From the NCBI GenBank assembly GCA_964019055.1, contig OZ025207.1:15527357-15591356 (forward strand): a DNA stretch of 64,000 bases. The letters run 5' to 3'. Numbering within the stretch: position 1 is the first letter of the stretch; each line of letters begins with the position of its first letter. Shown here piece after piece: positions 1 to 64,000 of this stretch. The notes under the pieces were generated by a model. The model worked only from the letters and a program-made list of their open reading frames with translations. It was not told the DNA's origin and made no database searches. The stretch is from Anthopleura xanthogrammica. Its lineage: Eukaryota > Cnidaria > Anthozoa > Actiniaria > Actiniidae. A program made the translations under genes and the position numbers.

Positions 1-130
1 ATAATGATGATAATTCACGACGATGATCAAGATCCAGTTAGAGGTGACAGTATAATGTATGGTGTTGCATGACAGTCATGATGATGATGATGTTACATGA
101 TGATGAGGATAGTGATATATGATGATCCTG
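1..130. repeat. ATG/ATC-rich microsatellite
   Basis: Imperfect runs of ATGATG and GATGAT cover the left edge of the window. This is a degenerate trinucleotide repeat with no coding meaning that I can support. Confidence 0.6.
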
Positions 131-600
131 GTTCTCTTGATTTTCGTCTTCTCCGCGCAAGGGTCTCGTAGCGGTTCAAGCCGTACAAAACACTAACATT
201 TCACTTAGGCTTCTCAACATTGCCACCTGTCTTTTTCCCATCTCTACGTCCTCACCAGATGGCATCTCGATTGGACATGTTTGTATGGATATTGTTCAAG
301 AAATTGCTCCCTCAATACAGGCCTGTAGCGTGCTTTCAGAGCGTGTCTCTTTCACATCAATCCTTAAAAAACGCAAAAAATACGCAAGTGGGGGGTACGC
401 ACACCCCTCCCCACAGCCTACGGGCCTGCCATATGACATCATTATTAATGTCCAACAAAACCAATTTCGTCGCGAGGACAAATTGTACAGTTTGGCGCAT
501 GTGACTGGGAATAAATAAGGTCAATAGATGAAAAAATAGAGCTTAAAAAATATTGAAGAGGTTCCATAATTCCATATAAGTAAAGTCTTACCACAATGCA
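131..600. other. Unannotated stretch, no supported gene
   Basis: Several overlapping 60-94 codon open frames lie here on both strands. None has a recognisable domain, a signal peptide or splice context. A CCCCTCCCC-type tract sits near 405-415. I see nothing else. Confidence 0.5.
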
Positions 601-616
601 TTTTCACTGGTAACAC

Positions 617-1318
617 GTTAATGAGCAATAGACAACTGTCTATCTAAGAAAACTTCAACAGGGCGTCTCCCATATCCCTTTATCACAGGGAGCCCAATTC
701 AGATAAAAGTGAAAGGTAAAAATCAAAATGGGGGAAATCTTAGTGTTAGATTAAAGTTAATGAAGATGTACGTTTCAGTGGAATCAATGTTTCTATGGCA
801 ACGATAAAGAAGAACTTTTGAAATCAGTTGAACTTTAATATTGTACGGGATTCAGATGAGAACCTAATCGAAGTGCGCTTTCCATGAGTCGGAAAAGGCC
901 GGCCATACAGTTCGATTTATAAAGGAATTTCCTTATTAAATAGGACTGTTCAGCAAGATCAAGTAATACCTCAATTGTATTCATTATTCTGATGGAATGT
1001 ATAAAAAAGCAAGATCAAGTAATACCTCAATTGTATTCATTATTCTGATGGAATGTATAAAAAAAAATAGGGAAAACTCTCAAGAAAAAGGCCTTCTCCT
1101 ATTTAAATTGACTGGTCTAGCCGGTCAGTCCCGAATAGTGGAAAGCGGATAATGTCTGGTGAAAAATCAAACTTCAAAAAGTTGGTTAAAACGCCAATCA
1201 AGAAACCTTGCAATGGAATGGGGATAAAACAACTAAAAGAGTAACTCCTTAAGTCAATTTTCCCTCGCTTTATTTTTACCTTTCACTTTTGTGACAGTTG
1301 TCTATTATGGCTCATTAA
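617..1318. mobile_element. Possible foldback / MITE-like element
   Basis: Two pairs of segments are arranged as nested inverted repeats. TTAATGAGCAATAGACAACT near 617-640 is matched in reverse complement near 1,292-1,318, with a small insertion. AAAAGTGAAAGGTAAAAAT near 705-723 is matched by ATTTTTACCTTTCACTTTT near 1,271-1,289. The A-B...B'-A' order fits the arms of one foldback element of about 0.7 kb. There is no transposase, and I could not see clean target-site duplications. Confidence 0.45.
953..1064. repeat. Tandem duplication, 2 x 56 bp
   Basis: A 56-bp unit beginning GCAAGATCAAGTAATACCTC occurs twice head to tail (953-1008 and 1009-1064) with essentially no differences, so the duplication is recent. 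It lies in the middle of the possible foldback element. Confidence 0.85.
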
Positions 1319-1860
1319 CTTGTCGCGACTTTTGTCTCGATCAGCGCGTGGCTGGTATTGAAAAGGTGGTGAGCATAACTTTCATAGAATTATGAAAGGC
1401 ATTCGATGTTTTAACTTTTTCTTCCTGTCAATTATTTTTAGGTATAAGGGTTCTGCATCAAGACATATTCAGGACTCGTCAAACATTGAACAGGTAAATG
1501 ATTATGAGGAATATCTGTCTTTTATAACTTTTGCAAAGCAACGGTTTCCAGACGCCATCTTGTTTCTAAAGTTTGTACAATTGTACAATTTCTTCGAGCC
1601 ATTTTATCCATCTGTGGAGTGCTGGAGGCCATCATAAAGTCCTAAGACAGCTTCAATCAGCATTACCTCGAAGAACTGAGAGTGTGCAAAGGGATTTTAC
1701 CGTCAACATGTCGTAAAGCATGTACCAAGTACAACTAAGATATTTTGGCGAGATTATCCCGTGAGCTCCTAAACAGATGGTCACAAGGTCTTATGGTAGA
1801 GTTTTCACGAGCTTTCCCCACCTAGACCATGTCCTTATTCTGATATTTTGTCAGTAAGAC
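1065..1860. other. Unannotated flank upstream of the array
   Basis: No supported gene. An 81-codon plus-strand open frame at 1392-1637 begins with a hydrophobic stretch. It lacks a good start context, and an acceptor-like TTATTTTTAG lies inside it. I treat it as chance. The stretch ends at the TATA box described separately. Confidence 0.4.
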
Positions 1861-1876
1861 CAAGTGGCTGAACACT

Positions 1877-1920
1877 TATAAAAATTATCCAATGTACAAA
1901 AAACGACATAATCACTGTCC
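1877..1920 (+). promoter_or_regulatory. TATA box and possible initiator before the array
   Basis: TATAAAA lies at 1877-1883. About 30-37 bp downstream is an initiator-like TCACTG (1912-1917). Together they would place transcription start about 85 bp before the first array donor at 1997. The fit is good but unproven: in AT-rich DNA a TATAAAA can arise by chance. Confidence 0.4.
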
Positions 1921-1996
1921 TTTTTTCTTTGCATTTCCCATGATGCATTGCGGAAAACCGCACAAATCAACAGCAAATCAGCAGCAGACCCTCTCG
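1908..1996 (+). other. Candidate first exon of the array transcript
   Basis: This segment runs from the inferred start to the first consensus donor (GTAAGT at 1997). Its 3' part is a shortened, diverged copy of the array exon (AATCAACAGCAAATC, then AGCAGCAGACCCTCTCG). The upstream array acceptor AG is missing at the equivalent position, as expected for a first exon. ATGATG at 1940-1945 opens a frame that, after splicing to the next exon, hits TGA after one codon. The frame open through the array has no ATG here: it is preceded by TGA at 1941-1943. So either translation enters another way or the transcript is non-coding. Confidence 0.35.
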
Positions 1997-4900
1997 GTAA
2001 GTATTTGGCTCAAAAATCATTTTGGCTAAAATAGTGCAAAAATTGAATTTTTCAATTACCCCGGGGTGGTCAAAAATGTGAATTTTGGAACTGGCTGAAC
2101 TTTTGTCTCTTTTTCACAGAAATGAACAGCAAATCATTCAGATATTAGTCACTGAGCAGAAGAGACCCTCTCGGTAAGTATTTGGCTCAAAAATCATTTT
2201 GGCTAAAATAGTGCAAAAATGGAATTTTTCAATTACCCCGGGGTGGTCAAAAATGTGAATTTTGGAACTGGCTGAACTTTTGTCTCTTTTTCACAGAAAT
2301 GAACAGCAAATCATTCAGATATTAGTCACTGAGCAGAAGAGACCCTCTCGGTAAGTATTTGGCTCAAAAATCATTTTGGCTAAAATAGTGCAAAAATTGA
2401 ATTTTTCAATTACCCCGGGGTGGTCAAAAATGTGAATTTTGGAACTGGCTGAACTTTTGTCTCTTTTTCACAGAAATGAACAGCAAATCATTCAGATATT
2501 AGTCACTGAGCAGAAGAGACCCTCTCGGTAAGTATTTGGCTCAAAAATCATTTTGGCTAAAATAGTGCAAAAATGGAATTTTTCAATTACCCCGGGGTGG
2601 TCAAAAATGTGAATTTTGGAACTGGCTGAACTTTTGTCTCTTTTTCACAGAAATGAACAGCAAATCATTCAGATATTAGTCACTGAGCAGAAGAGACCCT
2701 CTCGGTAAGTATTTGGCTCAAAAATCATTTTGGCTAAAATAGTGCAAAAATTGAATTTTTCAATTACCCCGGGGTGGTCAAAAATGTGAATTTTGGAACT
2801 GGCTGAACTTTTGTCTCTTTTTCACAGAAATGAACAGCAAATCATTCAGATATTAGTCACTGAGCAGAAGAGACCCTCTCGGTAAGTATTTGGCTCAAAA
2901 ATCATTTTGGCTAAAATAGTGCAAAAATGGAATTTTTCAATTACCCCGGGGTGGTCAAAAATGTGAATTTTGGAACTGGCTGAACTTTTGTCTCTTTTTC
3001 ACAGAAATGAACAGCAAATCATTCAGATATTAGTCACTGAGCAGAAGAGACCCTCTCGGTAAGTATTTGGCTCAAAAATCATTTTGGCTAAAATAGTGCA
3101 AAAATGGAATTTTTCAATTACCCCGGGGTGGTCAAAAATGTGAATTTTGGAACTGGCTGAACTTTTGTCTCTTTTTCACAGAAATGAACAGCAAATCATT
3201 CAGATATTAGTCACTGAGCAGAAGAGACCCTCTCGGTAAGTATTTGGCTCAAAAATCATTTTGGCTAAAATAGTGCAAAAATTGAATTTTTCAATTACCC
3301 CGGGGTGGTCAAAAATGTGAATTTTGGAACTGGCTGAACTTTTGTCTCTTTTTCACAGAAATGAACAGCAAATCATTCAGATATTAGTCACTGAGCAGAA
3401 GAGACCCTCTCGGTAAGTATTTGGCTCAAAAATCATTTTGGCTAAAATAGTGCAAAAATGGAATTTTTCAATTACCCCGGGGTGGTCAAAAATGTGAATT
3501 TTGGAACTGGCTGAACTTTTGTCTCTTTTTCACAGAAATGAACAGCAAATCATTCAGATATTAGTCACTGAGCAGAAGAGACCCTCTCGGTAAGTATTTG
3601 GCTCAAAAATCATTTTGGCTAAAATAGTGCAAAAATTGAATTTTTCAATTACCCCGGGGTGGTCAAAAATGTGAATTTTGGAACTGGCTGAACTTTTGTC
3701 TCTTTTTCACAGAAATGAACAGCAAATCATTCAGATATTAGTCACTGAGCAGAAGAGACCCTCTCGGTAAGTATTTGGCTCAAAAATCATTTTGGCTAAA
3801 ATAGTGCAAAAATGGAATTTTTCAATTACCCCGGGGTGGTCAAAAATGTGAATTTTGGAACTGGCTGAACTTTTGTCTCTTTTTCACAGAAATGAACAGC
3901 AAATCATTCAGATATTAGTCACTGAGCAGAAGAGACCCTCTCGGTAAGTATTTGGCTCAAAAATCATTTTGGCTAAAATAGTGCAAAAATTGAATTTTTC
4001 AATTACCCCGGGGTGGTCAAAAATGTGAATTTTGGAACTGGCTGAACTTTTGTCTCTTTTTCACAGAAATGAACAGCAAATCATTCAGATATTAGTCACT
4101 GAGCAGAAGAGACCCTCTCGGTAAGTATTTGGCTCAAAAATCATTTTGGCTAAAATAGTGCAAAAATGGAATTTTTCAATTACCCCGGGGTGGTCAAAAA
4201 TGTGAATTTTGGAACTGGCTGAACTTTTGTCTCTTTTTCACAGAAATGAACAGCAAATCATTCAGATATTAGTCACTGAGCAGAAGAGACCCTCTCGGTA
4301 AGTATTTGGCTCAAAAATCATTTTGGCTAAAATAGTGCAAAAATTGAATTTTTCAATTACCCCGGGGTGGTCAAAAATGTGAATTTTGGAACTGGCTGAA
4401 CTTTTGTCTCTTTTTCACAGAAATGAACAGCAAATCATTCAGATATTAGTCACTGAGCAGAAGAGACCCTCTCGGTAAGTATTTGGCTCAAAAATCATTT
4501 TGGCTAAAATAGTGCAAAAATGGAATTTTTCAATTACCCCGGGGTGGTCAAAAATGTGAATTTTGGAACTGGCTGAACTTTTGTCTCTTTTTCACAGAAA
4601 TGAACAGCAAATCATTCAGATATTAGTCACTGAGCAGAAGAGACCCTCTCGGTAAGTATTTGGCTCAAAAATCATTTTGGCTAAAATAGTGCAAAAATTG
4701 AATTTTTCAATTACCCCGGGGTGGTCAAAAATGTGAATTTTGGAACTGGCTGAACTTTTGTCTCTTTTTCACAGAAATGAACAGCAAATCATTCAGATAT
4801 TAGTCACTGAGCAGAAGAGACCCTCTCGGTAAGTATTTGGCTCAAAAATCATTTTGGCTAAAATAGTGCAAAAATGGAATTTTTCAATTACCCCGGGGTG

Positions 4901-7900
4901 GTCAAAAATGTGAATTTTGGAACTGGCTGAACTTTTGTCTCTTTTTCACAGAAATGAACAGCAAATCATTCAGATATTAGTCACTGAGCAGAAGAGACCC
5001 TCTCGGTAAGTATTTGGCTCAAAAATCATTTTGGCTAAAATAGTGCAAAAATTGAATTTTTCAATTACCCCGGGGTGGTCAAAAATGTGAATTTTGGAAC
5101 TGGCTGAACTTTTGTCTCTTTTTCACAGAAATGAACAGCAAATCATTCAGATATTAGTCACTGAGCAGAAGAGACCCTCTCGGTAAGTATTTGGCTCAAA
5201 AATCATTTTGGCTAAAATAGTGCAAAAATGGAATTTTTCAATTACCCCGGGGTGGTCAAAAATGTGAATTTTGGAACTGGCTGAACTTTTGTCTCTTTTT
5301 CACAGAAATGAACAGCAAATCATTCAGATATTAGTCACTGAGCAGAAGAGACCCTCTCGGTAAGTATTTGGCTCAAAAATCATTTTGGCTAAAATAGTGC
5401 AAAAATTGAATTTTTCAATTACCCCGGGGTGGTCAAAAATGTGAATTTTGGAACTGGCTGAACTTTTGTCTCTTTTTCACAGAAATGAACAGCAAATCAT
5501 TCAGATATTAGTCACTGAGCAGAAGAGACCCTCTCGGTAAGTATTTGGCTCAAAAATCATTTTGGCTAAAATAGTGCAAAAATGGAATTTTTCAATTACC
5601 CCGGGGTGGTCAAAAATGTGAATTTTGGAACTGGCTGAACTTTTGTCTCTTTTTCACAGAAATGAACAGCAAATCATTCAGATATTAGTCACTGAGCAGA
5701 AGAGACCCTCTCGGTAAGTATTTGGCTCAAAAATCATTTTGGCTAAAATAGTGCAAAAATTGAATTTTTCAATTACCCCGGGGTGGTCAAAAATGTGAAT
5801 TTTGGAACTGGCTGAACTTTTGTCTCTTTTTCACAGAAATGAACAGCAAATCATTCAGATATTAGTCACTGAGCAGAAGAGACCCTCTCGGTAAGTATTT
5901 GGCTCAAAAATCATTTTGGCTAAAATAGTGCAAAAATGGAATTTTTCAATTACCCCGGGGTGGTCAAAAATGTGAATTTTGGAACTGGCTGAACTTTTGT
6001 CTCTTTTTCACAGAAATGAACAGCAAATCATTCAGATATTAGTCACTGAGCAGAAGAGACCCTCTCGGTAAGTATTTGGCTCAAAAATCATTTTGGCTAA
6101 AATAGTGCAAAAATGGAATTTTTCAATTACCCCGGGGTGGTCAAAAATGTGAATTTTGGAACTGGCTGAACTTTTGTCTCTTTTTCACAGAAATGAACAG
6201 CAAATCATTCAGATATTAGTCACTGAGCAGAAGAGACCCTCTCGGTAAGTATTTGGCTCAAAAATCATTTTGGCTAAAATAGTGCAAAAATTGAATTTTT
6301 CAATTACCCCGGGGTGGTCAAAAATGTGAATTTTGGAACTGGCTGAACTTTTGTCTCTTTTTCACAGAAATGAACAGCAAATCATTCAGATATTAGTCAC
6401 TGAGCAGAAGAGACCCTCTCGGTAAGTATTTGGCTCAAAAATCATTTTGGCTAAAATAGTGCAAAAATGGAATTTTTCAATTACCCCGGGGTGGTCAAAA
6501 ATGTGAATTTTGGAACTGGCTGAACTTTTGTCTCTTTTTCACAGAAATGAACAGCAAATCATTCAGATATTAGTCACTGAGCAGAAGAGACCCTCTCGGT
6601 AAGTATTTGGCTCAAAAATCATTTTGGCTAAAATAGTGCAAAAATTGAATTTTTCAATTACCCCGGGGTGGTCAAAAATGTGAATTTTGGAACTGGCTGA
6701 ACTTTTGTCTCTTTTTCACAGAAATGAACAGCAAATCATTCAGATATTAGTCACTGAGCAGAAGAGACCCTCTCGGTAAGTATTTGGCTCAAAAATCATT
6801 TTGGCTAAAATAGTGCAAAAATGGAATTTTTCAATTACCCCGGGGTGGTCAAAAATGTGAATTTTGGAACTGGCTGAACTTTTGTCTCTTTTTCACAGAA
6901 ATGAACAGCAAATCATTCAGATATTAGTCACTGAGCAGAAGAGACCCTCTCGGTAAGTATTTGGCTCAAAAATCATTTTGGCTAAAATAGTGCAAAAATT
7001 GAATTTTTCAATTACCCCGGGGTGGTCAAAAATGTGAATTTTGGAACTGGCTGAACTTTTGTCTCTTTTTCACAGAAATGAACAGCAAATCATTCAGATA
7101 TTAGTCACTGAGCAGAAGAGACCCTCTCGGTAAGTATTTGGCTCAAAAATCATTTTGGCTAAAATAGTGCAAAAATGGAATTTTTCAATTACCCCGGGGT
7201 GGTCAAAAATGTGAATTTTGGAACTGGCTGAACTTTTGTCTCTTTTTCACAGAAATGAACAGCAAATCATTCAGATATTAGTCACTGAGCAGAAGAGACC
7301 CTCTCGGTAAGTATTTGGCTCAAAAATCATTTTGGCTAAAATAGTGCAAAAATGGAATTTTTCAATTACCCCGGGGTGGTCAAAAATGTGAATTTTGGAA
7401 CTGGCTGAACTTTTGTCTCTTTTTCACAGAAATGAACAGCAAATCATTCAGATATTAGTCACTGAGCAGAAGAGACCCTCTCGGTAAGTATTTGGCTCAA
7501 AAATCATTTTGGCTAAAATAGTGCAAAAATTGAATTTTTCAATTACCCCGGGGTGGTCAAAAATGTGAATTTTGGAACTGGCTGAACTTTTGTCTCTTTT
7601 TCACAGAAATGAACAGCAAATCATTCAGATATTAGTCACTGAGCAGAAGAGACCCTCTCGGTAAGTATTTGGCTCAAAAATCATTTTGGCTAAAATAGTG
7701 CAAAAATGGAATTTTTCAATTACCCCGGGGTGGTCAAAAATGTGAATTTTGGAACTGGCTGAACTTTTGTCTCTTTTTCACAGAAATGAACAGCAAATCA
7801 TTCAGATATTAGTCACTGAGCAGAAGAGACCCTCTCGGTAAGTATTTGGCTCAAAAATCATTTTGGCTAAAATAGTGCAAAAATGGAATTTTTCAATTAC

Positions 7901-8440
7901 CCCGGGGTGGTCAAAAATGTGAATTTTGGAACTGGCTGAACTTTTGTCTCTTTTTCACAGAAATGAACAGCAAATCATTCAGATATTAGTCACTGAGCAG
8001 AAGAGACCCTCTCGGTAAGTATTTGGCTCAAAAATCATTTTGGCTAAAATAGTGCAAAAATTGAATTTTTCAATTACCCCGGGGTGGTCAAAAATGTGAA
8101 TTTTGGAACTGGCTGAACTTTTGTCTCTTTTTCACAGAAATGAACAGCAAATCATTCAGATATTAGTCACTGAGCAGAAGAGACCCTCTCGGTAAGTATT
8201 TGGCTCAAAAATCATTTTGGCTAAAATAGTGCAAAAATGGAATTTTTCAATTACCCCGGGGTGGTCAAAAATGTGAATTTTGGAACTGGCTGAACTTTTG
8301 TCTCTTTTTCACAGAAATGAACAGCAAATCATTCAGATATTAGTCACTGAGCAGAAGAGACCCTCTCGGTAAGTATTTGGCTCAAAAATCATTTTGGCTA
8401 AAATAGTGCAAAAATGGAATTTTTCAATTACCCCGGGGTG
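1997..8440 (+). repeat. Array zone I: near-identical units, dimeric T/G alternation
   Basis: About 36 units that by eye differ only at one intron position: CAAAAATTGAATT versus CAAAAATGGAATT. The two forms alternate unit by unit (T,G,T,G...), defining a 354-bp dimer. The alternation slips to G,G near 2,930/3,110, 5,940/6,115, 7,175/7,350, 7,705/7,885 and 8,240/8,415. All exons here are intact, all donors and acceptors are consensus, and the intron reads CAATTACC. This is the youngest part of the array. Confidence 0.85.
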
Positions 8441-11400
8441 GTCAAAAATGTGAAAATTTGGAACTGGCTGAACTTTTGTCTCTTTTTCACAGAAATGAAC
8501 AGCAAATCATTCAGATATTAGTCACTGAGCAGAAGAGACCTTCTCGGTAAGTATTTGGCTCAAAAATCATTTTGGCTAAAATAGTGCAAAAATTGAATTT
8601 TTCGATTACCCCGGGGTGGTCAAAAATGTGAATTTTGGAACTGGCTGAACTTTTGTCTCTTTTTCACAGAAATGAACAGCAAATCATTCAGATATTAGTC
8701 ACTGAGGAGAAGAGACCCTCTCGGTAAGTATTTGGCTCAAAAATCATTTCGGCTAAAATAGTGCAAAAATTGAATTTTTCGATTACCCCGGGGTGGTCAA
8801 AAATGTGAATTTTGGAACTGGCTGAACTTTTGTCTCTTTTTCACAGAAATGAACAGCAAATCATTCAGATATTAGTCACTGAGCAGAAGAGACCCTCTCG
8901 GTAAGTATTTGGCTCAAAAATCATTTTGGCTAAAATAGTGCAAAAATGGAATTTTTCAATTACCCCGGGGTGGTCAAAAATGTGAATTTTGGAACTGGCT
9001 GAACTTTTGTCTCTTTTTCACAGAAATGAACAGCAAATCATTCAGATATTAGTCACTGAGCAGAAGAGACCCTCTCGGTAAGTATTTGGCTCAAAAATCA
9101 TTTTGGCTAAAATAGTGCAAAAATGGAATTTTTCAATTACCCCGGGGTGGTCAAAAATGTGAATTTTGGAACTGGCTGAACTTTTGTCTCTTTTTCACAG
9201 AAATGAACAGCAAATCATTCAGATATTAGTCACTGAGCAGAAGAGACCCTCTCGGTAAGTATTTGGCTCAAAAATCATTTTGGCTAAAATAGTGCAAAAA
9301 TGGAATTTTTCAATTACCCCGGGGTGGTCAAAAATGTGAATTTTGGAACTGGCTGAACTTTTGTCTCTTTTTCACAGAAATGAACAGCAAATCATTCAGA
9401 TATTAGTCACTGAGCAGAAGAGACCCTCTCGGTAAGTATTTGGCTCAAAAATCATTTTGGCTAAAATAGTGCAAAAATTGAATTTTTCAATTACCCCGGG
9501 GTGGTCAAAAATGTGAATTTTGGAACTGGCTGAACTTTTGTCTCTTTTTCACAGAAATGAACAGCAAATCATTCAGATATTAGTCACTGAGCAGAAGAGA
9601 CCCTCTCGGTAAGTATTTGGCTCAAAAATCATTTTGGCTAAAATAGTGCAAAAATTGAATTTTTCAATTACCCCGGGGTGGTCAAAAATGTGAATTTTGG
9701 AACTGGCTGAACTTTTGTCTCTTTTTCACAGAAATGAACAGCAAATCATTCAGATATTAGTCACTCAGCAGAAGAGACCCTCTCGGTAAGTATTTGGCTC
9801 AAAAATCATTTTGGCTAAAATAGTGCAAAAATTGAATTTTTCAATTACCCCGGGGTGGTCAAAAATGTGAATTTTGGAACTGGCTGAACTTTTGTCTCTT
9901 TTTCACAGAAATGAACAGCAAATCATTCAGATATTAGTCACTGAGCAGAAGAGACCCTCTCGGTAAGTATTTGGCTCAAAAATCATTTCGAATAAAATAG
10001 TGCAAAAATTGAATTTTTCGATTACCCCGGGGTGGTCAAAAATGTGAATTTTGGAACTGGCTGAACTTTTGTCTCTTTTTCACAGAAATGAACAGCAAAT
10101 CATTCAGATATTAGTCACTGAGCAGAAGAGACCCTCTCGGTAAGTATTTGGCTCAAAAATCATTTTGGCTAAAATAGTGCAAAAATTGAATTTTTCAATT
10201 ACCCCGGGGTGGTCAAAAATGTGAATTTTGGAACTGGCTGAACTTTTGTCTCTTTTTCACAGAAATGAACAGCAAATCATTCAGATATTAGTCACTGAGC
10301 AGAAGAGACCCTCTCGGTAAGTATTTGGCTCAAAAATCATTTTGGCTAAAATAGTGCAAAAATTGAATTTTTCAATTACCCCGGGGTGGTCAAAAATGTG
10401 AATTTTGGAACTGGCTGAACTTTTGTCTCTTTTTCACAGAAATGAACAGCAAATCATTCAGATATTAGTCACTGAGCAGAAGAGACCCTCTCGGTAAGTA
10501 TTTGGCTCAAAAATCATTTTGGCTAAAATAGTGCAAAAATTGAATTTTTCAATTACCCCGGGGTGGTCAAAAATGTGAATTTTGGAACTGGCTGAACTTT
10601 TGTCTCTTTTTCACAGAAATGAACAGCAAATCATTCAGATATTAGTCACTGAGCAGAAGAGACCCTCTCGGTAAGTATTTGGCTCAAAAATCATTTTGGC
10701 TAAAATAGTGCAAAAATGGAATTTTTCAATTACCCCGGGGTGGTCAAAAATGTGAATTTTGGAACTGGCTGAACTTTTGTCTCTTTTTCACAGAAATGAA
10801 CAGCAAATCATTCAGATATTAGTCACTGAGCAGAAGAGACCCTCTCGGTAAGTATTTGGCTCAAAAATCATTTTGGCTAAAATAGTGCAAAAATTGAATT
10901 TTTCGACTACCCCGGGGTGGTCAAAAATGTGAATTTTGGAACTGGCTGAACTTTTGTCTCTTTTTCACAGAAATGAACAGCAAATCATTCAGATATTAGT
11001 CACTGAACAGAAGAGACCCCCTCGGTAAGTATTTGGCTCAAAAATCATTTTGGCTAAAATAGTGCAAAAATTGAATTTTTCAATTACCCCGGGGTGGTCA
11101 AAAATGTGAATTTTGGAACTGGCTGAACTTTTGTCTCTTTTTCACAGAAATGAACAGCAAATATTAGTCACTGAGCAGAAGAGACCCTCTCGGTAAGTAT
11201 TTGGCTCAAAAATCATTTTGGCTAAAATAGTGCAAAAATTGAATTTTTCAATTACCCCGGGGTGGTCAAAAATGTGAATTTTGGAACTGGCTGAACTTTT
11301 GTCTCTTTTTCACAGAAATGAACAGCAAATCATTCAGATATTAGTCACTGAGCAGAAGAGACCCTCTCGGTAAGTATTTGGCTCAAAAATCATTTTGGCT

Positions 11401-14400
11401 AAAATAGTGCAAAAATTGAATTTTTCAATTACCCCGGGGTGGTCAAAAATGTGAATTTTGGAACTGGCTGAACTTTTGTCTCTTTTTCACAGAAATGAAC
11501 AGCAAATCATTCAGATATTAGTCACTGAGCAGAAGAGACCCTCTCGGTAAGTATTTGGCTCAAAAATCATTTTGGCTAAAATAGTGCAAAAATTGAATTT
11601 TTCAATTACCCCGGGGTGGTCAAAAATGTGAATTTTGGAACTGGCTGAACTTTTGTCTCTTTTTCACAGAAATGAACAGCAAATCATTCATATATTAGTC
11701 ACTGAGGAGAAGAGACCCTCTCGGTAAGTATTTGGCTCAAAAATCATTTTGGCTAAAATAGTGCAAAAATTGAATTTTTCAATTACCCCGGGGTGGTCAA
11801 AAATGTGAATTTTGGAACTGGCTGAACTTTTGTCTCTTTTTCACAGAAATGAACAGGAAATATTAGTCACTGAGCAGAAGAGACCCTCTCGGTAAGTATT
11901 TGGCTCAAAAATCATTTTGGCTAAAATAGTGCAAAAATTGAATTTTTCAATTACCCCGGGGTGGTCAAAAATGTCAATTTTGGAACTGGCTGAACTTTTG
12001 TCTCTTTTTCACAGAAATGAACAGCAAATCATTCAGATATTAGTCACTGAGCAGAAGAGACCCTCTCGGTAAGTATTTGGCTCAAAAATCATTTTGGCTA
12101 AAATAGTGCAAAAATTGAATTTTTCAATTACCCCGGGGTGGTCAAAAATGTGAATTTTGGAACTGGCTGAACTTTTGTCTCTTTTTCACAAAAATGAACA
12201 GCAAATCATTCAGATATTAGTCACTGAGCAGAAGAGACCCTCTCGGTAAGTATTTGGCTCAAAAATCATTTCGAATAAAATAGTGCAAAAATTGAATTTT
12301 TCGATTACCCCGGGGTGGTCAAAAATGTGAATTTTGGAACTGGCTGAACTTTTGTCTCTTTTTCACAGAAATGAACAGCAAATCATTCAGATATTAGTCA
12401 CTGAGGAGAAGAGACCCTCTCGGTAAGTATTTGGCTCAAAAATCATTTTGGCTAAAATAGTGCAAAAATTGAATTTTTCGATTACCCCGGGGTGGTCAAA
12501 AATGTGAATTTTGGAACTGGCTGAACTTTTGTCTCTTTTTCACAGAAATGAACAGCAAATCATTCAGATATTAGTCATTGAGCAGAAGAGACCCTCTCGG
12601 TAAGTATTTGGCTCAAAAATCATTTTGGCTAAAATAGTGCAAAAATGGAATTTTTCGATTACCCCAGGGTGGTCAAAAATGTGAATTTTGGAACTGGCTG
12701 AACTTTTGTCTCTTTTTCACAGAAATGAACAGCAAATCATTCAGATATTAGTCACTGAGCAGAAGAGACCCTCTCGGTAAGTATTTGGCTCAAAAATCAT
12801 TTTGGCTAAAATAGTGCAAAAATGGAATTTTTCGATTACCCCGGGGTGGTCAAAAATGTGAATTTTGGAACTGGCTGAACTTTTGTCTCTTTTTCACAGG
12901 ATGAACAGCAAATCATTCAGATATTAGTCACCGAGGAGAAGAGACCCTCTCGGTAAGTATTTGGCTCAAAAATCATTTTGGCTAAAATAGTGCAAAAATT
13001 GAATTTTGCGATTACCCTGGGGTGGTCAAAAATGTGTATGTTGGAACTGGCTGAACTTTTGTCTCTTTTTCACAGAAATGAACAGCAAATCATTCAGATA
13101 TTAGTCACTCAGCAGAAGAGACCCTCTCGGTAAGTATTTGGCTCAAAAATCATTTTGGCTAAAATAGTGCAAAAATTGAATTTTTCAATTACCCCGGGGT
13201 GGTCAAAAATGTGAATTTTGGAACTGGCTGAACTTTTGTCTCTTTTTCACAGAAATGAACAGCAAATCATTCAGATATTAGTCACTGAGCAGAAGAGACC
13301 CTCTCGGTAAGTATTTGGCTCAAAAATCATTTTGGCTAAAATAGTGCAAAAATTGAATTTTTCAATTACCCCGGGGTGGTCAAAAATGTGAATTTTGGAA
13401 CTGGCTGAACTTTTGTCTCTTTTTCACAGAAATGAACAGCAAATCATTCAGATATTAGTCACTGAGCAGAAGAGACCCTCTCGGTAAGTATTTGGCTCAA
13501 AAATCATTTTGGCTAAAATAGTGCAAAAATTGAATTTTTCAATTACCCCGGGGTGGTCAAAAATGTGAATTTTGGAACTGGCTGAACTTTTGTCTCTTTT
13601 TCACAGAAATGAACAGCAAATCATTCAGATATTAGTCACTGAACAGAAGAGACCCTCTCGGTAAGTATTTGGCTCAAAAATCATTTTGGCTAAAATAGTG
13701 CAAAAATTGAATTTTTCAATTACCCCGGGGTGGTCAAAAATGTGAATTTTGGAACTGGCTGAACTTTTGTCTCTTTTTCACAGAAATGAACAGCAAATAT
13801 TAGTCACTGAGCAGAAGAGACCCTCTCGGTAAGTATTTGGCTCAAAAATCATTTTGGCTAAAATAGTGCAAAAATTGAATTTTTCAATTACCCCGGGGTG
13901 GTCAAAAATGTCAATTTTGGAACTGGCTGAACTTTTGTCTCTTTTTCACAGAAATGAACAGCAAATCATTCAGATATTAGTCACTGAGCAGAAGAGACCC
14001 TCTCGGTAAGTATTTGGCTCAAAAATCATTTTGGCTAAAATAGTGCAAAAATTGAATTTTTCAATTACCCCGGGGTGGTCAAAAATGTGAATTTTGGAAC
14101 TGGCTGAACTTTTGTCTCTTTTTCACAAAAATGAACAGCAAATCATTCAGATATTAGTCACTGAGCAGAAGAGACCCTCTCGGTAAGTATTTGGCTCAAA
14201 AATCATTTCGAATAAAATAGTGCAAAAATTGAATTTTTCGATTACCCCGGGGTGGTCAAAAATGTGAATTTTGGAACTGGCTGAACTTTTGTCTCTTTTT
14301 CACAGAAATGAACAGCAAATCATTCATATATTAGTCACTGAGGAGAAGAGACCCTCTCGGTAAGTATTTGGCTCAAAAATCATTTTGGCTAAAATAGTGC

Positions 14401-15680
14401 AAAAATTGAATTTTTCGATTACCCCGGGGTGGTCAAAAATGTGAATTTTGGAACTGGCTGAACTTTTGTCTCTTTTTCACAGAAATGAACAGCAAATCAT
14501 TCAGATATTAGTCATTGAGCAGAAGAGACCCTCTCGGTAAGTATTTGGCTCAAAAATCATTTTGGCTAAAATAGTGCAAAAATGGAATTTTTCGATTACC
14601 CCAGGGTGGTCAAAAATGTGAATTTTGGAACTGGCTGAACTTTTGTCTCTTTTTCACAGAAATGAACAGCAAATCATTCAGATATTAGTCACTGAGCAGA
14701 AGAGACCCTCTCGGTAAGTATTTGGCTCAAAAATCATTTTGGCTAAAATAGTGCAAAAATGGAATTTTTCGATTACCCCGGGGTGGTCAAAAATGTGAAT
14801 TTTGGAACTGGCTGAACTTTTGTCTCTTTTTCACAGGATGAACAGCAAATCATTCAGATATTAGTCACCGAGGAGAAGAGACCCTCTCGGTAAGTATTTG
14901 GCTCAAAAATCATTTTGGCTAAAATAGTGCAAAAATTGAATTTTGCGATTACCCTGGGGTGGTCAAAAATGTGTATGTTGGAACTGGCTGAACTTTTGTC
15001 TCTTTTTCACAGAAATGAACAGCAAATCATTCAGATATTAGTCACTGAGCAGAAGAGACCCTCTCGGTAAGTATTTGGCTCAAAAATCATTTCGACTAAA
15101 ATAGTGCAAAAATTGAATTTTTTCGACTACCCCGGGGTGGTCAAAAATGTGAATTTTGGAACTGGCTGAACTTTTGTCTCTTTTTCACAGAAATGAACAG
15201 CAAATCATTCAGATATTAGTCACTGAGCAGAAGATACCCTCTCGGTAAGTATTTGGCTCAAAAATCATTTCGACTAAAATAGTGCAAAAATTGAATTTTT
15301 CGACTACCCCGGGGTGGTCAAAAATGTGAATTTTGGAACTGGCTGAACTTTTGTCTCTTTTTCACAGAAATGAACAGCAAATCATTCAGATATTAGTCAC
15401 TGAGGAGAAGAGACCCTCTCGGTAAGTATTTGGCTCAAAAATCACTTCGACTAAAATAGTGCAAAAATTGAATTTTTCGACTACCCCGGGGTGGTCAAAA
15501 ATGTGAATTTTGGAACTGGCTGAACTTTTGTCTCTTTTTCACAGAAATGAACAGCAAATCATTCAGATATTAGTCACTGAGGAGAAGAGACCCTCTCGGT
15601 AAGTTATTGGCTCAAAAATCATTTCGACTAAAATAGTGCAAAAATTGAATTTTTCGACTACCCCGGGGTGGTCAAAAATG
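8441..15680 (+). repeat. Array zone II: moderately diverged units
   Basis: The first new variant is GTGAAAATTTGG at 8451. Afterwards CGATTACC, GAGGAG (Gln to Glu in the open frame) and other substitutions appear. The zone includes three 9-bp exon deletions (near 11,160, 11,858 and 13,798), two 1-bp exon shortenings at CACAGGATGAAC (near 12,899 and 14,836), and two units whose acceptor AG is lost (TTTTCACAAAAATG near 12,187 and 14,124). Confidence 0.8.
11100..15000 (+). repeat. Higher-order repeat: 11-unit block duplicated (about 1.94 kb)
   Basis: A series of rare variants recurs in the same order about 1,937 bp apart: the lost acceptor CACAAAAATG (12,187 and 14,124), TTTCGAATAAAATAG, GTCATTGAGCAG, ACCCCAGGGTGG, CACAGGATGAAC, TTTTGCGATTACCCTGGGG and GTGTATGTTGG. 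1,937 bp equals 11 units minus the deletions the block carries. The block ends are approximate. Confidence 0.8.
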
Positions 15681-18600
15681 TGAAAATTTGGAACTGGCTG
15701 AACTTTTGTCTCTTTTTCACAGAAATGAACAGCAAATCATTCAGATATTAGTCACTGAGCAGAAGAGACCTTCTCGGTAAGTATTTGGCTCAAAAATCAT
15801 TTTGGCTAAAATAGTGCAAAAATTGAATTTTTCGATTACCCCGGGGTGGTCAAAAATGTGAATTTTGGAACTGGCTGAACTTTTGTCTCTTTTTCACAGA
15901 AATGAACAGCAAATCATTCAGATATTAGTCACTGAGGAGAAGAGACCCTCTCGGTAAGTATTTGGCTCAAAAATCATTTCGGCTAAAATAGTGCAAAAAT
16001 TGAATTTTTCGATTACCCCGGGGTGGTCAAAAATGTGAATTTTGGAACTGGCTGAACTTTTGTCTCTTTTTCACAGAAATGAACAGCAAATCATTCAGAT
16101 ATTAGTCACTGAGCAGAAGAGACCCTCGGTAAGTATTTGGCTCAAAAATCATTTTGGCTAAAATAGTGCAAAAATGGAATTTTTCGATTACCCCGGGGTG
16201 GTCAAAAATGTGAATTTTGGAACTGGCTGAACTTTTGTCTCTTTTTCACAGAAATGAACAGCAAATCATTTAGATATTAGTCACTGAGGAGAAGAGACCT
16301 TCTCGGTAAGTATTTGGCTCAAAAATCATTTTGGCTAAAATAGTGCAAAAATTGAATTTTTCGATTACCCCGGGGTGGTCAAAAATGTGAATTTTGGAAC
16401 TGGCTGAACTTTTGTCTCTTTTTCACAGAAATGAACAGCAAATCATTCAGATATTAGTCACTGAGCAGAAGAGACCCTCTCGGTAAGTATTTGGCTCAAA
16501 AATCATTTCGACTAAATAGTGCAAAAATTGAATTTTTCGACTACCCCGGGGTGGTCAAAAATGTGAATTTTGGAACTGGCTGAACTTTTGTCTCTTTTTC
16601 ACAGAAATGAACAGCAAATCATTCAGATATTAGTCACTGAGGAGAAGAGACCTTCTCGGTAAGTATTTGGCTCAAAAATCATTTTGGCTAAAATAGTGCA
16701 AAAATTGAATTTTTCGATTACCCCGGGGTGGTCAAAAATGTGAATTTTGGAACTGGCTGAACTTTTGTCTCTTTTTCACAGAAATGAACAGCAAATCATT
16801 CAGATATTAGTCACTGAGCAGAAGAGACCCTCTCGGTAAGTATTTGGCTCCAAAATCATTTTGGCTAAAATAGTGCAAAAATTGAATTTTTCGACTACCC
16901 CGGGGTGGTCAAAAATGTGAATTTTGAAACTGGCTGAACTTTTGTCTCTTTTTCACAGAAATGAACAGCAAATCATTCAGATATTAGTCACTGAGGAGAA
17001 GAGACCTTCTCGGTAAGTATTTGGCTCAAAAATCATTTTGGCTAAAATAGTGCAAAAATGGAATTTTTCAATTACCCCGGGGTGGTCAAAAATGTGAATT
17101 TTGGAATTTGCTGAACTTTTGTCTCTTTTTCACAGAAATGAACAGCAAATCATTCAGATATTAGTCACTGAGGAGAAGAGACCCTCTCGGTAAGTATTTG
17201 GCTCAAAAATCATTTTGGCTAAAATAGTGCAAAAATTGAATTTTTCGATTACCCCGGGGTGGTCAAAAATGTGAATTTTGGAACTGGCTGAACTTTTGTC
17301 TCTTTTTCACAGAAATGAACAGCAAATCATTAAGATATTAGTCACTGAGGAGAAGAGAGCCTCTCGGTAAGTATTTGGCTCAAAAATCATTTTGGCTAAA
17401 ATAGTGCAAAAATTGAATTTTTCGATTACCCCGGGGTGGTCAAAAATGTGAATTTTGGAACTGGCTGAACTTTTGTCTCTTTTTCACAGAAATGAACAGC
17501 AAATCATTCAGATATTAGTCACTGAGCAGAAGAGACCCTCGGTAAGTATTTGGCTCAAAAATCATTTTGGCTAAAATAGTGCAAAAATGGAATTTTTCGA
17601 TTACCCCGGGGTGGTCAAAAATGTGAATTTTGGAACTGGCTGAACTTTTGTCTCTTTTTCACAGAAATGAACAGCAAATCATTCAGATATTAGTCACTGA
17701 GCAGAAGAGACCCTCTCGGTAAGTATTTGGCTCAAAAATCATTTTGGCTAAAATAGTGCAAAAATTGAATTTTTCGACTACCCCGGGGTGGTCAAAAAAG
17801 TTGAATTTTGAAACTGGCTGAACTTTTGTCTCTTTTTCACAGAAATGAACAGCAAATCATTCAGATATTAGTCACTGAGCAGAAGAGACCCTCTCGGTAA
17901 GTATTTGGCTCAAAAATCATTTTGGCTAAAATAGTGCAAAAATTGAATTTTTCGATTACCCCGGGGTGGTCAAAAATGTGAATTTTGGAACTGGCTGAAC
18001 TTTTGTCTCTTTTTCACAGAAATGAACAGCAAATCATTCAGATATTAGTCACTGAGGAGAAGAGACCTTCTCGGTAAGTATTTGGCTCAAAAATCATTTT
18101 GGCTAAAATAGTGCAAAAATTGAATTTTTCGATTACCCCGGGATTGTCAAAAATGTGAATTTTGGAACTGGCTGAACTTTTGTCTCTTTTTCACAGAAAT
18201 GAACAGCAAATCATTCAGATATTAGTCACTGAGCAGAAGAGACCCTCTCGGTAAGTATTTGGCTCAAAAATCATTTCGACTAAATAGTGCAAAAATTAAA
18301 TTTTTCGACTACCCCGGGGTGGTCAAAAATGTGAATTTTGGAACTGGCTAAACTTTTGTCTCTTTTTCACAGAAATGAACAGCAAATCATTCAGATATTA
18401 GTCACTGAGCAGAAGAGACCCTCTCGGTAAGTATTTGGCTCAAAAATCATTTTGGCTAAAATAGTGCAAAAATGGAATTTTTCAATTACCCCGGGGTGGT
18501 CAAAAATGTGAATTTTGGAATTAGCTGAACTTTTGTCTCTTTTTCACAGAAATGAACAGCAAATCATTCAGATATTAGTCACTGAGGAGAAGAGACCCTC

Positions 18601-21600
18601 TCGGTAAGTATTTGGCTCAAAAATCATTTTGGCTAAAATAGTGCAAAAATTGAATTTTTCGATTACCCCGGGGTGGTCAAAAATGTGAATTTTGGAACTG
18701 GCTGAACTTTTGTCTCTTTTTCACAGAAATGAACAGCAAATCATTAAGATATTAGTCACTGAGGAGAAGAGAGCCTCTCGGTAAGTATTTGGCTCAAAAA
18801 TCATTTTGGCTAAAATAGTGCAAAAATTGAATTTTTCGATTACCCCGGGGTGGTCAAAAATGTGAATTTTGGAACTGGCTAAACTTTTGTCTCTTTTTCA
18901 CAGAAATGAACAGCAAATCATTCAGATATTAGTCACTGAGCAGAAGAGACCCTCTCGGTAAGTATTTGGCTCAAAAATCATTTTGGCTAAAATAGTGCAA
19001 AAATGGAATTTTTCAATTACCCCGGGGTGGTCAAAAATGTGAATTTTGGAATTTGCTGAACTTTTGTCTCTTTTTCACAGAAATGAACAGCAAATCATTC
19101 AGATATTAGTCACTGAGGAGAAGAGACCCTCTCGGTAAGTATTTGGCTCAAAAATCATTTTGGCTAAAATAGTGCAAAAATTGAATTTTTCGATTACCCC
19201 GGGGTGGTCAAAAATGTGAATTTTGGAACTGGCTAAACTTTTGTCTCTTTTTTACAAAAATGAACAGCAAATCATTCAGATATTAGTCACTGAGCAGAAG
19301 AGACCCTCTCGGTAAGTATTTGGCTCAAAAATCATTTTGGCTAAAATAGTGCAAAAATGGAATTTTTCAATTACCCCGGGGTGGTCAAAAATGTGAATTT
19401 TGGAACTGGCTGAACTTTTGTCTCTTTTTCACAGAAATGAACAGCAAATCATTGAGATATTAGTCACTGAGGAGAAGAGACCCTCTCGGTAAGTATTTGG
19501 CTCAAAAATCATTTTGGCTAAAATAGTGCAAAAATTGAATTTTTCGATTACCCCGGGGTGGTCAAAAATGTGAATTTTGGAACTGGCTGAACTTTTGTCT
19601 CTTTTTCACAGAAATGAACAGCAAATCATTCAGATATTAGTCACTGAGGAGAAGAGACCCTCTCGGTAAGTATTTGGCTCAAAAATCATTTTGGCTAAAA
19701 TAGTGCAAAAATGGAATTTTTCGATTACCCCGGGGTGGTCAAAAATGTGAATTTTGGAACTGGCTGAACTTTTGTCTCTTTTTCACAGAAATGAACAGCA
19801 AATCATTCAGATATTAGTCACTGAGGAGAAGAGACCCTCTCGGTAAGTATTTGGCTCAAAAATCATTTTGGCTAAAATAGTGCAAAAATTGAATTTTTCG
19901 ATTACCCCGGGGTGGTCAAAAATGTCAATTTTGAAACTGGCTGAACTTTTGTCTCTTTTTCACAGAAATGAACAGCAAATCATTCAGATATTAGTCACTG
20001 AGCAGAAGAGACCCTCTCGGTAAGTATTTGGCTCAAAAATCATTTCGACTAAATATTGCAAAAATTAAATTTTTCGACTACCCCGGGGTGGTCAAAAATG
20101 TGAATTTTGGAACTGGCTAAACTTTTGTCTCTTTTTCACAGAAATGAACAGCAAATCATTCAGATATTAGTCACTGAGCAGAAGAGACCCTCTCGGTAAG
20201 TATTTGGCTCAAAAATCATTTTGGCTAAAATAGTGCAAAAATTGAATTTTTCGATTACCCCGGGGTGGTCAAAAATGTGAATTTTGGAACTGGCTGAACT
20301 TTTGTCTCTTTTTCACAGAAATGAACAGCAAATCATTAAGATATTAGTCACTGAGGAGAAGAGACCCTCTCGGTAAGTATTTGGCTCAAAAATCATTTTG
20401 GCTAAAATAGTGCAAAAATGGAATTTTTCTATTACCCCGGGGTGGTCAAAAATGTGAATTTTGGAACTGGCTGAACTTTTGTCTCTTTTTCACAGAAATG
20501 AACAGCAAATCATTCAGATATTAGTCACTGAGGAGAAGAGACCCTCTCGGTAAGTATTTGGCTCAAAAATCATTTCGGCTAAAATAGTGCAAAAATTGAA
20601 TTTTTCGATTACCCCGGGGTGGTCAAAAATGTGAATTTTGGAACTGGCTGAACTTTTGTCTCTTTTTCACAGAAATGAACAGCAAATCATTCAGATATTA
20701 GTCACTGAGCAGAAGAGACCCTCTCGGTAAGTATTTGGCTCAAAAATCATTTCGACTAAAATAGTGCAAAAATTGAATTTTTCGACTACCCCGGGTTAAT
20801 CAAAAATGTGAATTTTGGAACTGGCTGAACTTTTGTCTCTTTTTCACAGAAATGAACAGCAAATCATTCAGATATTAGTCACTGAGTAGAAGAGACCCTC
20901 TCGGTAAGTATTTGGCTCAAAAATCATTTCAGCTAAAATAGTGCAAAAATTGAATTTTTTCGACTACCCCGGGGTGGTCAAAAATGTGAATTTTGGAACT
21001 GGCTGAACTTTTGTCTCTTTTTCACAGAACTGAACAGCAAATCATTCAGATATTAGTCACTGAGCAGAAGAGACCCTCTCGGTAAGTATTTGGCTCAAAA
21101 ATCATTTTGGCTAAAATAGTGCAAAAATTGAATTTTTCGACTACCCCTGGGTGGTCAAAAATGTCAATTTTGAAACTGGCTGAACTTTTGTCTCTTTTTC
21201 ACAGAAATGAACAGCAAATCATTCAGATATTAGTCACTGAGGAGAAGAGACCCTCTCGGTAAGTATTTGGCTCAAAAATCATTTTGGCTAAAATAGTGCA
21301 AAAATTGAATTTTTCGATTACCCCGGGGTGGTCAAAAATGTGAATTTTGGAACTGGCTGAACTTTTGTCTCTTTTTCACAGAAATGAACAGCAAATCATT
21401 CAGATATTAGTCACTGAGGAGAAGAGACCCTCTCGGTAAGTATTTGGCTCAAAAATCATTTTGGCTAAAATAGTGCAAAAATGGAATTTTTCGATTACCC
21501 CGGGGTGGTCAAAAATGTGAATTTTGGAACTGGCTGAACTTTTGTCTCTTTTTCACAGAAATGAACAGCAAATCATTCAGATATTAGTCACTGAGGAGAA

Positions 21601-24600
21601 GAGACCCTCTCGGTAAGTATTTGGCTCAAAAATCATTTTGGCTAAAATAGTGCAAAAATTGAATTTTTCGATTACCCCGGGGTGGTCAAAAATGTCAATT
21701 TTGAAACTGGCTGAACTTTTGTCTCTTTTTCACAGAAATGAACAGCAAATCATTCAGATATTAGTCACTGAGCAGAAGAGACCCTCTCGGTAAGTATTTG
21801 GCTCAAAAATCATTTCGACTAAATATTGCAAAAATTAAATTTTTCGACTACCCCGGGGTGGTCAAAAATGTGAATTTTGGAACTGGCTAAACTTTTGTCT
21901 CTTTTTCACAGAAATGAACAGCAAATCATTCAGATATTAGTCACTGAGCAGAAGAGACCCTCTCGGTAAGTATTTGGCTCAAAAATCATTTTGGCTAAAA
22001 TAGTGCAAAAATTGAATTTTTCGATTACCCCGGGGTGGTCAAAAATGTGAATTTTGGAACTGGCTGAACTTTTGTCTCTTTTTCACAGAAATGAACAGCA
22101 AATCATTAAGATATTAGTCACTGAGGAGAAGAGACCCTCTCGGTAAGTATTTGGCTCAAAAATCATTTTGGCTAAAATAGTGCAAAAATGGAATTTTTCT
22201 ATTACCCCGGGGTGGTCAAAAATGTGAATTTTGGAACTGGCTGAACTTTTGTCTCTTTTTCACAGAAATGAACAGCAAATCATTCAGATATTAGTCACTG
22301 AGGAGAAGAGACCCTCTCGGTAAGTATTTGGCTCAAAAATCATTTCGGCTAAAATAGTGCAAAAATTGAATTTTTCGATTACCCCGGGGTGGTCAAAAAT
22401 GTGAATTTTGGAACTGGCTGAACTTTTGTCTCTTTTTCACAGAAATGAACAGCAAATCATTCAGATATTAGTCACTGAGCAGAAGAGACCCTCTCGGTAA
22501 GTATTTGGCTCAAAAATCATTTCGACTAAAATAGTGCAAAAATTGAATTTTTCGACTACCCCGGGTTAATCAAAAATGTGAATTTTGGAACTGGCTGAAC
22601 TTTTGTCTCTTTTTCACAGAAATGAACAGCAAATCATTCAGATATTAGTCACTGAGTAGAAGAGACCCTCTCGGTAAGTATTTGGCTCAAAAATCATTTC
22701 AGCTAAAATAGTGCAAAAATTGAATTTTTTCGACTACCCCGGGGTGGTCAAAAATGTGAATTTTGGAACTGGCTGAACTTTTGTCTCTTTTTCACAGAAC
22801 TGAACAGCAAATCATTCAGATATTAGTCACTGAGCAGAAGAGACCCTCTCGGTAAGTATTTGGCTCAAAAATCATTTTGGCTAAAATAGTGCAAAAATTG
22901 AATTTTTCGACTACCCCTGGGTGGTCAAAAATGTCAATTTTGAAACTGGCTGAACTTTTGTCTCTTTTTCACAGAAATGAACAGCAAATCATTCAGATAT
23001 TAGTCACTGAGCAGAAGAGACCCTCTCGGTAAGTATTTGGCTCAAAAATCATTTCGACTAAATATTGCAAAAATTGAATTTTTCGATTACCCCGGGGTGG
23101 TCAAAAATGTCAATTTTGAAACTGGCTGAACTTTTGTCTCTTTTTCACAGAAATGAACAGCAAATCATTCAGATATTAGTCACTGAGCAGAAGAGACCCT
23201 CTCGGTAAGTATTTGGCTCAAAAATCATTTCGACTAAATATTGCAAAAATTAAATTTTTCGACTACCCCGGGGTGGTCAAAAATGTGAATTTTGGAACTG
23301 GCTAAACTTTTGTCTCTTTTTCACAGAAATGAACAGCAAATCATTCAGATATTAGTCACTGAGCAGAAGAGACCCTCTCGGTAAGTATTTGGCTCAAAAA
23401 TCATTTTGGCTAAAATAGTGCAAAAATTGAATTTTTCGATTACCCCGGGGTGGTCAAAAATGTGAATTTTGGAACTGGCTGAACTTTTGTCTCTTTTTCA
23501 CAGAAATGAACAGCAAATCATTCAGATATTAGTCACTGAGGAGAAGAGACCCTCTCGGTAAGTATTTGGCTCAAAAATCATTTCGGCTAAAATAGTGCAA
23601 AAATTGAATTTTTCGATTACCCCGGGGTGGTCAAAAATGTGAATTTTGGAACTGGCTGAACTTTTGTCTCTTTTTCACAGAAATGAACAGCAAATCATTC
23701 AGATATTAGTCACTGAGGAGAAGAGACCCTCTCGGTAAGTATTTGGCTCAAAAATCATTTCGGCTAAAATAGTGCAAAAATTGAATTTTTCGATTACCCC
23801 GGGGTGGTCAAAAATGTGAATTTTGGAACTGGCTGAACTTTTGTCTCTTTTTCACAGAAATGAACAGCAAATCATTCAGATATTAGTCACTGAGCAGAAG
23901 AGACCCTCTCGGTAAGTATTTGGCTCAAAAATCATTTCGACTAAAATAGTGCAAAAATTGAATTTTTCGACTACCCCGGGTTAATCAAAAATGTGAATTT
24001 TGGAACTGGCTGAACTTTTGTCTCTTTTTCACAGAAATGAACAGCAAATCATTCAGATATTAGTCACTGAGTAGAAGAGACCCTCTCGGTAAGTATTTGG
24101 CTCAAAAATCATTTCAGCTAAAATAGTGCAAAAATTGAATTTTTTCGACTACCCCGGGGTGGTCAAAAATGTGAATTTTGGAACTGGCTGAACTTTTGTC
24201 TCTTTTTCACAGAACTGAACAGCAAATCATTCAGATATTAGTCACTGAGCAGAAGAGACCCTCTCGGTAAGTATTTGGCTCAAAAATCATTTTGGCTAAA
24301 ATAGTGCAAAAATTGAATTTTTCGACTACCCCTGGGTGGTCAAAAATGTCAATTTTGAAACTGGCTGAACTTTTGTCTCTTTTTCACAGAAATGAACAGC
24401 AAATCATTCAGATATTAGTCACTGAGCAGAAGAGACCCTCTCGGTAAGTATTTGGCTCAAAAATCATTTCGACTAAATATTGCAAAAATTGAATTTTTCG
24501 ATTACCCCGGGGTGGTCAAAAATGTCAATTTTGAAACTGGCTGAACTTTTGTCTCTTTTTCACAGAAATGAACAGCAAATCATTCAGATATTAGTCACTG

Positions 24601-27091
24601 AGCAGAAGAGACCCTCTCGGTAAGTATTTGGCTCAAAAATCATTTCGACTAAATATTGCAAAAATTAAATTTTTCGACTACCCCGGGGTGGTCAAAAATG
24701 TGAATTTTGGAACTGGCTAAACTTTTGTCTCTTTTTCACAGAAATGAACAGCAAATCATTCAGATATTAGTCACTGAGCAGAAGAGACCCTCTCGGTAAG
24801 TATTTGGCTCAAAAATCATTTTGGCTAAAATAGTGCAAAAATTGAATTTTTCGATTACCCCGGGGTGGTCAAAAATGTGAATTTTGGAACTGGCTGAACT
24901 TTTGTCTCTTTTTCACAGAAATGAACAGCAAATCATTAAGATATTAGTCACTGAGGAGAAGAGACCCTCTCGGTAAGTATTTGGCTCAAAAATCATTTTG
25001 GCTAAAATAGTGCAAAAATGGAATTTTTCTATTACCCCGGGGTGGTCAAAAATGTGAATTTTGGAACTGGCTGAACTTTTGTCTCTTTTTCACAGAAATG
25101 AACAGCAAATCATTCAGATATTAGTCACTGAGGAGAAGAGACCCTCTCGGTAAGTATTTGGCTCAAAAATCATTTCGGCTAAAATAGTGCAAAAATTGAA
25201 TTTTTCGATTACCCCGGGGTGGTCAAAAATGTGAATTTTGGAACTGGCTGAACTTTTGTCTCTTTTTCACAGAAATGAACAGCAAATCATTCAGATATTA
25301 GTCACTGAGCAGAAGATACCCTCTCGGTAAGTATTTGGCTCAAAAATCATTTCGACTAAAATAGTGCAAAAATTGAATTTTTCGACTACCCCGGGTTAAT
25401 CAAAAATGTGAATTTTGGAACTGGCTGAACTTTTGTCTCTTTTTCACAGAAATGAACAGCAAATCATTCAGATATTAGTCACTGAGTAGAAGAGACCCTC
25501 TCGGTAAGTATTTGGCTCAAAAATCATTTCAGCTAAAATAGTGCAAAAATTGAATTTTTTCGACTACCCCGGGGTGGTCAAAAATGTGAATTTTGGAACT
25601 GGCTGAACTTTTGTCTCTTTTTCACAGAAATGAACAGCAAATCATTGAGATATTAGTCACTGAGGAGAAGAGACCCTCTCGGTAAGTATTTGGCTCAAAA
25701 ATCATTTTGGCTAAAATAGTGCAAAAATTGAATTTTTCGATTACCCCGGGTTGGTCAAAAATGTGAATTTTGGAACTGGCTGAACTTTTGTCTCTTTTTC
25801 ACAGAAATGAACAGCAAATCATTCAGATATTAGTCACTGAGGAGAAGAGACCCTCTCGGTAAGTATTTGGCTCGAAAATCATTTTGGCTAAAATAGTGCA
25901 AAAATTGAATTTTTCGATTACCCCGGGGTGGTCAAAAATGTGAATTTTGGAACTGGCTGAACTTTTATCTCTTTTTCGCAGAAATGAACAGCAAATCATT
26001 CAGATATTAGTCACTGAGCAGAAGAGACCCTCTCGGTAAGTATTTGGCTCAAAAATCATTTCGACTAAAATAGTGCAAAAATTGAATTTTTCGACTACCC
26101 TGGGGTGGTCAAAAATGTGAATTTTGGAACTGGCTGAACTTTTGTCTCTTTTTCACAGAAATGAACAGCAAATCATTCAGATATTAGTCACTGAGCAGAA
26201 GAGACCCTCGGTAAGTATTTGGCTCAAAAATCATTTTGGCTAAAATAGTGCAAAAATTGAATTTTTCGATTACCCCGGGGTTGTCAAAAATGTGAATTTT
26301 GGAACTGGCTGAACTTTTGTCTCTTTTTCACAGAAATGAACAGCAAATCATTCAGATATTAGTCACTGAGGAGAAGAGACCTTCTCGGTAAGTATTTGGC
26401 TCAAAAATCATTTTGGCTAAAATAGTGCAAAAATTGAATTTTTCGATTACCCCGGGGTTGTCAAAAATGTGAATTTTGGAACTGGCTGAACTTTTGTCTC
26501 TTTTTCACAGAAATGAACAGCAAATCATTCAGATATTAGTCACTGAGCAGAAGAGACTCTCGGTAAGTATTTGGCTCAAAAATCATTTCGACTAAAATAG
26601 TGCAAAAATTGAATTTTTCGACTACCCCGAGGTGGTCAAAAATGTGAATTTTGGAACTGGCTGAACTTTTGTCTCTTTTTCACAGAAATGAACAGCAAAT
26701 CATTCAGATATTAGTCACTGAGGAGAAGAGACCTTCTCGGTAAGTATTTGGCTCAAAAATCATTTTGGCTAAAATAGTGCAAAAATTGAATTTTTCGATT
26801 ACCCCGGGGTTTTCAAAAATGTGAATTTTGGAACTGGCTGAACTTTTGTCTCTTTTTCACAGAAATGAACAGCAAATCATTCAGATATTAGTCACTGAGC
26901 AGAAGAGACCCTCGGTAAGTATTTGGCTCAAAAATTATTTCGATTAAAATAGTGCAAAAATTGAATTTTTCGACTACCCCGAGGTGGTCAAAAATGTGAA
27001 TTTTGGAACTGGCTGAACTTTTGTCTCTTTTTCACAGAAATGAACAGCAAATCATTGAGATATTAGTCACTGAGGAGAAGAGACCCTCTCG
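15681..27091 (+). repeat. Array zone III: most diverged units, with exon lesions
   Basis: The zone starts with the rare GTGAAAATTTGG variant also seen at 8451, followed by the same string of variants, so these two sites share ancestry. Typical forms are CGACTACC, AAATATTGC and GAGGAG. Exon lesions include an in-frame TAG at 16,271 and further TAGs at 20,886, 22,656, 24,072 and 25,486. There are 2-bp deletions before the donor near 16,128, 17,538, 26,208, 26,558 and 26,913. The acceptor is lost near 19,253. Confidence 0.8.
19600..25700 (+). repeat. Higher-order repeats of 10, 8 and 8 units
   Basis: The marker CCGGGTTAAT occurs at 20,791, 22,561, 23,976 and 25,391. The spacings are 1,770 bp (10 units) and twice 1,415 bp (8 units minus 1 bp). 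Each marker is followed by the exon with GAGTAG (stop) and then by the CATTTCAGCTAAAAT intron. In the first three blocks that intron leads to an exon starting CAGAACTGAAC; in the fourth it leads to CAGAAATGAAC. This shows repeated copying of a multi-unit block. Confidence 0.85.
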
Positions 27092-27391
27092 GTAAGTATT
27101 TGGCTCAAAAATCATTTCGGCTAAAGTAGTGCAAAAATGGAATTATTCAATTACCCCGGGGTGTGGAAAAAACGCAATTTTGGAACAGGCTGAACTTTTG
27201 TCTCTTTTTTACAGAAATCAACAGCAAATCATTCAGATATTAGCCACTGGGCAGCAGAGACCCTCTCGGTAACTAGTTGGTTTAAAAATCCTTTTTGCCA
27301 AAATAGTGGAAAAATGGAATTTTTTAATTACCCCGGGGTGTGGAAAAATGTCAATTTTGGAAAAGGCTGGACTTTTGTCTCTTTTTCACAG
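27092..27391 (+). repeat. Degenerate 3' edge units of the array
   Basis: Two units with many substitutions: AATCAACAG instead of AATGAACAG, GCCACTGGG instead of GTCACTGAG, GGTGTGGAAAAA in the intron, and donor GTAACT at 27,269. The 54-nt exon between them is still open in the array frame and reads NQQQIIQILATGQQRPSR. Divergence towards the edge is the usual pattern for a tandem array homogenised in its interior. Confidence 0.8.
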
Positions 27392-27449
27392 AAATCAACA
27401 GCAAATCATTCAGATATTAGCCACTGGGCAGAAAGATAGTCTAAGATAG
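27392..27449 (+). other. Candidate terminal coding exon of the array transcript
   Basis: It begins after a consensus acceptor (CTCTTTTTCACAG ending at 27,391). In the array phase it reads NQQQIIQILATGQKDSLR and then TAG at 27,447-27,449. The donor that follows other exons is absent, so transcription would run on into 3' sequence. An AATAAA lies at 28,417-28,422. The open frame persisting through this diverged copy is weak support for coding. Confidence 0.35.
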
Positions 27450-27800
27450 TATTTATTTAGCACAGAAATCATTTTGGTGAAATTGGGCTGAAAATTGAAT
27501 TTTTCGATGATGATGGGGTGTGCATAAATCTCATTTTGGGATGTTCTTAAATCGGTCATTTTGTTCCCTGAAAACAACGGGAAACCTTTCAGAGGACCAA
27601 GAAATAGTCTGGCGGTAGGGGTTTTGCTATATGAAATTTTTGATCGAAACTATGGAAACATGGGATTTTCGAAAGATGCAGACATGGAGGGAAATTCCTT
27701 GTTTGGGTGTTGGGACTTCCTATTAACTGACCCTTTTGTCATTTTGTTATTTTTAAGGTCAGGTTAGCCACTACAGCACAGGCCGATTACAGTGGACATG
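27450..27800 (+). repeat. Decayed relics of array units
   Basis: Traces of the unit can be followed past the last clear exon. Examples are AAATCATTTTGGTGAAATTGGGC, TTGAATTTTTCGATGATGATGGGGTG, a diverged exon around 27,570-27,620 ending in GGCGGTAGG, and an acceptor-like CTTTTGTCATTTTGTTATTTTTAAG ending near 27,757. A 68-codon open frame at 27,561-27,767 is made of this decayed material and is not a gene. Confidence 0.5.
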
Positions 27801-29600
27801 ATAGAATATGTTGATTTGTGTGGATCCAGTTATGAAGAAACCTACGGAGAACATCGACGAAACCCCTTGAAGCACATATAAGAACCAATAAGCATTTACA
27901 CTAACATGTCATGTTGTAGACGATTATGGAAGCTGCCACTATAAGGTAATTGTATTAACAAAATGCGACCACCCCTCCCCTCCCTACTTCAAAAATGAAT
28001 ATAAGGGAATGTCTACCTTGTTATGTGTCATTATGGTACATGACACCTGACTAGGGGCATAGGCGGCGGAATAGTTTGAGAAGTGGGAGTGGCCTGATCA
28101 CTACATTCTCGGATCCACCGGAAAACGTTCCCCTTCCTTCTAGTAAACACTGCACTTGTAATGTTTGTCTAAAGACCCAAACTAGACCCTTCTTTGGTCA
28201 TTTTGTATCCACTTTTAGCTAGGTCCCGTTTGAAGGTAGGGTGACCCTTTCTGGTGACAAGACAAATCTATTGCTTTCCTTCCACAGGGAACCAAAATGA
28301 ATGTGTCCTTGGCAAAAACCCCTATCAGTAGGGACGCGGTACCTTTAGGCAAACAGGGCATTAAACATGCTGCCCTGGACGATGATTATATAAATACTGA
28401 TGAACCATGTAATCCTAATAAAAAGAATTAATTTTTTGTTGCTCTGTTAATTTCTGCAGATGGTTGACATGATGATTGGTAGTGTAAAGGACGAAAGAAG
28501 TCAAGAAAAGAGAAAAAAATCGTGAAGAGAGCAGGAGAAAGGACAGAGAAACGATAGGGGAAAAAGTGAAGAAAAACGAAAGGGAACAAAGAAACGATTA
28601 GTTTTTAAAATGAGAAAAAAGAACTGAATAATAGAGAATATAGGAAAAGGAAGAGGCAGAGTGAAAAGAGAAGAGAGGTTTAATTCTATATAAAAAATGA
28701 TTGTAAAAAATTCAAAATAAAGTGGGTTTTAATAAAAAAAAATTCCAAAAAAATACAAAATGTCAGTCGTCACTATATGTCTTACCCTTTATACCACGCC
28801 CACACCCAAGTGACTCTAGACCACTTTCAAAATAATTATCTTGAAGGCGAATCTTGAAGGATAAAACAAAAGAAATGCGAGACATTCCTTCGAGAAAAGC
28901 TGTGATTTCTTTTGTATTTCCCTGTTCTGCTCATTCTCAGGGTAATTGTGAAAGTGACCGTACAATGGTCCATCAACCCCATGACCCGCGTCACCAAGAA
29001 ACAAAGAAGCAATACTCAAGGGATTGACATAACAAAGAAAACTGATGGAAAACACTAATAATTAAATAAAGGCTTTTATTTGTAAAGTGCTAGATTCTTC
29101 GAAGCTTGCTTCTTTTTGTTTCATGAAAAAGAATGCTGATTCTATAAAAGAAAGAAATGATGCTCGAGGGAACGATGTGACTAAAACTCGGAGCACCGTC
29201 AAAAGATTACACTCAAAAACCAAAAAATATCTTTAAAGTGCTAAATTCTTTGGGACTCGCGCCCCTTCTAATTTATATTTTCTTCATGATGTAAATAAAA
29301 CTTGCACGGGTTTCGACCGTATTCACCCGAAAATGACGTCAGGTATTGTTACTTTGGGCGCTGTTCATTTTAGTCACGTGTTATTCCCTCGGGTAGTTGT
29401 TTTATTCTACGCTTGAAAACACTTATTCAAACTAAAATAAAGGGAAAAACAATTATGCGCATAATTTACTAGTATCAAACAGACGGAACGCGTACTGTTT
29501 TGCTCTAAGAAGTTACGTCAAAACGGCCGCGCAAAGTGTCGAAAGAACAAGAGTTATAGTGATGGCACTTGATCCGTGAAATAGAAATTAGTCTAATACA
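27801..29600. other. Gene-poor stretch with polyadenylation-like and CRE/E-box motifs
   Basis: AATAAA occurs at 28,417 and near 28,717. A good acceptor-like TCTGTTAATTTCTGCAG ends near 28,460. A purine-rich stretch covers about 28,480-28,670. Two diverged direct repeats around AAAGTGCTA(G/A)ATTCTT lie near 29,080 and 29,235. I see no supported protein gene. Confidence 0.4.
29334..29380. promoter_or_regulatory. CRE palindrome and E-box
   Basis: TGACGTCA (full CRE) lies at 29,334-29,341 and CACGTG at 29,375-29,380. A further TTACGTCA-like site lies near 29,512 in a locally CpG-containing stretch. This could be a promoter or enhancer; no transcript start can be assigned. Confidence 0.3.
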
Positions 29601-29603
29601 AAT

Positions 29604-29816
29604 AAGGCCCGTTTACTGGTGATTTTTGCTGCGATTTGAGATGCGATTTCTGCGGTGATTTTGGTGATGAGAATGGTAACGGATGAACTTGTAAAGTTTT
29701 ATTCCGGACACCAAGATTACCTGGATAAATGTCTCTAGAAGCATAAGACAAATTTGATTGTTTTCAAATATCGCCGCAAAACTCGCATCAAAAATCGACA
29801 GTGTAAACGGGCCTTT
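29604..29816. mobile_element. MITE-like element, about 213 bp
   Basis: The ends are AAGGCCCGTTTAC... and ...GTAAACGGGCCTTT. The roughly 45-bp arms are inverted repeats of each other (GATTTTTG(C/A)TGCGA...TGCGG inside both). There is no coding capacity: a 90-codon minus frame crosses it and is a shadow. Ends of the GGCCCGTTTAC type are common in non-autonomous hAT-like elements, so that is a tentative class. Target-site duplications are not clear. Confidence 0.7.
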
Positions 29817-30252
29817 AGTAGTCTCTGATTCCATTGTTTTGTTTCGACTATCAGACATTGAGTCATTCATTAGATTTTGTTTCAAGGGTTAAGTGCCATC
29901 AATAATAAAGTTAATAGTTTAAAGTGTAATAAAAAAATGTTGGCGCTGCATGCGTCTTGAAATCTTTGTTTGTTGATTGTTGTCTCTGGGTGTAGTTTAT
30001 TCTTGGTCAGGTGTCTCGATATCAAAAGGGTATTTTCAGCTGTTGTTATATTTTTCTCGTTTTCTTTTTTTATGGGTGTCGAGCAATACAGGGGAAAAGA
30101 AAAGACATCAGACAATAAAAGTTCAACGTTCTTTTATTATAAACTGCTTTATTGAATAAATATCAAATACAATGAAATAAACTCAATCCCCCCAAATTAT
30201 TATTTTTTTGCCAAAATGTGAAAAATCGAGCTAAAAAATTCAAAAATTGGAG

Positions 30253-30274
30253 GTCACGTGACATATCACGTGAC
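30253..30274. promoter_or_regulatory. Two adjacent CLEAR-type E-boxes
   Basis: GTCACGTGAC (30,253-30,262) is followed two bases later by ATCACGTGAC. GTCACGTGAC is the palindromic E-box bound by MiT/TFE and USF-type bHLH-zip factors in animals. It lies about 0.35 kb upstream of the candidate first exon of a spliced plus-strand transcript. Confidence 0.45.
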
Positions 30275-31009
30275 TAATTAACATAATAAAGTTTTTCGCC
30301 CTAAAATGGGCATTTTTACGGGGTTTTACCCACCGTGGGATGCTAAAATATATTTTCCTACTCATTTTCAACGTTTTAGGCCAAAAACATTGCTTAAAAA
30401 CCGCTAAATTTTCGATATTTTCTCTCCAAAAAGTCCAGTTTTCCGCGGGTTGCCTGTGTAAAATGCTAGTATCCAGTCCCTGTGTATGTCACCTGCTCAT
30501 TTACTGCACGCTGCAGTTGGTGATGGAAGTTTGTTCAACTTGACGGGTTTTTGGCTGAAATTGTACAAGAACAAAGATGGTTATTAGCTCGTGCTCGACT
30601 TAACAGTGAGATAAGTACACAAGAACTATGAAAGGTAAGAATTATTGCGTTTTTCTGCCTTTTTCCTCAGTTTTCTGTATTTTTGCGCAGTTTAAAAATT
30701 TCGAATGTTCGTTTCACTGGCTTCGTCCGCCATAACACGTGTTAACTTTGAACCCTGAAAATGTTACTTTTTCTGGAAAGAACCAATTAAATTTGTCATA
30801 AGTAAACCATTTTAGGAAGTTTTGAACCAGTTTCTCTGCTTGACATACGGTTATTTTCTTTTTTTATATATTTTGAAATTTGGTTTTCTAAGTGATACGA
30901 AACTTGACATGAAATGTGACATGAAACTTACAAACTTCCTCTCCCTCATTAAAACCATCAAAATCCTAAATATTGATGTCCTATTAACTTATCTCTTTTC
31001 GTATTGCAG

Positions 31010-31643
31010 TTATAACTCTCCATAAACCTGTCCAGTGAGCCTGTAACAAGATGGCTGTTGATACCTGACATCTGAGCCTGATAGCCATACTGTATCTTGA
31101 CTCTATTAACCAATATATGCACACCAAACTGCAAGTCAATCATGGAATAGTTCAGTATCAATCTTGTAATGACGGATTTACTGCACTGAAACAAGAAAAA
31201 AGACTGATAACAATATGGACTCACCTTGTTGCTGTATGAGTATTGACCTGATTATCAAGATGATAATTGATGTGGTATCCTGGTGATGACCCTGTGACCC
31301 TCATAACAATATGGACTCACCTTGTTGCTGTATGAGTATTGACCTGATTATCAAGATGATAAGTGATGTGGTAACCTGGTGATGACCCTGTGACCTTCAT
31401 AACAATATGGACTCACCTTGTTGCTGTATGAGTATTGACCTGATTATCAAGATGATAATTGATGTGGTAACCTGGTGATGACCCTGTGACCTTCATTACA
31501 ATATGGACTCACCTTGTTGCTGTATGGCTATTGACCTGATTATCAAGGTGGTTAATTCATCATGGTAACCCTGTGGTAGGGGAAGATAATCCAACATGTT
31601 TCCTTTACCATGTTCCAAGGAGCAGCTTATTACTGATCATCAG
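31010..31643 (+). other. Exon-like segment containing the 96-bp repeats
   Basis: It is bounded by a strong acceptor (ACTTATCTCTTTTCGTATTGCAG) and donor (CAGGTATGTA). About two thirds of its length is four tandem 96-bp repeats. No long open frame is present. The same repeats carry CAACAAG|GTGAGT on the minus strand in every copy, so the true sense strand is uncertain. Confidence 0.35.
31202..31585. repeat. Tandem repeat, 4 x 96 bp
   Basis: The motif CAATATGGACTCACCTTG recurs at 31,211, 31,307, 31,403 and 31,499, exactly 96 bp apart. The copies are nearly identical (TGAGTATTGACC, GATGATAATTGATG, CCTGGTGATGACCC), with the fourth more diverged at its end. Confidence 0.9.
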
Positions 31644-31687
31644 GTATGTAGTCTACTCTTGAAAACATTCATACATAACTGTTATTT

Positions 31688-32040
31688 GGGGTGCTTTCCA
31701 TTCAATAAAAATTCCGGGTCTAATTTTCAAACTTTTCTTTGGACGTATGGAATTTTTGGTTTAAAATTCAATGGAAGTGGAAAAAACTTTTAGAACTTCT
31801 GCAATTTTTTCACAGGCTGCCTGTGGAAAAAAAATCACATGATTTAACTGGTTCTTGAACTGTTTCATACGACCAAAGAAAATTTGGAAAGTTTGACCCA
31901 CAACTTTTTATTGAATGCCAAGTGCCCAGGAATACCTCAAGACATATTCCTAAATTTCCGATTTTTTCCCCGGTTTTTTCTTGTTCCATTTAATTTCAAA
32001 CTGAAAATTCCAGAATTTTTCATCAAATGGAAAGTGCCCA
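31688..32040. mobile_element. Nested MITE-like inverted repeats (GGGTGCTTTCCATT family)
   Basis: The left end GGGGTGCTTTCCATTCAATA at 31,688 is matched in reverse complement by TATTGAATGCCAAGTGCCC (ending at 31,928) and again by ATCAAATGGAAAGTGCCCA (ending at 32,040). TTTCTTTGGACGTATGG near 31,735-31,752 pairs with CATACGACCAAAGAAA near 31,866-31,881. Two related short elements, or one element plus a terminal fragment, appear to lie together. The open frames crossing this region are shadows. Confidence 0.55.
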
Positions 32041-32139
32041 TAATGTTTTTGAATGGTATACCATGGGATGCACCACTTGTCCCAGGCAAGCATATTAATG
32101 CATATTTATAAACCCCTTTCATGTTACATCAAAGCAGCC

Positions 32140-32214
32140 CAATTTGGAGAACAAAACAAAAGAATTTCGATCTCCAGAGAATTATTGGAGCCTATTGTTT
32201 TGACCTCCAAATTG
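32140..32214. repeat. Inverted repeat, about 22-bp arms
   Basis: CAATTTGGAGAACAAAACAA pairs with TTGTTTTGACCTCCAAATTG across a loop of about 30 bp. It could be the core of a small foldback element or an RNA hairpin. Confidence 0.6.
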
Positions 32215-32673
32215 AGCTAAACTCCGACGTGCTGAAAAGGGTCTATGAGTGGCAAGTGTGATATTCCATATTTTGCCACAATGAAGCATTGTATAACTTT
32301 TTTATCCAACAACATTGAAAATACACCTAGGTTGCAATGCCAGATGGGAAGAAACAGTGCAATAGTGTTAAACATACTCCTGCATTCCGATTGGCTGTAT
32401 TTTCAATAGTGTGGGACATATACATACCAGTATATATGCACTGTAGAACATAAATGGCAAATTAATATTTAATATAATAGATCTATATGTGCATAGTATT
32501 AAAGTATTATTTTCATCATTGTAAAAACAATTTTGGTAGGAATAAAGTACATTGTATTGTCTTGTCTTGTCCTGTCTGGCGTTGCATCCTTAATGTGTCG
32601 CACCAGAATTCTTAAAATCATCTCTGAATGATTCAGGTTTCTAACCAAATCTTTTCCCCCATTTTTTCAACAG

Positions 32674-32754
32674 CTTGACAAGTGTTCCAGTCACTCATCA
32701 TAAGATTGTGATATACAACTATCAAGCTCTGGTCAGAAGATATATGACAGACAA
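32674..32754 (+). other. Repeated exon, copy 1
   Basis: The acceptor TTTTTTCAACAG precedes CTTGACAAGTGTTCCAG..., and the segment ends ATGACAGACAA|GTAAGT. It is homologous to 33,276-33,352 and 33,700-33,781, including upstream intron sequence (CAGGTTTCTAACCAAATCTTTT). It is 81 nt long and not open in a frame shared with its relatives. Confidence 0.5.
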
Positions 32755-33275
32755 GTAAGTTCAGCTATTCTAAATGTCATAGAATACAAAAATGTATCCA
32801 TTCCAAATCAGTTTTTCTAATATATTTATTAATAGATGAAGAAAGCAAGACTTGAAAACAAAATTTGTAAAAAACTCTTAGAATAAAACACTGCATACTT
32901 TTGAGAAAATTAAGAATTTAAACTAATTTGTGCATAAGTTGACCCTCCGAGGGAGCCAAAAAATACCCCAACTTTGAAAGTGTTGCATTCCTTTGCCAAA
33001 ATGTTTCCAGACTTAAGAGCTCAAAAATTAGTTTTATCTGTATCTTGACATTATAAAGATGGAATTTCACTGTCTTTAAATAAATTTATAATGGCATATT
33101 GGCCAGAGAGTTACAAGGATATTTTTAGAAAAATTTCACCATAGGATAAGATGTTGATATTTGTATTTTGATAATCGGAGCAGCAAGCTAGTGCCAGTAA
33201 CAACCTTAGTTTTTATCTCTAAAGTCATTTGAAAGAATCAGGTTCCTAAACATGTCTTTTTGACTTTTTCAACAG

Positions 33276-33352
33276 CTTTTCAGCCTTTCAAGCATCATAT
33301 ATTCATAGTGATGATGGAGTCAATCTCTGACCAGTCCATAGATGACAGACAA
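33276..33352 (+). other. Repeated exon, copy 2
   Basis: The acceptor is CTTTTTCAACAG. The body is CTTTTCAGCCTTTCAAGC...GATGATGGAGTCAATCTC..., and it ends ATGACAGACAA|GTAAGT. It is 77 nt long. The upstream intron shares CAGGTTCCTAAACATGTCTTTTT with the other copies. Confidence 0.5.
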
Positions 33353-33699
33353 GTAAGTTTACTTATTATTTAAGTCATATAAGACAAAATTGCTAATTTG
33401 AACTCCTTGCTATCTATGCAATATACAATGATACAATCTATACAATGATTTTCAGCAAATTTGTTAAAAAGGTCATCTTTTCTTATTTTCGTTGAATATA
33501 CATTTGTCTAACCAATCTCACCTTAGTAAATATATTCAACATTTGGCTGAAAAAAATTACTCTGAGCAATTTTGGACTTAAAGCACTTATTATAAGTGCT
33601 TATCATGATGAAACACTTATAGCAACACATTTGTAATCAGTTTTTTTTTGTAGTAAAGTACTCAGGTTCCTAAACAATTTTTTTCACTTTATTCAACAG

Positions 33700-33781
33700 C
33701 TTGTCAGTCTTTCCAGCCAAGCATAATGTCGTCATGGTGATGACGCAGTCAATCTTGGGCCAGCAGATACATGACAGACAA
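33700..33781 (+). other. Repeated exon, copy 3
   Basis: The acceptor is TTTATTCAACAG. The body is CTTGTCAGTCTTTCCAGCC...GATGACGCAGTCAATCTT..., and it ends ATGACAGACAA|GTAAGT. It is 82 nt long. Copies 2 and 3 are closest to each other. The last-exon candidate at 37,923 also contains TCAGATGACGTAGC and CCAGTCAATC, so it may be a fourth, more distant relative. Confidence 0.5.
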
Positions 33782-33927
33782 GTAAGTTAGGCAATCCAGA
33801 TAAATCATGTTAGTAAGTTAAGCATATGCCCGCCAATACTACAGTTCTACAAACTAGAATCGTTTAATTTTGGTAAAACCTGATGGAATATATATTGCCT
33901 GGTGACAATTGGTATCTTGTGTTTGAT

Positions 33928-34062
33928 GACACGGCTTAAAAACGTCTGCGCATGCGCAAAATCTTGAGAAACAAAATGGCGGACGCGTTGGAGTTTCCCG
34001 CGCTTGAAAACACCTTTGGCATTGAATTGGTCTTAGCACCTTATTTTGATCGTGATGTCTAA
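33928..34062 (+). promoter_or_regulatory. Housekeeping-type promoter and short start-codon segment
   Basis: A 21-bp element (begins GACACGGCTT, 33,928-33,948) overlaps a perfect NRF1-type palindrome TGCGCATGCGCA (33,947-33,958). It is followed by ACAAAATGGCGGACG, which is both a YY1-like and a strong start-codon context, with ATG at 33,976. The frame runs 28 codons (begins MADALEFPAL) to TAA at 34,060. I recognise no protein; it could be a first coding exon or a short upstream ORF. Confidence 0.45.
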
Positions 34063-34216
34063 TCGGTCTTGGTGAAATGATCTAGAGGGCTTATTGAAAG
34101 TATATGTATTCTTTAGATCTACGTAAAAGTTCTTATCGATTTGAGAATTAAGTTTGTTTTTTGATGACAAAAGTACTGCTCCTGGGAAAAATCCATGTGA
34201 GTAACACTCGTATTTT

Positions 34217-34735
34217 GATCTGTGATAAGGTCAGAACAACTGTGATAAGCTTTTAATTTTGATATTTTGTTCGTTGTTCTCCATTTATCAACATACCAAA
34301 TGAGCTGGTTGTTCTGAGCTTGAGCTGTGAAACGCCAGCTTGCTAAAGTATGAAAATACTTATCGTAAAAGAGGACCTTCGAAAACCACATACCTTGACT
34401 ATTGACGTGAAAGAATCAAAAGTTTATCGACACTTTAAGATATCTGTAAAGCTAAGTTTCTACTTAATTTTGTAGAATATGGCATATCTATTTCGACTAT
34501 CCAGGTTCTTTAGAAGGTCATCGAAAAATCAAACGACGGGATAAATTATTCTGTATTTCGACAACAAAATCACAAATCATCGAAAATACTGACTTAAGTC
34601 CCCTTTGTGTTTTTGAATTTATAAGGTCAGGACAACATATATAAGCTTGAGATTTTAATATATTGCTTATTATTTGCCATTACACAAAATATCAAATGAG
34701 CTCTTTATTCTGAGTTTGAGATCTTGAGTAATTTC
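34217..34735. repeat. Diverged direct duplication, about 405 bp apart
   Basis: ATAAGGTCAGAACAAC...AAGCTTTTAATTTTGATAT...CAAATGAGCTGGTTGTTCTGAG near 34,220-34,325 is matched by ATAAGGTCAGGACAAC...AAGCTTGAGATTTTAATAT...CAAATGAGCTCTTTATTCTGAG near 34,622-34,725. The level of divergence suggests an old duplication. Confidence 0.6.
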
Positions 34736-35123
34736 TGTTTCATTAAGTAAATTTTTCATGGCTGAGATTATCCGATAAAATTCAAGAACTAACGATCATC
34801 AATCCTGCTATTTTCTTGCTAACACACCTGTCCAAAATCCTCCAAAGCGATTCAATATTAAACAATATGATAGCAATTCCTTAATTTAAAATCCGAATAC
34901 AATCAACTGTTATAAAAAGATTACTATAGCTTTAACCTGTTCTGCATCATGTGTTAGAAGCAAGGGTTAATATGATGCCATGAATTTAGAACAATCACAA
35001 ACTAAATCAATAATTTACATACATAGTTAATTCCTTTTTGCATTTTCACTAAAATATTTCATCCTCATACTCATTTAATAGGAGCATTTCAGTTATACAG
35101 TAGGTGTAGTTTCCTTTTCTTAG

Positions 35124-35963
35124 GGAGGGTTTATAATTTATCCAGATGGGGGGGTCATGATTTTTCTGGAGTAATTTCTTTTTTGGTGGTGGTTGTGGGG
35201 GAGGGAAGACCTATGGAAACTTTCCCAAAAATTAGAACAAGGTATAAGGGGGGGGGGGGGGCATCAAAACAATTCAGTTAAAAAGGTTATTTGTTTTCAT
35301 TATCAGTTCTGATACATCACAATTTTTTAAGAACATAGATATTTCTCAGAGAAAACTGAGAAAACTATGTTTGGCAAAAGTATTCGGACTCAGGCAAAGG
35401 TGGGGATAAAAAGGGAATAGAGAAAAAATAGGATAAAAGTATAATCAGGGTGCATGTGTGTCTGTGAAGAGGGGTAATATGAAAAAAAATTGATAAAATC
35501 ATTTTGATGTTGTGAATGCAATAAATGTGAAGATAAAATATGGTAGCGGGAGAGTGATGAAGGGGGAGGAAGGGTGCATGGTATGTGGGCAGAAGCATTT
35601 GGTCGTGCTAGACGTATAAAATAGTAATGGTATAATGTAGATTGATACCAATGGTGCAATAAATAGTACTTAGTAGATTTTTTTGAAAATAAAATTTATC
35701 ATTTATCATGATACAAAAGTCTAATGCAAAATGTTGAGACTCAAAAAATGCTTGAATCAGCCATTTTAGACTGCATGAGGTTTAGTTAAACAGGATAGTG
35801 GGAAGAGGGGGGTCATGGTACTTCACCATGGTTTCAGAATATCTCATGAGGGGGGGGGGGGGGCAGAAAAAATTCACTTATGACATCAGGGGGGCTTCCA
35901 AAAAACATAAGGGAAAAACATTAAAATTGTCATAGCCCCCCATCTACATAAATTATGAATCCC
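35124..35963. mobile_element. Inverted-repeat element, about 0.84 kb, with G-tracts
   Basis: The left end GGGAGGGTTTATAATTTATC then CAGATGGGGGGG (35,124-35,156) is matched in reverse complement by CCCCCCATCTACATAAATTA then TGAATCCC (about 35,935-35,963). The interior holds two 14-G tracts (35,248-35,261 and 35,850-35,863) and no credible ORF. I interpret it as a non-autonomous DNA transposon. Confidence 0.5.
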
Positions 35964-37243
35964 GGCCCAACCCCTTCAGCCTGTTGTGAAAAGAGTATAT
36001 CAGTGTATGTCACTCTCTTTTTCTCTATTTATTCCATATAATATCATTGTTCTGATAGAAATATAATGAATGAAACACAGTTGCCTGACCTCTGTAGTTT
36101 ATCAATAAACTATTCCAAAAGAGCTTTCAACAATTTTTTAGTTCCAAAAAAAAGCAGCATTTTCAGTATTAGAAACTGAAAAGATTTAAAAAAAGGAATT
36201 AATGACTAATTATTCTATTTCCAGAAAGGCAAACGCAGTGTTACAATATTTATGCTTTCAACAAAAGTGTGACCAGGATAAGTTTACAACTATCTTATCA
36301 TCTTATCTACTAAACTAGTGTCGGTATCAAATGAGGTATACTCATAAAGCAATATAAAGGATATATACTATCATAAATGGGTTGTTTCAAGTAAAACTTA
36401 CATGAACTGAACCCCTTCTAAGGCTTCATGCATCATAAGGGACTTACAGTATATTCCTTTAATACATTTATAAATTTTTTGTAGATTGGTAGATGGAAAA
36501 ATCTATCTACTTTGGGTCTAAACTTCCATAACATGGGCTTTCTACTGTGTGTATCTGTGTGTCAAAATAATGAAGGATATATTATTCATGAGCTATTCAC
36601 AGAAATGAGGAAAACTAAGACTTTTCTATTTTTAATGTTTTTTCTAGTACTTATCTAGGGGAGTATCTGATTATAACAGCTGGCTTTGGACACAATTTTT
36701 GACCTTGACAAGTACTGAATAGAGAAAAAACACTGTATGCAGAGTTGGCATTGACTTAAGTATAAAAACCTTTGTTTTTGAATGATAACCCACAGTTATC
36801 ATATGCTTCAATGCTTCCAGTTCCAGCAGTTCCCACTTTACAAGAGAGATTCTCCCATTTACAGTAGACATAATATCATGAGTTTTTCATTGATATTATA
36901 ATATCAAAATGACATCACAGCAAAATAGCTTCTGTAGCATCATGTTGCTAATCATGAAAAGCCTCTCTTTCCTGCTGCATATTTTTTTCGAAACTTTTCA
37001 TGTCTGCTTTCAAATATGCCTTGAAACTCATTTAAAGCTGGTTGAATAACCAGTGTCCCTATTTTTCCCCCGAGAAACAACCGATAGGAAGAATTATCAA
37101 GGATTCTATCACATGTACACGATATCGAAATTGGAGCAAGTACTGTACCAGAATTTATACAGTACAGCGACTCTGTTGAAAGTATTTTACATAATATTCG
37201 GGGTTTAGCATGCTCATCTCTAGCTTTTATTACGAATTTTAAA
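35964..37243. other. Unannotated AT-rich stretch
   Basis: No supported gene. A 66-codon minus-strand frame at 36,671-36,871 lacks a splice acceptor at its start and any known domain. Confidence 0.35.
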
Positions 37244-37249
37244 ACTTAC

Positions 37250-37441
37250 AGCATCCATGACTATATTTACTTGATTATCTTGACAATCAATAAGCATTTG
37301 AAGTTCAGAATCCCGAAATAGAATTGGAACAAGAAAGCAATAATTGTATTTTTTATCGAAGTATCTGCACTTTGACATCTTGTTTTTGTTCGAATCAGAC
37401 AGAAAACTTGACAATTCACCATTCACATAACATCGTGATGC
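37250..37441 (-). CDS. Possible coding exon, function unknown
   Basis: The minus strand is open from about 37,441 to a consensus donor (GATGCT|GTAAGT, last exon base 37,250). It reads through NGELSSFLSDSNKNKMSKCR and then YFDKKYNYCFLVPILFRDSE. Composition looks more protein-like than neighbouring shadows, and an internal ATG in a fair context (AACAAGATGT) could be the start. Upstream it is blocked by TAA, and I see no good acceptor before it. No partner exon could be assigned downstream on the minus strand. It might equally be a chance frame. Confidence 0.25.
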
Positions 37442-37473
37442 TTATCTGTCTCCTTTTCTTGATCATCTACTAA

Positions 37474-37659
37474 CTATAATCCATCCATATGAGAAAAAAA
37501 CTTCGGTTTTTGGAAGAAAAAGTGCTCGACAATCCTCGACAATAATTCATCCTCGTCCGCCATTTTGTACTGACGCCTGCGATAAATTCAGCGGAAAACC
37601 ACACTGCGCACCCTCAGTTAATATTTACATTAGCCAATCAGACGTTTTTAAGCCGTGTC
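37474..37659 (-). promoter_or_regulatory. Second promoter-like segment, facing the first
   Basis: On the minus strand the same 21-bp element as at 33,928 (here 37,639-37,659) is followed by a CCAAT-type ATTGGCTAAT and then ACAAAATGGCGGACG, with ATG at 37,563. The frame runs 29 codons (begins MADEDELLSR) to TAG at 37,474. The shared element and start region with opposite orientation make the two segments an inverted pair 3.6 kb apart. Confidence 0.45.
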
Positions 37660-38040
37660 GTGTTTGATGGCTTTTATCCCAAGTTTCTTGATTTTCGTTT
37701 ATCAAGTAAAATAAACTTTTATTCTGATTCATTGGATGAATTAAAATTCTGATCATGATGATGATGATTCATCCTGAAAGACAATCAAAGTCTTAATGCA
37801 AGATAATGTAAAATACTGCAGTAATTTGCCTATAACTTTAGAGTTTGACCCTATGTGATGTTTAACTTTAACGTACAATCAGTGACAGGATTTTGACAAT
37901 TTTATTCTGCTTCCTCTTACAGACAACAACTCTGTCATACACAGTTATACCAAGCTGTTGTGCTGCAAAGCTTTGTCAGATGACGTAGCACCATCAAGAT
38001 CCAGTCAATCAGTACTGAAGACAGGAATCATCCACCAAGG

Positions 38041-38860
38041 ATAAGGATATTATGCTACCAAACTGAGTAACATGGTTCATAGTATAAAATTTCAACATAC
38101 CAGATATTTATTAGGAATTTCAAAAAAAAACAAAACATTATTTAGGAATTACCAACTTAGCATTACCTAGGATTTAAAAAAAAATAGAATAGAAATTTCC
38201 TAGGCCTAGGATCAAAGAAAACAAGCTTTATCAAGAGAAACTACATATAGCTTTACCTTGGCCTAGGAGAAAATTCCTTAAGGAAAAAAAAAAAGGATTA
38301 GGAGACTAGAAAAAAATAAATACATACAATTGTTTTGGGCTAGAGGACTGGTAAAATGCAGGAATCAAAATAGCAAAAACATTTGGTCAGGACATACAAA
38401 TCTTGGCTATAAAATTTCATCAACTATTAGGTGTTCTAAATTTGATTTGAAAATTATCTTCACATGCCCTGCTATCAGTGCTTCCATGTTGGCTGCTATT
38501 TTGTAGATAAGATTATTTCGCAAATACTTTTGTAGGAATGTTTCTTTCTTGGTTTACAATTGAACCCATCTTAATTCAAAATTCGTTTCTGCAAACTGCA
38601 ACAGCAGTAAGATTTCAGACAACTTTAATTTATTTAAAAACTAGAACTATTAACTTTTGAAAAGAGATTATCAAATAATAATTATTTAGATTGCTTGCAT
38701 GAAATAATAGCCTAAAGATGATTGAAAATTAATTCAGTCATCTGGAAATGAAGTCGTAGAGACATCAAAACAACAAATACTATAGATAACTTATCTTTAT
38801 ATTTAATAATTATTGAACATGATGAAGAAAATACTTTTGATTACCAGTCCTCTAGCCTGA
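38041..38860. other. Unannotated AT-rich stretch
   Basis: No gene is supported. A-rich runs and an AATAAA (38,315) are present, with several CCTAGG palindromes between 38,160 and 38,270. Confidence 0.4.
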
Positions 38861-38863
38861 CAG

Positions 38864-39139
38864 ATATTAGATATAGGAGAGTGTTTCACTATAATATTTG
38901 AAGATTCAAATTCTTACTCCAAATTATTCGATTTATTATCAAATTACAGATTTTTGCAACTAGTGAAGGGTTCTCAGTAAAAGCCAAATTAAATAATTCA
39001 AAGTAATTTTCTGTTTTACCCAATTTAAAAAAAGTTTTTAATTTCAACCAAATTATCATTGGCTTATTAGTTTAAAATTTTAATTCAAAGTCTACTGAGA
39101 ACCCTTTACTAGGTATAAACACTCTCCTATATCTAATAT
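38864..39139. mobile_element. MITE-like element, about 276 bp, 23-bp terminal repeats
   Basis: ATATTAGATATAGGAGAGTG plus TTT at 38,864-38,886 is exactly matched in reverse complement at 39,117-39,139. A second inner pair (CTAGTGAAGGGTTCTCAGTA against TACTGAGAACCCTTTACTAG) is also inverted. There is no coding capacity. Confidence 0.75.
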
Positions 39140-39185
39140 TATCATTTATTATCTTAACACCAGAAAAATGAAATACACTTCATAC

Positions 39186-39405
39186 CTCCCACGAGGTCCT
39201 ACCAGCACCAAACAGAAGCTGCCCCACGAGGCCAGGAAACCAATAAAGGCGGTACAACATTGCTGCTCTCGGCAGAGTTTAACCTTGAGGCCATGATCAG
39301 ATGACTGCTCTGATGCTGGAGGTTGTCGGTAAGGATACCAGGTGATGGCCCTCTGCAGATTTCATGGAAGTGCGCTGGTGGCATGAATGCCGGTCACTGT
39401 GCAGG
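39186..39405 (+). pseudogene. Coding-like module A (related in reverse to 42.1 kb)
   Basis: This is a locally GC-richer segment. One plus frame begins PRGPTSTKQKLPHEARKP and is interrupted by TGA. After a frame change it continues DCSDAGGC. The minus-strand module at 42,075-42,215 has GPTSTK...and GCSDVEDC at the same relative places, with about 18 identical bases at AGGTCCTACCAGCACCAA. This copy looks broken. The family is unknown to me. Confidence 0.35.
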
Positions 39406-41400
39406 TTAGTGCGAGTAGGAGCAGAGGTAGTCATATCTCACTATTCATGGGTGTGTACAGCAGTGATAACTTTGGGGTGGTGTGCTCAATAGACTTGCAT
39501 CAGACACCATTCAGACTTCCATACAAGTAGATAGTCAATCTGGGAAGACTAGAAGTTGAATCATTTCTAGGTGACCTAATCTTGCGTTCAATGATGTGTT
39601 TGGCTAGACTGATATACAAGGTTCTATCATAGGATTGTAATTTAATAAGTTTTTTCACCAGCAAAATAAGACCTCAGTTTCTTTTAAAAGTTAAAAATAA
39701 AAGTCTGTCATTAAAAACTACACTGTACCATGCAAAAACTAAACTAAAGAAAATGCAAGCAAGAAATACCAAGAGTTCAGCAGCACCAACAAAATGGAAT
39801 TGAAAACTGAACAAACTTTATTAACACCGATACCACAACCCGAGAGTAAGGATTGAAATTTTACAAAAGCAAAAAATATCTCACTAAATTCTAAGATGAA
39901 ACTGAGGTCTTAATAAAACCCTTTGAATACTTGAAAACATGATACTCTGGGCAAAGAAAAATATTTATAAGAATATTCAATTCCAAACTGTGAAATTTAA
40001 TGCAATTCATTCAATGCATAATCAAAGTCAAACACTCAAATTGTTCTAAAATTTGAATTACAGCCTTGTGTGCAAAATTACAAAGGCAAAGAAATTATGA
40101 ATTTATTAAAGAGCAACTACAGTAAATGTATGAATTGACAATGAACTTTTAATACATTTTTTTTGGTTATTTGGAGGTTATGATATTTGTCTAAAGTTCA
40201 AAATCTACAGAAATTTAAATTGAAGTTCTTGCATTCATTTTGGACATATGATCTATGATTGACATAAGTCTATGAAATTCCTATTACAAAATTCAGTTCA
40301 TATACATTTTTCATATTACTGATTGACTAAAGTACAACAAATTCAGCTGTGCAGAATCATGAAATATAATACATCCAAAGTGCAAACAAATAAATCCAAG
40401 CCAAACAAGGCAAATGTGAAATGGAAAATGAATGAATAGAGGACAAGGTGAGCCATCAAAGAATGGCATTCAAACACCATACCTCACAATCAAGAAACAA
40501 TTACACTAGAATGAAATGAAACTATTATTACAAGTAAAACCAAGAGTTGTTTTACTATGAATTATTGTGTCCAAAGCACTTGTATTATATGCACAAGCTG
40601 TCCAAAAACAAAAGTGTCTCAAATACGTTTGATCCAAAATTAACAACTATGGCATACTTCTATGTACTTTTGAATTTGGCATGCATGGTCAATTTTTTAA
40701 CATGTAGTTGCTCACAATTTAATTCAAAATTGCAAAAAAAATCTTGAAATTTATCTTATGATTCATGCATTATGGCCCTTTTACTTCTGCTAAGAAGTTT
40801 TTTGCTGGTGAAAAAACTCATCTTAGGAAATAAGATAAACCTAAAACCCTAAATACCAAACTATAGGACTAGGTATAAGACTAAGGCTATGATAAACAAC
40901 CATCTATAGGTCAGTCCCCTTGAAGTAAGATTGATAGAGTGGGTTTGGTATCAGCTAGAGTAACTTGCGGCAGTTACTTACACATGTTGATTTTGCTTAT
41001 ATCTTCATGTCTTGGTCCAAACAAAATGTGATTGTAAAAAAATCAGGCACTTACCAAATCCACTCTGAAATCATTTCTAAACTAAAGTGTCATAGGAACA
41101 GCTCCCTTAGTAGTGATTTTCTTCAGTAATTATAAGACTAAATCATGCATCGGGCACTTACCAAATCCACTTTCTCAGTAACTTTAAACCTGATTGTTTT
41201 TCATGATGACATCACCATGCAGAGTACCATGCAAACTGTACCCTGTGGTTTCACATTGATTGGCTGGAGAAAGATTATAAAATTGAGAAAAATTAAAAGC
41301 CAGAAAACAAAACAGTCAAGTTTTACTCGGACTTATTATAAAATAAATTTTTGATGTGATGTCATTATGATAAAGTAACATAATAATCCCTATTCCCTAG
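39406..41400. other. Unannotated AT-rich stretch
   Basis: No gene is supported. A short direct repeat, GCACTTACCAAATCCACT, occurs near 41,047 and 41,154. Small frames at 40,547-40,747 and 41,145-41,354 have no domain or splice support. Confidence 0.4.
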
Positions 41401-41410
41401 AGATTGGTTG

Positions 41411-41700
41411 AATAAATTAATACAATCAGACCCAGTCCCTTAGCAGACACTGAATATATTAATATTTAGTTGAATAAATTAGACCCAGTCCCTTAGCAGA
41501 CTCTAAATACATTAGTACTTCATTGAATAAATTATAGACCCAGTCCCTTAGCAGACTCTGAATACATTAGTACTCCATTGAATAAATTATGGACCCAGTC
41601 CCTTAGCAGACTCTGAATACATTAGTACTTCATTGAATAAATTAAAGACCCAGTCCCTTAGCAGGTAGTGAATATATTTTAGACATTAGTCCTCTAGGGA
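41411..41700. repeat. Minisatellite, 5 copies of about 53-63 bp
   Basis: AATAAATTA...GACCCAGTCCCTTAGCAG...ACTCTGAATACATTAGTACT repeats five times, starting near 41,411, 41,473, 41,526, 41,580 and 41,635. The middle copies are most alike. Confidence 0.85.
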
Positions 41701-42074
41701 AACATAAATTAATTGTTCAAGGGTGAGAGTCTAGGTTAGCTTTTCATATTAAATTACATGGTGGTAGTTTCCTTTTCGGGATAGACCGGCTCATTTTTCA
41801 CAAGTTTAGTAGCCTAGAAACTTCGTTATTTTAGTCTTCGCAAACCAGGTTGATAATCACATACACTTTATGGAAGTCTGAATACCGCCTGAATAAAGTC
41901 TATTAATCACACCACTCTGAGATATACATCACTGTTGTGCAGTAAAACCTATGGGTATTGGGGTATGGTTATCTTATAAGTCTCCTACTTGCACCAACCC
42001 TCACAGTACAAAGGCTGGCTTTGCCATCGAGGTACTTTCATGAGTCTGTAGGGGGTTTCAGAGTTTGATATCCC

Positions 42075-42215
42075 TATCAACAATCTTCAACATCAGAGCA
42101 GCCACCTGGTTGTGGTTTCATAAGAGGACTCTTGTTGGGACAGTAAGTACTGCCTGGTCCTGGTCTACTGGGGTAGTGAGACTTGGTGCTGGTAGGACCT
42201 TGGGGAGGTATTTTT
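42075..42215 (-). CDS. Coding-like module B, Pro/Gly-rich, function unknown
   Basis: The minus strand is open and proline-rich: it runs PPQGPTSTKSHYPSRPGPG, continues CPNKSPLMKPQPGG, and ends CSDVEDC before TGA. The segment upstream (ATACCTCCCCAAGGTCC) is shared with the 39.2-kb copy, so homology extends a little past the frame. It could be a terminal exon, or part of a repeat family that happens to be open. The neighbouring plus-strand GGGACA|GTAAGTACTG is donor-like and leaves the strand uncertain. Confidence 0.3.
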
Positions 42216-42476
42216 TTTGTAAGTCCAAAAAGGGTGTGGAGAGGGTAAAGATGGAATTCATTAAAAAACACAGGAAAACCACTAAGTCCAAAATCAAACT
42301 TTATTTGACCAAACAACACAACCAACATGCATCGATAACATACAAGACACATGAAAATTTTCTAAGTCCAATTCTTACCGACAACTGAGATCTTCTTTCT
42401 TCTGTAGTAAACAAACTGAAATGAAAGATTTTTGAAAAAATATTCTAAGTGCCTAGTCCCTCCCAATTATCTCATC

Positions 42477-42795
42477 ATCCCCCTCCCCCGAAAAAAGCAA
42501 TCCCCTCCCCCCAATAGCAAGTTTTCCCTCCCCACCCAATGTAAGTCATCCCCTCCCCCCAATAGCAAGTTTTCCCTCCCCACCCAATGTAAGTCATCCC
42601 CTCCCCCCAATAGCAAGTTTTCCCTCCCCCACCCAATGTAAGTTATCCCCTCCCCCCAATAGCATTTTCCCCTCCCCACCCAATGTAAGTTATCCCCTCC
42701 CCCCAATAGCAAGTTTTCCCTCCCCCACCCAATGTAAGTTATCCCCTCCCCCAAATAGCAAGTTTTCCCTCCCCCACCCAATGTAAGTTAGCCCC
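42477..42795. repeat. C-rich minisatellite, 6 copies of about 48 bp
   Basis: AATAGCAAGTTTTCCCTCCC then CACCCAATGTAAGT then CATCCCCTCCCCCC repeats with starts at 42,513, 42,561, 42,609, 42,658, 42,705 and 42,754. Each unit holds several C3-C6 runs on the plus strand and therefore G-runs on the minus strand. Each also carries a GTAAGT and a pyrimidine-rich CCAATAG. The open frames here are low-complexity artefacts. Confidence 0.9.
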
Positions 42796-42799
42796 AGTT

Positions 42800-44035
42800 G
42801 TTATTGACCTAATTCTTCTTAATCATTTTTTCTAAGTCAATTTTTCATGCATACTGTATAATGTGCCTTCGACGTCATGCATTTCCTTTGGAAAGGTAGT
42901 GAGGATGTCAATTTGGATCAACTGACTTGGTTTTAGTAATATTGACAAACTCTGTTGTCACGCTGGTAAAATTTGAATGGTAGAGAACCTGATTCCTGAT
43001 GGTTAAGTCTGGATCACTCAGTTCAATAAAAGTCTCAAGTTCCAAAACATCAGTATGTTTTACCTCTATGGTGTTCAACATCCATAATTTTACCATTTTC
43101 ATCAGGAACCAGGGTTTGGTCAATAACAACTGGGCCTAGTGACTGAGTGTGTGCATGGTTTATATAGTATGGACACCAGACAACCAAGTCTGTAGTGTGT
43201 GTGTGTATGTATGTGTAGTGCATCAGTAAACATGATTGCTATCAAACTATTCATGACAAAATGTCCAAAAAACTTGCAAAGTAAACAAGATTGAAAAATA
43301 CTTCCAAAGCCAAAGGTGATTTCAACAATAATCTTAGCAACTATCTTTTTCTCCTGCTAACCAATTGATATCACTAATTACTGTGGCAAAAATTAATAGA
43401 ACCTCGCTCTCAACATTGAGTAATATTGCATACTTTTCATCAGATGTAATATAATGTAATGGCCTCCTGGTTGGCTCAGTTGGTTGGCTCATTTTCAAAA
43501 GTGATTGATATGAGGTTCTACCGTAGTTGCCTTTGTCATGAATAGTTTGATAGCATGAATACAGTTGTCAAATCTGCTTGAGGCATGCTGGTAATGCTTA
43601 ATATTTTGAAAAACTTTAAAAAAATTTGATGCTCCATTCAGCCATGCTGCCATAGAACTTAGAGCAGAGTAATATGTAGATGCACGAAAAATATAAATTA
43701 AATTCTGGCTTATGATTTCCATAAAAAATAAAAATTGGAGCACGCCTCAAGTAGATTTAACATATTTTTTTAGAACAAAGAGTATGTTTTGTAGAGCAAC
43801 CCTCCCGTCCAAAATTATATAAATTTTATTTCTCATTTTCATCTTGGGGAGAGTTAGGTGGGGGTATTTTGCTTTATTTGACCTATAGATGCACAAAGCA
43901 TGAATAAAGAAGAATAAATGACAGTGTAAACAACAACCTGAACAGGAGTGTGAAAGTTTCATGTGTCAACAAAATGATGTTCATTTGTTAATGCTACTAA
44001 CAACGTTTGATATTATGGCCACTAAATCACAAGAA
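42800..44035. other. Unannotated stretch
   Basis: No supported gene. A (TG)n-rich patch lies near 43,190-43,220. A tRNA-like A-box (TGGCTCAGTTG) occurs near 43,472-43,482, possibly the head of a decayed SINE, but the B-box is poor. Confidence 0.35.
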
Positions 44036-44039
44036 TCAA

Positions 44040-44125
44040 GTTACTGGAACGTGCTGTTGTTCTCAAACACTATCCAGTTGGAAGGTACCACACTAGGATT
44101 TGAACCTAGGCTGTGAGACCCCCTA
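44040..44125 (-). repeat. Possible tRNA-derived SINE fragment
   Basis: On the minus strand GGTTCAAATCC (44,097-44,107) is a perfect Pol III B-box flanked by short complementary arms (CCTAG / CTAG). I could not find a convincing A-box at the right distance, so this is a fragment at best. Confidence 0.35.
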
Positions 44126-44911
44126 ATTTCTTTTCTTATTGGGATCTCATTTTCTATTCCAGTCCTTATCTGGTAAAATGGAACAATTATGCACCAGCAA
44201 TTTGTATAAAACCAATGCTATCAAGATGATTAATTGTGTTGGATAATTAGTGGGATTATAAGACCTTACCTTGAATAAGCTGCATGCTATATATATTTTT
44301 TATCAGTCAATCACTTCGAGGAAACATCATCTACTAAAATTCTTAACAAAAATGTCTTACCTTGGGTATCTTTTATGTTCACAGAAATATAAGTACTTTA
44401 AATGGTCAGAAAAATAGCTCAAAATCTTAACTGTTGAGTGTTTTCTCTTATAAAATCAGCTTGAGATATAGGCAATACTAAGACTAAACATGCCACATCC
44501 TTAATATATTTTTGTCTGGGAAATGCTAATTCGTTTTCTTCAATAGTGTCTTGGTATCATAATCACTTATGCATTCAAGGATGTTTAAAGTCCCCAATGG
44601 ACATACAAAATAGTTCTTTCTAAAACACTTATGTGTTTCAACATTGGCCACCAAGATTGAATTCGAAATTTTTTTAGAAGATATAAACTATATTTAGAAT
44701 ACACTTTTCTTATGAAAACAAATTCTAATAAATAATTATTATCATTCTCTGCACTTATTAGATTAATGTGATATTGCAAAAAAAAATTTGATCGGGTTCA
44801 AGATTCATTTAAGAAATTTTTATGACCAACCTTTGGGGCTGATGCCTCATCATCAGACTTACAAATGTACAAATTGTTAACAGCAAAAAATATACAGTCA
44901 TTTGAAGAAAC
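44126..44911. other. Unannotated stretch
   Basis: No gene is supported. A segment near 44,825-44,870, read on the minus strand as CTGATGATGAGGCATCAGCC, resembles short motifs dispersed in many animal genomes, but I cannot assign it. Confidence 0.3.
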
Positions 44912-45295
44912 GTTGTCGCTGACCAGCTCTGCGACTATTCAACTGAACTGAAACGAAGTATGGGTAGAAATCGCTGAAGTGGCTTAATTATTTACTCTGA
45001 AGTAGTTGTTTTGCTTACTTATTCTAATAAGATAATATAAGCAGCAACCCTTTAAATGTATGTCTTTGGGTTTTGTGAAAGGAAGACAAAAGTTGATATG
45101 AGTAATATTCAGTCAATTGAAAGATGTTCCCAATTTTGAAACTGTTAAGTCATTAATTAAAATACTATTTCGCCAGCGAATTTTCGTACTGTAAGCCCAG
45201 CGCATATTTAATCAGTGAAGAATCCAACAGCTTCAGTAATTTTTACCCATACTACTGTTCGGGCTAGTTGCATAGTCATGGAGCTGGTCGACAAC
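44912..45295. mobile_element. Inverted-repeat element, about 384 bp, arms about 60 bp
   Basis: GTTGTCGCTGACCAGCTC...AGTATGGGTAGAAATCGCTG at the left pairs with the reverse complement of CAGTAATTTTTACCCATACT...GAGCTGGTCGACAAC at the right. The arms are about 60 bp with around 75-80% match by eye. There is no coding capacity; a small frame starting inside its right end is a shadow. Confidence 0.6.
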
Positions 45296-48200
45296 AATGC
45301 ATTTTCAATTGACTGTATACAAACAACTGAATGCACTATATATAAAGCTCAAGCAAAATATGTCATCTATCAAGAACGTTTTTGATTCTAAAACAACTAT
45401 TGCTAATGAAATCAGAAAAGGGCAATGCAATTGTAAAATCTGGCAGCTTTCTGCCACTATCTCTGTTGAGCCTATTCATATTTTTTTTTAAATACACTAG
45501 TTATTAAGCCCATGAAAATTCACTCTTATTCAGTGTGAAAAATCTATCCTTAATTATTGAATGTGTTCTTTACAATGTATAAATGCTACCCTAACTTACG
45601 CAGTCGATTTGTATGCCATTTTAACTTGAAAAAATTTCTGCTCGTTGGTTTGTTATCAGGATCAAAATCCACAACCATGCACGTGAACCACAAAAGTTTG
45701 TTTTGATTTTTGCTTTTCAGCCAGTGTTGACAAATGAATCCAACTCAATTTAAACTTAGCTTGATCAAAAGCAGTAACAGCATATTTAAATGATTTTCAG
45801 GGAGGTCCTAATAAAATATGAAAAATAAAATATGAAACAAAAGCACTAGATGAAACTGACTACTAATAAATGAATGAGGATAACAGACAGGGGACTGGTT
45901 AGACTATTGTAATATTATAATAATAACAATAACAATAATGATAACAATGGTAATAATAATAATCTCAATACTTATAATGTGCATATTAACATATTCATAT
46001 GATCAAATAAATTATAAATAATATTATAGATGTTCTTGGAAAATGCTTAGCATGTGTGCAGTGTGCATCTTTTCACTGATGAAAAGAAAGGAATCAAACC
46101 AATCAAAGTGCATGCTGCATGCTTAATTCCATTTGATTTGTGAGTTATTGTTAGCCATGCCCTGACTTTGACCAGCCCAATTTTTTTTGATAATCAAAGC
46201 ATTATGGGGAATAGTATCGTTTCCTAATAAAACGTTTTGAGACTGAAGTAAGTTTGACAGAGAAAATCCATGTTACAGGTGAATGCTAAATGATGATGAT
46301 TCTGTATCCAAGTTACAGACTTCTCTAAGGCTAAGATTACTACTGTGTTTATCCCTCCCCCCCCCAAAAAAACATATTACATTATAGATAGCAATAACAT
46401 ATAATAACAAGTACAATAACAAGCATGTACATCACTTACTCGTCTTGATCTAAGTAAGTTGTACTGAGTATCCAAAGTTAAACTTTTCGATATATACTTA
46501 CAAAAGTGATTGGAAAAAAATGCCAAATTCAATTAAGGGGGGGGGGGGGGGGCAATCAACTATGCATTCATATATCAAAATACTGTTCAAAATTACTGGT
46601 TAACATTACAACTGTAGTAGAATATGTATACAGTGATCAAAAAAATATTGTATATAACGACATTAGAAATGTTTTCTTCTTAGAGTAGGTTTCTCATTTG
46701 GTTTGCTACTTCAAAGAGAAAAGGCAATTCAGTTTTCCATAAATTATATTAAATCAAGACCTTTCTATTTCATCTAACATTCCACTTCAGATTGTGTTCT
46801 TTTATAAAACTTTTTCTCTCTCATTGTATACTTGTAAGCAATTCACAATGACATGTACAAAACATTTGTCGTGCTAAAAAAATCCCTCAATAGAAATACT
46901 CTCAAAAAGTACTATTAATTAGTATGACATACCACCCAACCCTCTATCCCCTTTGAAAATTCTTATTGCTCCCCTTGCTCTTAAGGGTGTTAGCAATACA
47001 GTATTTACTTTAACTACATAAACAACTAAGGACCAATCAACAAAGGTATTCAAGCATATAATATGTTAGATGCCAAAGAGTTCTGATAACAAGAAGTTAA
47101 AAACAATCCAACATCCAAAAGGATGTCTAATTTTTTGAAAAATAAGTTCTGAAAAATAAATTCTAAAAGCTTCTGAAAACTGAATCCATGCTTTTTGGTC
47201 TTTATGAGATGAAAATCAAGATTTTAGAGAGGGAGTAGTGCCTTTTAAAACTGATCTGAGGTCTATAGAATTGAGTCCACTACAAAGTTTATGCAATTTA
47301 GAGGTTTTTAATATAATTTTCATGATTGACATTAAAAGTTTACTGACTAAAAGTTTAATTCAATGGTAAATTATTAGTTTGATGAGAAATAAAATTGCAA
47401 TAAAATAAATTCTAAAAGATTAGTTTTAAAGAAACTTTAACCCAGAATGTTCAACTAAAAGTGTACCAGAGAAGAAAAATCAAACTAAGAAATTGCCTCA
47501 ATACGTAGTCAAAGGAGCTACAGACACTGGCAAGAACACCATCAAAGGATTTTATGGTTTTGAGTTTGTTAGTATACTAGTCAGTGGAAAATCAATATTG
47601 TGATTGAGTGGAAACCCTGTGCTTGTGGTGGGTTTGGGGTCCACCATTTTGGGTTGTTGAGTAATAAAGATATGGTCAAAACCTGGTCAAACTAATCAGT
47701 CTTGTCGAACTAACTTGGTGTCTGAAGCAGGATTTCCATTATAGAACAACCCAAAAGAACAGAATTAAAGTTATCAGGCAACATTTCCAAAAAATTCCTG
47801 TCACAGAAACAACTAGACATCATAAAAAGCCACTTCTCGAAATAGCAGCTTTACAATTATCTATGCCTGATGAAGTGCTACCAGTAATTAGATACACAAT
47901 ACAGCCCCAAATCAGGGAAACAGACAAAAACAAAACTTGGATATTGATGATGAAGCTTAAGACTCATTACACAGGCACATTAGAAAGTTCCCTCTTGTCT
48001 GGCAGGTTTAAGTTCTGGAATATAAGCCAGGCTCCTCATGAAACAGTTCATGATTAGGAAGTGAGGTTCAGACAAACTGGCACCCTGTGCAATTATGGCA
48101 AGTTGAGTGACCAAATGTGTAGAGACAAAATCATATTTGGATTACATGAAGGTGCCATGAGAACAGAAATCATCCATTGTTCATCCATCGTTCTCTAAAA

Positions 48201-48350
48201 TTGACACCACATTCCAAAACTTCAAACTCTGACTTATCAATCAAAAATAAGAACATTTCCTGCCTTTAGGTGTGGCTTCAACCTTATTCACACAAGCTTC
48301 CAAATGCCAAATCAAAAAGTCTTTCTGCACTAGATGCTGATATTCTGATT
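45296..48350. other. Unannotated AT-rich stretch with simple repeats
   Basis: An (AAT/AAC)n patch lies at about 45,910-45,965, a C9 run at 46,357-46,365 and a G16 run at 46,537-46,552. Small frames at 46,506-46,688 and 47,863-48,057 are unsupported. Confidence 0.4.
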
Positions 48351-48537
48351 TAAGTAATAAGTAAGTAAGTAAACACTATTTATAGAGGGTAGCAGGTAAC
48401 AGTAATTCGACTGACAAAGCTGTGGCCCTCTTTAAGTTTCTTACTTTGAAAGGCACAGATCCGTCATTAACATAATCATCCGAGCCACCTGAAGGTCTAA
48501 ATATTTGCAGATGTAATTACAAAGGCCACACCTCCTA

Positions 48538-48568
<31 letters not shown>

Positions 48569-48632
48569 CCAGGGCTTGAACTCATGACCTCCCGCATGGA
48601 AGTCCAATGCTCAACTGAGCCAACTGGTTGAC
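48351..48632 (-). mobile_element. tRNA-derived SINE, minus strand
   Basis: Reading the minus strand, the head TTGGCTCAGTTGAGCATTGG contains an A-box (TGGCTCAGTTG, plus 48,612-48,622). The B-box-like GAGTTCAAGCCC lies at plus 48,572-48,583. A non-tRNA body follows (CTCAGGGTCTTAAAATAACT, TTGTAATTACATCTGCAAAT) and a simple-repeat tail (TTAC)n at 48,351-48,374. From memory this body is typical of a SINE widespread in hexacorals; that identification is unverified here. Confidence 0.8.
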
Positions 48633-50377
48633 TTAGGATGAAATAGCCTGATGTTCTCAATGACATATTTGTTGATGAAAATCCATCTACTCAGGTTAAA
48701 ATAATTATAATGGATTAACCTTTAGAGACACTGAGTAAGAAAGAAAAGCGTACCTTTAATTAAAGTTTTCAACTAGAGTCTTGATCACAACGAGTGAGTC
48801 AGTTACCCTCTACTGCAGTCACAGGCTTTTGGACCATATGACTGCAGTAGATTGTCATCACAGATGACACAACTCAACTCAATGACATAACTTATGGGTT
48901 ATAAAAGGCAAGATAATGGAGGAAAAAAACATCAATTTTACTTAAAACTGTGTCTGGTGATATTGATGAGTGGACTAAAATCAGCTGAATAAATCTCTAA
49001 ACACAAATCCTAAAGTTTACATAATACAAACTTTTCTTGCCCTGCACACAATACACATGCGTTACAACATAGTTCCAATGACCTGCTAACCAGCGAACAG
49101 AGATAAACAGACCCGTTTCATAGGAACCGGAAATCTGTGATGCTACAAAACAGTAAACACCAAGAACATTCATTCCCAATAACACACATCAAGATCAACA
49201 ATTCTATCAAACTGCAATAACAAGAAAATATAGATTCTGAATTTTGACCAAGCTAAGTTATCACACCACTGACTTTGTCCACTGTTAACATTATAATAAA
49301 AATAATGAAATGTAAATTATGATTTTTAAATGATTATAGGGGAGATTTAAATGTGGTAAAGGGGCTAGAATGACCATACTTTATAGTGTACGTAATTCAT
49401 GTTTTTACTCTTGCATCAGATTTCAGTTAGTTGATTTCACTGAATTGCAGTGTTTGTTGGGCTTGACACTGTCTCTCCCATTCAAATTTATCATATTAAC
49501 ATTGTGATATTCTGTAATGCATATTGGGAGCATCAGGTTTGACAGTCACTTGATGTGTTTCAAGAACCATTTCTCTTTTTCACTCTTCTCATTTTGGTTT
49601 TCCTTCACATCACTGTTGATTTTGGAATGCCCAACAAAGAAAATTATTTCCCAATTTATTTTACTTGTTCCTTGGATGTTTGAAGATTCAAAGTTTAGAT
49701 AATATTTCAAATCTCGACCAAACATTTTTACTCTTTCCAGTGCTGTTCTTGTTTTATGCCCAACATGTTCTATTTTCCCAACATTTACTGGCCAATTGAC
49801 TCATAGAACTTCTAAAATGTAGTTAACAAGTGTAGTTCTCCTTGACTTTAACTCATAGCTTTCTGTTTCCTTGATTGGAAGCTGAGAAAAATGTATTCAA
49901 ATGGCAATGAACACTTTATCATGGTTTTCGTTATAATGAAATGCTATGAATCTCGTCTTCTTGGTAAATAAAAAAACTATGCTGCTGTCCTTCATTCGGC
50001 TTCTCCATTTGGAGTTACAACAATCCACTGAATGCATCTTCACTTCATTGCAATATATTTGTTTGGAATGAACATCACTTATAGCAAAAACTCTTCATGA
50101 CCTATTGACATCCATCTTGCTTTTAGTAATGATTGCTCATGGTAACTATTAGTGACAATAGCAAACCTTTAATGGGTATATACGGCACGCCCCAGGGGTT
50201 GGTTACCCTAGCTTGTGTTGATCCCTAAAAACCCAAGGTTGATACTGGCACTACTAGCTAGTTTCGTGATTTATAGCAAAATGTATGTCATCATCTTCTG
50301 GCTGATCTTAAATCTTTATAACAAATTCCAGTCTAATATGAGTGTAGATAATAACCCATGATCTCCATTTGACTTAC
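48633..50377. other. Unannotated stretch
   Basis: No gene is supported. A minus-strand frame at 48,997-49,185 contains weak acceptor-like signals but no domain. A plus-strand frame at 49,517-49,702 is hydrophobic and unsupported. Confidence 0.35.
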
Positions 50378-50508
50378 TGGGGCAGTGAAGAATTCCAGTA
50401 GTTATTTTGTGCCATCGGTTAGGAACCATCAGCTCCGGCCACCACAGAAGAAGTAATGAAGTGCTTTCATCTGGCTCCAACAGCGGCATTGTACCAAGAT
50501 CACAACAT
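50378..50508 (-). other. Exon-like segment, 131 nt, minus strand
   Basis: An acceptor (GCATTGGTTTGCAG) precedes exon base 50,508 and a consensus donor (CCCCA|GTAAGT) follows base 50,378. One frame is open throughout (begins CDLGTMPLLEPDES and contains LLLLWWPELMVPNRW). I recognise no family. It could belong with the minus-strand first exon at 57.4-57.5 kb. Confidence 0.3.
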
Positions 50509-50519
50509 CTGCAAACCAA

Positions 50520-51680
50520 TGCCAGCGTCTTTTCTGGATGATATGAATGACTAGCACTTGTCCAAGCACAATCTGTCTCATACTATGCATGAATTTTGGA
50601 AGGTATAATCAATGTTGGTCCAGAGGTAGTACTGGTGCTCTGTACTGGTTATCAATATGTCTTTTTCATGTAATTGGCTGTTATCACATATTTGAAGTGC
50701 GAAAAGTGTTCGCTGGATGGAAGATTTAATTTTCTTTGATTCTTTTCTTCATAGCTTTGTAAATGGGTATCTTGGCATTACGCTGTAGGTTGAGGTATCT
50801 TGCCACTAGGTCTTAGTATCTTGATACTAGGTTGAGGTATCAGTAATTTCTTACACACAAGCAAAGCTGGGTACAAGTTCATTTATTGTTTTCTGGCCAA
50901 ATTCATACTTGTATTGTATTTTCCCACATATGTCCTTTATTTTTGTTAGCTGATGTTATTTGTAGAGAACCTCTTTGTATACCACACTCTTCAATGTTAA
51001 GCAGTAGTTGATGACAGTCTATCTTTCTGACAATTCATTACATAGGTGAAACCATTATTAGAGTTCTGTAATGCCATTTTCTTGCACAACATCTAGAAGT
51101 ATTTAGAACTCATCTTTTCTGAGTTTGCTCAAAACAGTTGTTCTTCTGTTCTCCTGATGGCCGTCTTTTTTGTTGCAGTGTCTGCAGTAGTACTGATCTG
51201 ACTTTTGTCCAGATTTTCATGTGTATTCTTATTTATCATTGTTGAAATATATTGTGCCAGTAAATAATGCAATGTTCTATCTTGAGTACATCTTCTTTGT
51301 GACTCATTAGGCCATCTCCATTAGGCACAAGTATTCCACTAATCTTCTACAGTAATCAGGCTTTAAGTATTCTACTGTACAGTTCATGCACATGATACAA
51401 ATGGTTTCTCTTGTTTCAGATCTGATCAGCAGTTCAGAGTGGATATATTTGAAAAGTACACAAGTATGGTCATCTAGAGAAATATTGATGATGATGGGGT
51501 TTTTAGGAACACATTCAATCACAATAAACAAATATTTTTGGAACTGCAACTACATGTTTTCAATGAATATTATTTACCTTTATTTCAATTTATTGTTCAT
51601 TTGATTTTATCAGATCTAAGTAATGCTAATTTTTAATTGTTCTTTATTTTTAGAATCAATAATATCACTAATATACTGCA
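50520..51680. other. Unannotated stretch
   Basis: Short degenerate repeats of GAGGTATC(T)...ACTAGGT occur near 50,765-50,845. Overlapping 70-80 codon frames on both strands at 51,307-51,604 shadow each other. Neither has domain support. Confidence 0.35.
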
Positions 51681-51689
51681 ATCGATTTT

Positions 51690-51830
51690 TAGCAATTATT
51701 GGATGAGGCTGAGTATGATAACATGGAAAATTATGCATAACGAAGAGAGGGTTATCTGCCGAGGTGGATAACACTCTTCGAGGTATGCACAACTTTTCAT
51801 ATCATACGATAGCTAAATCTAATAATTGTT
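51690..51830. repeat. Strong palindrome / foldback element
   Basis: GTATGATAACATGGAAAATT...CGAAGAGAGGGTTATC (51,713-51,756) faces GGATAACACTCTTCGAGGTATGC...TCATATCATAC (51,766-51,807) across a 9-bp spacer TGCCGAGGT. Weaker complementarity continues outward (AGCAATTATTGGATGAGGCT against TAGCTAAATCTAATAATTG). It would form a long hairpin in RNA or a cruciform in DNA. It is probably a compact foldback transposable element. Confidence 0.8.
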
Positions 51831-51950
51831 TTATTATTAATTTTATTCAAAATATTTTCAAAGTAAACTAAATTCGTTCATTTAAGAAAGCATTTTAGAT
51901 AAGTTTGGAAACCTTCCCTGTTGGGAAGCTATCTTTGTTTGCCGGCTATG

Positions 51951-52035
51951 ATGACGTCCAATAAGGTTTTAGTTATTGGACGAATGACGTCAATCGTCCA
52001 GTAAATTAAAAAAATTATAGGACGAATGACGTTTC
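51951..52035. promoter_or_regulatory. CRE sites in an inverted arrangement
   Basis: ATGACGTCCAATAA and TTATTGGACGAATGACGTCA (51,951-51,992) form an interrupted inverted repeat that contains a full TGACGTCA. A third GGACGAATGACGT follows at about 52,019-52,031. CREB-type sites combined with CCAAT suggest a regulatory element, or the end of a repeat. Confidence 0.35.
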
Positions 52036-55000
52036 TTTCAAATTTGGTCAGTCAATGCTTGTTATGGAAAATTAACCGGGGACTGTGGGCCAATCAGAAA
52101 GGGAGAAATATTTTGAATAAATAATACAATCTATTATTGACCTGGCTTGAAACAAATATCAAAAGCAGGAATTCAAATTCTAAATTATTTTAAGCATCAA
52201 TTTCAGAATGACCAAATCAAACTAAAAAGTAACAAAATAAACTTATTGTGGAATGGTAATTCCTGCTTTTAGACTTTTGCTCTACCGCAGGTCAAGTTTA
52301 TGTAGATTCAGTATTTTAAGTTCATTGTAATTTATTATTATGTGATTATATTACATCGTACAGCTATATCATTCTCTAGTTTAGTTAATGTTTTTTTTTT
52401 TTTAGTTGATGTTTAGATATTTTCCATCATAATGCAATCGCTGCTCTTTTATTGTATGTATTTAGTTTACACTGCTTCAATAACACTAAAACAGAAGATT
52501 GATACGTACTAAGTTGATCACATCTAAGAGTGCACATATCAGTTAGAGGACACTGGAAAATGGTGAATGTGAAGCTTAGCTTGATAGCCTACTGGCCATT
52601 GTGCAGTACAAGGAGAGGGTAACAAATGTTACTCCTTAATCTCATGAGGAGCAAGGGACCTCAAATGCCATAAAATTAGTTAGTCATTGCAGAGCCTGCC
52701 GAGTCCAATTCATGAAAAATTTATGAGTGAACCACAACAAGAAGGAATGGAAAATGTAGTTGAAAGTTTAGATGATTTTCTAGAGGACTTTTGACCACAT
52801 CAAATAGATCAGCTATTTCAATCTTAGAAAAGCACTGCAGACCTAACTAGATAAATTAGAATGGCAAAAATTATAAAATTTATAAACTCTAGGTTCTTCT
52901 TGTGACCTTTGCAAAACACAAGGGACAACCCTAAAAGCACAGGCAAAACCCTACAAAATTTCTTGAAATATGATTGAAATAAGATTGCATTTCAGAAAGC
53001 ATGGATTCAGTTCTCAAAAGATATTTTAAATCCTACCATATAATCAGAACATTTATCTCATGTCAAACAAAATCTGCAATAAATTTATTCACTATTGTAC
53101 CTAGTTGATTGGCCTATTCTACTGGGTTATAGTATCCCCTCTAAGCTCTATTCATGAGAAGGCAAGAATGTTTTAACTTGAAAGGAATGAATAAAGTACA
53201 TTTACTCAGACCATTCACACACTGCAAATACATTTTTTGTTAAATATACACGTAAAAATCCAGACTCTTGATTATCTTCTCTATATTCTACTGGACATAT
53301 TACTCTTACTTAACCCCCTTCAACTCTTAGCACTCCTTTGGTATCTGCACATGTCAGAGCAACTTGCTTACAAAGAAAACAGTTTGAAGAAAAAGCAGGA
53401 TAAAATAAAATAAATGGATAAAATAATACACCAAACTATATTTATTGGTTCTTAAATGGAAAGGTCTTGATTGAGCATCCATGAAAAAATAAATAAAAAA
53501 TAAATAAAAAGCAAGAAAAAATATAGGAAACTAGTAACCCTAGTTATACAGCTTTGTCACTAAATTTTATTCATTCATTATTCACTCTCATTTTTTTGTA
53601 CAAAAAGAAAAAACTGTGCAGCCTAATTTTTCGATAAAGAATTTTTTCGATAGTACTGTACTTAATGTCCAATGGAAAAGCCTACTGTCTCTATACAAAA
53701 AAAAATTACTGCTATTTCCAGTTAAATGCAGCACCCACGGAATTTCAATGGACTGAAAAAACGTTTTAAGTCATCAGATCCACAGGTGTCCATAGTCTTG
53801 TACATTTTGCATTGTTGTATTTAAATATGTTATTATATTATCAAATGGCAAGTAGTTCATATAAATTATCATTTTTTATCACCCGACAAATGCTTTTGAA
53901 TTTTCACATGTAAGTTTAGTAACTTTTAGAGATTGTCTTTTGATACAAAAATCATAATGGTCAAAACATGTGTAGCTTACCAGAAGCTCTAAAACTGGTA
54001 TTGCACTCTTAAAATTTAGAAGAACAATTGTTCATATTTATTTACTTATTACCTTTTAAGACTGGCACTTTTGATCTGCTTGTGTTACAAGAATTTAATT
54101 CCACTGGAAAACCATGCCTAAAATAAAACATTTGTATGGCTATTGTCCATAAAAATTGAACTATGGCCTCTAATGTCAAAACAGTTGTAAATAATACCAT
54201 TTCTCCTAATCATGCTTATGAAAATATCTACATTGTCTACTTTTTGTCATATCCTTTATTTATCTAAAATGAATTAGATATTATCAGTTGGAGTTTCTGT
54301 GAAAACAGCTATTATGGATATTGCTTTTTTAGTATGCTTATGGAAATATATCAATAATTTTCATAAATATTTTCATTCTTTACCTAAAATTAACCATATT
54401 TCCTTAGCTGTAATTTACTTCTAAAAATTATTTGAGAATTCTTTAAAAAACTTTTAAGACACAAAATAAGATTATTACACTTTGAATCCTAAATTACTAG
54501 AACATGCACATATTTTCTAACTAATTTTAGTAAATATAGATGATATTCAAAAGAAGTGTTATTGCCACAATGAGATCTGCACAGTACAATAATTGCAGGA
54601 CTAACTATCAGTTATCTTTATTGTAGAAAAATCTTTTGAATTTTGAAAATATGAAAAAGAATTATAGCTGAGAAACTCTACATCAAAATTAACTAAATTA
54701 AACTAGTATACATGTATATGAAAACTTTGCACTGGATAAGAAAAGTGGGAATACTAGAATGTCATGCTGTATCCCTATAAAAAAAGCTAATTGCATCATG
54801 CTACCTATATCATTAGAAAAATTAGAAATTCTGAAAATGTTTACAAAATTCCAAAATACGGCCATCAAAATAGAAAGTGCCTTGATACAATACCTGATGT
54901 TTAACCTTATTTTGAACATTAAGTCCTGGTCATCATCCCTGTCTGGACTTACCTTTTATGACTTCCACAGTGACAATTACAATTGTCATCTCCAAAACAG

Positions 55001-55906
55001 CCAACATTTAATAAATATTCAAAAGCTCCAACAAATTTATAAAGAAAAAATCTTCAATTATTTTCAACAATTGTGAGGTTCATCCCCCCCCCCCCCCCAT
55101 ATTTTGAAGAATTAAGAATTGATAAAAAAAAGTTGCAGAGCAAGGAAATTCAATGAAACTTGGGATAACGTATATTGGAGCATTGTTGGTTAATTCCAAA
55201 TAATGTGATTTAGTGATCATTTGAATCAAAAGAAATTTTTTTCTATTGCAAATGCTTTGCACTCCTGTTCAAGTTGTCTAGATTCTTGGTTTACCTTAGT
55301 ACATCTTGAGACCACTACCACCAGCATCCTCTTCAAATTCTTTTTTCGTATAATTCAAATTCAAAAAGATATGGAGTCAATTGGGCAAACTACAGAATGG
55401 AATAACGGAGAACTCCAGATCGTGGTAGTGGTATCAAGAAATAATAAGGGGACCAAGAAATTCACTGTAATTTTAGCTGCATTAGACAAAACACCAGTTC
55501 TCAAACCTTAATGTTAAATAATTTAGATAAGCATTGCACTTGAATTTAGATGGAAGATCAGCAAAATTATCAATCATTCCATGTCCTACTAAAAGGAAAT
55601 TTCAAGGCACTGTAACCTTTTCCCAGCTGTTTGACACAACTAAGAACTTTTTCTAGATGTTTTTGTCTGATGCAGCCCATAATCAAAAGCATGTTGTTTC
55701 TTTTTCTCCACGTTGCCACTACTAGTTTTTACTAGTTTCCTGTGACAAGATGGAAACGTCATAAATGACTCACTGGTTTCTCATAGTGTTAGAGTTGTCA
55801 TCAATTCTTCAATTTCACTTTCCATAATGGCTGGCTCTGTGAGCATTTTTCTTTGGGTATCACTTTTCTGTGGACATCACCACTTGTTTATTACTGTATT
55901 AGCTGC
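52036..55906. other. Long AT-rich stretch without a supported gene
   Basis: It holds A/T runs and a C15 tract at 55,084-55,098. Open frames at 54,698-54,919 (minus), 54,759-55,076 (plus) and 55,221-55,511 (plus) are 73-105 codons long. The last contains KFTVILAALDKTPVLKP but no recognisable domain. Confidence 0.35.
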
Positions 55907-55907
55907 T
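55800..55907 (-). other. Exon-like segment with strong acceptor, minus strand
   Basis: On the minus strand a very good acceptor (TTTTATTTCTCTCTCTTCAG) precedes base 55,907. All three frames stop early. A 21-codon ORF lies further in (begins MLTEPAIMES). It is a possible second exon (UTR or non-coding) of the transcript starting near 57.5 kb. The 3' limit is not visible. Confidence 0.3.
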
Positions 55908-56006
55908 CTGAAGAGAGAGAAATAAAACAGTCAAGAGAAATGATTACATACAATTTTTATCAATAAAAATAGAGAGCACAGCAAAGATAGAGGTTTTGCA
56001 CCTTCA

Positions 56007-56012
56007 CGTGAC
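56007..56012. promoter_or_regulatory. E-box CACGTG
   Basis: CACGTG sits in TTCACGTGACTG. It is an isolated site of unknown use. Confidence 0.25.
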
Positions 56013-56246
56013 TGTAACCATATTAGTTGGCAGGAACAATACAATCGATTTACATAAGAAGGAATTCAGTTTCCAAGAGTAAAGGGTTTTTATTGTTGTG
56101 CCATCTAACATGGCTGGTCTGTCGGCAAGTGATTTTGCAGAACCTCCATAAATGCCAATGCTAACCCCACCATTAACCCTGTATCACCCTTCCCACTTTT
56201 TTAAAGCAACAGAGAAAAGGGTCGAGCAGCCTTAGTGTGCTTGCCG

Positions 56247-56715
56247 TAGGGGCAGATCCAGTATATTTGCTCGAGGGATTGGAAATTTTGGTTAGGGGAG
56301 TTTGACAGGCAACCAAAAAATGTGAGGGGTTTAAAACAGCCAAAAAAATTATTTCGCATTGGATATTTTCTAAATAGTGGGGTTCCTCACTCTCATTTAA
56401 GGGGTTCAGGGACTGAGCTTTGTTGTTGTTGTTGTTGTGGTTGCACTAGTGTGTTTTGTAATGCGAGTCCTGGGCCCCACATGTTGGGGCACATTGGGGT
56501 CCCTAACACATTTGATAATATTCTAGATAGTGTTCTAAGGAATTTAGTGCAATGGAAGAAATTAAATTCTTGGTCCAGGGATGCAAACAAATTGTCAAAA
56601 TGCATTTTCTGATAGTTTTCTTGTGTAAAAATGCATGATTCCTGTGTTAACACAAACCCTGGGGTTTGATTGCAGTTTAGGGGGTTGGGACGAATGCCCC
56701 CTAGATCTGCCCCTG
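56247..56715. mobile_element. Inverted-repeat element, about 0.47 kb
   Basis: TAGGGGCAGATCCAG at 56,247-56,261 pairs with CTAGATCTGCCCCTG at 56,701-56,715. The interior includes a (TTG)n run near 56,420 and a 96-codon frame with a poly-Cys translation of that run, which is not a gene. It is probably a non-autonomous DNA transposon. Confidence 0.5.
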
Positions 56716-57434
56716 CTTTGCCCTTGTTTTTTTTACCAACTACAGTGGCCTAAAATGTATAACATAGACTGCACCATCTTTTAAAACTGCAATACCACAG
56801 GTTGAAATAAAAATTACTGCAACTGCACCCAAAAAAGATAAATATGGCATCACTACAAACCCATATGCTGCTGCCTTAGAAAAACCGTCAAATTAGTCAA
56901 GAAATTCTCCATGGAAGCTAGGCAAAGTTTCAGCAAACGCAAATTGGCTTAATTTTTTAAACGCTGGGAGATGTTTTTATGTAAATAATACAAAATATAA
57001 AATGAAGAAAGCAGAAAAGAGCTCAAAACAAATTAATAATAACGTATAAATCAATATTTATATGTTAACAATATCCTTACAGTATGTATCTATTCAAATT
57101 AGCTTGAATACTAGTTGGAAGAGATTTTCCTTCAAAAATACCGTCAAAAATATAAGAAAGAAAGTATAAAATGCAATAAAACAATCAGAATAGGATATAA
57201 TAATCGAGATCATACTTTTTAGTAGCAGTTGGGCGTCTAGAACGAAGTTAGGCAACTTTTAATCGGGCACGTGAAAAGTTACATGAAGCCAGCCATGGCC
57301 AACACAAGGACAGACAAAATCCTCGTTTTTTCCTACGACAATTATAAAATACTTCTAAATAACCCCACAGAAGGCAAGAAAAAACATTTTCGATAGTATT
57401 GCTATAGGTAATTATGTGTTTTAGAGTGTCTTAC
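56716..57434. other. Unannotated stretch, likely intronic
   Basis: No gene is supported. GCACGTGAAA (E-box) lies near 57,269. If the minus-strand exons are real, this is part of their first intron. Confidence 0.3.
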
Positions 57435-57560
57435 CGGGTCTACAGCGACATTTTGTCCTCATTTTCACACTGTTACTCATCCGCCATGTTGTTCTTGTTG
57501 ATATGAAGACCGAAGAGCATCGTGGGTGCACGTGCTCGGGAAAAACCGGAATGGCGAGAG
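57435..57560 (-). promoter_or_regulatory. Candidate bidirectional promoter with minus-strand first exon
   Basis: The minus strand has AACATGGCGGATGAG (YY1-like), ending in a four-codon ORF, and a first-exon donor CCCG|GTAAGA (last exon base 57,435). The plus strand has an ETS-like ACCGGAATGGCGAGAG near 57,545-57,560, and GCACGTGC lies between. The CpG content is above that of the surroundings. Expression on either side is inferred only. Confidence 0.35.
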
Positions 57561-58150
57561 AAGAACAGACTTGATGAACTGGAATTTTAAAAAATAATGA
57601 AAATTTCTTTTAAAAAAAACAAGAAAATCGTTGGAGATTCACGATGATAAGTTAATATTATTTTTTTCAAACAATTTATGCAAAACTCACTGAAACTCAT
57701 GAATAAGTGTAATGAATATTCAATGTAGTATGTGTGTGAGTGTGGACCGGGGGGACACTTCTGAATGGGGCCTGGTTCCCGCTTGTGTTCTCCTGGGCTT
57801 TGCCCCAATAAGGATTATTTTTCCCCCTTCAAATTATCTAATTGAGTGACGTTGAAGCCACTAAAATGTTCCAAAACTCACTTCAGATTTTCTTACCCTT
57901 CAAATTATTCATTCCAAGCTAAAACCTGATAGGCATTGCGTTTGTAATACCTTTCATTTCCTCTCATTAATTTCCAAACACATTTCGGAATACGTGTTAA
58001 CGACAAAGAAACTAGGTTTTGAGGCTTTTGTGCCGGAGCTCATGCACTGTGTTCAAAATCGATGTGAGATGAATATATCATGTCTTTGAGTGACGTTGAA
58101 GCCAGTTGAATGTTGTCACTTCAAATTTTATCGATATCCTGAAACACCAT
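57561..58150. other. Unannotated stretch
   Basis: No gene is supported. A short repeated phrase, TGAGTGACGTTGAAGCCA, occurs near 57,843 and 58,087. Confidence 0.35.
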
Positions 58151-58151
58151 T

Positions 58152-58300
58152 CGGGCTGATCAAAGTGAGGGCTCGGAGAAAAACCGTCGAATCAAGGCAG
58201 AGACCTAACAAACTCTACTCACATGTGATACCGAGGAATCGAACCCGAGACTCTAGAGGTAAATAACAAACCTTGCCGCACTCAGTGGATCCGTCTAACT
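58152..58300 (-). mobile_element. tRNA-derived SINE, second family, minus strand
   Basis: On the minus strand a perfect Pol III B-box GGGTTCGATTCC (plus 58,235-58,246) is followed by TCGGTATCACATGTGAGTAG, then AGTTTGTTAGGTCTCTGCC and GTTTTTCTCCGAGCCC. The A-box region is degenerate. The same 3' body recurs at 63,691-63,826. I recall this body as common in cnidarian genomes; unverified. Confidence 0.7.
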
Positions 58301-60050
58301 TGCAGGGAATGAAGTGGCGCTACACCCTATCTTGAGACTCAGTGAAACGAAACACCCGAAACTGGGGGCGTGCGAAGCGATCGGTTGTAAGCTAAATTAC
58401 ATACATAACACTTGCGTTTGCCTTGTTTTATTTCAGTTACGCCTCATGATATACCAAAAGTGTAACCCCGTTTCCATGATATCTCCGCTTCCATGATAAG
58501 AATTTCATATTTCTTGTTAGAAAACGTACAGTACTAGGACCGTTAATTGGCTTCCGACTGTAATGCCTTTTTGAGTGGACGGCGCATCCAGCTGATCTGA
58601 AATAGGAAAGTAGGAATGGCGTCATTGTGTCATGAAGCCTGTGAAAATTGACTTATAAAAATATATATTCAAAATAAATCTTAATTTCCAGGAGAGATTT
58701 TTGCTATTTTGTATATATTTACTATGATATTCATCATTGAGTGGGAAAATGAAATAAAGAAATAACCGTTTCCCGAATCGTCGGACAACTCAGTTTTGCA
58801 AATTTTCTCGATTCTGATTGGCTAATATTTTTACTTAGATCAGCTGGATGTGCTGTCGCTGTTTGATTGGATAATAACAGAAACCCTCCAACACGGCAGA
58901 AAGGCATCATTGAAAATTGAACCTCAGCTGATCAGGTCGGGACATCAGGTTACGTCCATCAAGAAATATCTACTTAACGAGCCAATCTGTGCTAAGATTG
59001 AAGATATTTTAATATTATAATTGAAAATCGGAACTATACTTATTATAAGCCGCGACTTCTTAATTAGCAACTTTTTGCCGCGCTTGTTAAACAGGGCGTA
59101 ATGTCATATGGGGTAACGTAGAGATATTTCATGTATCGTATATATATATCACGTCGCCCTGTGGGAAGACACTTAGTGATTATATATTTTGTTAATTTCT
59201 TTTTTTTCTTCATTTTCTATTCCCCTGACTCAGTACGCTTCCCATTTCTAAAGAATTTACCAAACGTTTAAGCTATAAAGGGGCTTTGTCTTTTTGCCTT
59301 TTTTTGTCTTTCTCTTTCTAGGTGTTCAGTTTTTCTTTTTCGTTTCATTTTCAATTCATTTCATTTTTGTTTGTCTTTCCTTTCCTTTCCATTTTTTCTT
59401 TCCTTTCTTTTCTTTTTTCCCTTTCTTTTATTTCCTTCATTTTATTTTCTTCGTTTTTTTTCTTTCTTTCTTTAGATCTATCTTCCACACCCTACACTCT
59501 CGCTAACAGCCACAAGATTAAGGCTTTGGGCATAACAACCTTCTGACGTCATGATCAGATTGTGGGAAGAACACAAGGTCGTCTTTTAGACTCGCTTAGA
59601 TCAGTACGGGTGAGGATAACTAGTAACACTCGATGGTCTTCAATCAACTTGAACTCATCACTTGAGCAGATGTCGGGGTGAGAATATCACTAAGTTGACC
59701 ACTTAATTTTTTACAAAAACCCAAAGTATCCTCTGATTACCTTTTTCTGTTAAGGGCAATTAACTTGAAATAAAAAAAGCGATAAATACTTGGAGAGGAT
59801 TATCAGTTCCGAGATACTCGATATCCAATCATAACCAAACAGGTGCGCAAGGGATCGAGTTGGGAACTTGCTGAGTATCACAGATATATCAAGATGTAAC
59901 ACTACAACACTTCCATCAAATCCGATAATCAGTAATGTTCATGTATTAAAGTCGGAAGGGTTCCATCAAAGAGGGTTGTGTGGTAGGAAATAATGCATTA
60001 AGCACTAAAAAATATAATTTATCCATTTACAAACCCACGAATCAATTCGT
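58301..60050. other. Unannotated stretch with pyrimidine tract
   Basis: No gene is supported. A (TA)n patch lies near 59,140. A 190-bp T/C-rich tract covers about 59,285-59,475; its Phe/Ser-rich frames are artefacts. Confidence 0.45.
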
Positions 60051-60054
60051 TCCG

Positions 60055-60405
60055 TTCATCCATGCATCCATCCATGCATCCATCCATGCATCCATCTATC
60101 TATCCATCTATCCATCTACTAACCCATCCATCCATCCATCCATCCATCCATCTATCTATCCACTAATCCATCCATCCATCCATCCATCCATCCATCTACT
60201 AACCCATCCATCCATCTACTAACCCATCCATCCATCCATCCACCCATCTACTAACCCATCCATCCATCCATCCATCCATCTATCCACTAATCCATCCATC
60301 CATCCATCCATCCATCTACTAACCCATCCATCCATCCATCCATCCATCCATCTACTAACCCATCTATCCATCCATCCATCTACTAACCCATCCATCCATC
60401 CATTA
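60055..60405. repeat. (CCAT)n microsatellite with CTACTAAC interruptions
   Basis: Tetranucleotide CCAT/ATCC runs cover about 350 bp and are regularly broken by CATCTACTAACCCATCC or CCACTAATCC, giving a loose larger period. A perfect CGATCGATTGATCGATCGAT stretch follows at 60,413-60,433. The 80-codon frame over it is an artefact. Confidence 0.95.
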
Positions 60406-60589
60406 TTTTATTCGATCGATTGATCGATCGATCCTGCCATCTATCTAATAATCAAACAATCAATCATTCATTCTGTTATTCATTTGTTCTGTCATTTCTT
60501 CATTCATATCAAAATTCAATTTCATTCATTCATCATTTTCTACACATTAAATGTTAATCAAAGTAACCATTACAAAATAAAAAGCTATA

Positions 60590-60790
60590 TTTTGCTTCCT
60601 TATATCTCTTAATTTTATAGTTTTCCTTCGTTGTGTAACTAAGTCATCAAAATTTCAAATGGATACCTTTCAGATGTTACGTTGTTTTCTTCTACTCCTA
60701 CAAAATAGAATACTATCATTTTCGCTGCTTTATATCTCTTAATTTTGTATTTTTCTTTCTTTGTTTAACTATGGACCCTATCATTACCAA
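60590..60790. repeat. Diverged direct repeat, about 132 bp apart
   Basis: TTATATCTCTTAATTTT with following TTTTCCTTCGTTGTGTAACTA near 60,599 recurs as TTATATCTCTTAATTTTGTA and TTTCTTTGTTTAACTA near 60,731. Confidence 0.5.
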
Positions 60791-61055
60791 TGTATTATCA
60801 AAGTTTCAAGTTAATCACACTTAGGATTACGGATCCTTTCTTCTAGTTCAATAATATTTTACTTTGGTATTGTAGCTTATTTGTTCAAAATCTTAGTGAA
60901 CAATTAATTGCAGGCTTCTGTTCCCACTACACGCGGTTAGTTTTGATATTGATCATGGTTGTATTACTTACAATTGGTTGTTTGTTTAGGTATATCTCAA
61001 AAAGCCGACAATTGGTTAATGAATTAACAGCGTTAGCTCTTTTCTTTGGTTGTGA

Positions 61056-61470
61056 ATTAAGTGTATTTTTGGATTAAGAATTCAAGTTAATTAATCACGA
61101 TATTAATAGAAAAACTATTGAAGAAAAGCTATGATTTCTTCTGAGTATTTCTTGCATATCAAACTGATTGAATAAAAATTAAGTTCTATCAGTCCTTTAT
61201 TCTTGAATCTATAAAGTTAGTTTTGAAATTCTGTTGCTATGAAGAAACTATCTGAGAATTTCCCGCATATCAAAATCCAAAAAAAATATTTTCATCTGTC
61301 ATTTTTTTTCTGGAATCCAAAGTGAGTTTTGAAATTCTATTGCTATGAAGAAACTATTAAGTGTATTTTTGGATTAAGAATTCAAGTTAATTAATCACGA
61401 TATTAATAGAAAAACTATTGAAGAAAAGCTATGATTTCTTCTGAGTATTTCCCGCATATCAAAAACAAAT
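61056..61470. repeat. Nested repeat: 300-bp copy over about 100-bp units
   Basis: ATTAAGTGTATTTTTGGATT starts at 61,056 and again exactly 300 bp later at 61,356. About 100 bp following is nearly identical in both copies. Inside, GAAATTCT(G/A)TTGCTATGAAG recurs about 100 bp apart (61,231 and 61,331), each time near TTTC(T/C)(T/C)GCATATCAAA. Confidence 0.8.
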
Positions 61471-62220
61471 AATTCCAAATTATCAGCTCTTTATTCTTCT
61501 TTATTCTTGAGTTCAAAGTCATTTTTAAAGTTGTCATTACAACTACGTAAACAAAAACTAGCTGAAGGTGTTGATGGCTCAAGAAAAAAGTTGGTTCCAT
61601 GATGTGTACATCAAAAAGAATGAAACTGTACCAATAACGGTGGAAAAAGAACATTTTTTGTTCCGATTTTCTTAGAGCCTATACTCAAAACACAGTTACT
61701 CTTCTATATAATTTTTATTTTCACCTATCATTTTGGACCTTAAATTTTTTCTAACCTAAATTTTTTTCTAACGTTCTGTAAAGGTTCATCTGAATGCAAA
61801 GCTTCAAAAATGAACCGGAAAAAAACCCATTCACAATAGCTTCAAAAACTTATATTAAGTGTATATCAATCGACTCTTCTCTAGAATTTATTTTCATCCA
61901 AAATTAATTTAAAGCTTCTTTTTTTTCACTCAGAAAATTTCCGTTCCTTAATTCGATGTATAGGTTTGCGATAAAAACCAATTAAATCAGAATAAAAAAG
62001 ATTGGAGTAATCCGTTGCTCTCCTAGTTTTTCTTGCAACAAGATCATCCAAACCTTCCGGAAAGATTTTTGTAGTTTCTAAGTATTGACATTTCTCGAGG
62101 TTTTACCAGTTTCAATTACGATTCTATCGGTTTTCATCGCACGTCATAGGAAGCGCTTTCTTTTTTACTAATTGGTTTCCGTTTCTTTTCCTATGGAGTT
62201 ATAACGGGAAAATAGTGACT
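61471..62220. other. Unannotated stretch
   Basis: No gene is supported. It precedes the TATA box at 62,227 and may hold upstream regulatory sequence for the secreted-protein gene. Confidence 0.35.
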
Positions 62221-62226
62221 AGCGTG

Positions 62227-62302
62227 TTTATAAATACCGAGAATTGACTGCCTTTCATCACTGAATCTTAGCAAGCCAAACCCTAGCTGAACACCGCTTG
62301 AG
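62227..62302 (+). promoter_or_regulatory. TATA promoter and non-coding first exon
   Basis: TTTATAAATA at 62,227-62,236 is a strong TATA box. Transcription would start about 30 bp later (near 62,258, in CCTTTCATCACTG). A short exon then runs to 62,302, ending GAG|GTAAGT. It lacks an ATG, so it would be 5' UTR. It fits with the signal-peptide exon at 63.59 kb as exon 1 of the same gene, with an intron of about 1.27 kb. Confidence 0.55.
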
Positions 62303-62303
62303 G

Positions 62304-62350
62304 TAAGTCCAGGTTTGTACATGAATAAGTCCAGGTTTGTACATGAATAA
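62304..62350 (+). repeat. Tandem duplication, about 2 x 22 bp
   Basis: AAGTCCAGGTTTGTACATGA with AT occurs twice in succession directly after the first-exon donor. Confidence 0.85.
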
Positions 62351-62879
62351 GTGTATTGCTCCATGGTAAACATGTTCGAAACTACATCAGTAAAGAAAAT
62401 TGTGATAGTTGCGAAACAAAAACAAATACATCAAAAACAAAACTAGTACAAAAATATAGAGTTTTTTTTAGCTTTTCGTAGGCAAATTTTAAGTTAAGGT
62501 GTGTAATCATCGCGATTGGTTCAATTATTTTTAACGAGTAGCTGATTCGTTAAAAAGTTGATAATTTGTTGAAAAAATATATGGCCAATTTTCCCTCACA
62601 ACGACAGTAATATTCGCATTTAAAAATGTTCTTTATGCATTCCATACTATTTGTTTTGCTCATTACACTTTGTAGAAGTAATAATAGTAGGTATATAAGT
62701 GTACAAATAGCTGCTTTCCTGGTCTTTGTTCGGCGTTGAAAGTTGAAGAGGTGATTTTGAGTTGTTACTACGAAGTCCTCAGACTCAAAGTTGCAACAAA
62801 CTTGGTTTGTCTTGGTGTACTTTTTTGTTGCTCTTTTAATCAAGCATTGTAATAAGGTGAGATGCATTTTCGAGCTCCT

Positions 62880-63250
62880 AATTAGAATGAAAACCATTTT
62901 GAGGTTTAAAAAAGCCATTTGAGAGTCAAAGAAGCTAGTATTTGAATGTCAAAAGCCAGTTGCGAATCAAAGAAAGCATTTGAGAGTCAAAGAACCCATT
63001 TAAATGTCAAAAAACCGTAAAGAAGGTATTTGAGAGTCAAAGAACCCATTTCAATGTCAAAAAGCCAGTTGCGAGTCAGAGAAGGCATTTGAGAGTCAAA
63101 GAACCCATTTCAGTGTCAAAGAAGCGCCGCTTGATAATCAAAGAAGGCGAAGAAGGCATTTGAATGTGAATAAGCCGTTAGAGAGTCAAAAGGAAACCAA
63201 ACCACGCAGTCGAGAGTCAATGAAGCCATTTAAAAGTTGAGAGTAAAAAA
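62880..63250. repeat. Degenerate minisatellite, about 20-bp units
   Basis: Variants of CCATTTGAGAGTCAAAGAA, alternating with CATTTCAATGTCAAAAAG and CAGTTGCGAGTCAGAGAA, repeat about 15 times with variable spacing. The repeat lies in the presumed first intron of the secreted-protein gene. Confidence 0.75.
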
Positions 63251-63593
63251 TTCATTTGAGTGCGTTGCACGTTTTTCACGAGCTCATTTGGAAATGTTTT
63301 CTTCAGGTTCTTTATAAATCAGAATACAGCGCATAATCAGTATCAGCTCTGTCCGATTTTAGGACACAAATTTTCCCTAGTTTTTTATCGTTTTGATTAG
63401 ATCTTCGATGTGGATTTGTTGGGCAATGCAATCGGATAGAGCCAATTTTCTTCATGCAAGATTATTTCTCTCCTTTCGTTCATTTGCGAAAGCGTCATCT
63501 TCTGAAGGCGCTGCAACAAGTTATGTCGCAAACGTTTACCATTCGTTTAATTATAAGTATTTATCATTTTAGTATCTTTAGTAATCCATCAAG

Positions 63594-63666
63594 ATGAACA
63601 GACTGTCTACACTAGCTCTATGCTTGGTACTCCTGATAGGGATCTTCCAGGCAAGTGCATCATCAG
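63594..63666 (+). CDS. First coding exon of a secreted protein (signal peptide), partial
   Basis: ATG at 63,594 lies in a good context (ATCAAGATGA). It starts 24 codons beginning MNRLSTLALCLVLLIGIF and ending in a small-residue cleavage region (ASASS). The exon then ends after one base of the next codon at a consensus donor (CAG|GTATGT, 63,667). The shape is a basic n-region, a hydrophobic core of about 13 residues and a small c-region: a textbook signal peptide with a phase-1 intron directly after it, common in secreted animal peptides and proteins. Acceptors TTATCATTTTAG (ending 63,572) or TATCTTTAG (ending 63,581) give a short 5' UTR part. The mature part lies beyond the window, so the product cannot be named. 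Confidence 0.7.
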
Positions 63667-63690
63667 GTATGTGACAAAGTATCCTGTAAT

Positions 63691-63826
63691 GGCTGATCAA
63701 AGTCAGGGCACGGCTAACTCACAGATCGAATTGGAATTTATAGCTTGTTAGAATTGCGGAGTGAAGAAAACCAGAGAACCAGGAGAAAAATCAAAACAAG
63801 CAAACTCTATTCACATGTAACGCCGA
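63691..63826 (-). mobile_element. SINE 3' body, minus strand, partial
   Basis: GGCTGATCAAAGTCAGGGCA at the left edge and CAAACTCTATTCACATGTAA at the right match the SINE body at 58,152-58,230 (GGCTGATCAAAGTGAGGGCT and CAAACTCTACTCACATGTGA). The tRNA-like head with its B-box is missing. It lies in intron 2 of the secreted-protein gene. Confidence 0.6.
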
Positions 63827-64000
63827 AAATTATTTTTGGTTTGTTTTCCCAAAAATTCTTCAAAATTTCCCCAAATCGCAACAGATTTTACTCGGAAAAA
63901 TAAATTACAACGGTATTTTTCAAAGAAGGCTCCCGTGCAGCTTAATGAACAAGCAGTGATGTCAGTGCGCGCTGTACAATTGGTTATCACTTCCCTGCGC

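Follow-up and report, generated by a model that had tools for sequence, protein, structure and literature searches.

The question raised by this locus, which lies in a window of 64,000 nucleotides from the sea anemone Anthopleura xanthogrammica, is whether a long run of near-identical monomers, nearly each of them equipped with a full set of splice signals, is an ordinary satellite or the body of a multi-exon gene. The earlier note had proposed about 143 tandem copies of an intron plus an exon. This was borne out by our mapping, which resolved 144 introns and 143 internal exons in the array (hereafter array W):

1997..27391, plus strand: array W, 144 mini-introns and 143 internal mini-exons with a period of 177 (tandem-repeat and splice-site mapping)
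1997..2119, plus strand: first intron, 123 nt, GTAAGTAT...CTGAA...TTTTTCACAG (sequence reading)
2120..2173, plus strand: first complete internal exon, 54 nt (sequence reading)
27269..27391, plus strand: last intron, with the degenerate donor GTAACT (sequence reading)
27392..27508, plus strand: decayed final unit, donor lost (TRF and sequence reading)

TRF delimited the tandem repeat at 1986-27508, with a period of 177, 144.4 copies and 97% matches. Introns are 122-124 nt long, and the 144 donors are paired with 144 acceptors, the final one ending at 27391. The unit carries GTAAGT, a branch-like site, a pyrimidine tract and CACAG; GTAAGT is found in 143/144 donors, the exception being the last, and the acceptor AG is changed to AA in 3/144 units, so that the full signal set described in the earlier note is present in nearly every 177-bp monomer. 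Donor-to-donor gaps (n=143) measure 177 in 117 cases, 176 in 10, 178 in 8, 175 in 5 and 168 in 3. The exon length of 54 nt given in the earlier note holds for 133 of the 143 internal exons and fails for 10 (52 nt in five, 53 in two and 45 in three); similarly, its branch-like CTGAAC is valid for array W, but across arrays the motif is CTNAA. No strong superrepeat was found, identity by lag being nearly flat, and the array is a long head-to-tail run of uniform monomers, as a satellite is. Splicing would join ...CCCTCTCG to AAATGAACAG at the predicted exon-exon junction.

Among 20000 dinucleotide-preserving shuffles of the monomer, GTRAGT, a tract of at least 12 pyrimidines in 15 and YAG appeared in that order in 40. 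The real unit passes this test on the plus strand, and all eight unit consensuses fail it on the minus strand; with the complete set in 0/8 of them, a minus-strand gene was rejected.

The earlier note has to be corrected in one respect: array W is one member of a family, with at least five sister arrays elsewhere in the genome, the consensus units of the six (W, B, C, D, E and F) being 84-97% similar. Its members lie on contig C2 and, according to the assembly, also on C6 and two small contigs. We read 806 units, from these six arrays and from the sets C107 and C24, after 69 antisense units of the latter two (identity under 0.8) had been left out. As the genome contains 1471 exon-acceptor matches, the units read are only a part of the total; array E, for instance, contributed 150 of an estimated 312 units, its middle being probed at three points.

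In these eight unit sets GT and AG are both intact in 801/806 units. The repeated exons are thus flanked by splice-site sequences that are not only present but also conserved. Among the six array consensuses 45/177 positions vary, yet the 22 core splice positions (donor -1..+6, acceptor -15..-1) are all constant, whereas 5.6 of them would be expected to vary (column permutation, 0.0009). Within the unit, invariance extends furthest at the acceptor (18 nt) and the donor (16 nt), the corresponding test (Monte Carlo, 0.0004) having been picked post hoc, and the N of the branch-like CTNAA (G, A or C) is the sole position of that motif to vary. Divergence within the unit is greatest in the exon interior, whose 50 nt hold 17 variable columns versus 12.7 expected, the maximum over all circular block placements. 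In a circular-shift control between arrays, which is a weaker one, the core windows were equalled by 6/177 shifts and wider windows by 12/177. Within arrays, whose units are not independent of each other, the donor taken by itself shows no shortage of distinct variants (11 versus 11.2 expected), and the core windows are only mildly depleted (18 versus 27.5; permutation, 0.04; 13/177 shifts as good). All test windows were defined after the alignment had been viewed, and the controls favour invariance of the core, not all of them strongly. The claim that almost all monomers carry splice signals is hence supported, with signs of upkeep across six diverged arrays, and the best reading of the sequence is that the family consists of satellite-scale, multi-exon non-coding genes maintained in a spliceable state.

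A gene of this kind would need a beginning, and a candidate lies immediately upstream of the first donor:

1292..1996, plus strand: 5' leader, predicted promoter and first exon (DNA identity of 84-92% with arrays B, C, E and F)
1877..1884, plus strand: TATA-like TATAAAAA, kept in W, B and F, with TATCAAAA in C and E
1935..1952, plus strand: STAF/ZNF143-type site, matching 17/18 positions of YWCCCRNMATSCMYYRCR (consensus match)

We take the motif at 1877..1884 to be TATA-like. A search with the leader found four other places matching at least 660/896 query bases, all at array starts, so that it is present at 5/6 array starts read and absent at that of D. Array E has no first donor, because its leader meets the first unit inside the intron. 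Scanning the window with the STAF/ZNF143 consensus, as quoted in an excerpt of PMC5006282, gave one plus-strand match of at least 16 positions and four on the minus strand, one of them of 17 at 49530. When up to 3 mismatches are allowed, the genome holds 8 occurrences of the 24-mer around the site; array starts account for 5, and at the three other places no array follows. The leader of the arrays is predicted to be promoter-like.

On the 3' side, two further features could complete the gene:

27782..27945, plus strand: predicted downstream exon, CACAG/GCCGATTACAG...ATAAG/GTAATT (borders kept in paralogous loci)
28716..28721, plus strand: AATAAA, predicted polyadenylation signal (sequence reading; same in the array B locus)

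The downstream exon recurs in 2-3 copies in each of seven distal loci, 18 in total, and together with the leader it is, by sequence, a candidate gene feature at the array borders, array D lacking the leader and array C the downstream exon. In array B it reads through as a 53-residue frame, and an isolated copy at C2:15.447 Mb is open as well. A coding downstream exon was not accepted; W and E have stops in this frame, and distal copies have stops, gaps or frame breaks.

Whether the repeated exons themselves encode a protein was examined in three frames over the in-length exons of the eight unit sets. Frame 0 is stopped in 136/137 W and 150/150 E exons; it is stop-free in 146/146 B, 195/195 in-length C, 73/73 F and 19/19 D exons. 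Frame 1 is stopped in 146/146 B, 19/19 D and 150/150 E exons, and frame 2 in all W, B, C, D and F exons, so that none of the three is open across all arrays. Distinct synonymous to non-synonymous variants stand at 1:6 in B and 5:19 in C, against a neutral expectation of about 0.22:0.75, the power against selected-against stops being low (about one expected). Because no frame is open in all arrays and the variants fit the neutral coding expectation, the exons are probably non-coding, and a protein-coding repeat is not supported as a property of the family. It might still be proposed that B, C and F encode a giant protein with an 18-residue repeat, W and E being dead copies. The leader of these three arrays holds ATG ATG CAT TGC in frame with the open frame 0, which fits such a proposal; however, this ATG belongs to the promoter motif, 8/203 exons of array C are out of frame, the variants of B and C are those expected under neutrality, and a search with the joined repeat translations, in which 7999 candidates of comparable length were scored, gave no protein match at E up to 1. 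Together with the stops in W, this makes the giant protein improbable.

The introns, rather than the exons, could be the functional product, in the manner of SNORD116, as precursors of snoRNA, microRNA or piRNA with the exons as by-products. The architecture is that of snoRNA host arrays, and repetitive transcripts often feed small RNA, but the introns themselves speak against it, and we judge it very improbable. No Rfam model reached its gathering score anywhere in the window, and within 1800-2900 the matches were weak, all of them far below that score; a C box within one mismatch is absent from 5/6 intron consensuses and CTGA from two; three introns fold no better than their shuffles (z of -0.11, -0.37 and -1.12). 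Neither Rfam nor the C/D boxes thus indicate a SNORD116-type host array with a C/D box snoRNA in each intron. Almost no credence is due to an array of spliced-leader RNA genes, which a short exon ahead of a GT donor in tandem copies might recall. An SL RNA gene is not known to have a branch site, pyrimidine tract or AG directly before its exon, whereas here a conserved branch-like site, a tract and an AG immediately precede it; with no match to a known SL model in Rfam either, this candidate was rejected. An ordinary satellite, seeded by chance from an exon and its intron and bearing inherited signals no longer in use, is unlikely, if still a serious alternative. As in classical satellite DNA, uniform 177-bp monomers run head-to-tail over tens of kilobases, turnover is quick (72/73 read units of array F are identical), exon variation looks neutral, array ends are disrupted in C (3'), D (5') and E (5'), and about 6 kb of foreign sequence interrupts array B. 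What distinguishes these arrays from a classical satellite is the full splice-signal set in almost every monomer, with its invariant core amid 45 variable positions, and a common promoter-like leader kept at five of six starts.

We therefore hold it likely, if far from certain, that the array serves as the body of a non-coding gene with many exons, whose predicted plus-strand transcript would be spliced into a repeat-exon RNA. Transcription would begin from the STAF/ZNF143-type leader, and once each 123-nt intron had been removed, the repeated 54-nt exons would follow one another in a long RNA. Uniformity within arrays may be upheld by unequal exchange or gene conversion, and selection may maintain the spliceability of units, since unspliceable ones would spoil the transcript. 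The product would act, if at all, through its length and repetition, and not through exon sequence or a protein. Several observations do not sit well with this explanation, namely the start of D without a leader, E without a first donor, three leader places without arrays, the degenerate last donor of W, and frame 0 being open in all B, D and F units and in the 195 in-length C units.

The units of SNORD116 / IPW-A measure kilobases, whereas the array unit is 177 bp, its copies run to hundreds, and no intronic snoRNA was found. The statement of the earlier note that it knew of no described system with this layout needs amending, because parallels are described, as far as excerpts of the sources go: SNORD116 / IPW-A of the mammalian Prader-Willi region, where tandem non-protein-coding exons within one region host intronic repeats (PMC4742849, PMC9369261), and the Flagelliform and Argiope MaSp2 spidroin genes, in which a repeat exon with its near-identical, homogenised intron was multiplied within the gene (PMC9779670). 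Spidroin exons encode silk, unlike the arrays, which have no common frame and whose variants look neutral. In layout only, the arrays also resemble the lncRNA Firre, a non-coding transcript (as is predicted here) in which, by the excerpt of PMC4820808, one repeat forms 7/13 human and 11/23 mouse exons. Firre, however, has few repeat exons in a larger locus, while the anemone arrays are hundreds of copies of a compact exon-intron monomer, with exon sequence not conserved between loci. To our knowledge, the homologous repeating RNA domain and synteny of Firre are not to be expected outside mammals. No comparable array was among the literature matches listed, anemone-directed ones included, which does not imply its absence from print.

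One tentative view, which we hold possible, is that of a satellite turned gene body. A family of anemone loci would give rise to non-coding RNAs, each assembled from about twenty to three hundred near-identical 54-nt exons, selection would act on the spliceability of the monomer and not on exon sequence, and the satellite would persist in transcribed DNA by being spliceable. If transcribed, the arrays would rank with the most exon-rich genes and with those whose exons are most uniform, and they would offer a test, set up by nature, of how splice sites are paired by the spliceosome when all donors and all acceptors are alike. Isoform ladders and circular RNA might also arise from them, as might the exon skipping proposed in the earlier note. 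Such genes would, moreover, show splice signals kept by selection while exons drift, and so set apart what splicing itself is worth from what the spliced sequence is worth.

The array W, in which mini-introns and mini-exons alternate with a period of 177 bp, is real, and its type is more widely spread in the genome than the earlier note stated. TRF placed it at 1986-27508 (144.4 copies, 97% matches), in agreement with the location proposed previously, and its 144 donors and 144 acceptors delimit 144 introns and 143 internal exons:

1997-27391, plus strand: introns and internal exons of array W, from the start of the first intron to the end of the last, by donor and acceptor positions

The claims that every unit is complete and carries a 54-nt exon hold for most of the array: GTAAGT opens 143 of the 144 introns, but the final one starts with GTAACT and three acceptors end in AA; 133 internal exons measure 54 nt, but ten do not, being 52 (five), 53 (two) or 45 nt (three) long. 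A donor, pyrimidine tract and acceptor in the right sequence appeared in 40 of 20,000 dinucleotide-preserving shuffles of the monomer, and the real monomers passed this test on the plus strand only.

A 27-mer spanning exon and acceptor gave 1471 matches at up to 3 mismatches in the genome searched (290 Mb, 125 contigs; the window lies at C2:15527357-15591356), and its reversed control gave none. The following sister arrays were recognized:

C2:14.309-14.342 Mb: array B, found by genome search, then read
C2:7.591-7.628 Mb: array C, found by genome search, then read
C2:14.638 Mb: array D, 20 units
C2:14.747-14.802 Mb: array E, about 312 units by length, 150 of them read
C6:12.865 Mb: array F, first 73 units used
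Small contigs C107 and C24: read in part, units F-like

The consensus units of W and B-F are all of 177 bp, with pairwise identity of 84-97%. Placing of array F on C6 is uncertain because it runs into a stretch of N; 72 of its 73 units read are identical, a uniformity far above that of the other large arrays. Array B is broken by about 6 kb of other sequence (L010 1-1881 and L030; all but 1.2 kb of it read), which holds a minus-strand open frame of 627 residues, by eye a retroelement gag-like protein. On C107 (L014), plus-strand units are followed, after a gap of about 0.5 kb, by minus-strand units, so either the array is palindromic or the contig is misassembled.

Other sequences were noted in passing. 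The window holds a 96-bp repeat (31207-31570, 3.8 copies by TRF), whose minus strand reads CATACAG/CAACAAG/GTGAGTCC, resembling a 7-nt micro-exon between acceptor and donor, and a 49-bp minisatellite repeat (42500-42795) containing CCAATAGCAAG and CCCAATGTAAGTT, two splice-like words too close together for a usual intron. On contig C125 a mitochondrial-type cox1 is split into two pieces, between which lies an open frame of LAGLIDADG type by eye; the first piece is 100% identical to a cluster named for Anemonia viridis (306 residues searched). This makes a sea anemone the likely host, A. viridis or a near relative; the species assignment is tentative, since mitochondrial proteins of sea anemones change slowly. 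The COX1-type frames of C59 and C44, with ungapped pieces (C44 partial only), possibly derive from bacteria living with the animal.

Both GT and AG are intact in 801 of 806 units (W, B-F, C107 and C24), the exceptions being acceptor AA three times (W), acceptor AC once (B) and donor GG once (C). The six consensus units vary at 45 of 177 positions. With two sets of windows, both defined after the consensus alignment had been inspected, 2 of 28 positions varied between arrays in the wide set, tried first (donor -3 to +6, acceptor -18 to +1), where 7.1 would be expected (0.009 by column permutation; equalled by 12 of 177 circular shifts), and none of 22 in the core set (donor -1 to +6, acceptor -15 to -1; 5.6 expected; permutation, 0.0009; 6 of 177 shifts equally good). 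Within arrays, 22 distinct variants fell in the wide windows (35.0 expected; permutation, 0.014; 2 of 177 shifts) and 18 in the core windows (27.5 expected; 0.04; 13 of 177 shifts), all these figures being guides rather than exact probabilities, because units within one array share history. The within-array depletion is located in the acceptor (11 variants vs 23.7 expected; 0.004), and the donor shows none (11 vs 11.2). In a test picked post hoc, the two longest invariant runs of the unit, of 18 and 16 nt, are those of the acceptor and donor, respectively, and in the branch-like CTNAA N alone differs between arrays (G, A or C). Divergence is greatest in the exon interior, with 17 variable columns where 12.7 were expected, a number that no circular placement of the block exceeds; its within-array variants are near expectation (64 vs 62.4). 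Since splice positions are depleted of change and the exon interior diverges most, the signals appear to be kept while the content of the exons drifts.

The borders of array W carry the following sequence features:

About 1292-1996: leader (predicted promoter and first exon), which B, C, E and F also have at their starts, at 84-92% identity
1877-1884: TATAAAAA, within the leader
1935-1952: TTCCCATGATGCATTGCG, within the leader, in agreement with the STAF/ZNF143 consensus at 17 of its 18 positions
27782-27945, plus strand: predicted downstream exon, an exon-like stretch CACAG/GCCGATTACAG...AAG/GTAA, present also in B and E
28716-28721, plus strand: AATAAA, 3' of the downstream exon

The leader is absent from the start of array D, and in array E it joins the first unit inside the intron, so that no donor follows it there. 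Compared with the consensus YWCCCRNMATSCMYYRCR (PMC5006282), the copy of the STAF/ZNF143-type site in E fits at 16 positions. The site at 1935-1952 is the sole match of at least 16 on the plus strand of the window; on the minus strand there are four, of which one, at 49530, reaches 17 and another is 1935-1952 itself read in reverse. The surrounding 24-mer has eight genome copies at up to 3 mismatches, five at array starts and three at arrayless places. Part of the leader (1596-1884) is a dispersed repeat, found at 75-83% identity in at least 35 further places on many contigs. At the 3' side, the predicted downstream exon lies in a region that recurs at 71-73% identity in seven loci at C2:0.5-2.2 Mb. 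Each of these loci has two or three copies of it (18 in total, some of them partial matches), and 17 of the 18 have a GTAAG or GTGAG donor. These loci (L016-L022) lie on both strands and are surrounded by GGAT-type repeats. Array D joins this common region close to where the predicted exon ends, and in array C other sequence replaces the 3' end.

A protein common to all arrays does not seem to be encoded, as judged from the three plus-strand frames of the exon. Frame 1, in which W exons read NEQQIIQILVTEQKRPSR, has a stop in 5 of the 143 internal exons of W, where seven others, of 52 or 53 nt, shift the frame, and in all exons of B, D and E; frame 2 is stopped in all exons of W, B, C, D and F. 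We have kept as a rival the explanation that B, C and F are protein-coding in frame 0. This frame is free of stops in every exon read from B, D and F and in all 195 in-length exons of C, and a leader ATG is in frame with it in B, C and F. In W, 136 of 137 in-length exons (a count that includes the decayed last one) carry a stop in frame 0, as do all exons read from E. The synonymous/non-synonymous split of distinct exon variants is as in neutral change, and when the joined repeat translations of both frames were compared with 7999 scored candidates of similar length, no protein matched at E up to 1.

The earlier note knew of no described system with such a layout; parallels do exist. In IPW-A/SNORD116, tandem non-coding exons host intronic repeats (PMC4742849, PMC9369261), and our array likewise consists of tandem, probably non-coding exons, but without a detected intron snoRNA (none was found with Rfam or as C/D boxes in the intron consensuses). 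Folding of three introns and three exon pairs was no better than that of shuffles. Firre, where a single repeat serves as many exons (PMC4820808), is alike in that one repeat makes many exons, and spidroin genes, whose homogenised introns multiplied along with repeat exons (PMC9779670), in the amplification of near-uniform introns together with such exons. On sequence grounds, the whole probably varies a layout that is already known, and what is new is its scale, compactness, number of loci, and the contrast of kept signals with drifting exons. We propose that the arrays form a family of non-coding genes for which the leader would drive transcription; in this family, repeat exon and intron would have multiplied as one unit, and unequal exchange or conversion may keep the units alike inside each locus. 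The predicted spliced product would contain about 7.7 kb of repeat exon from W and about 17 kb from E, and the target of selection would be the spliceability of the unit.
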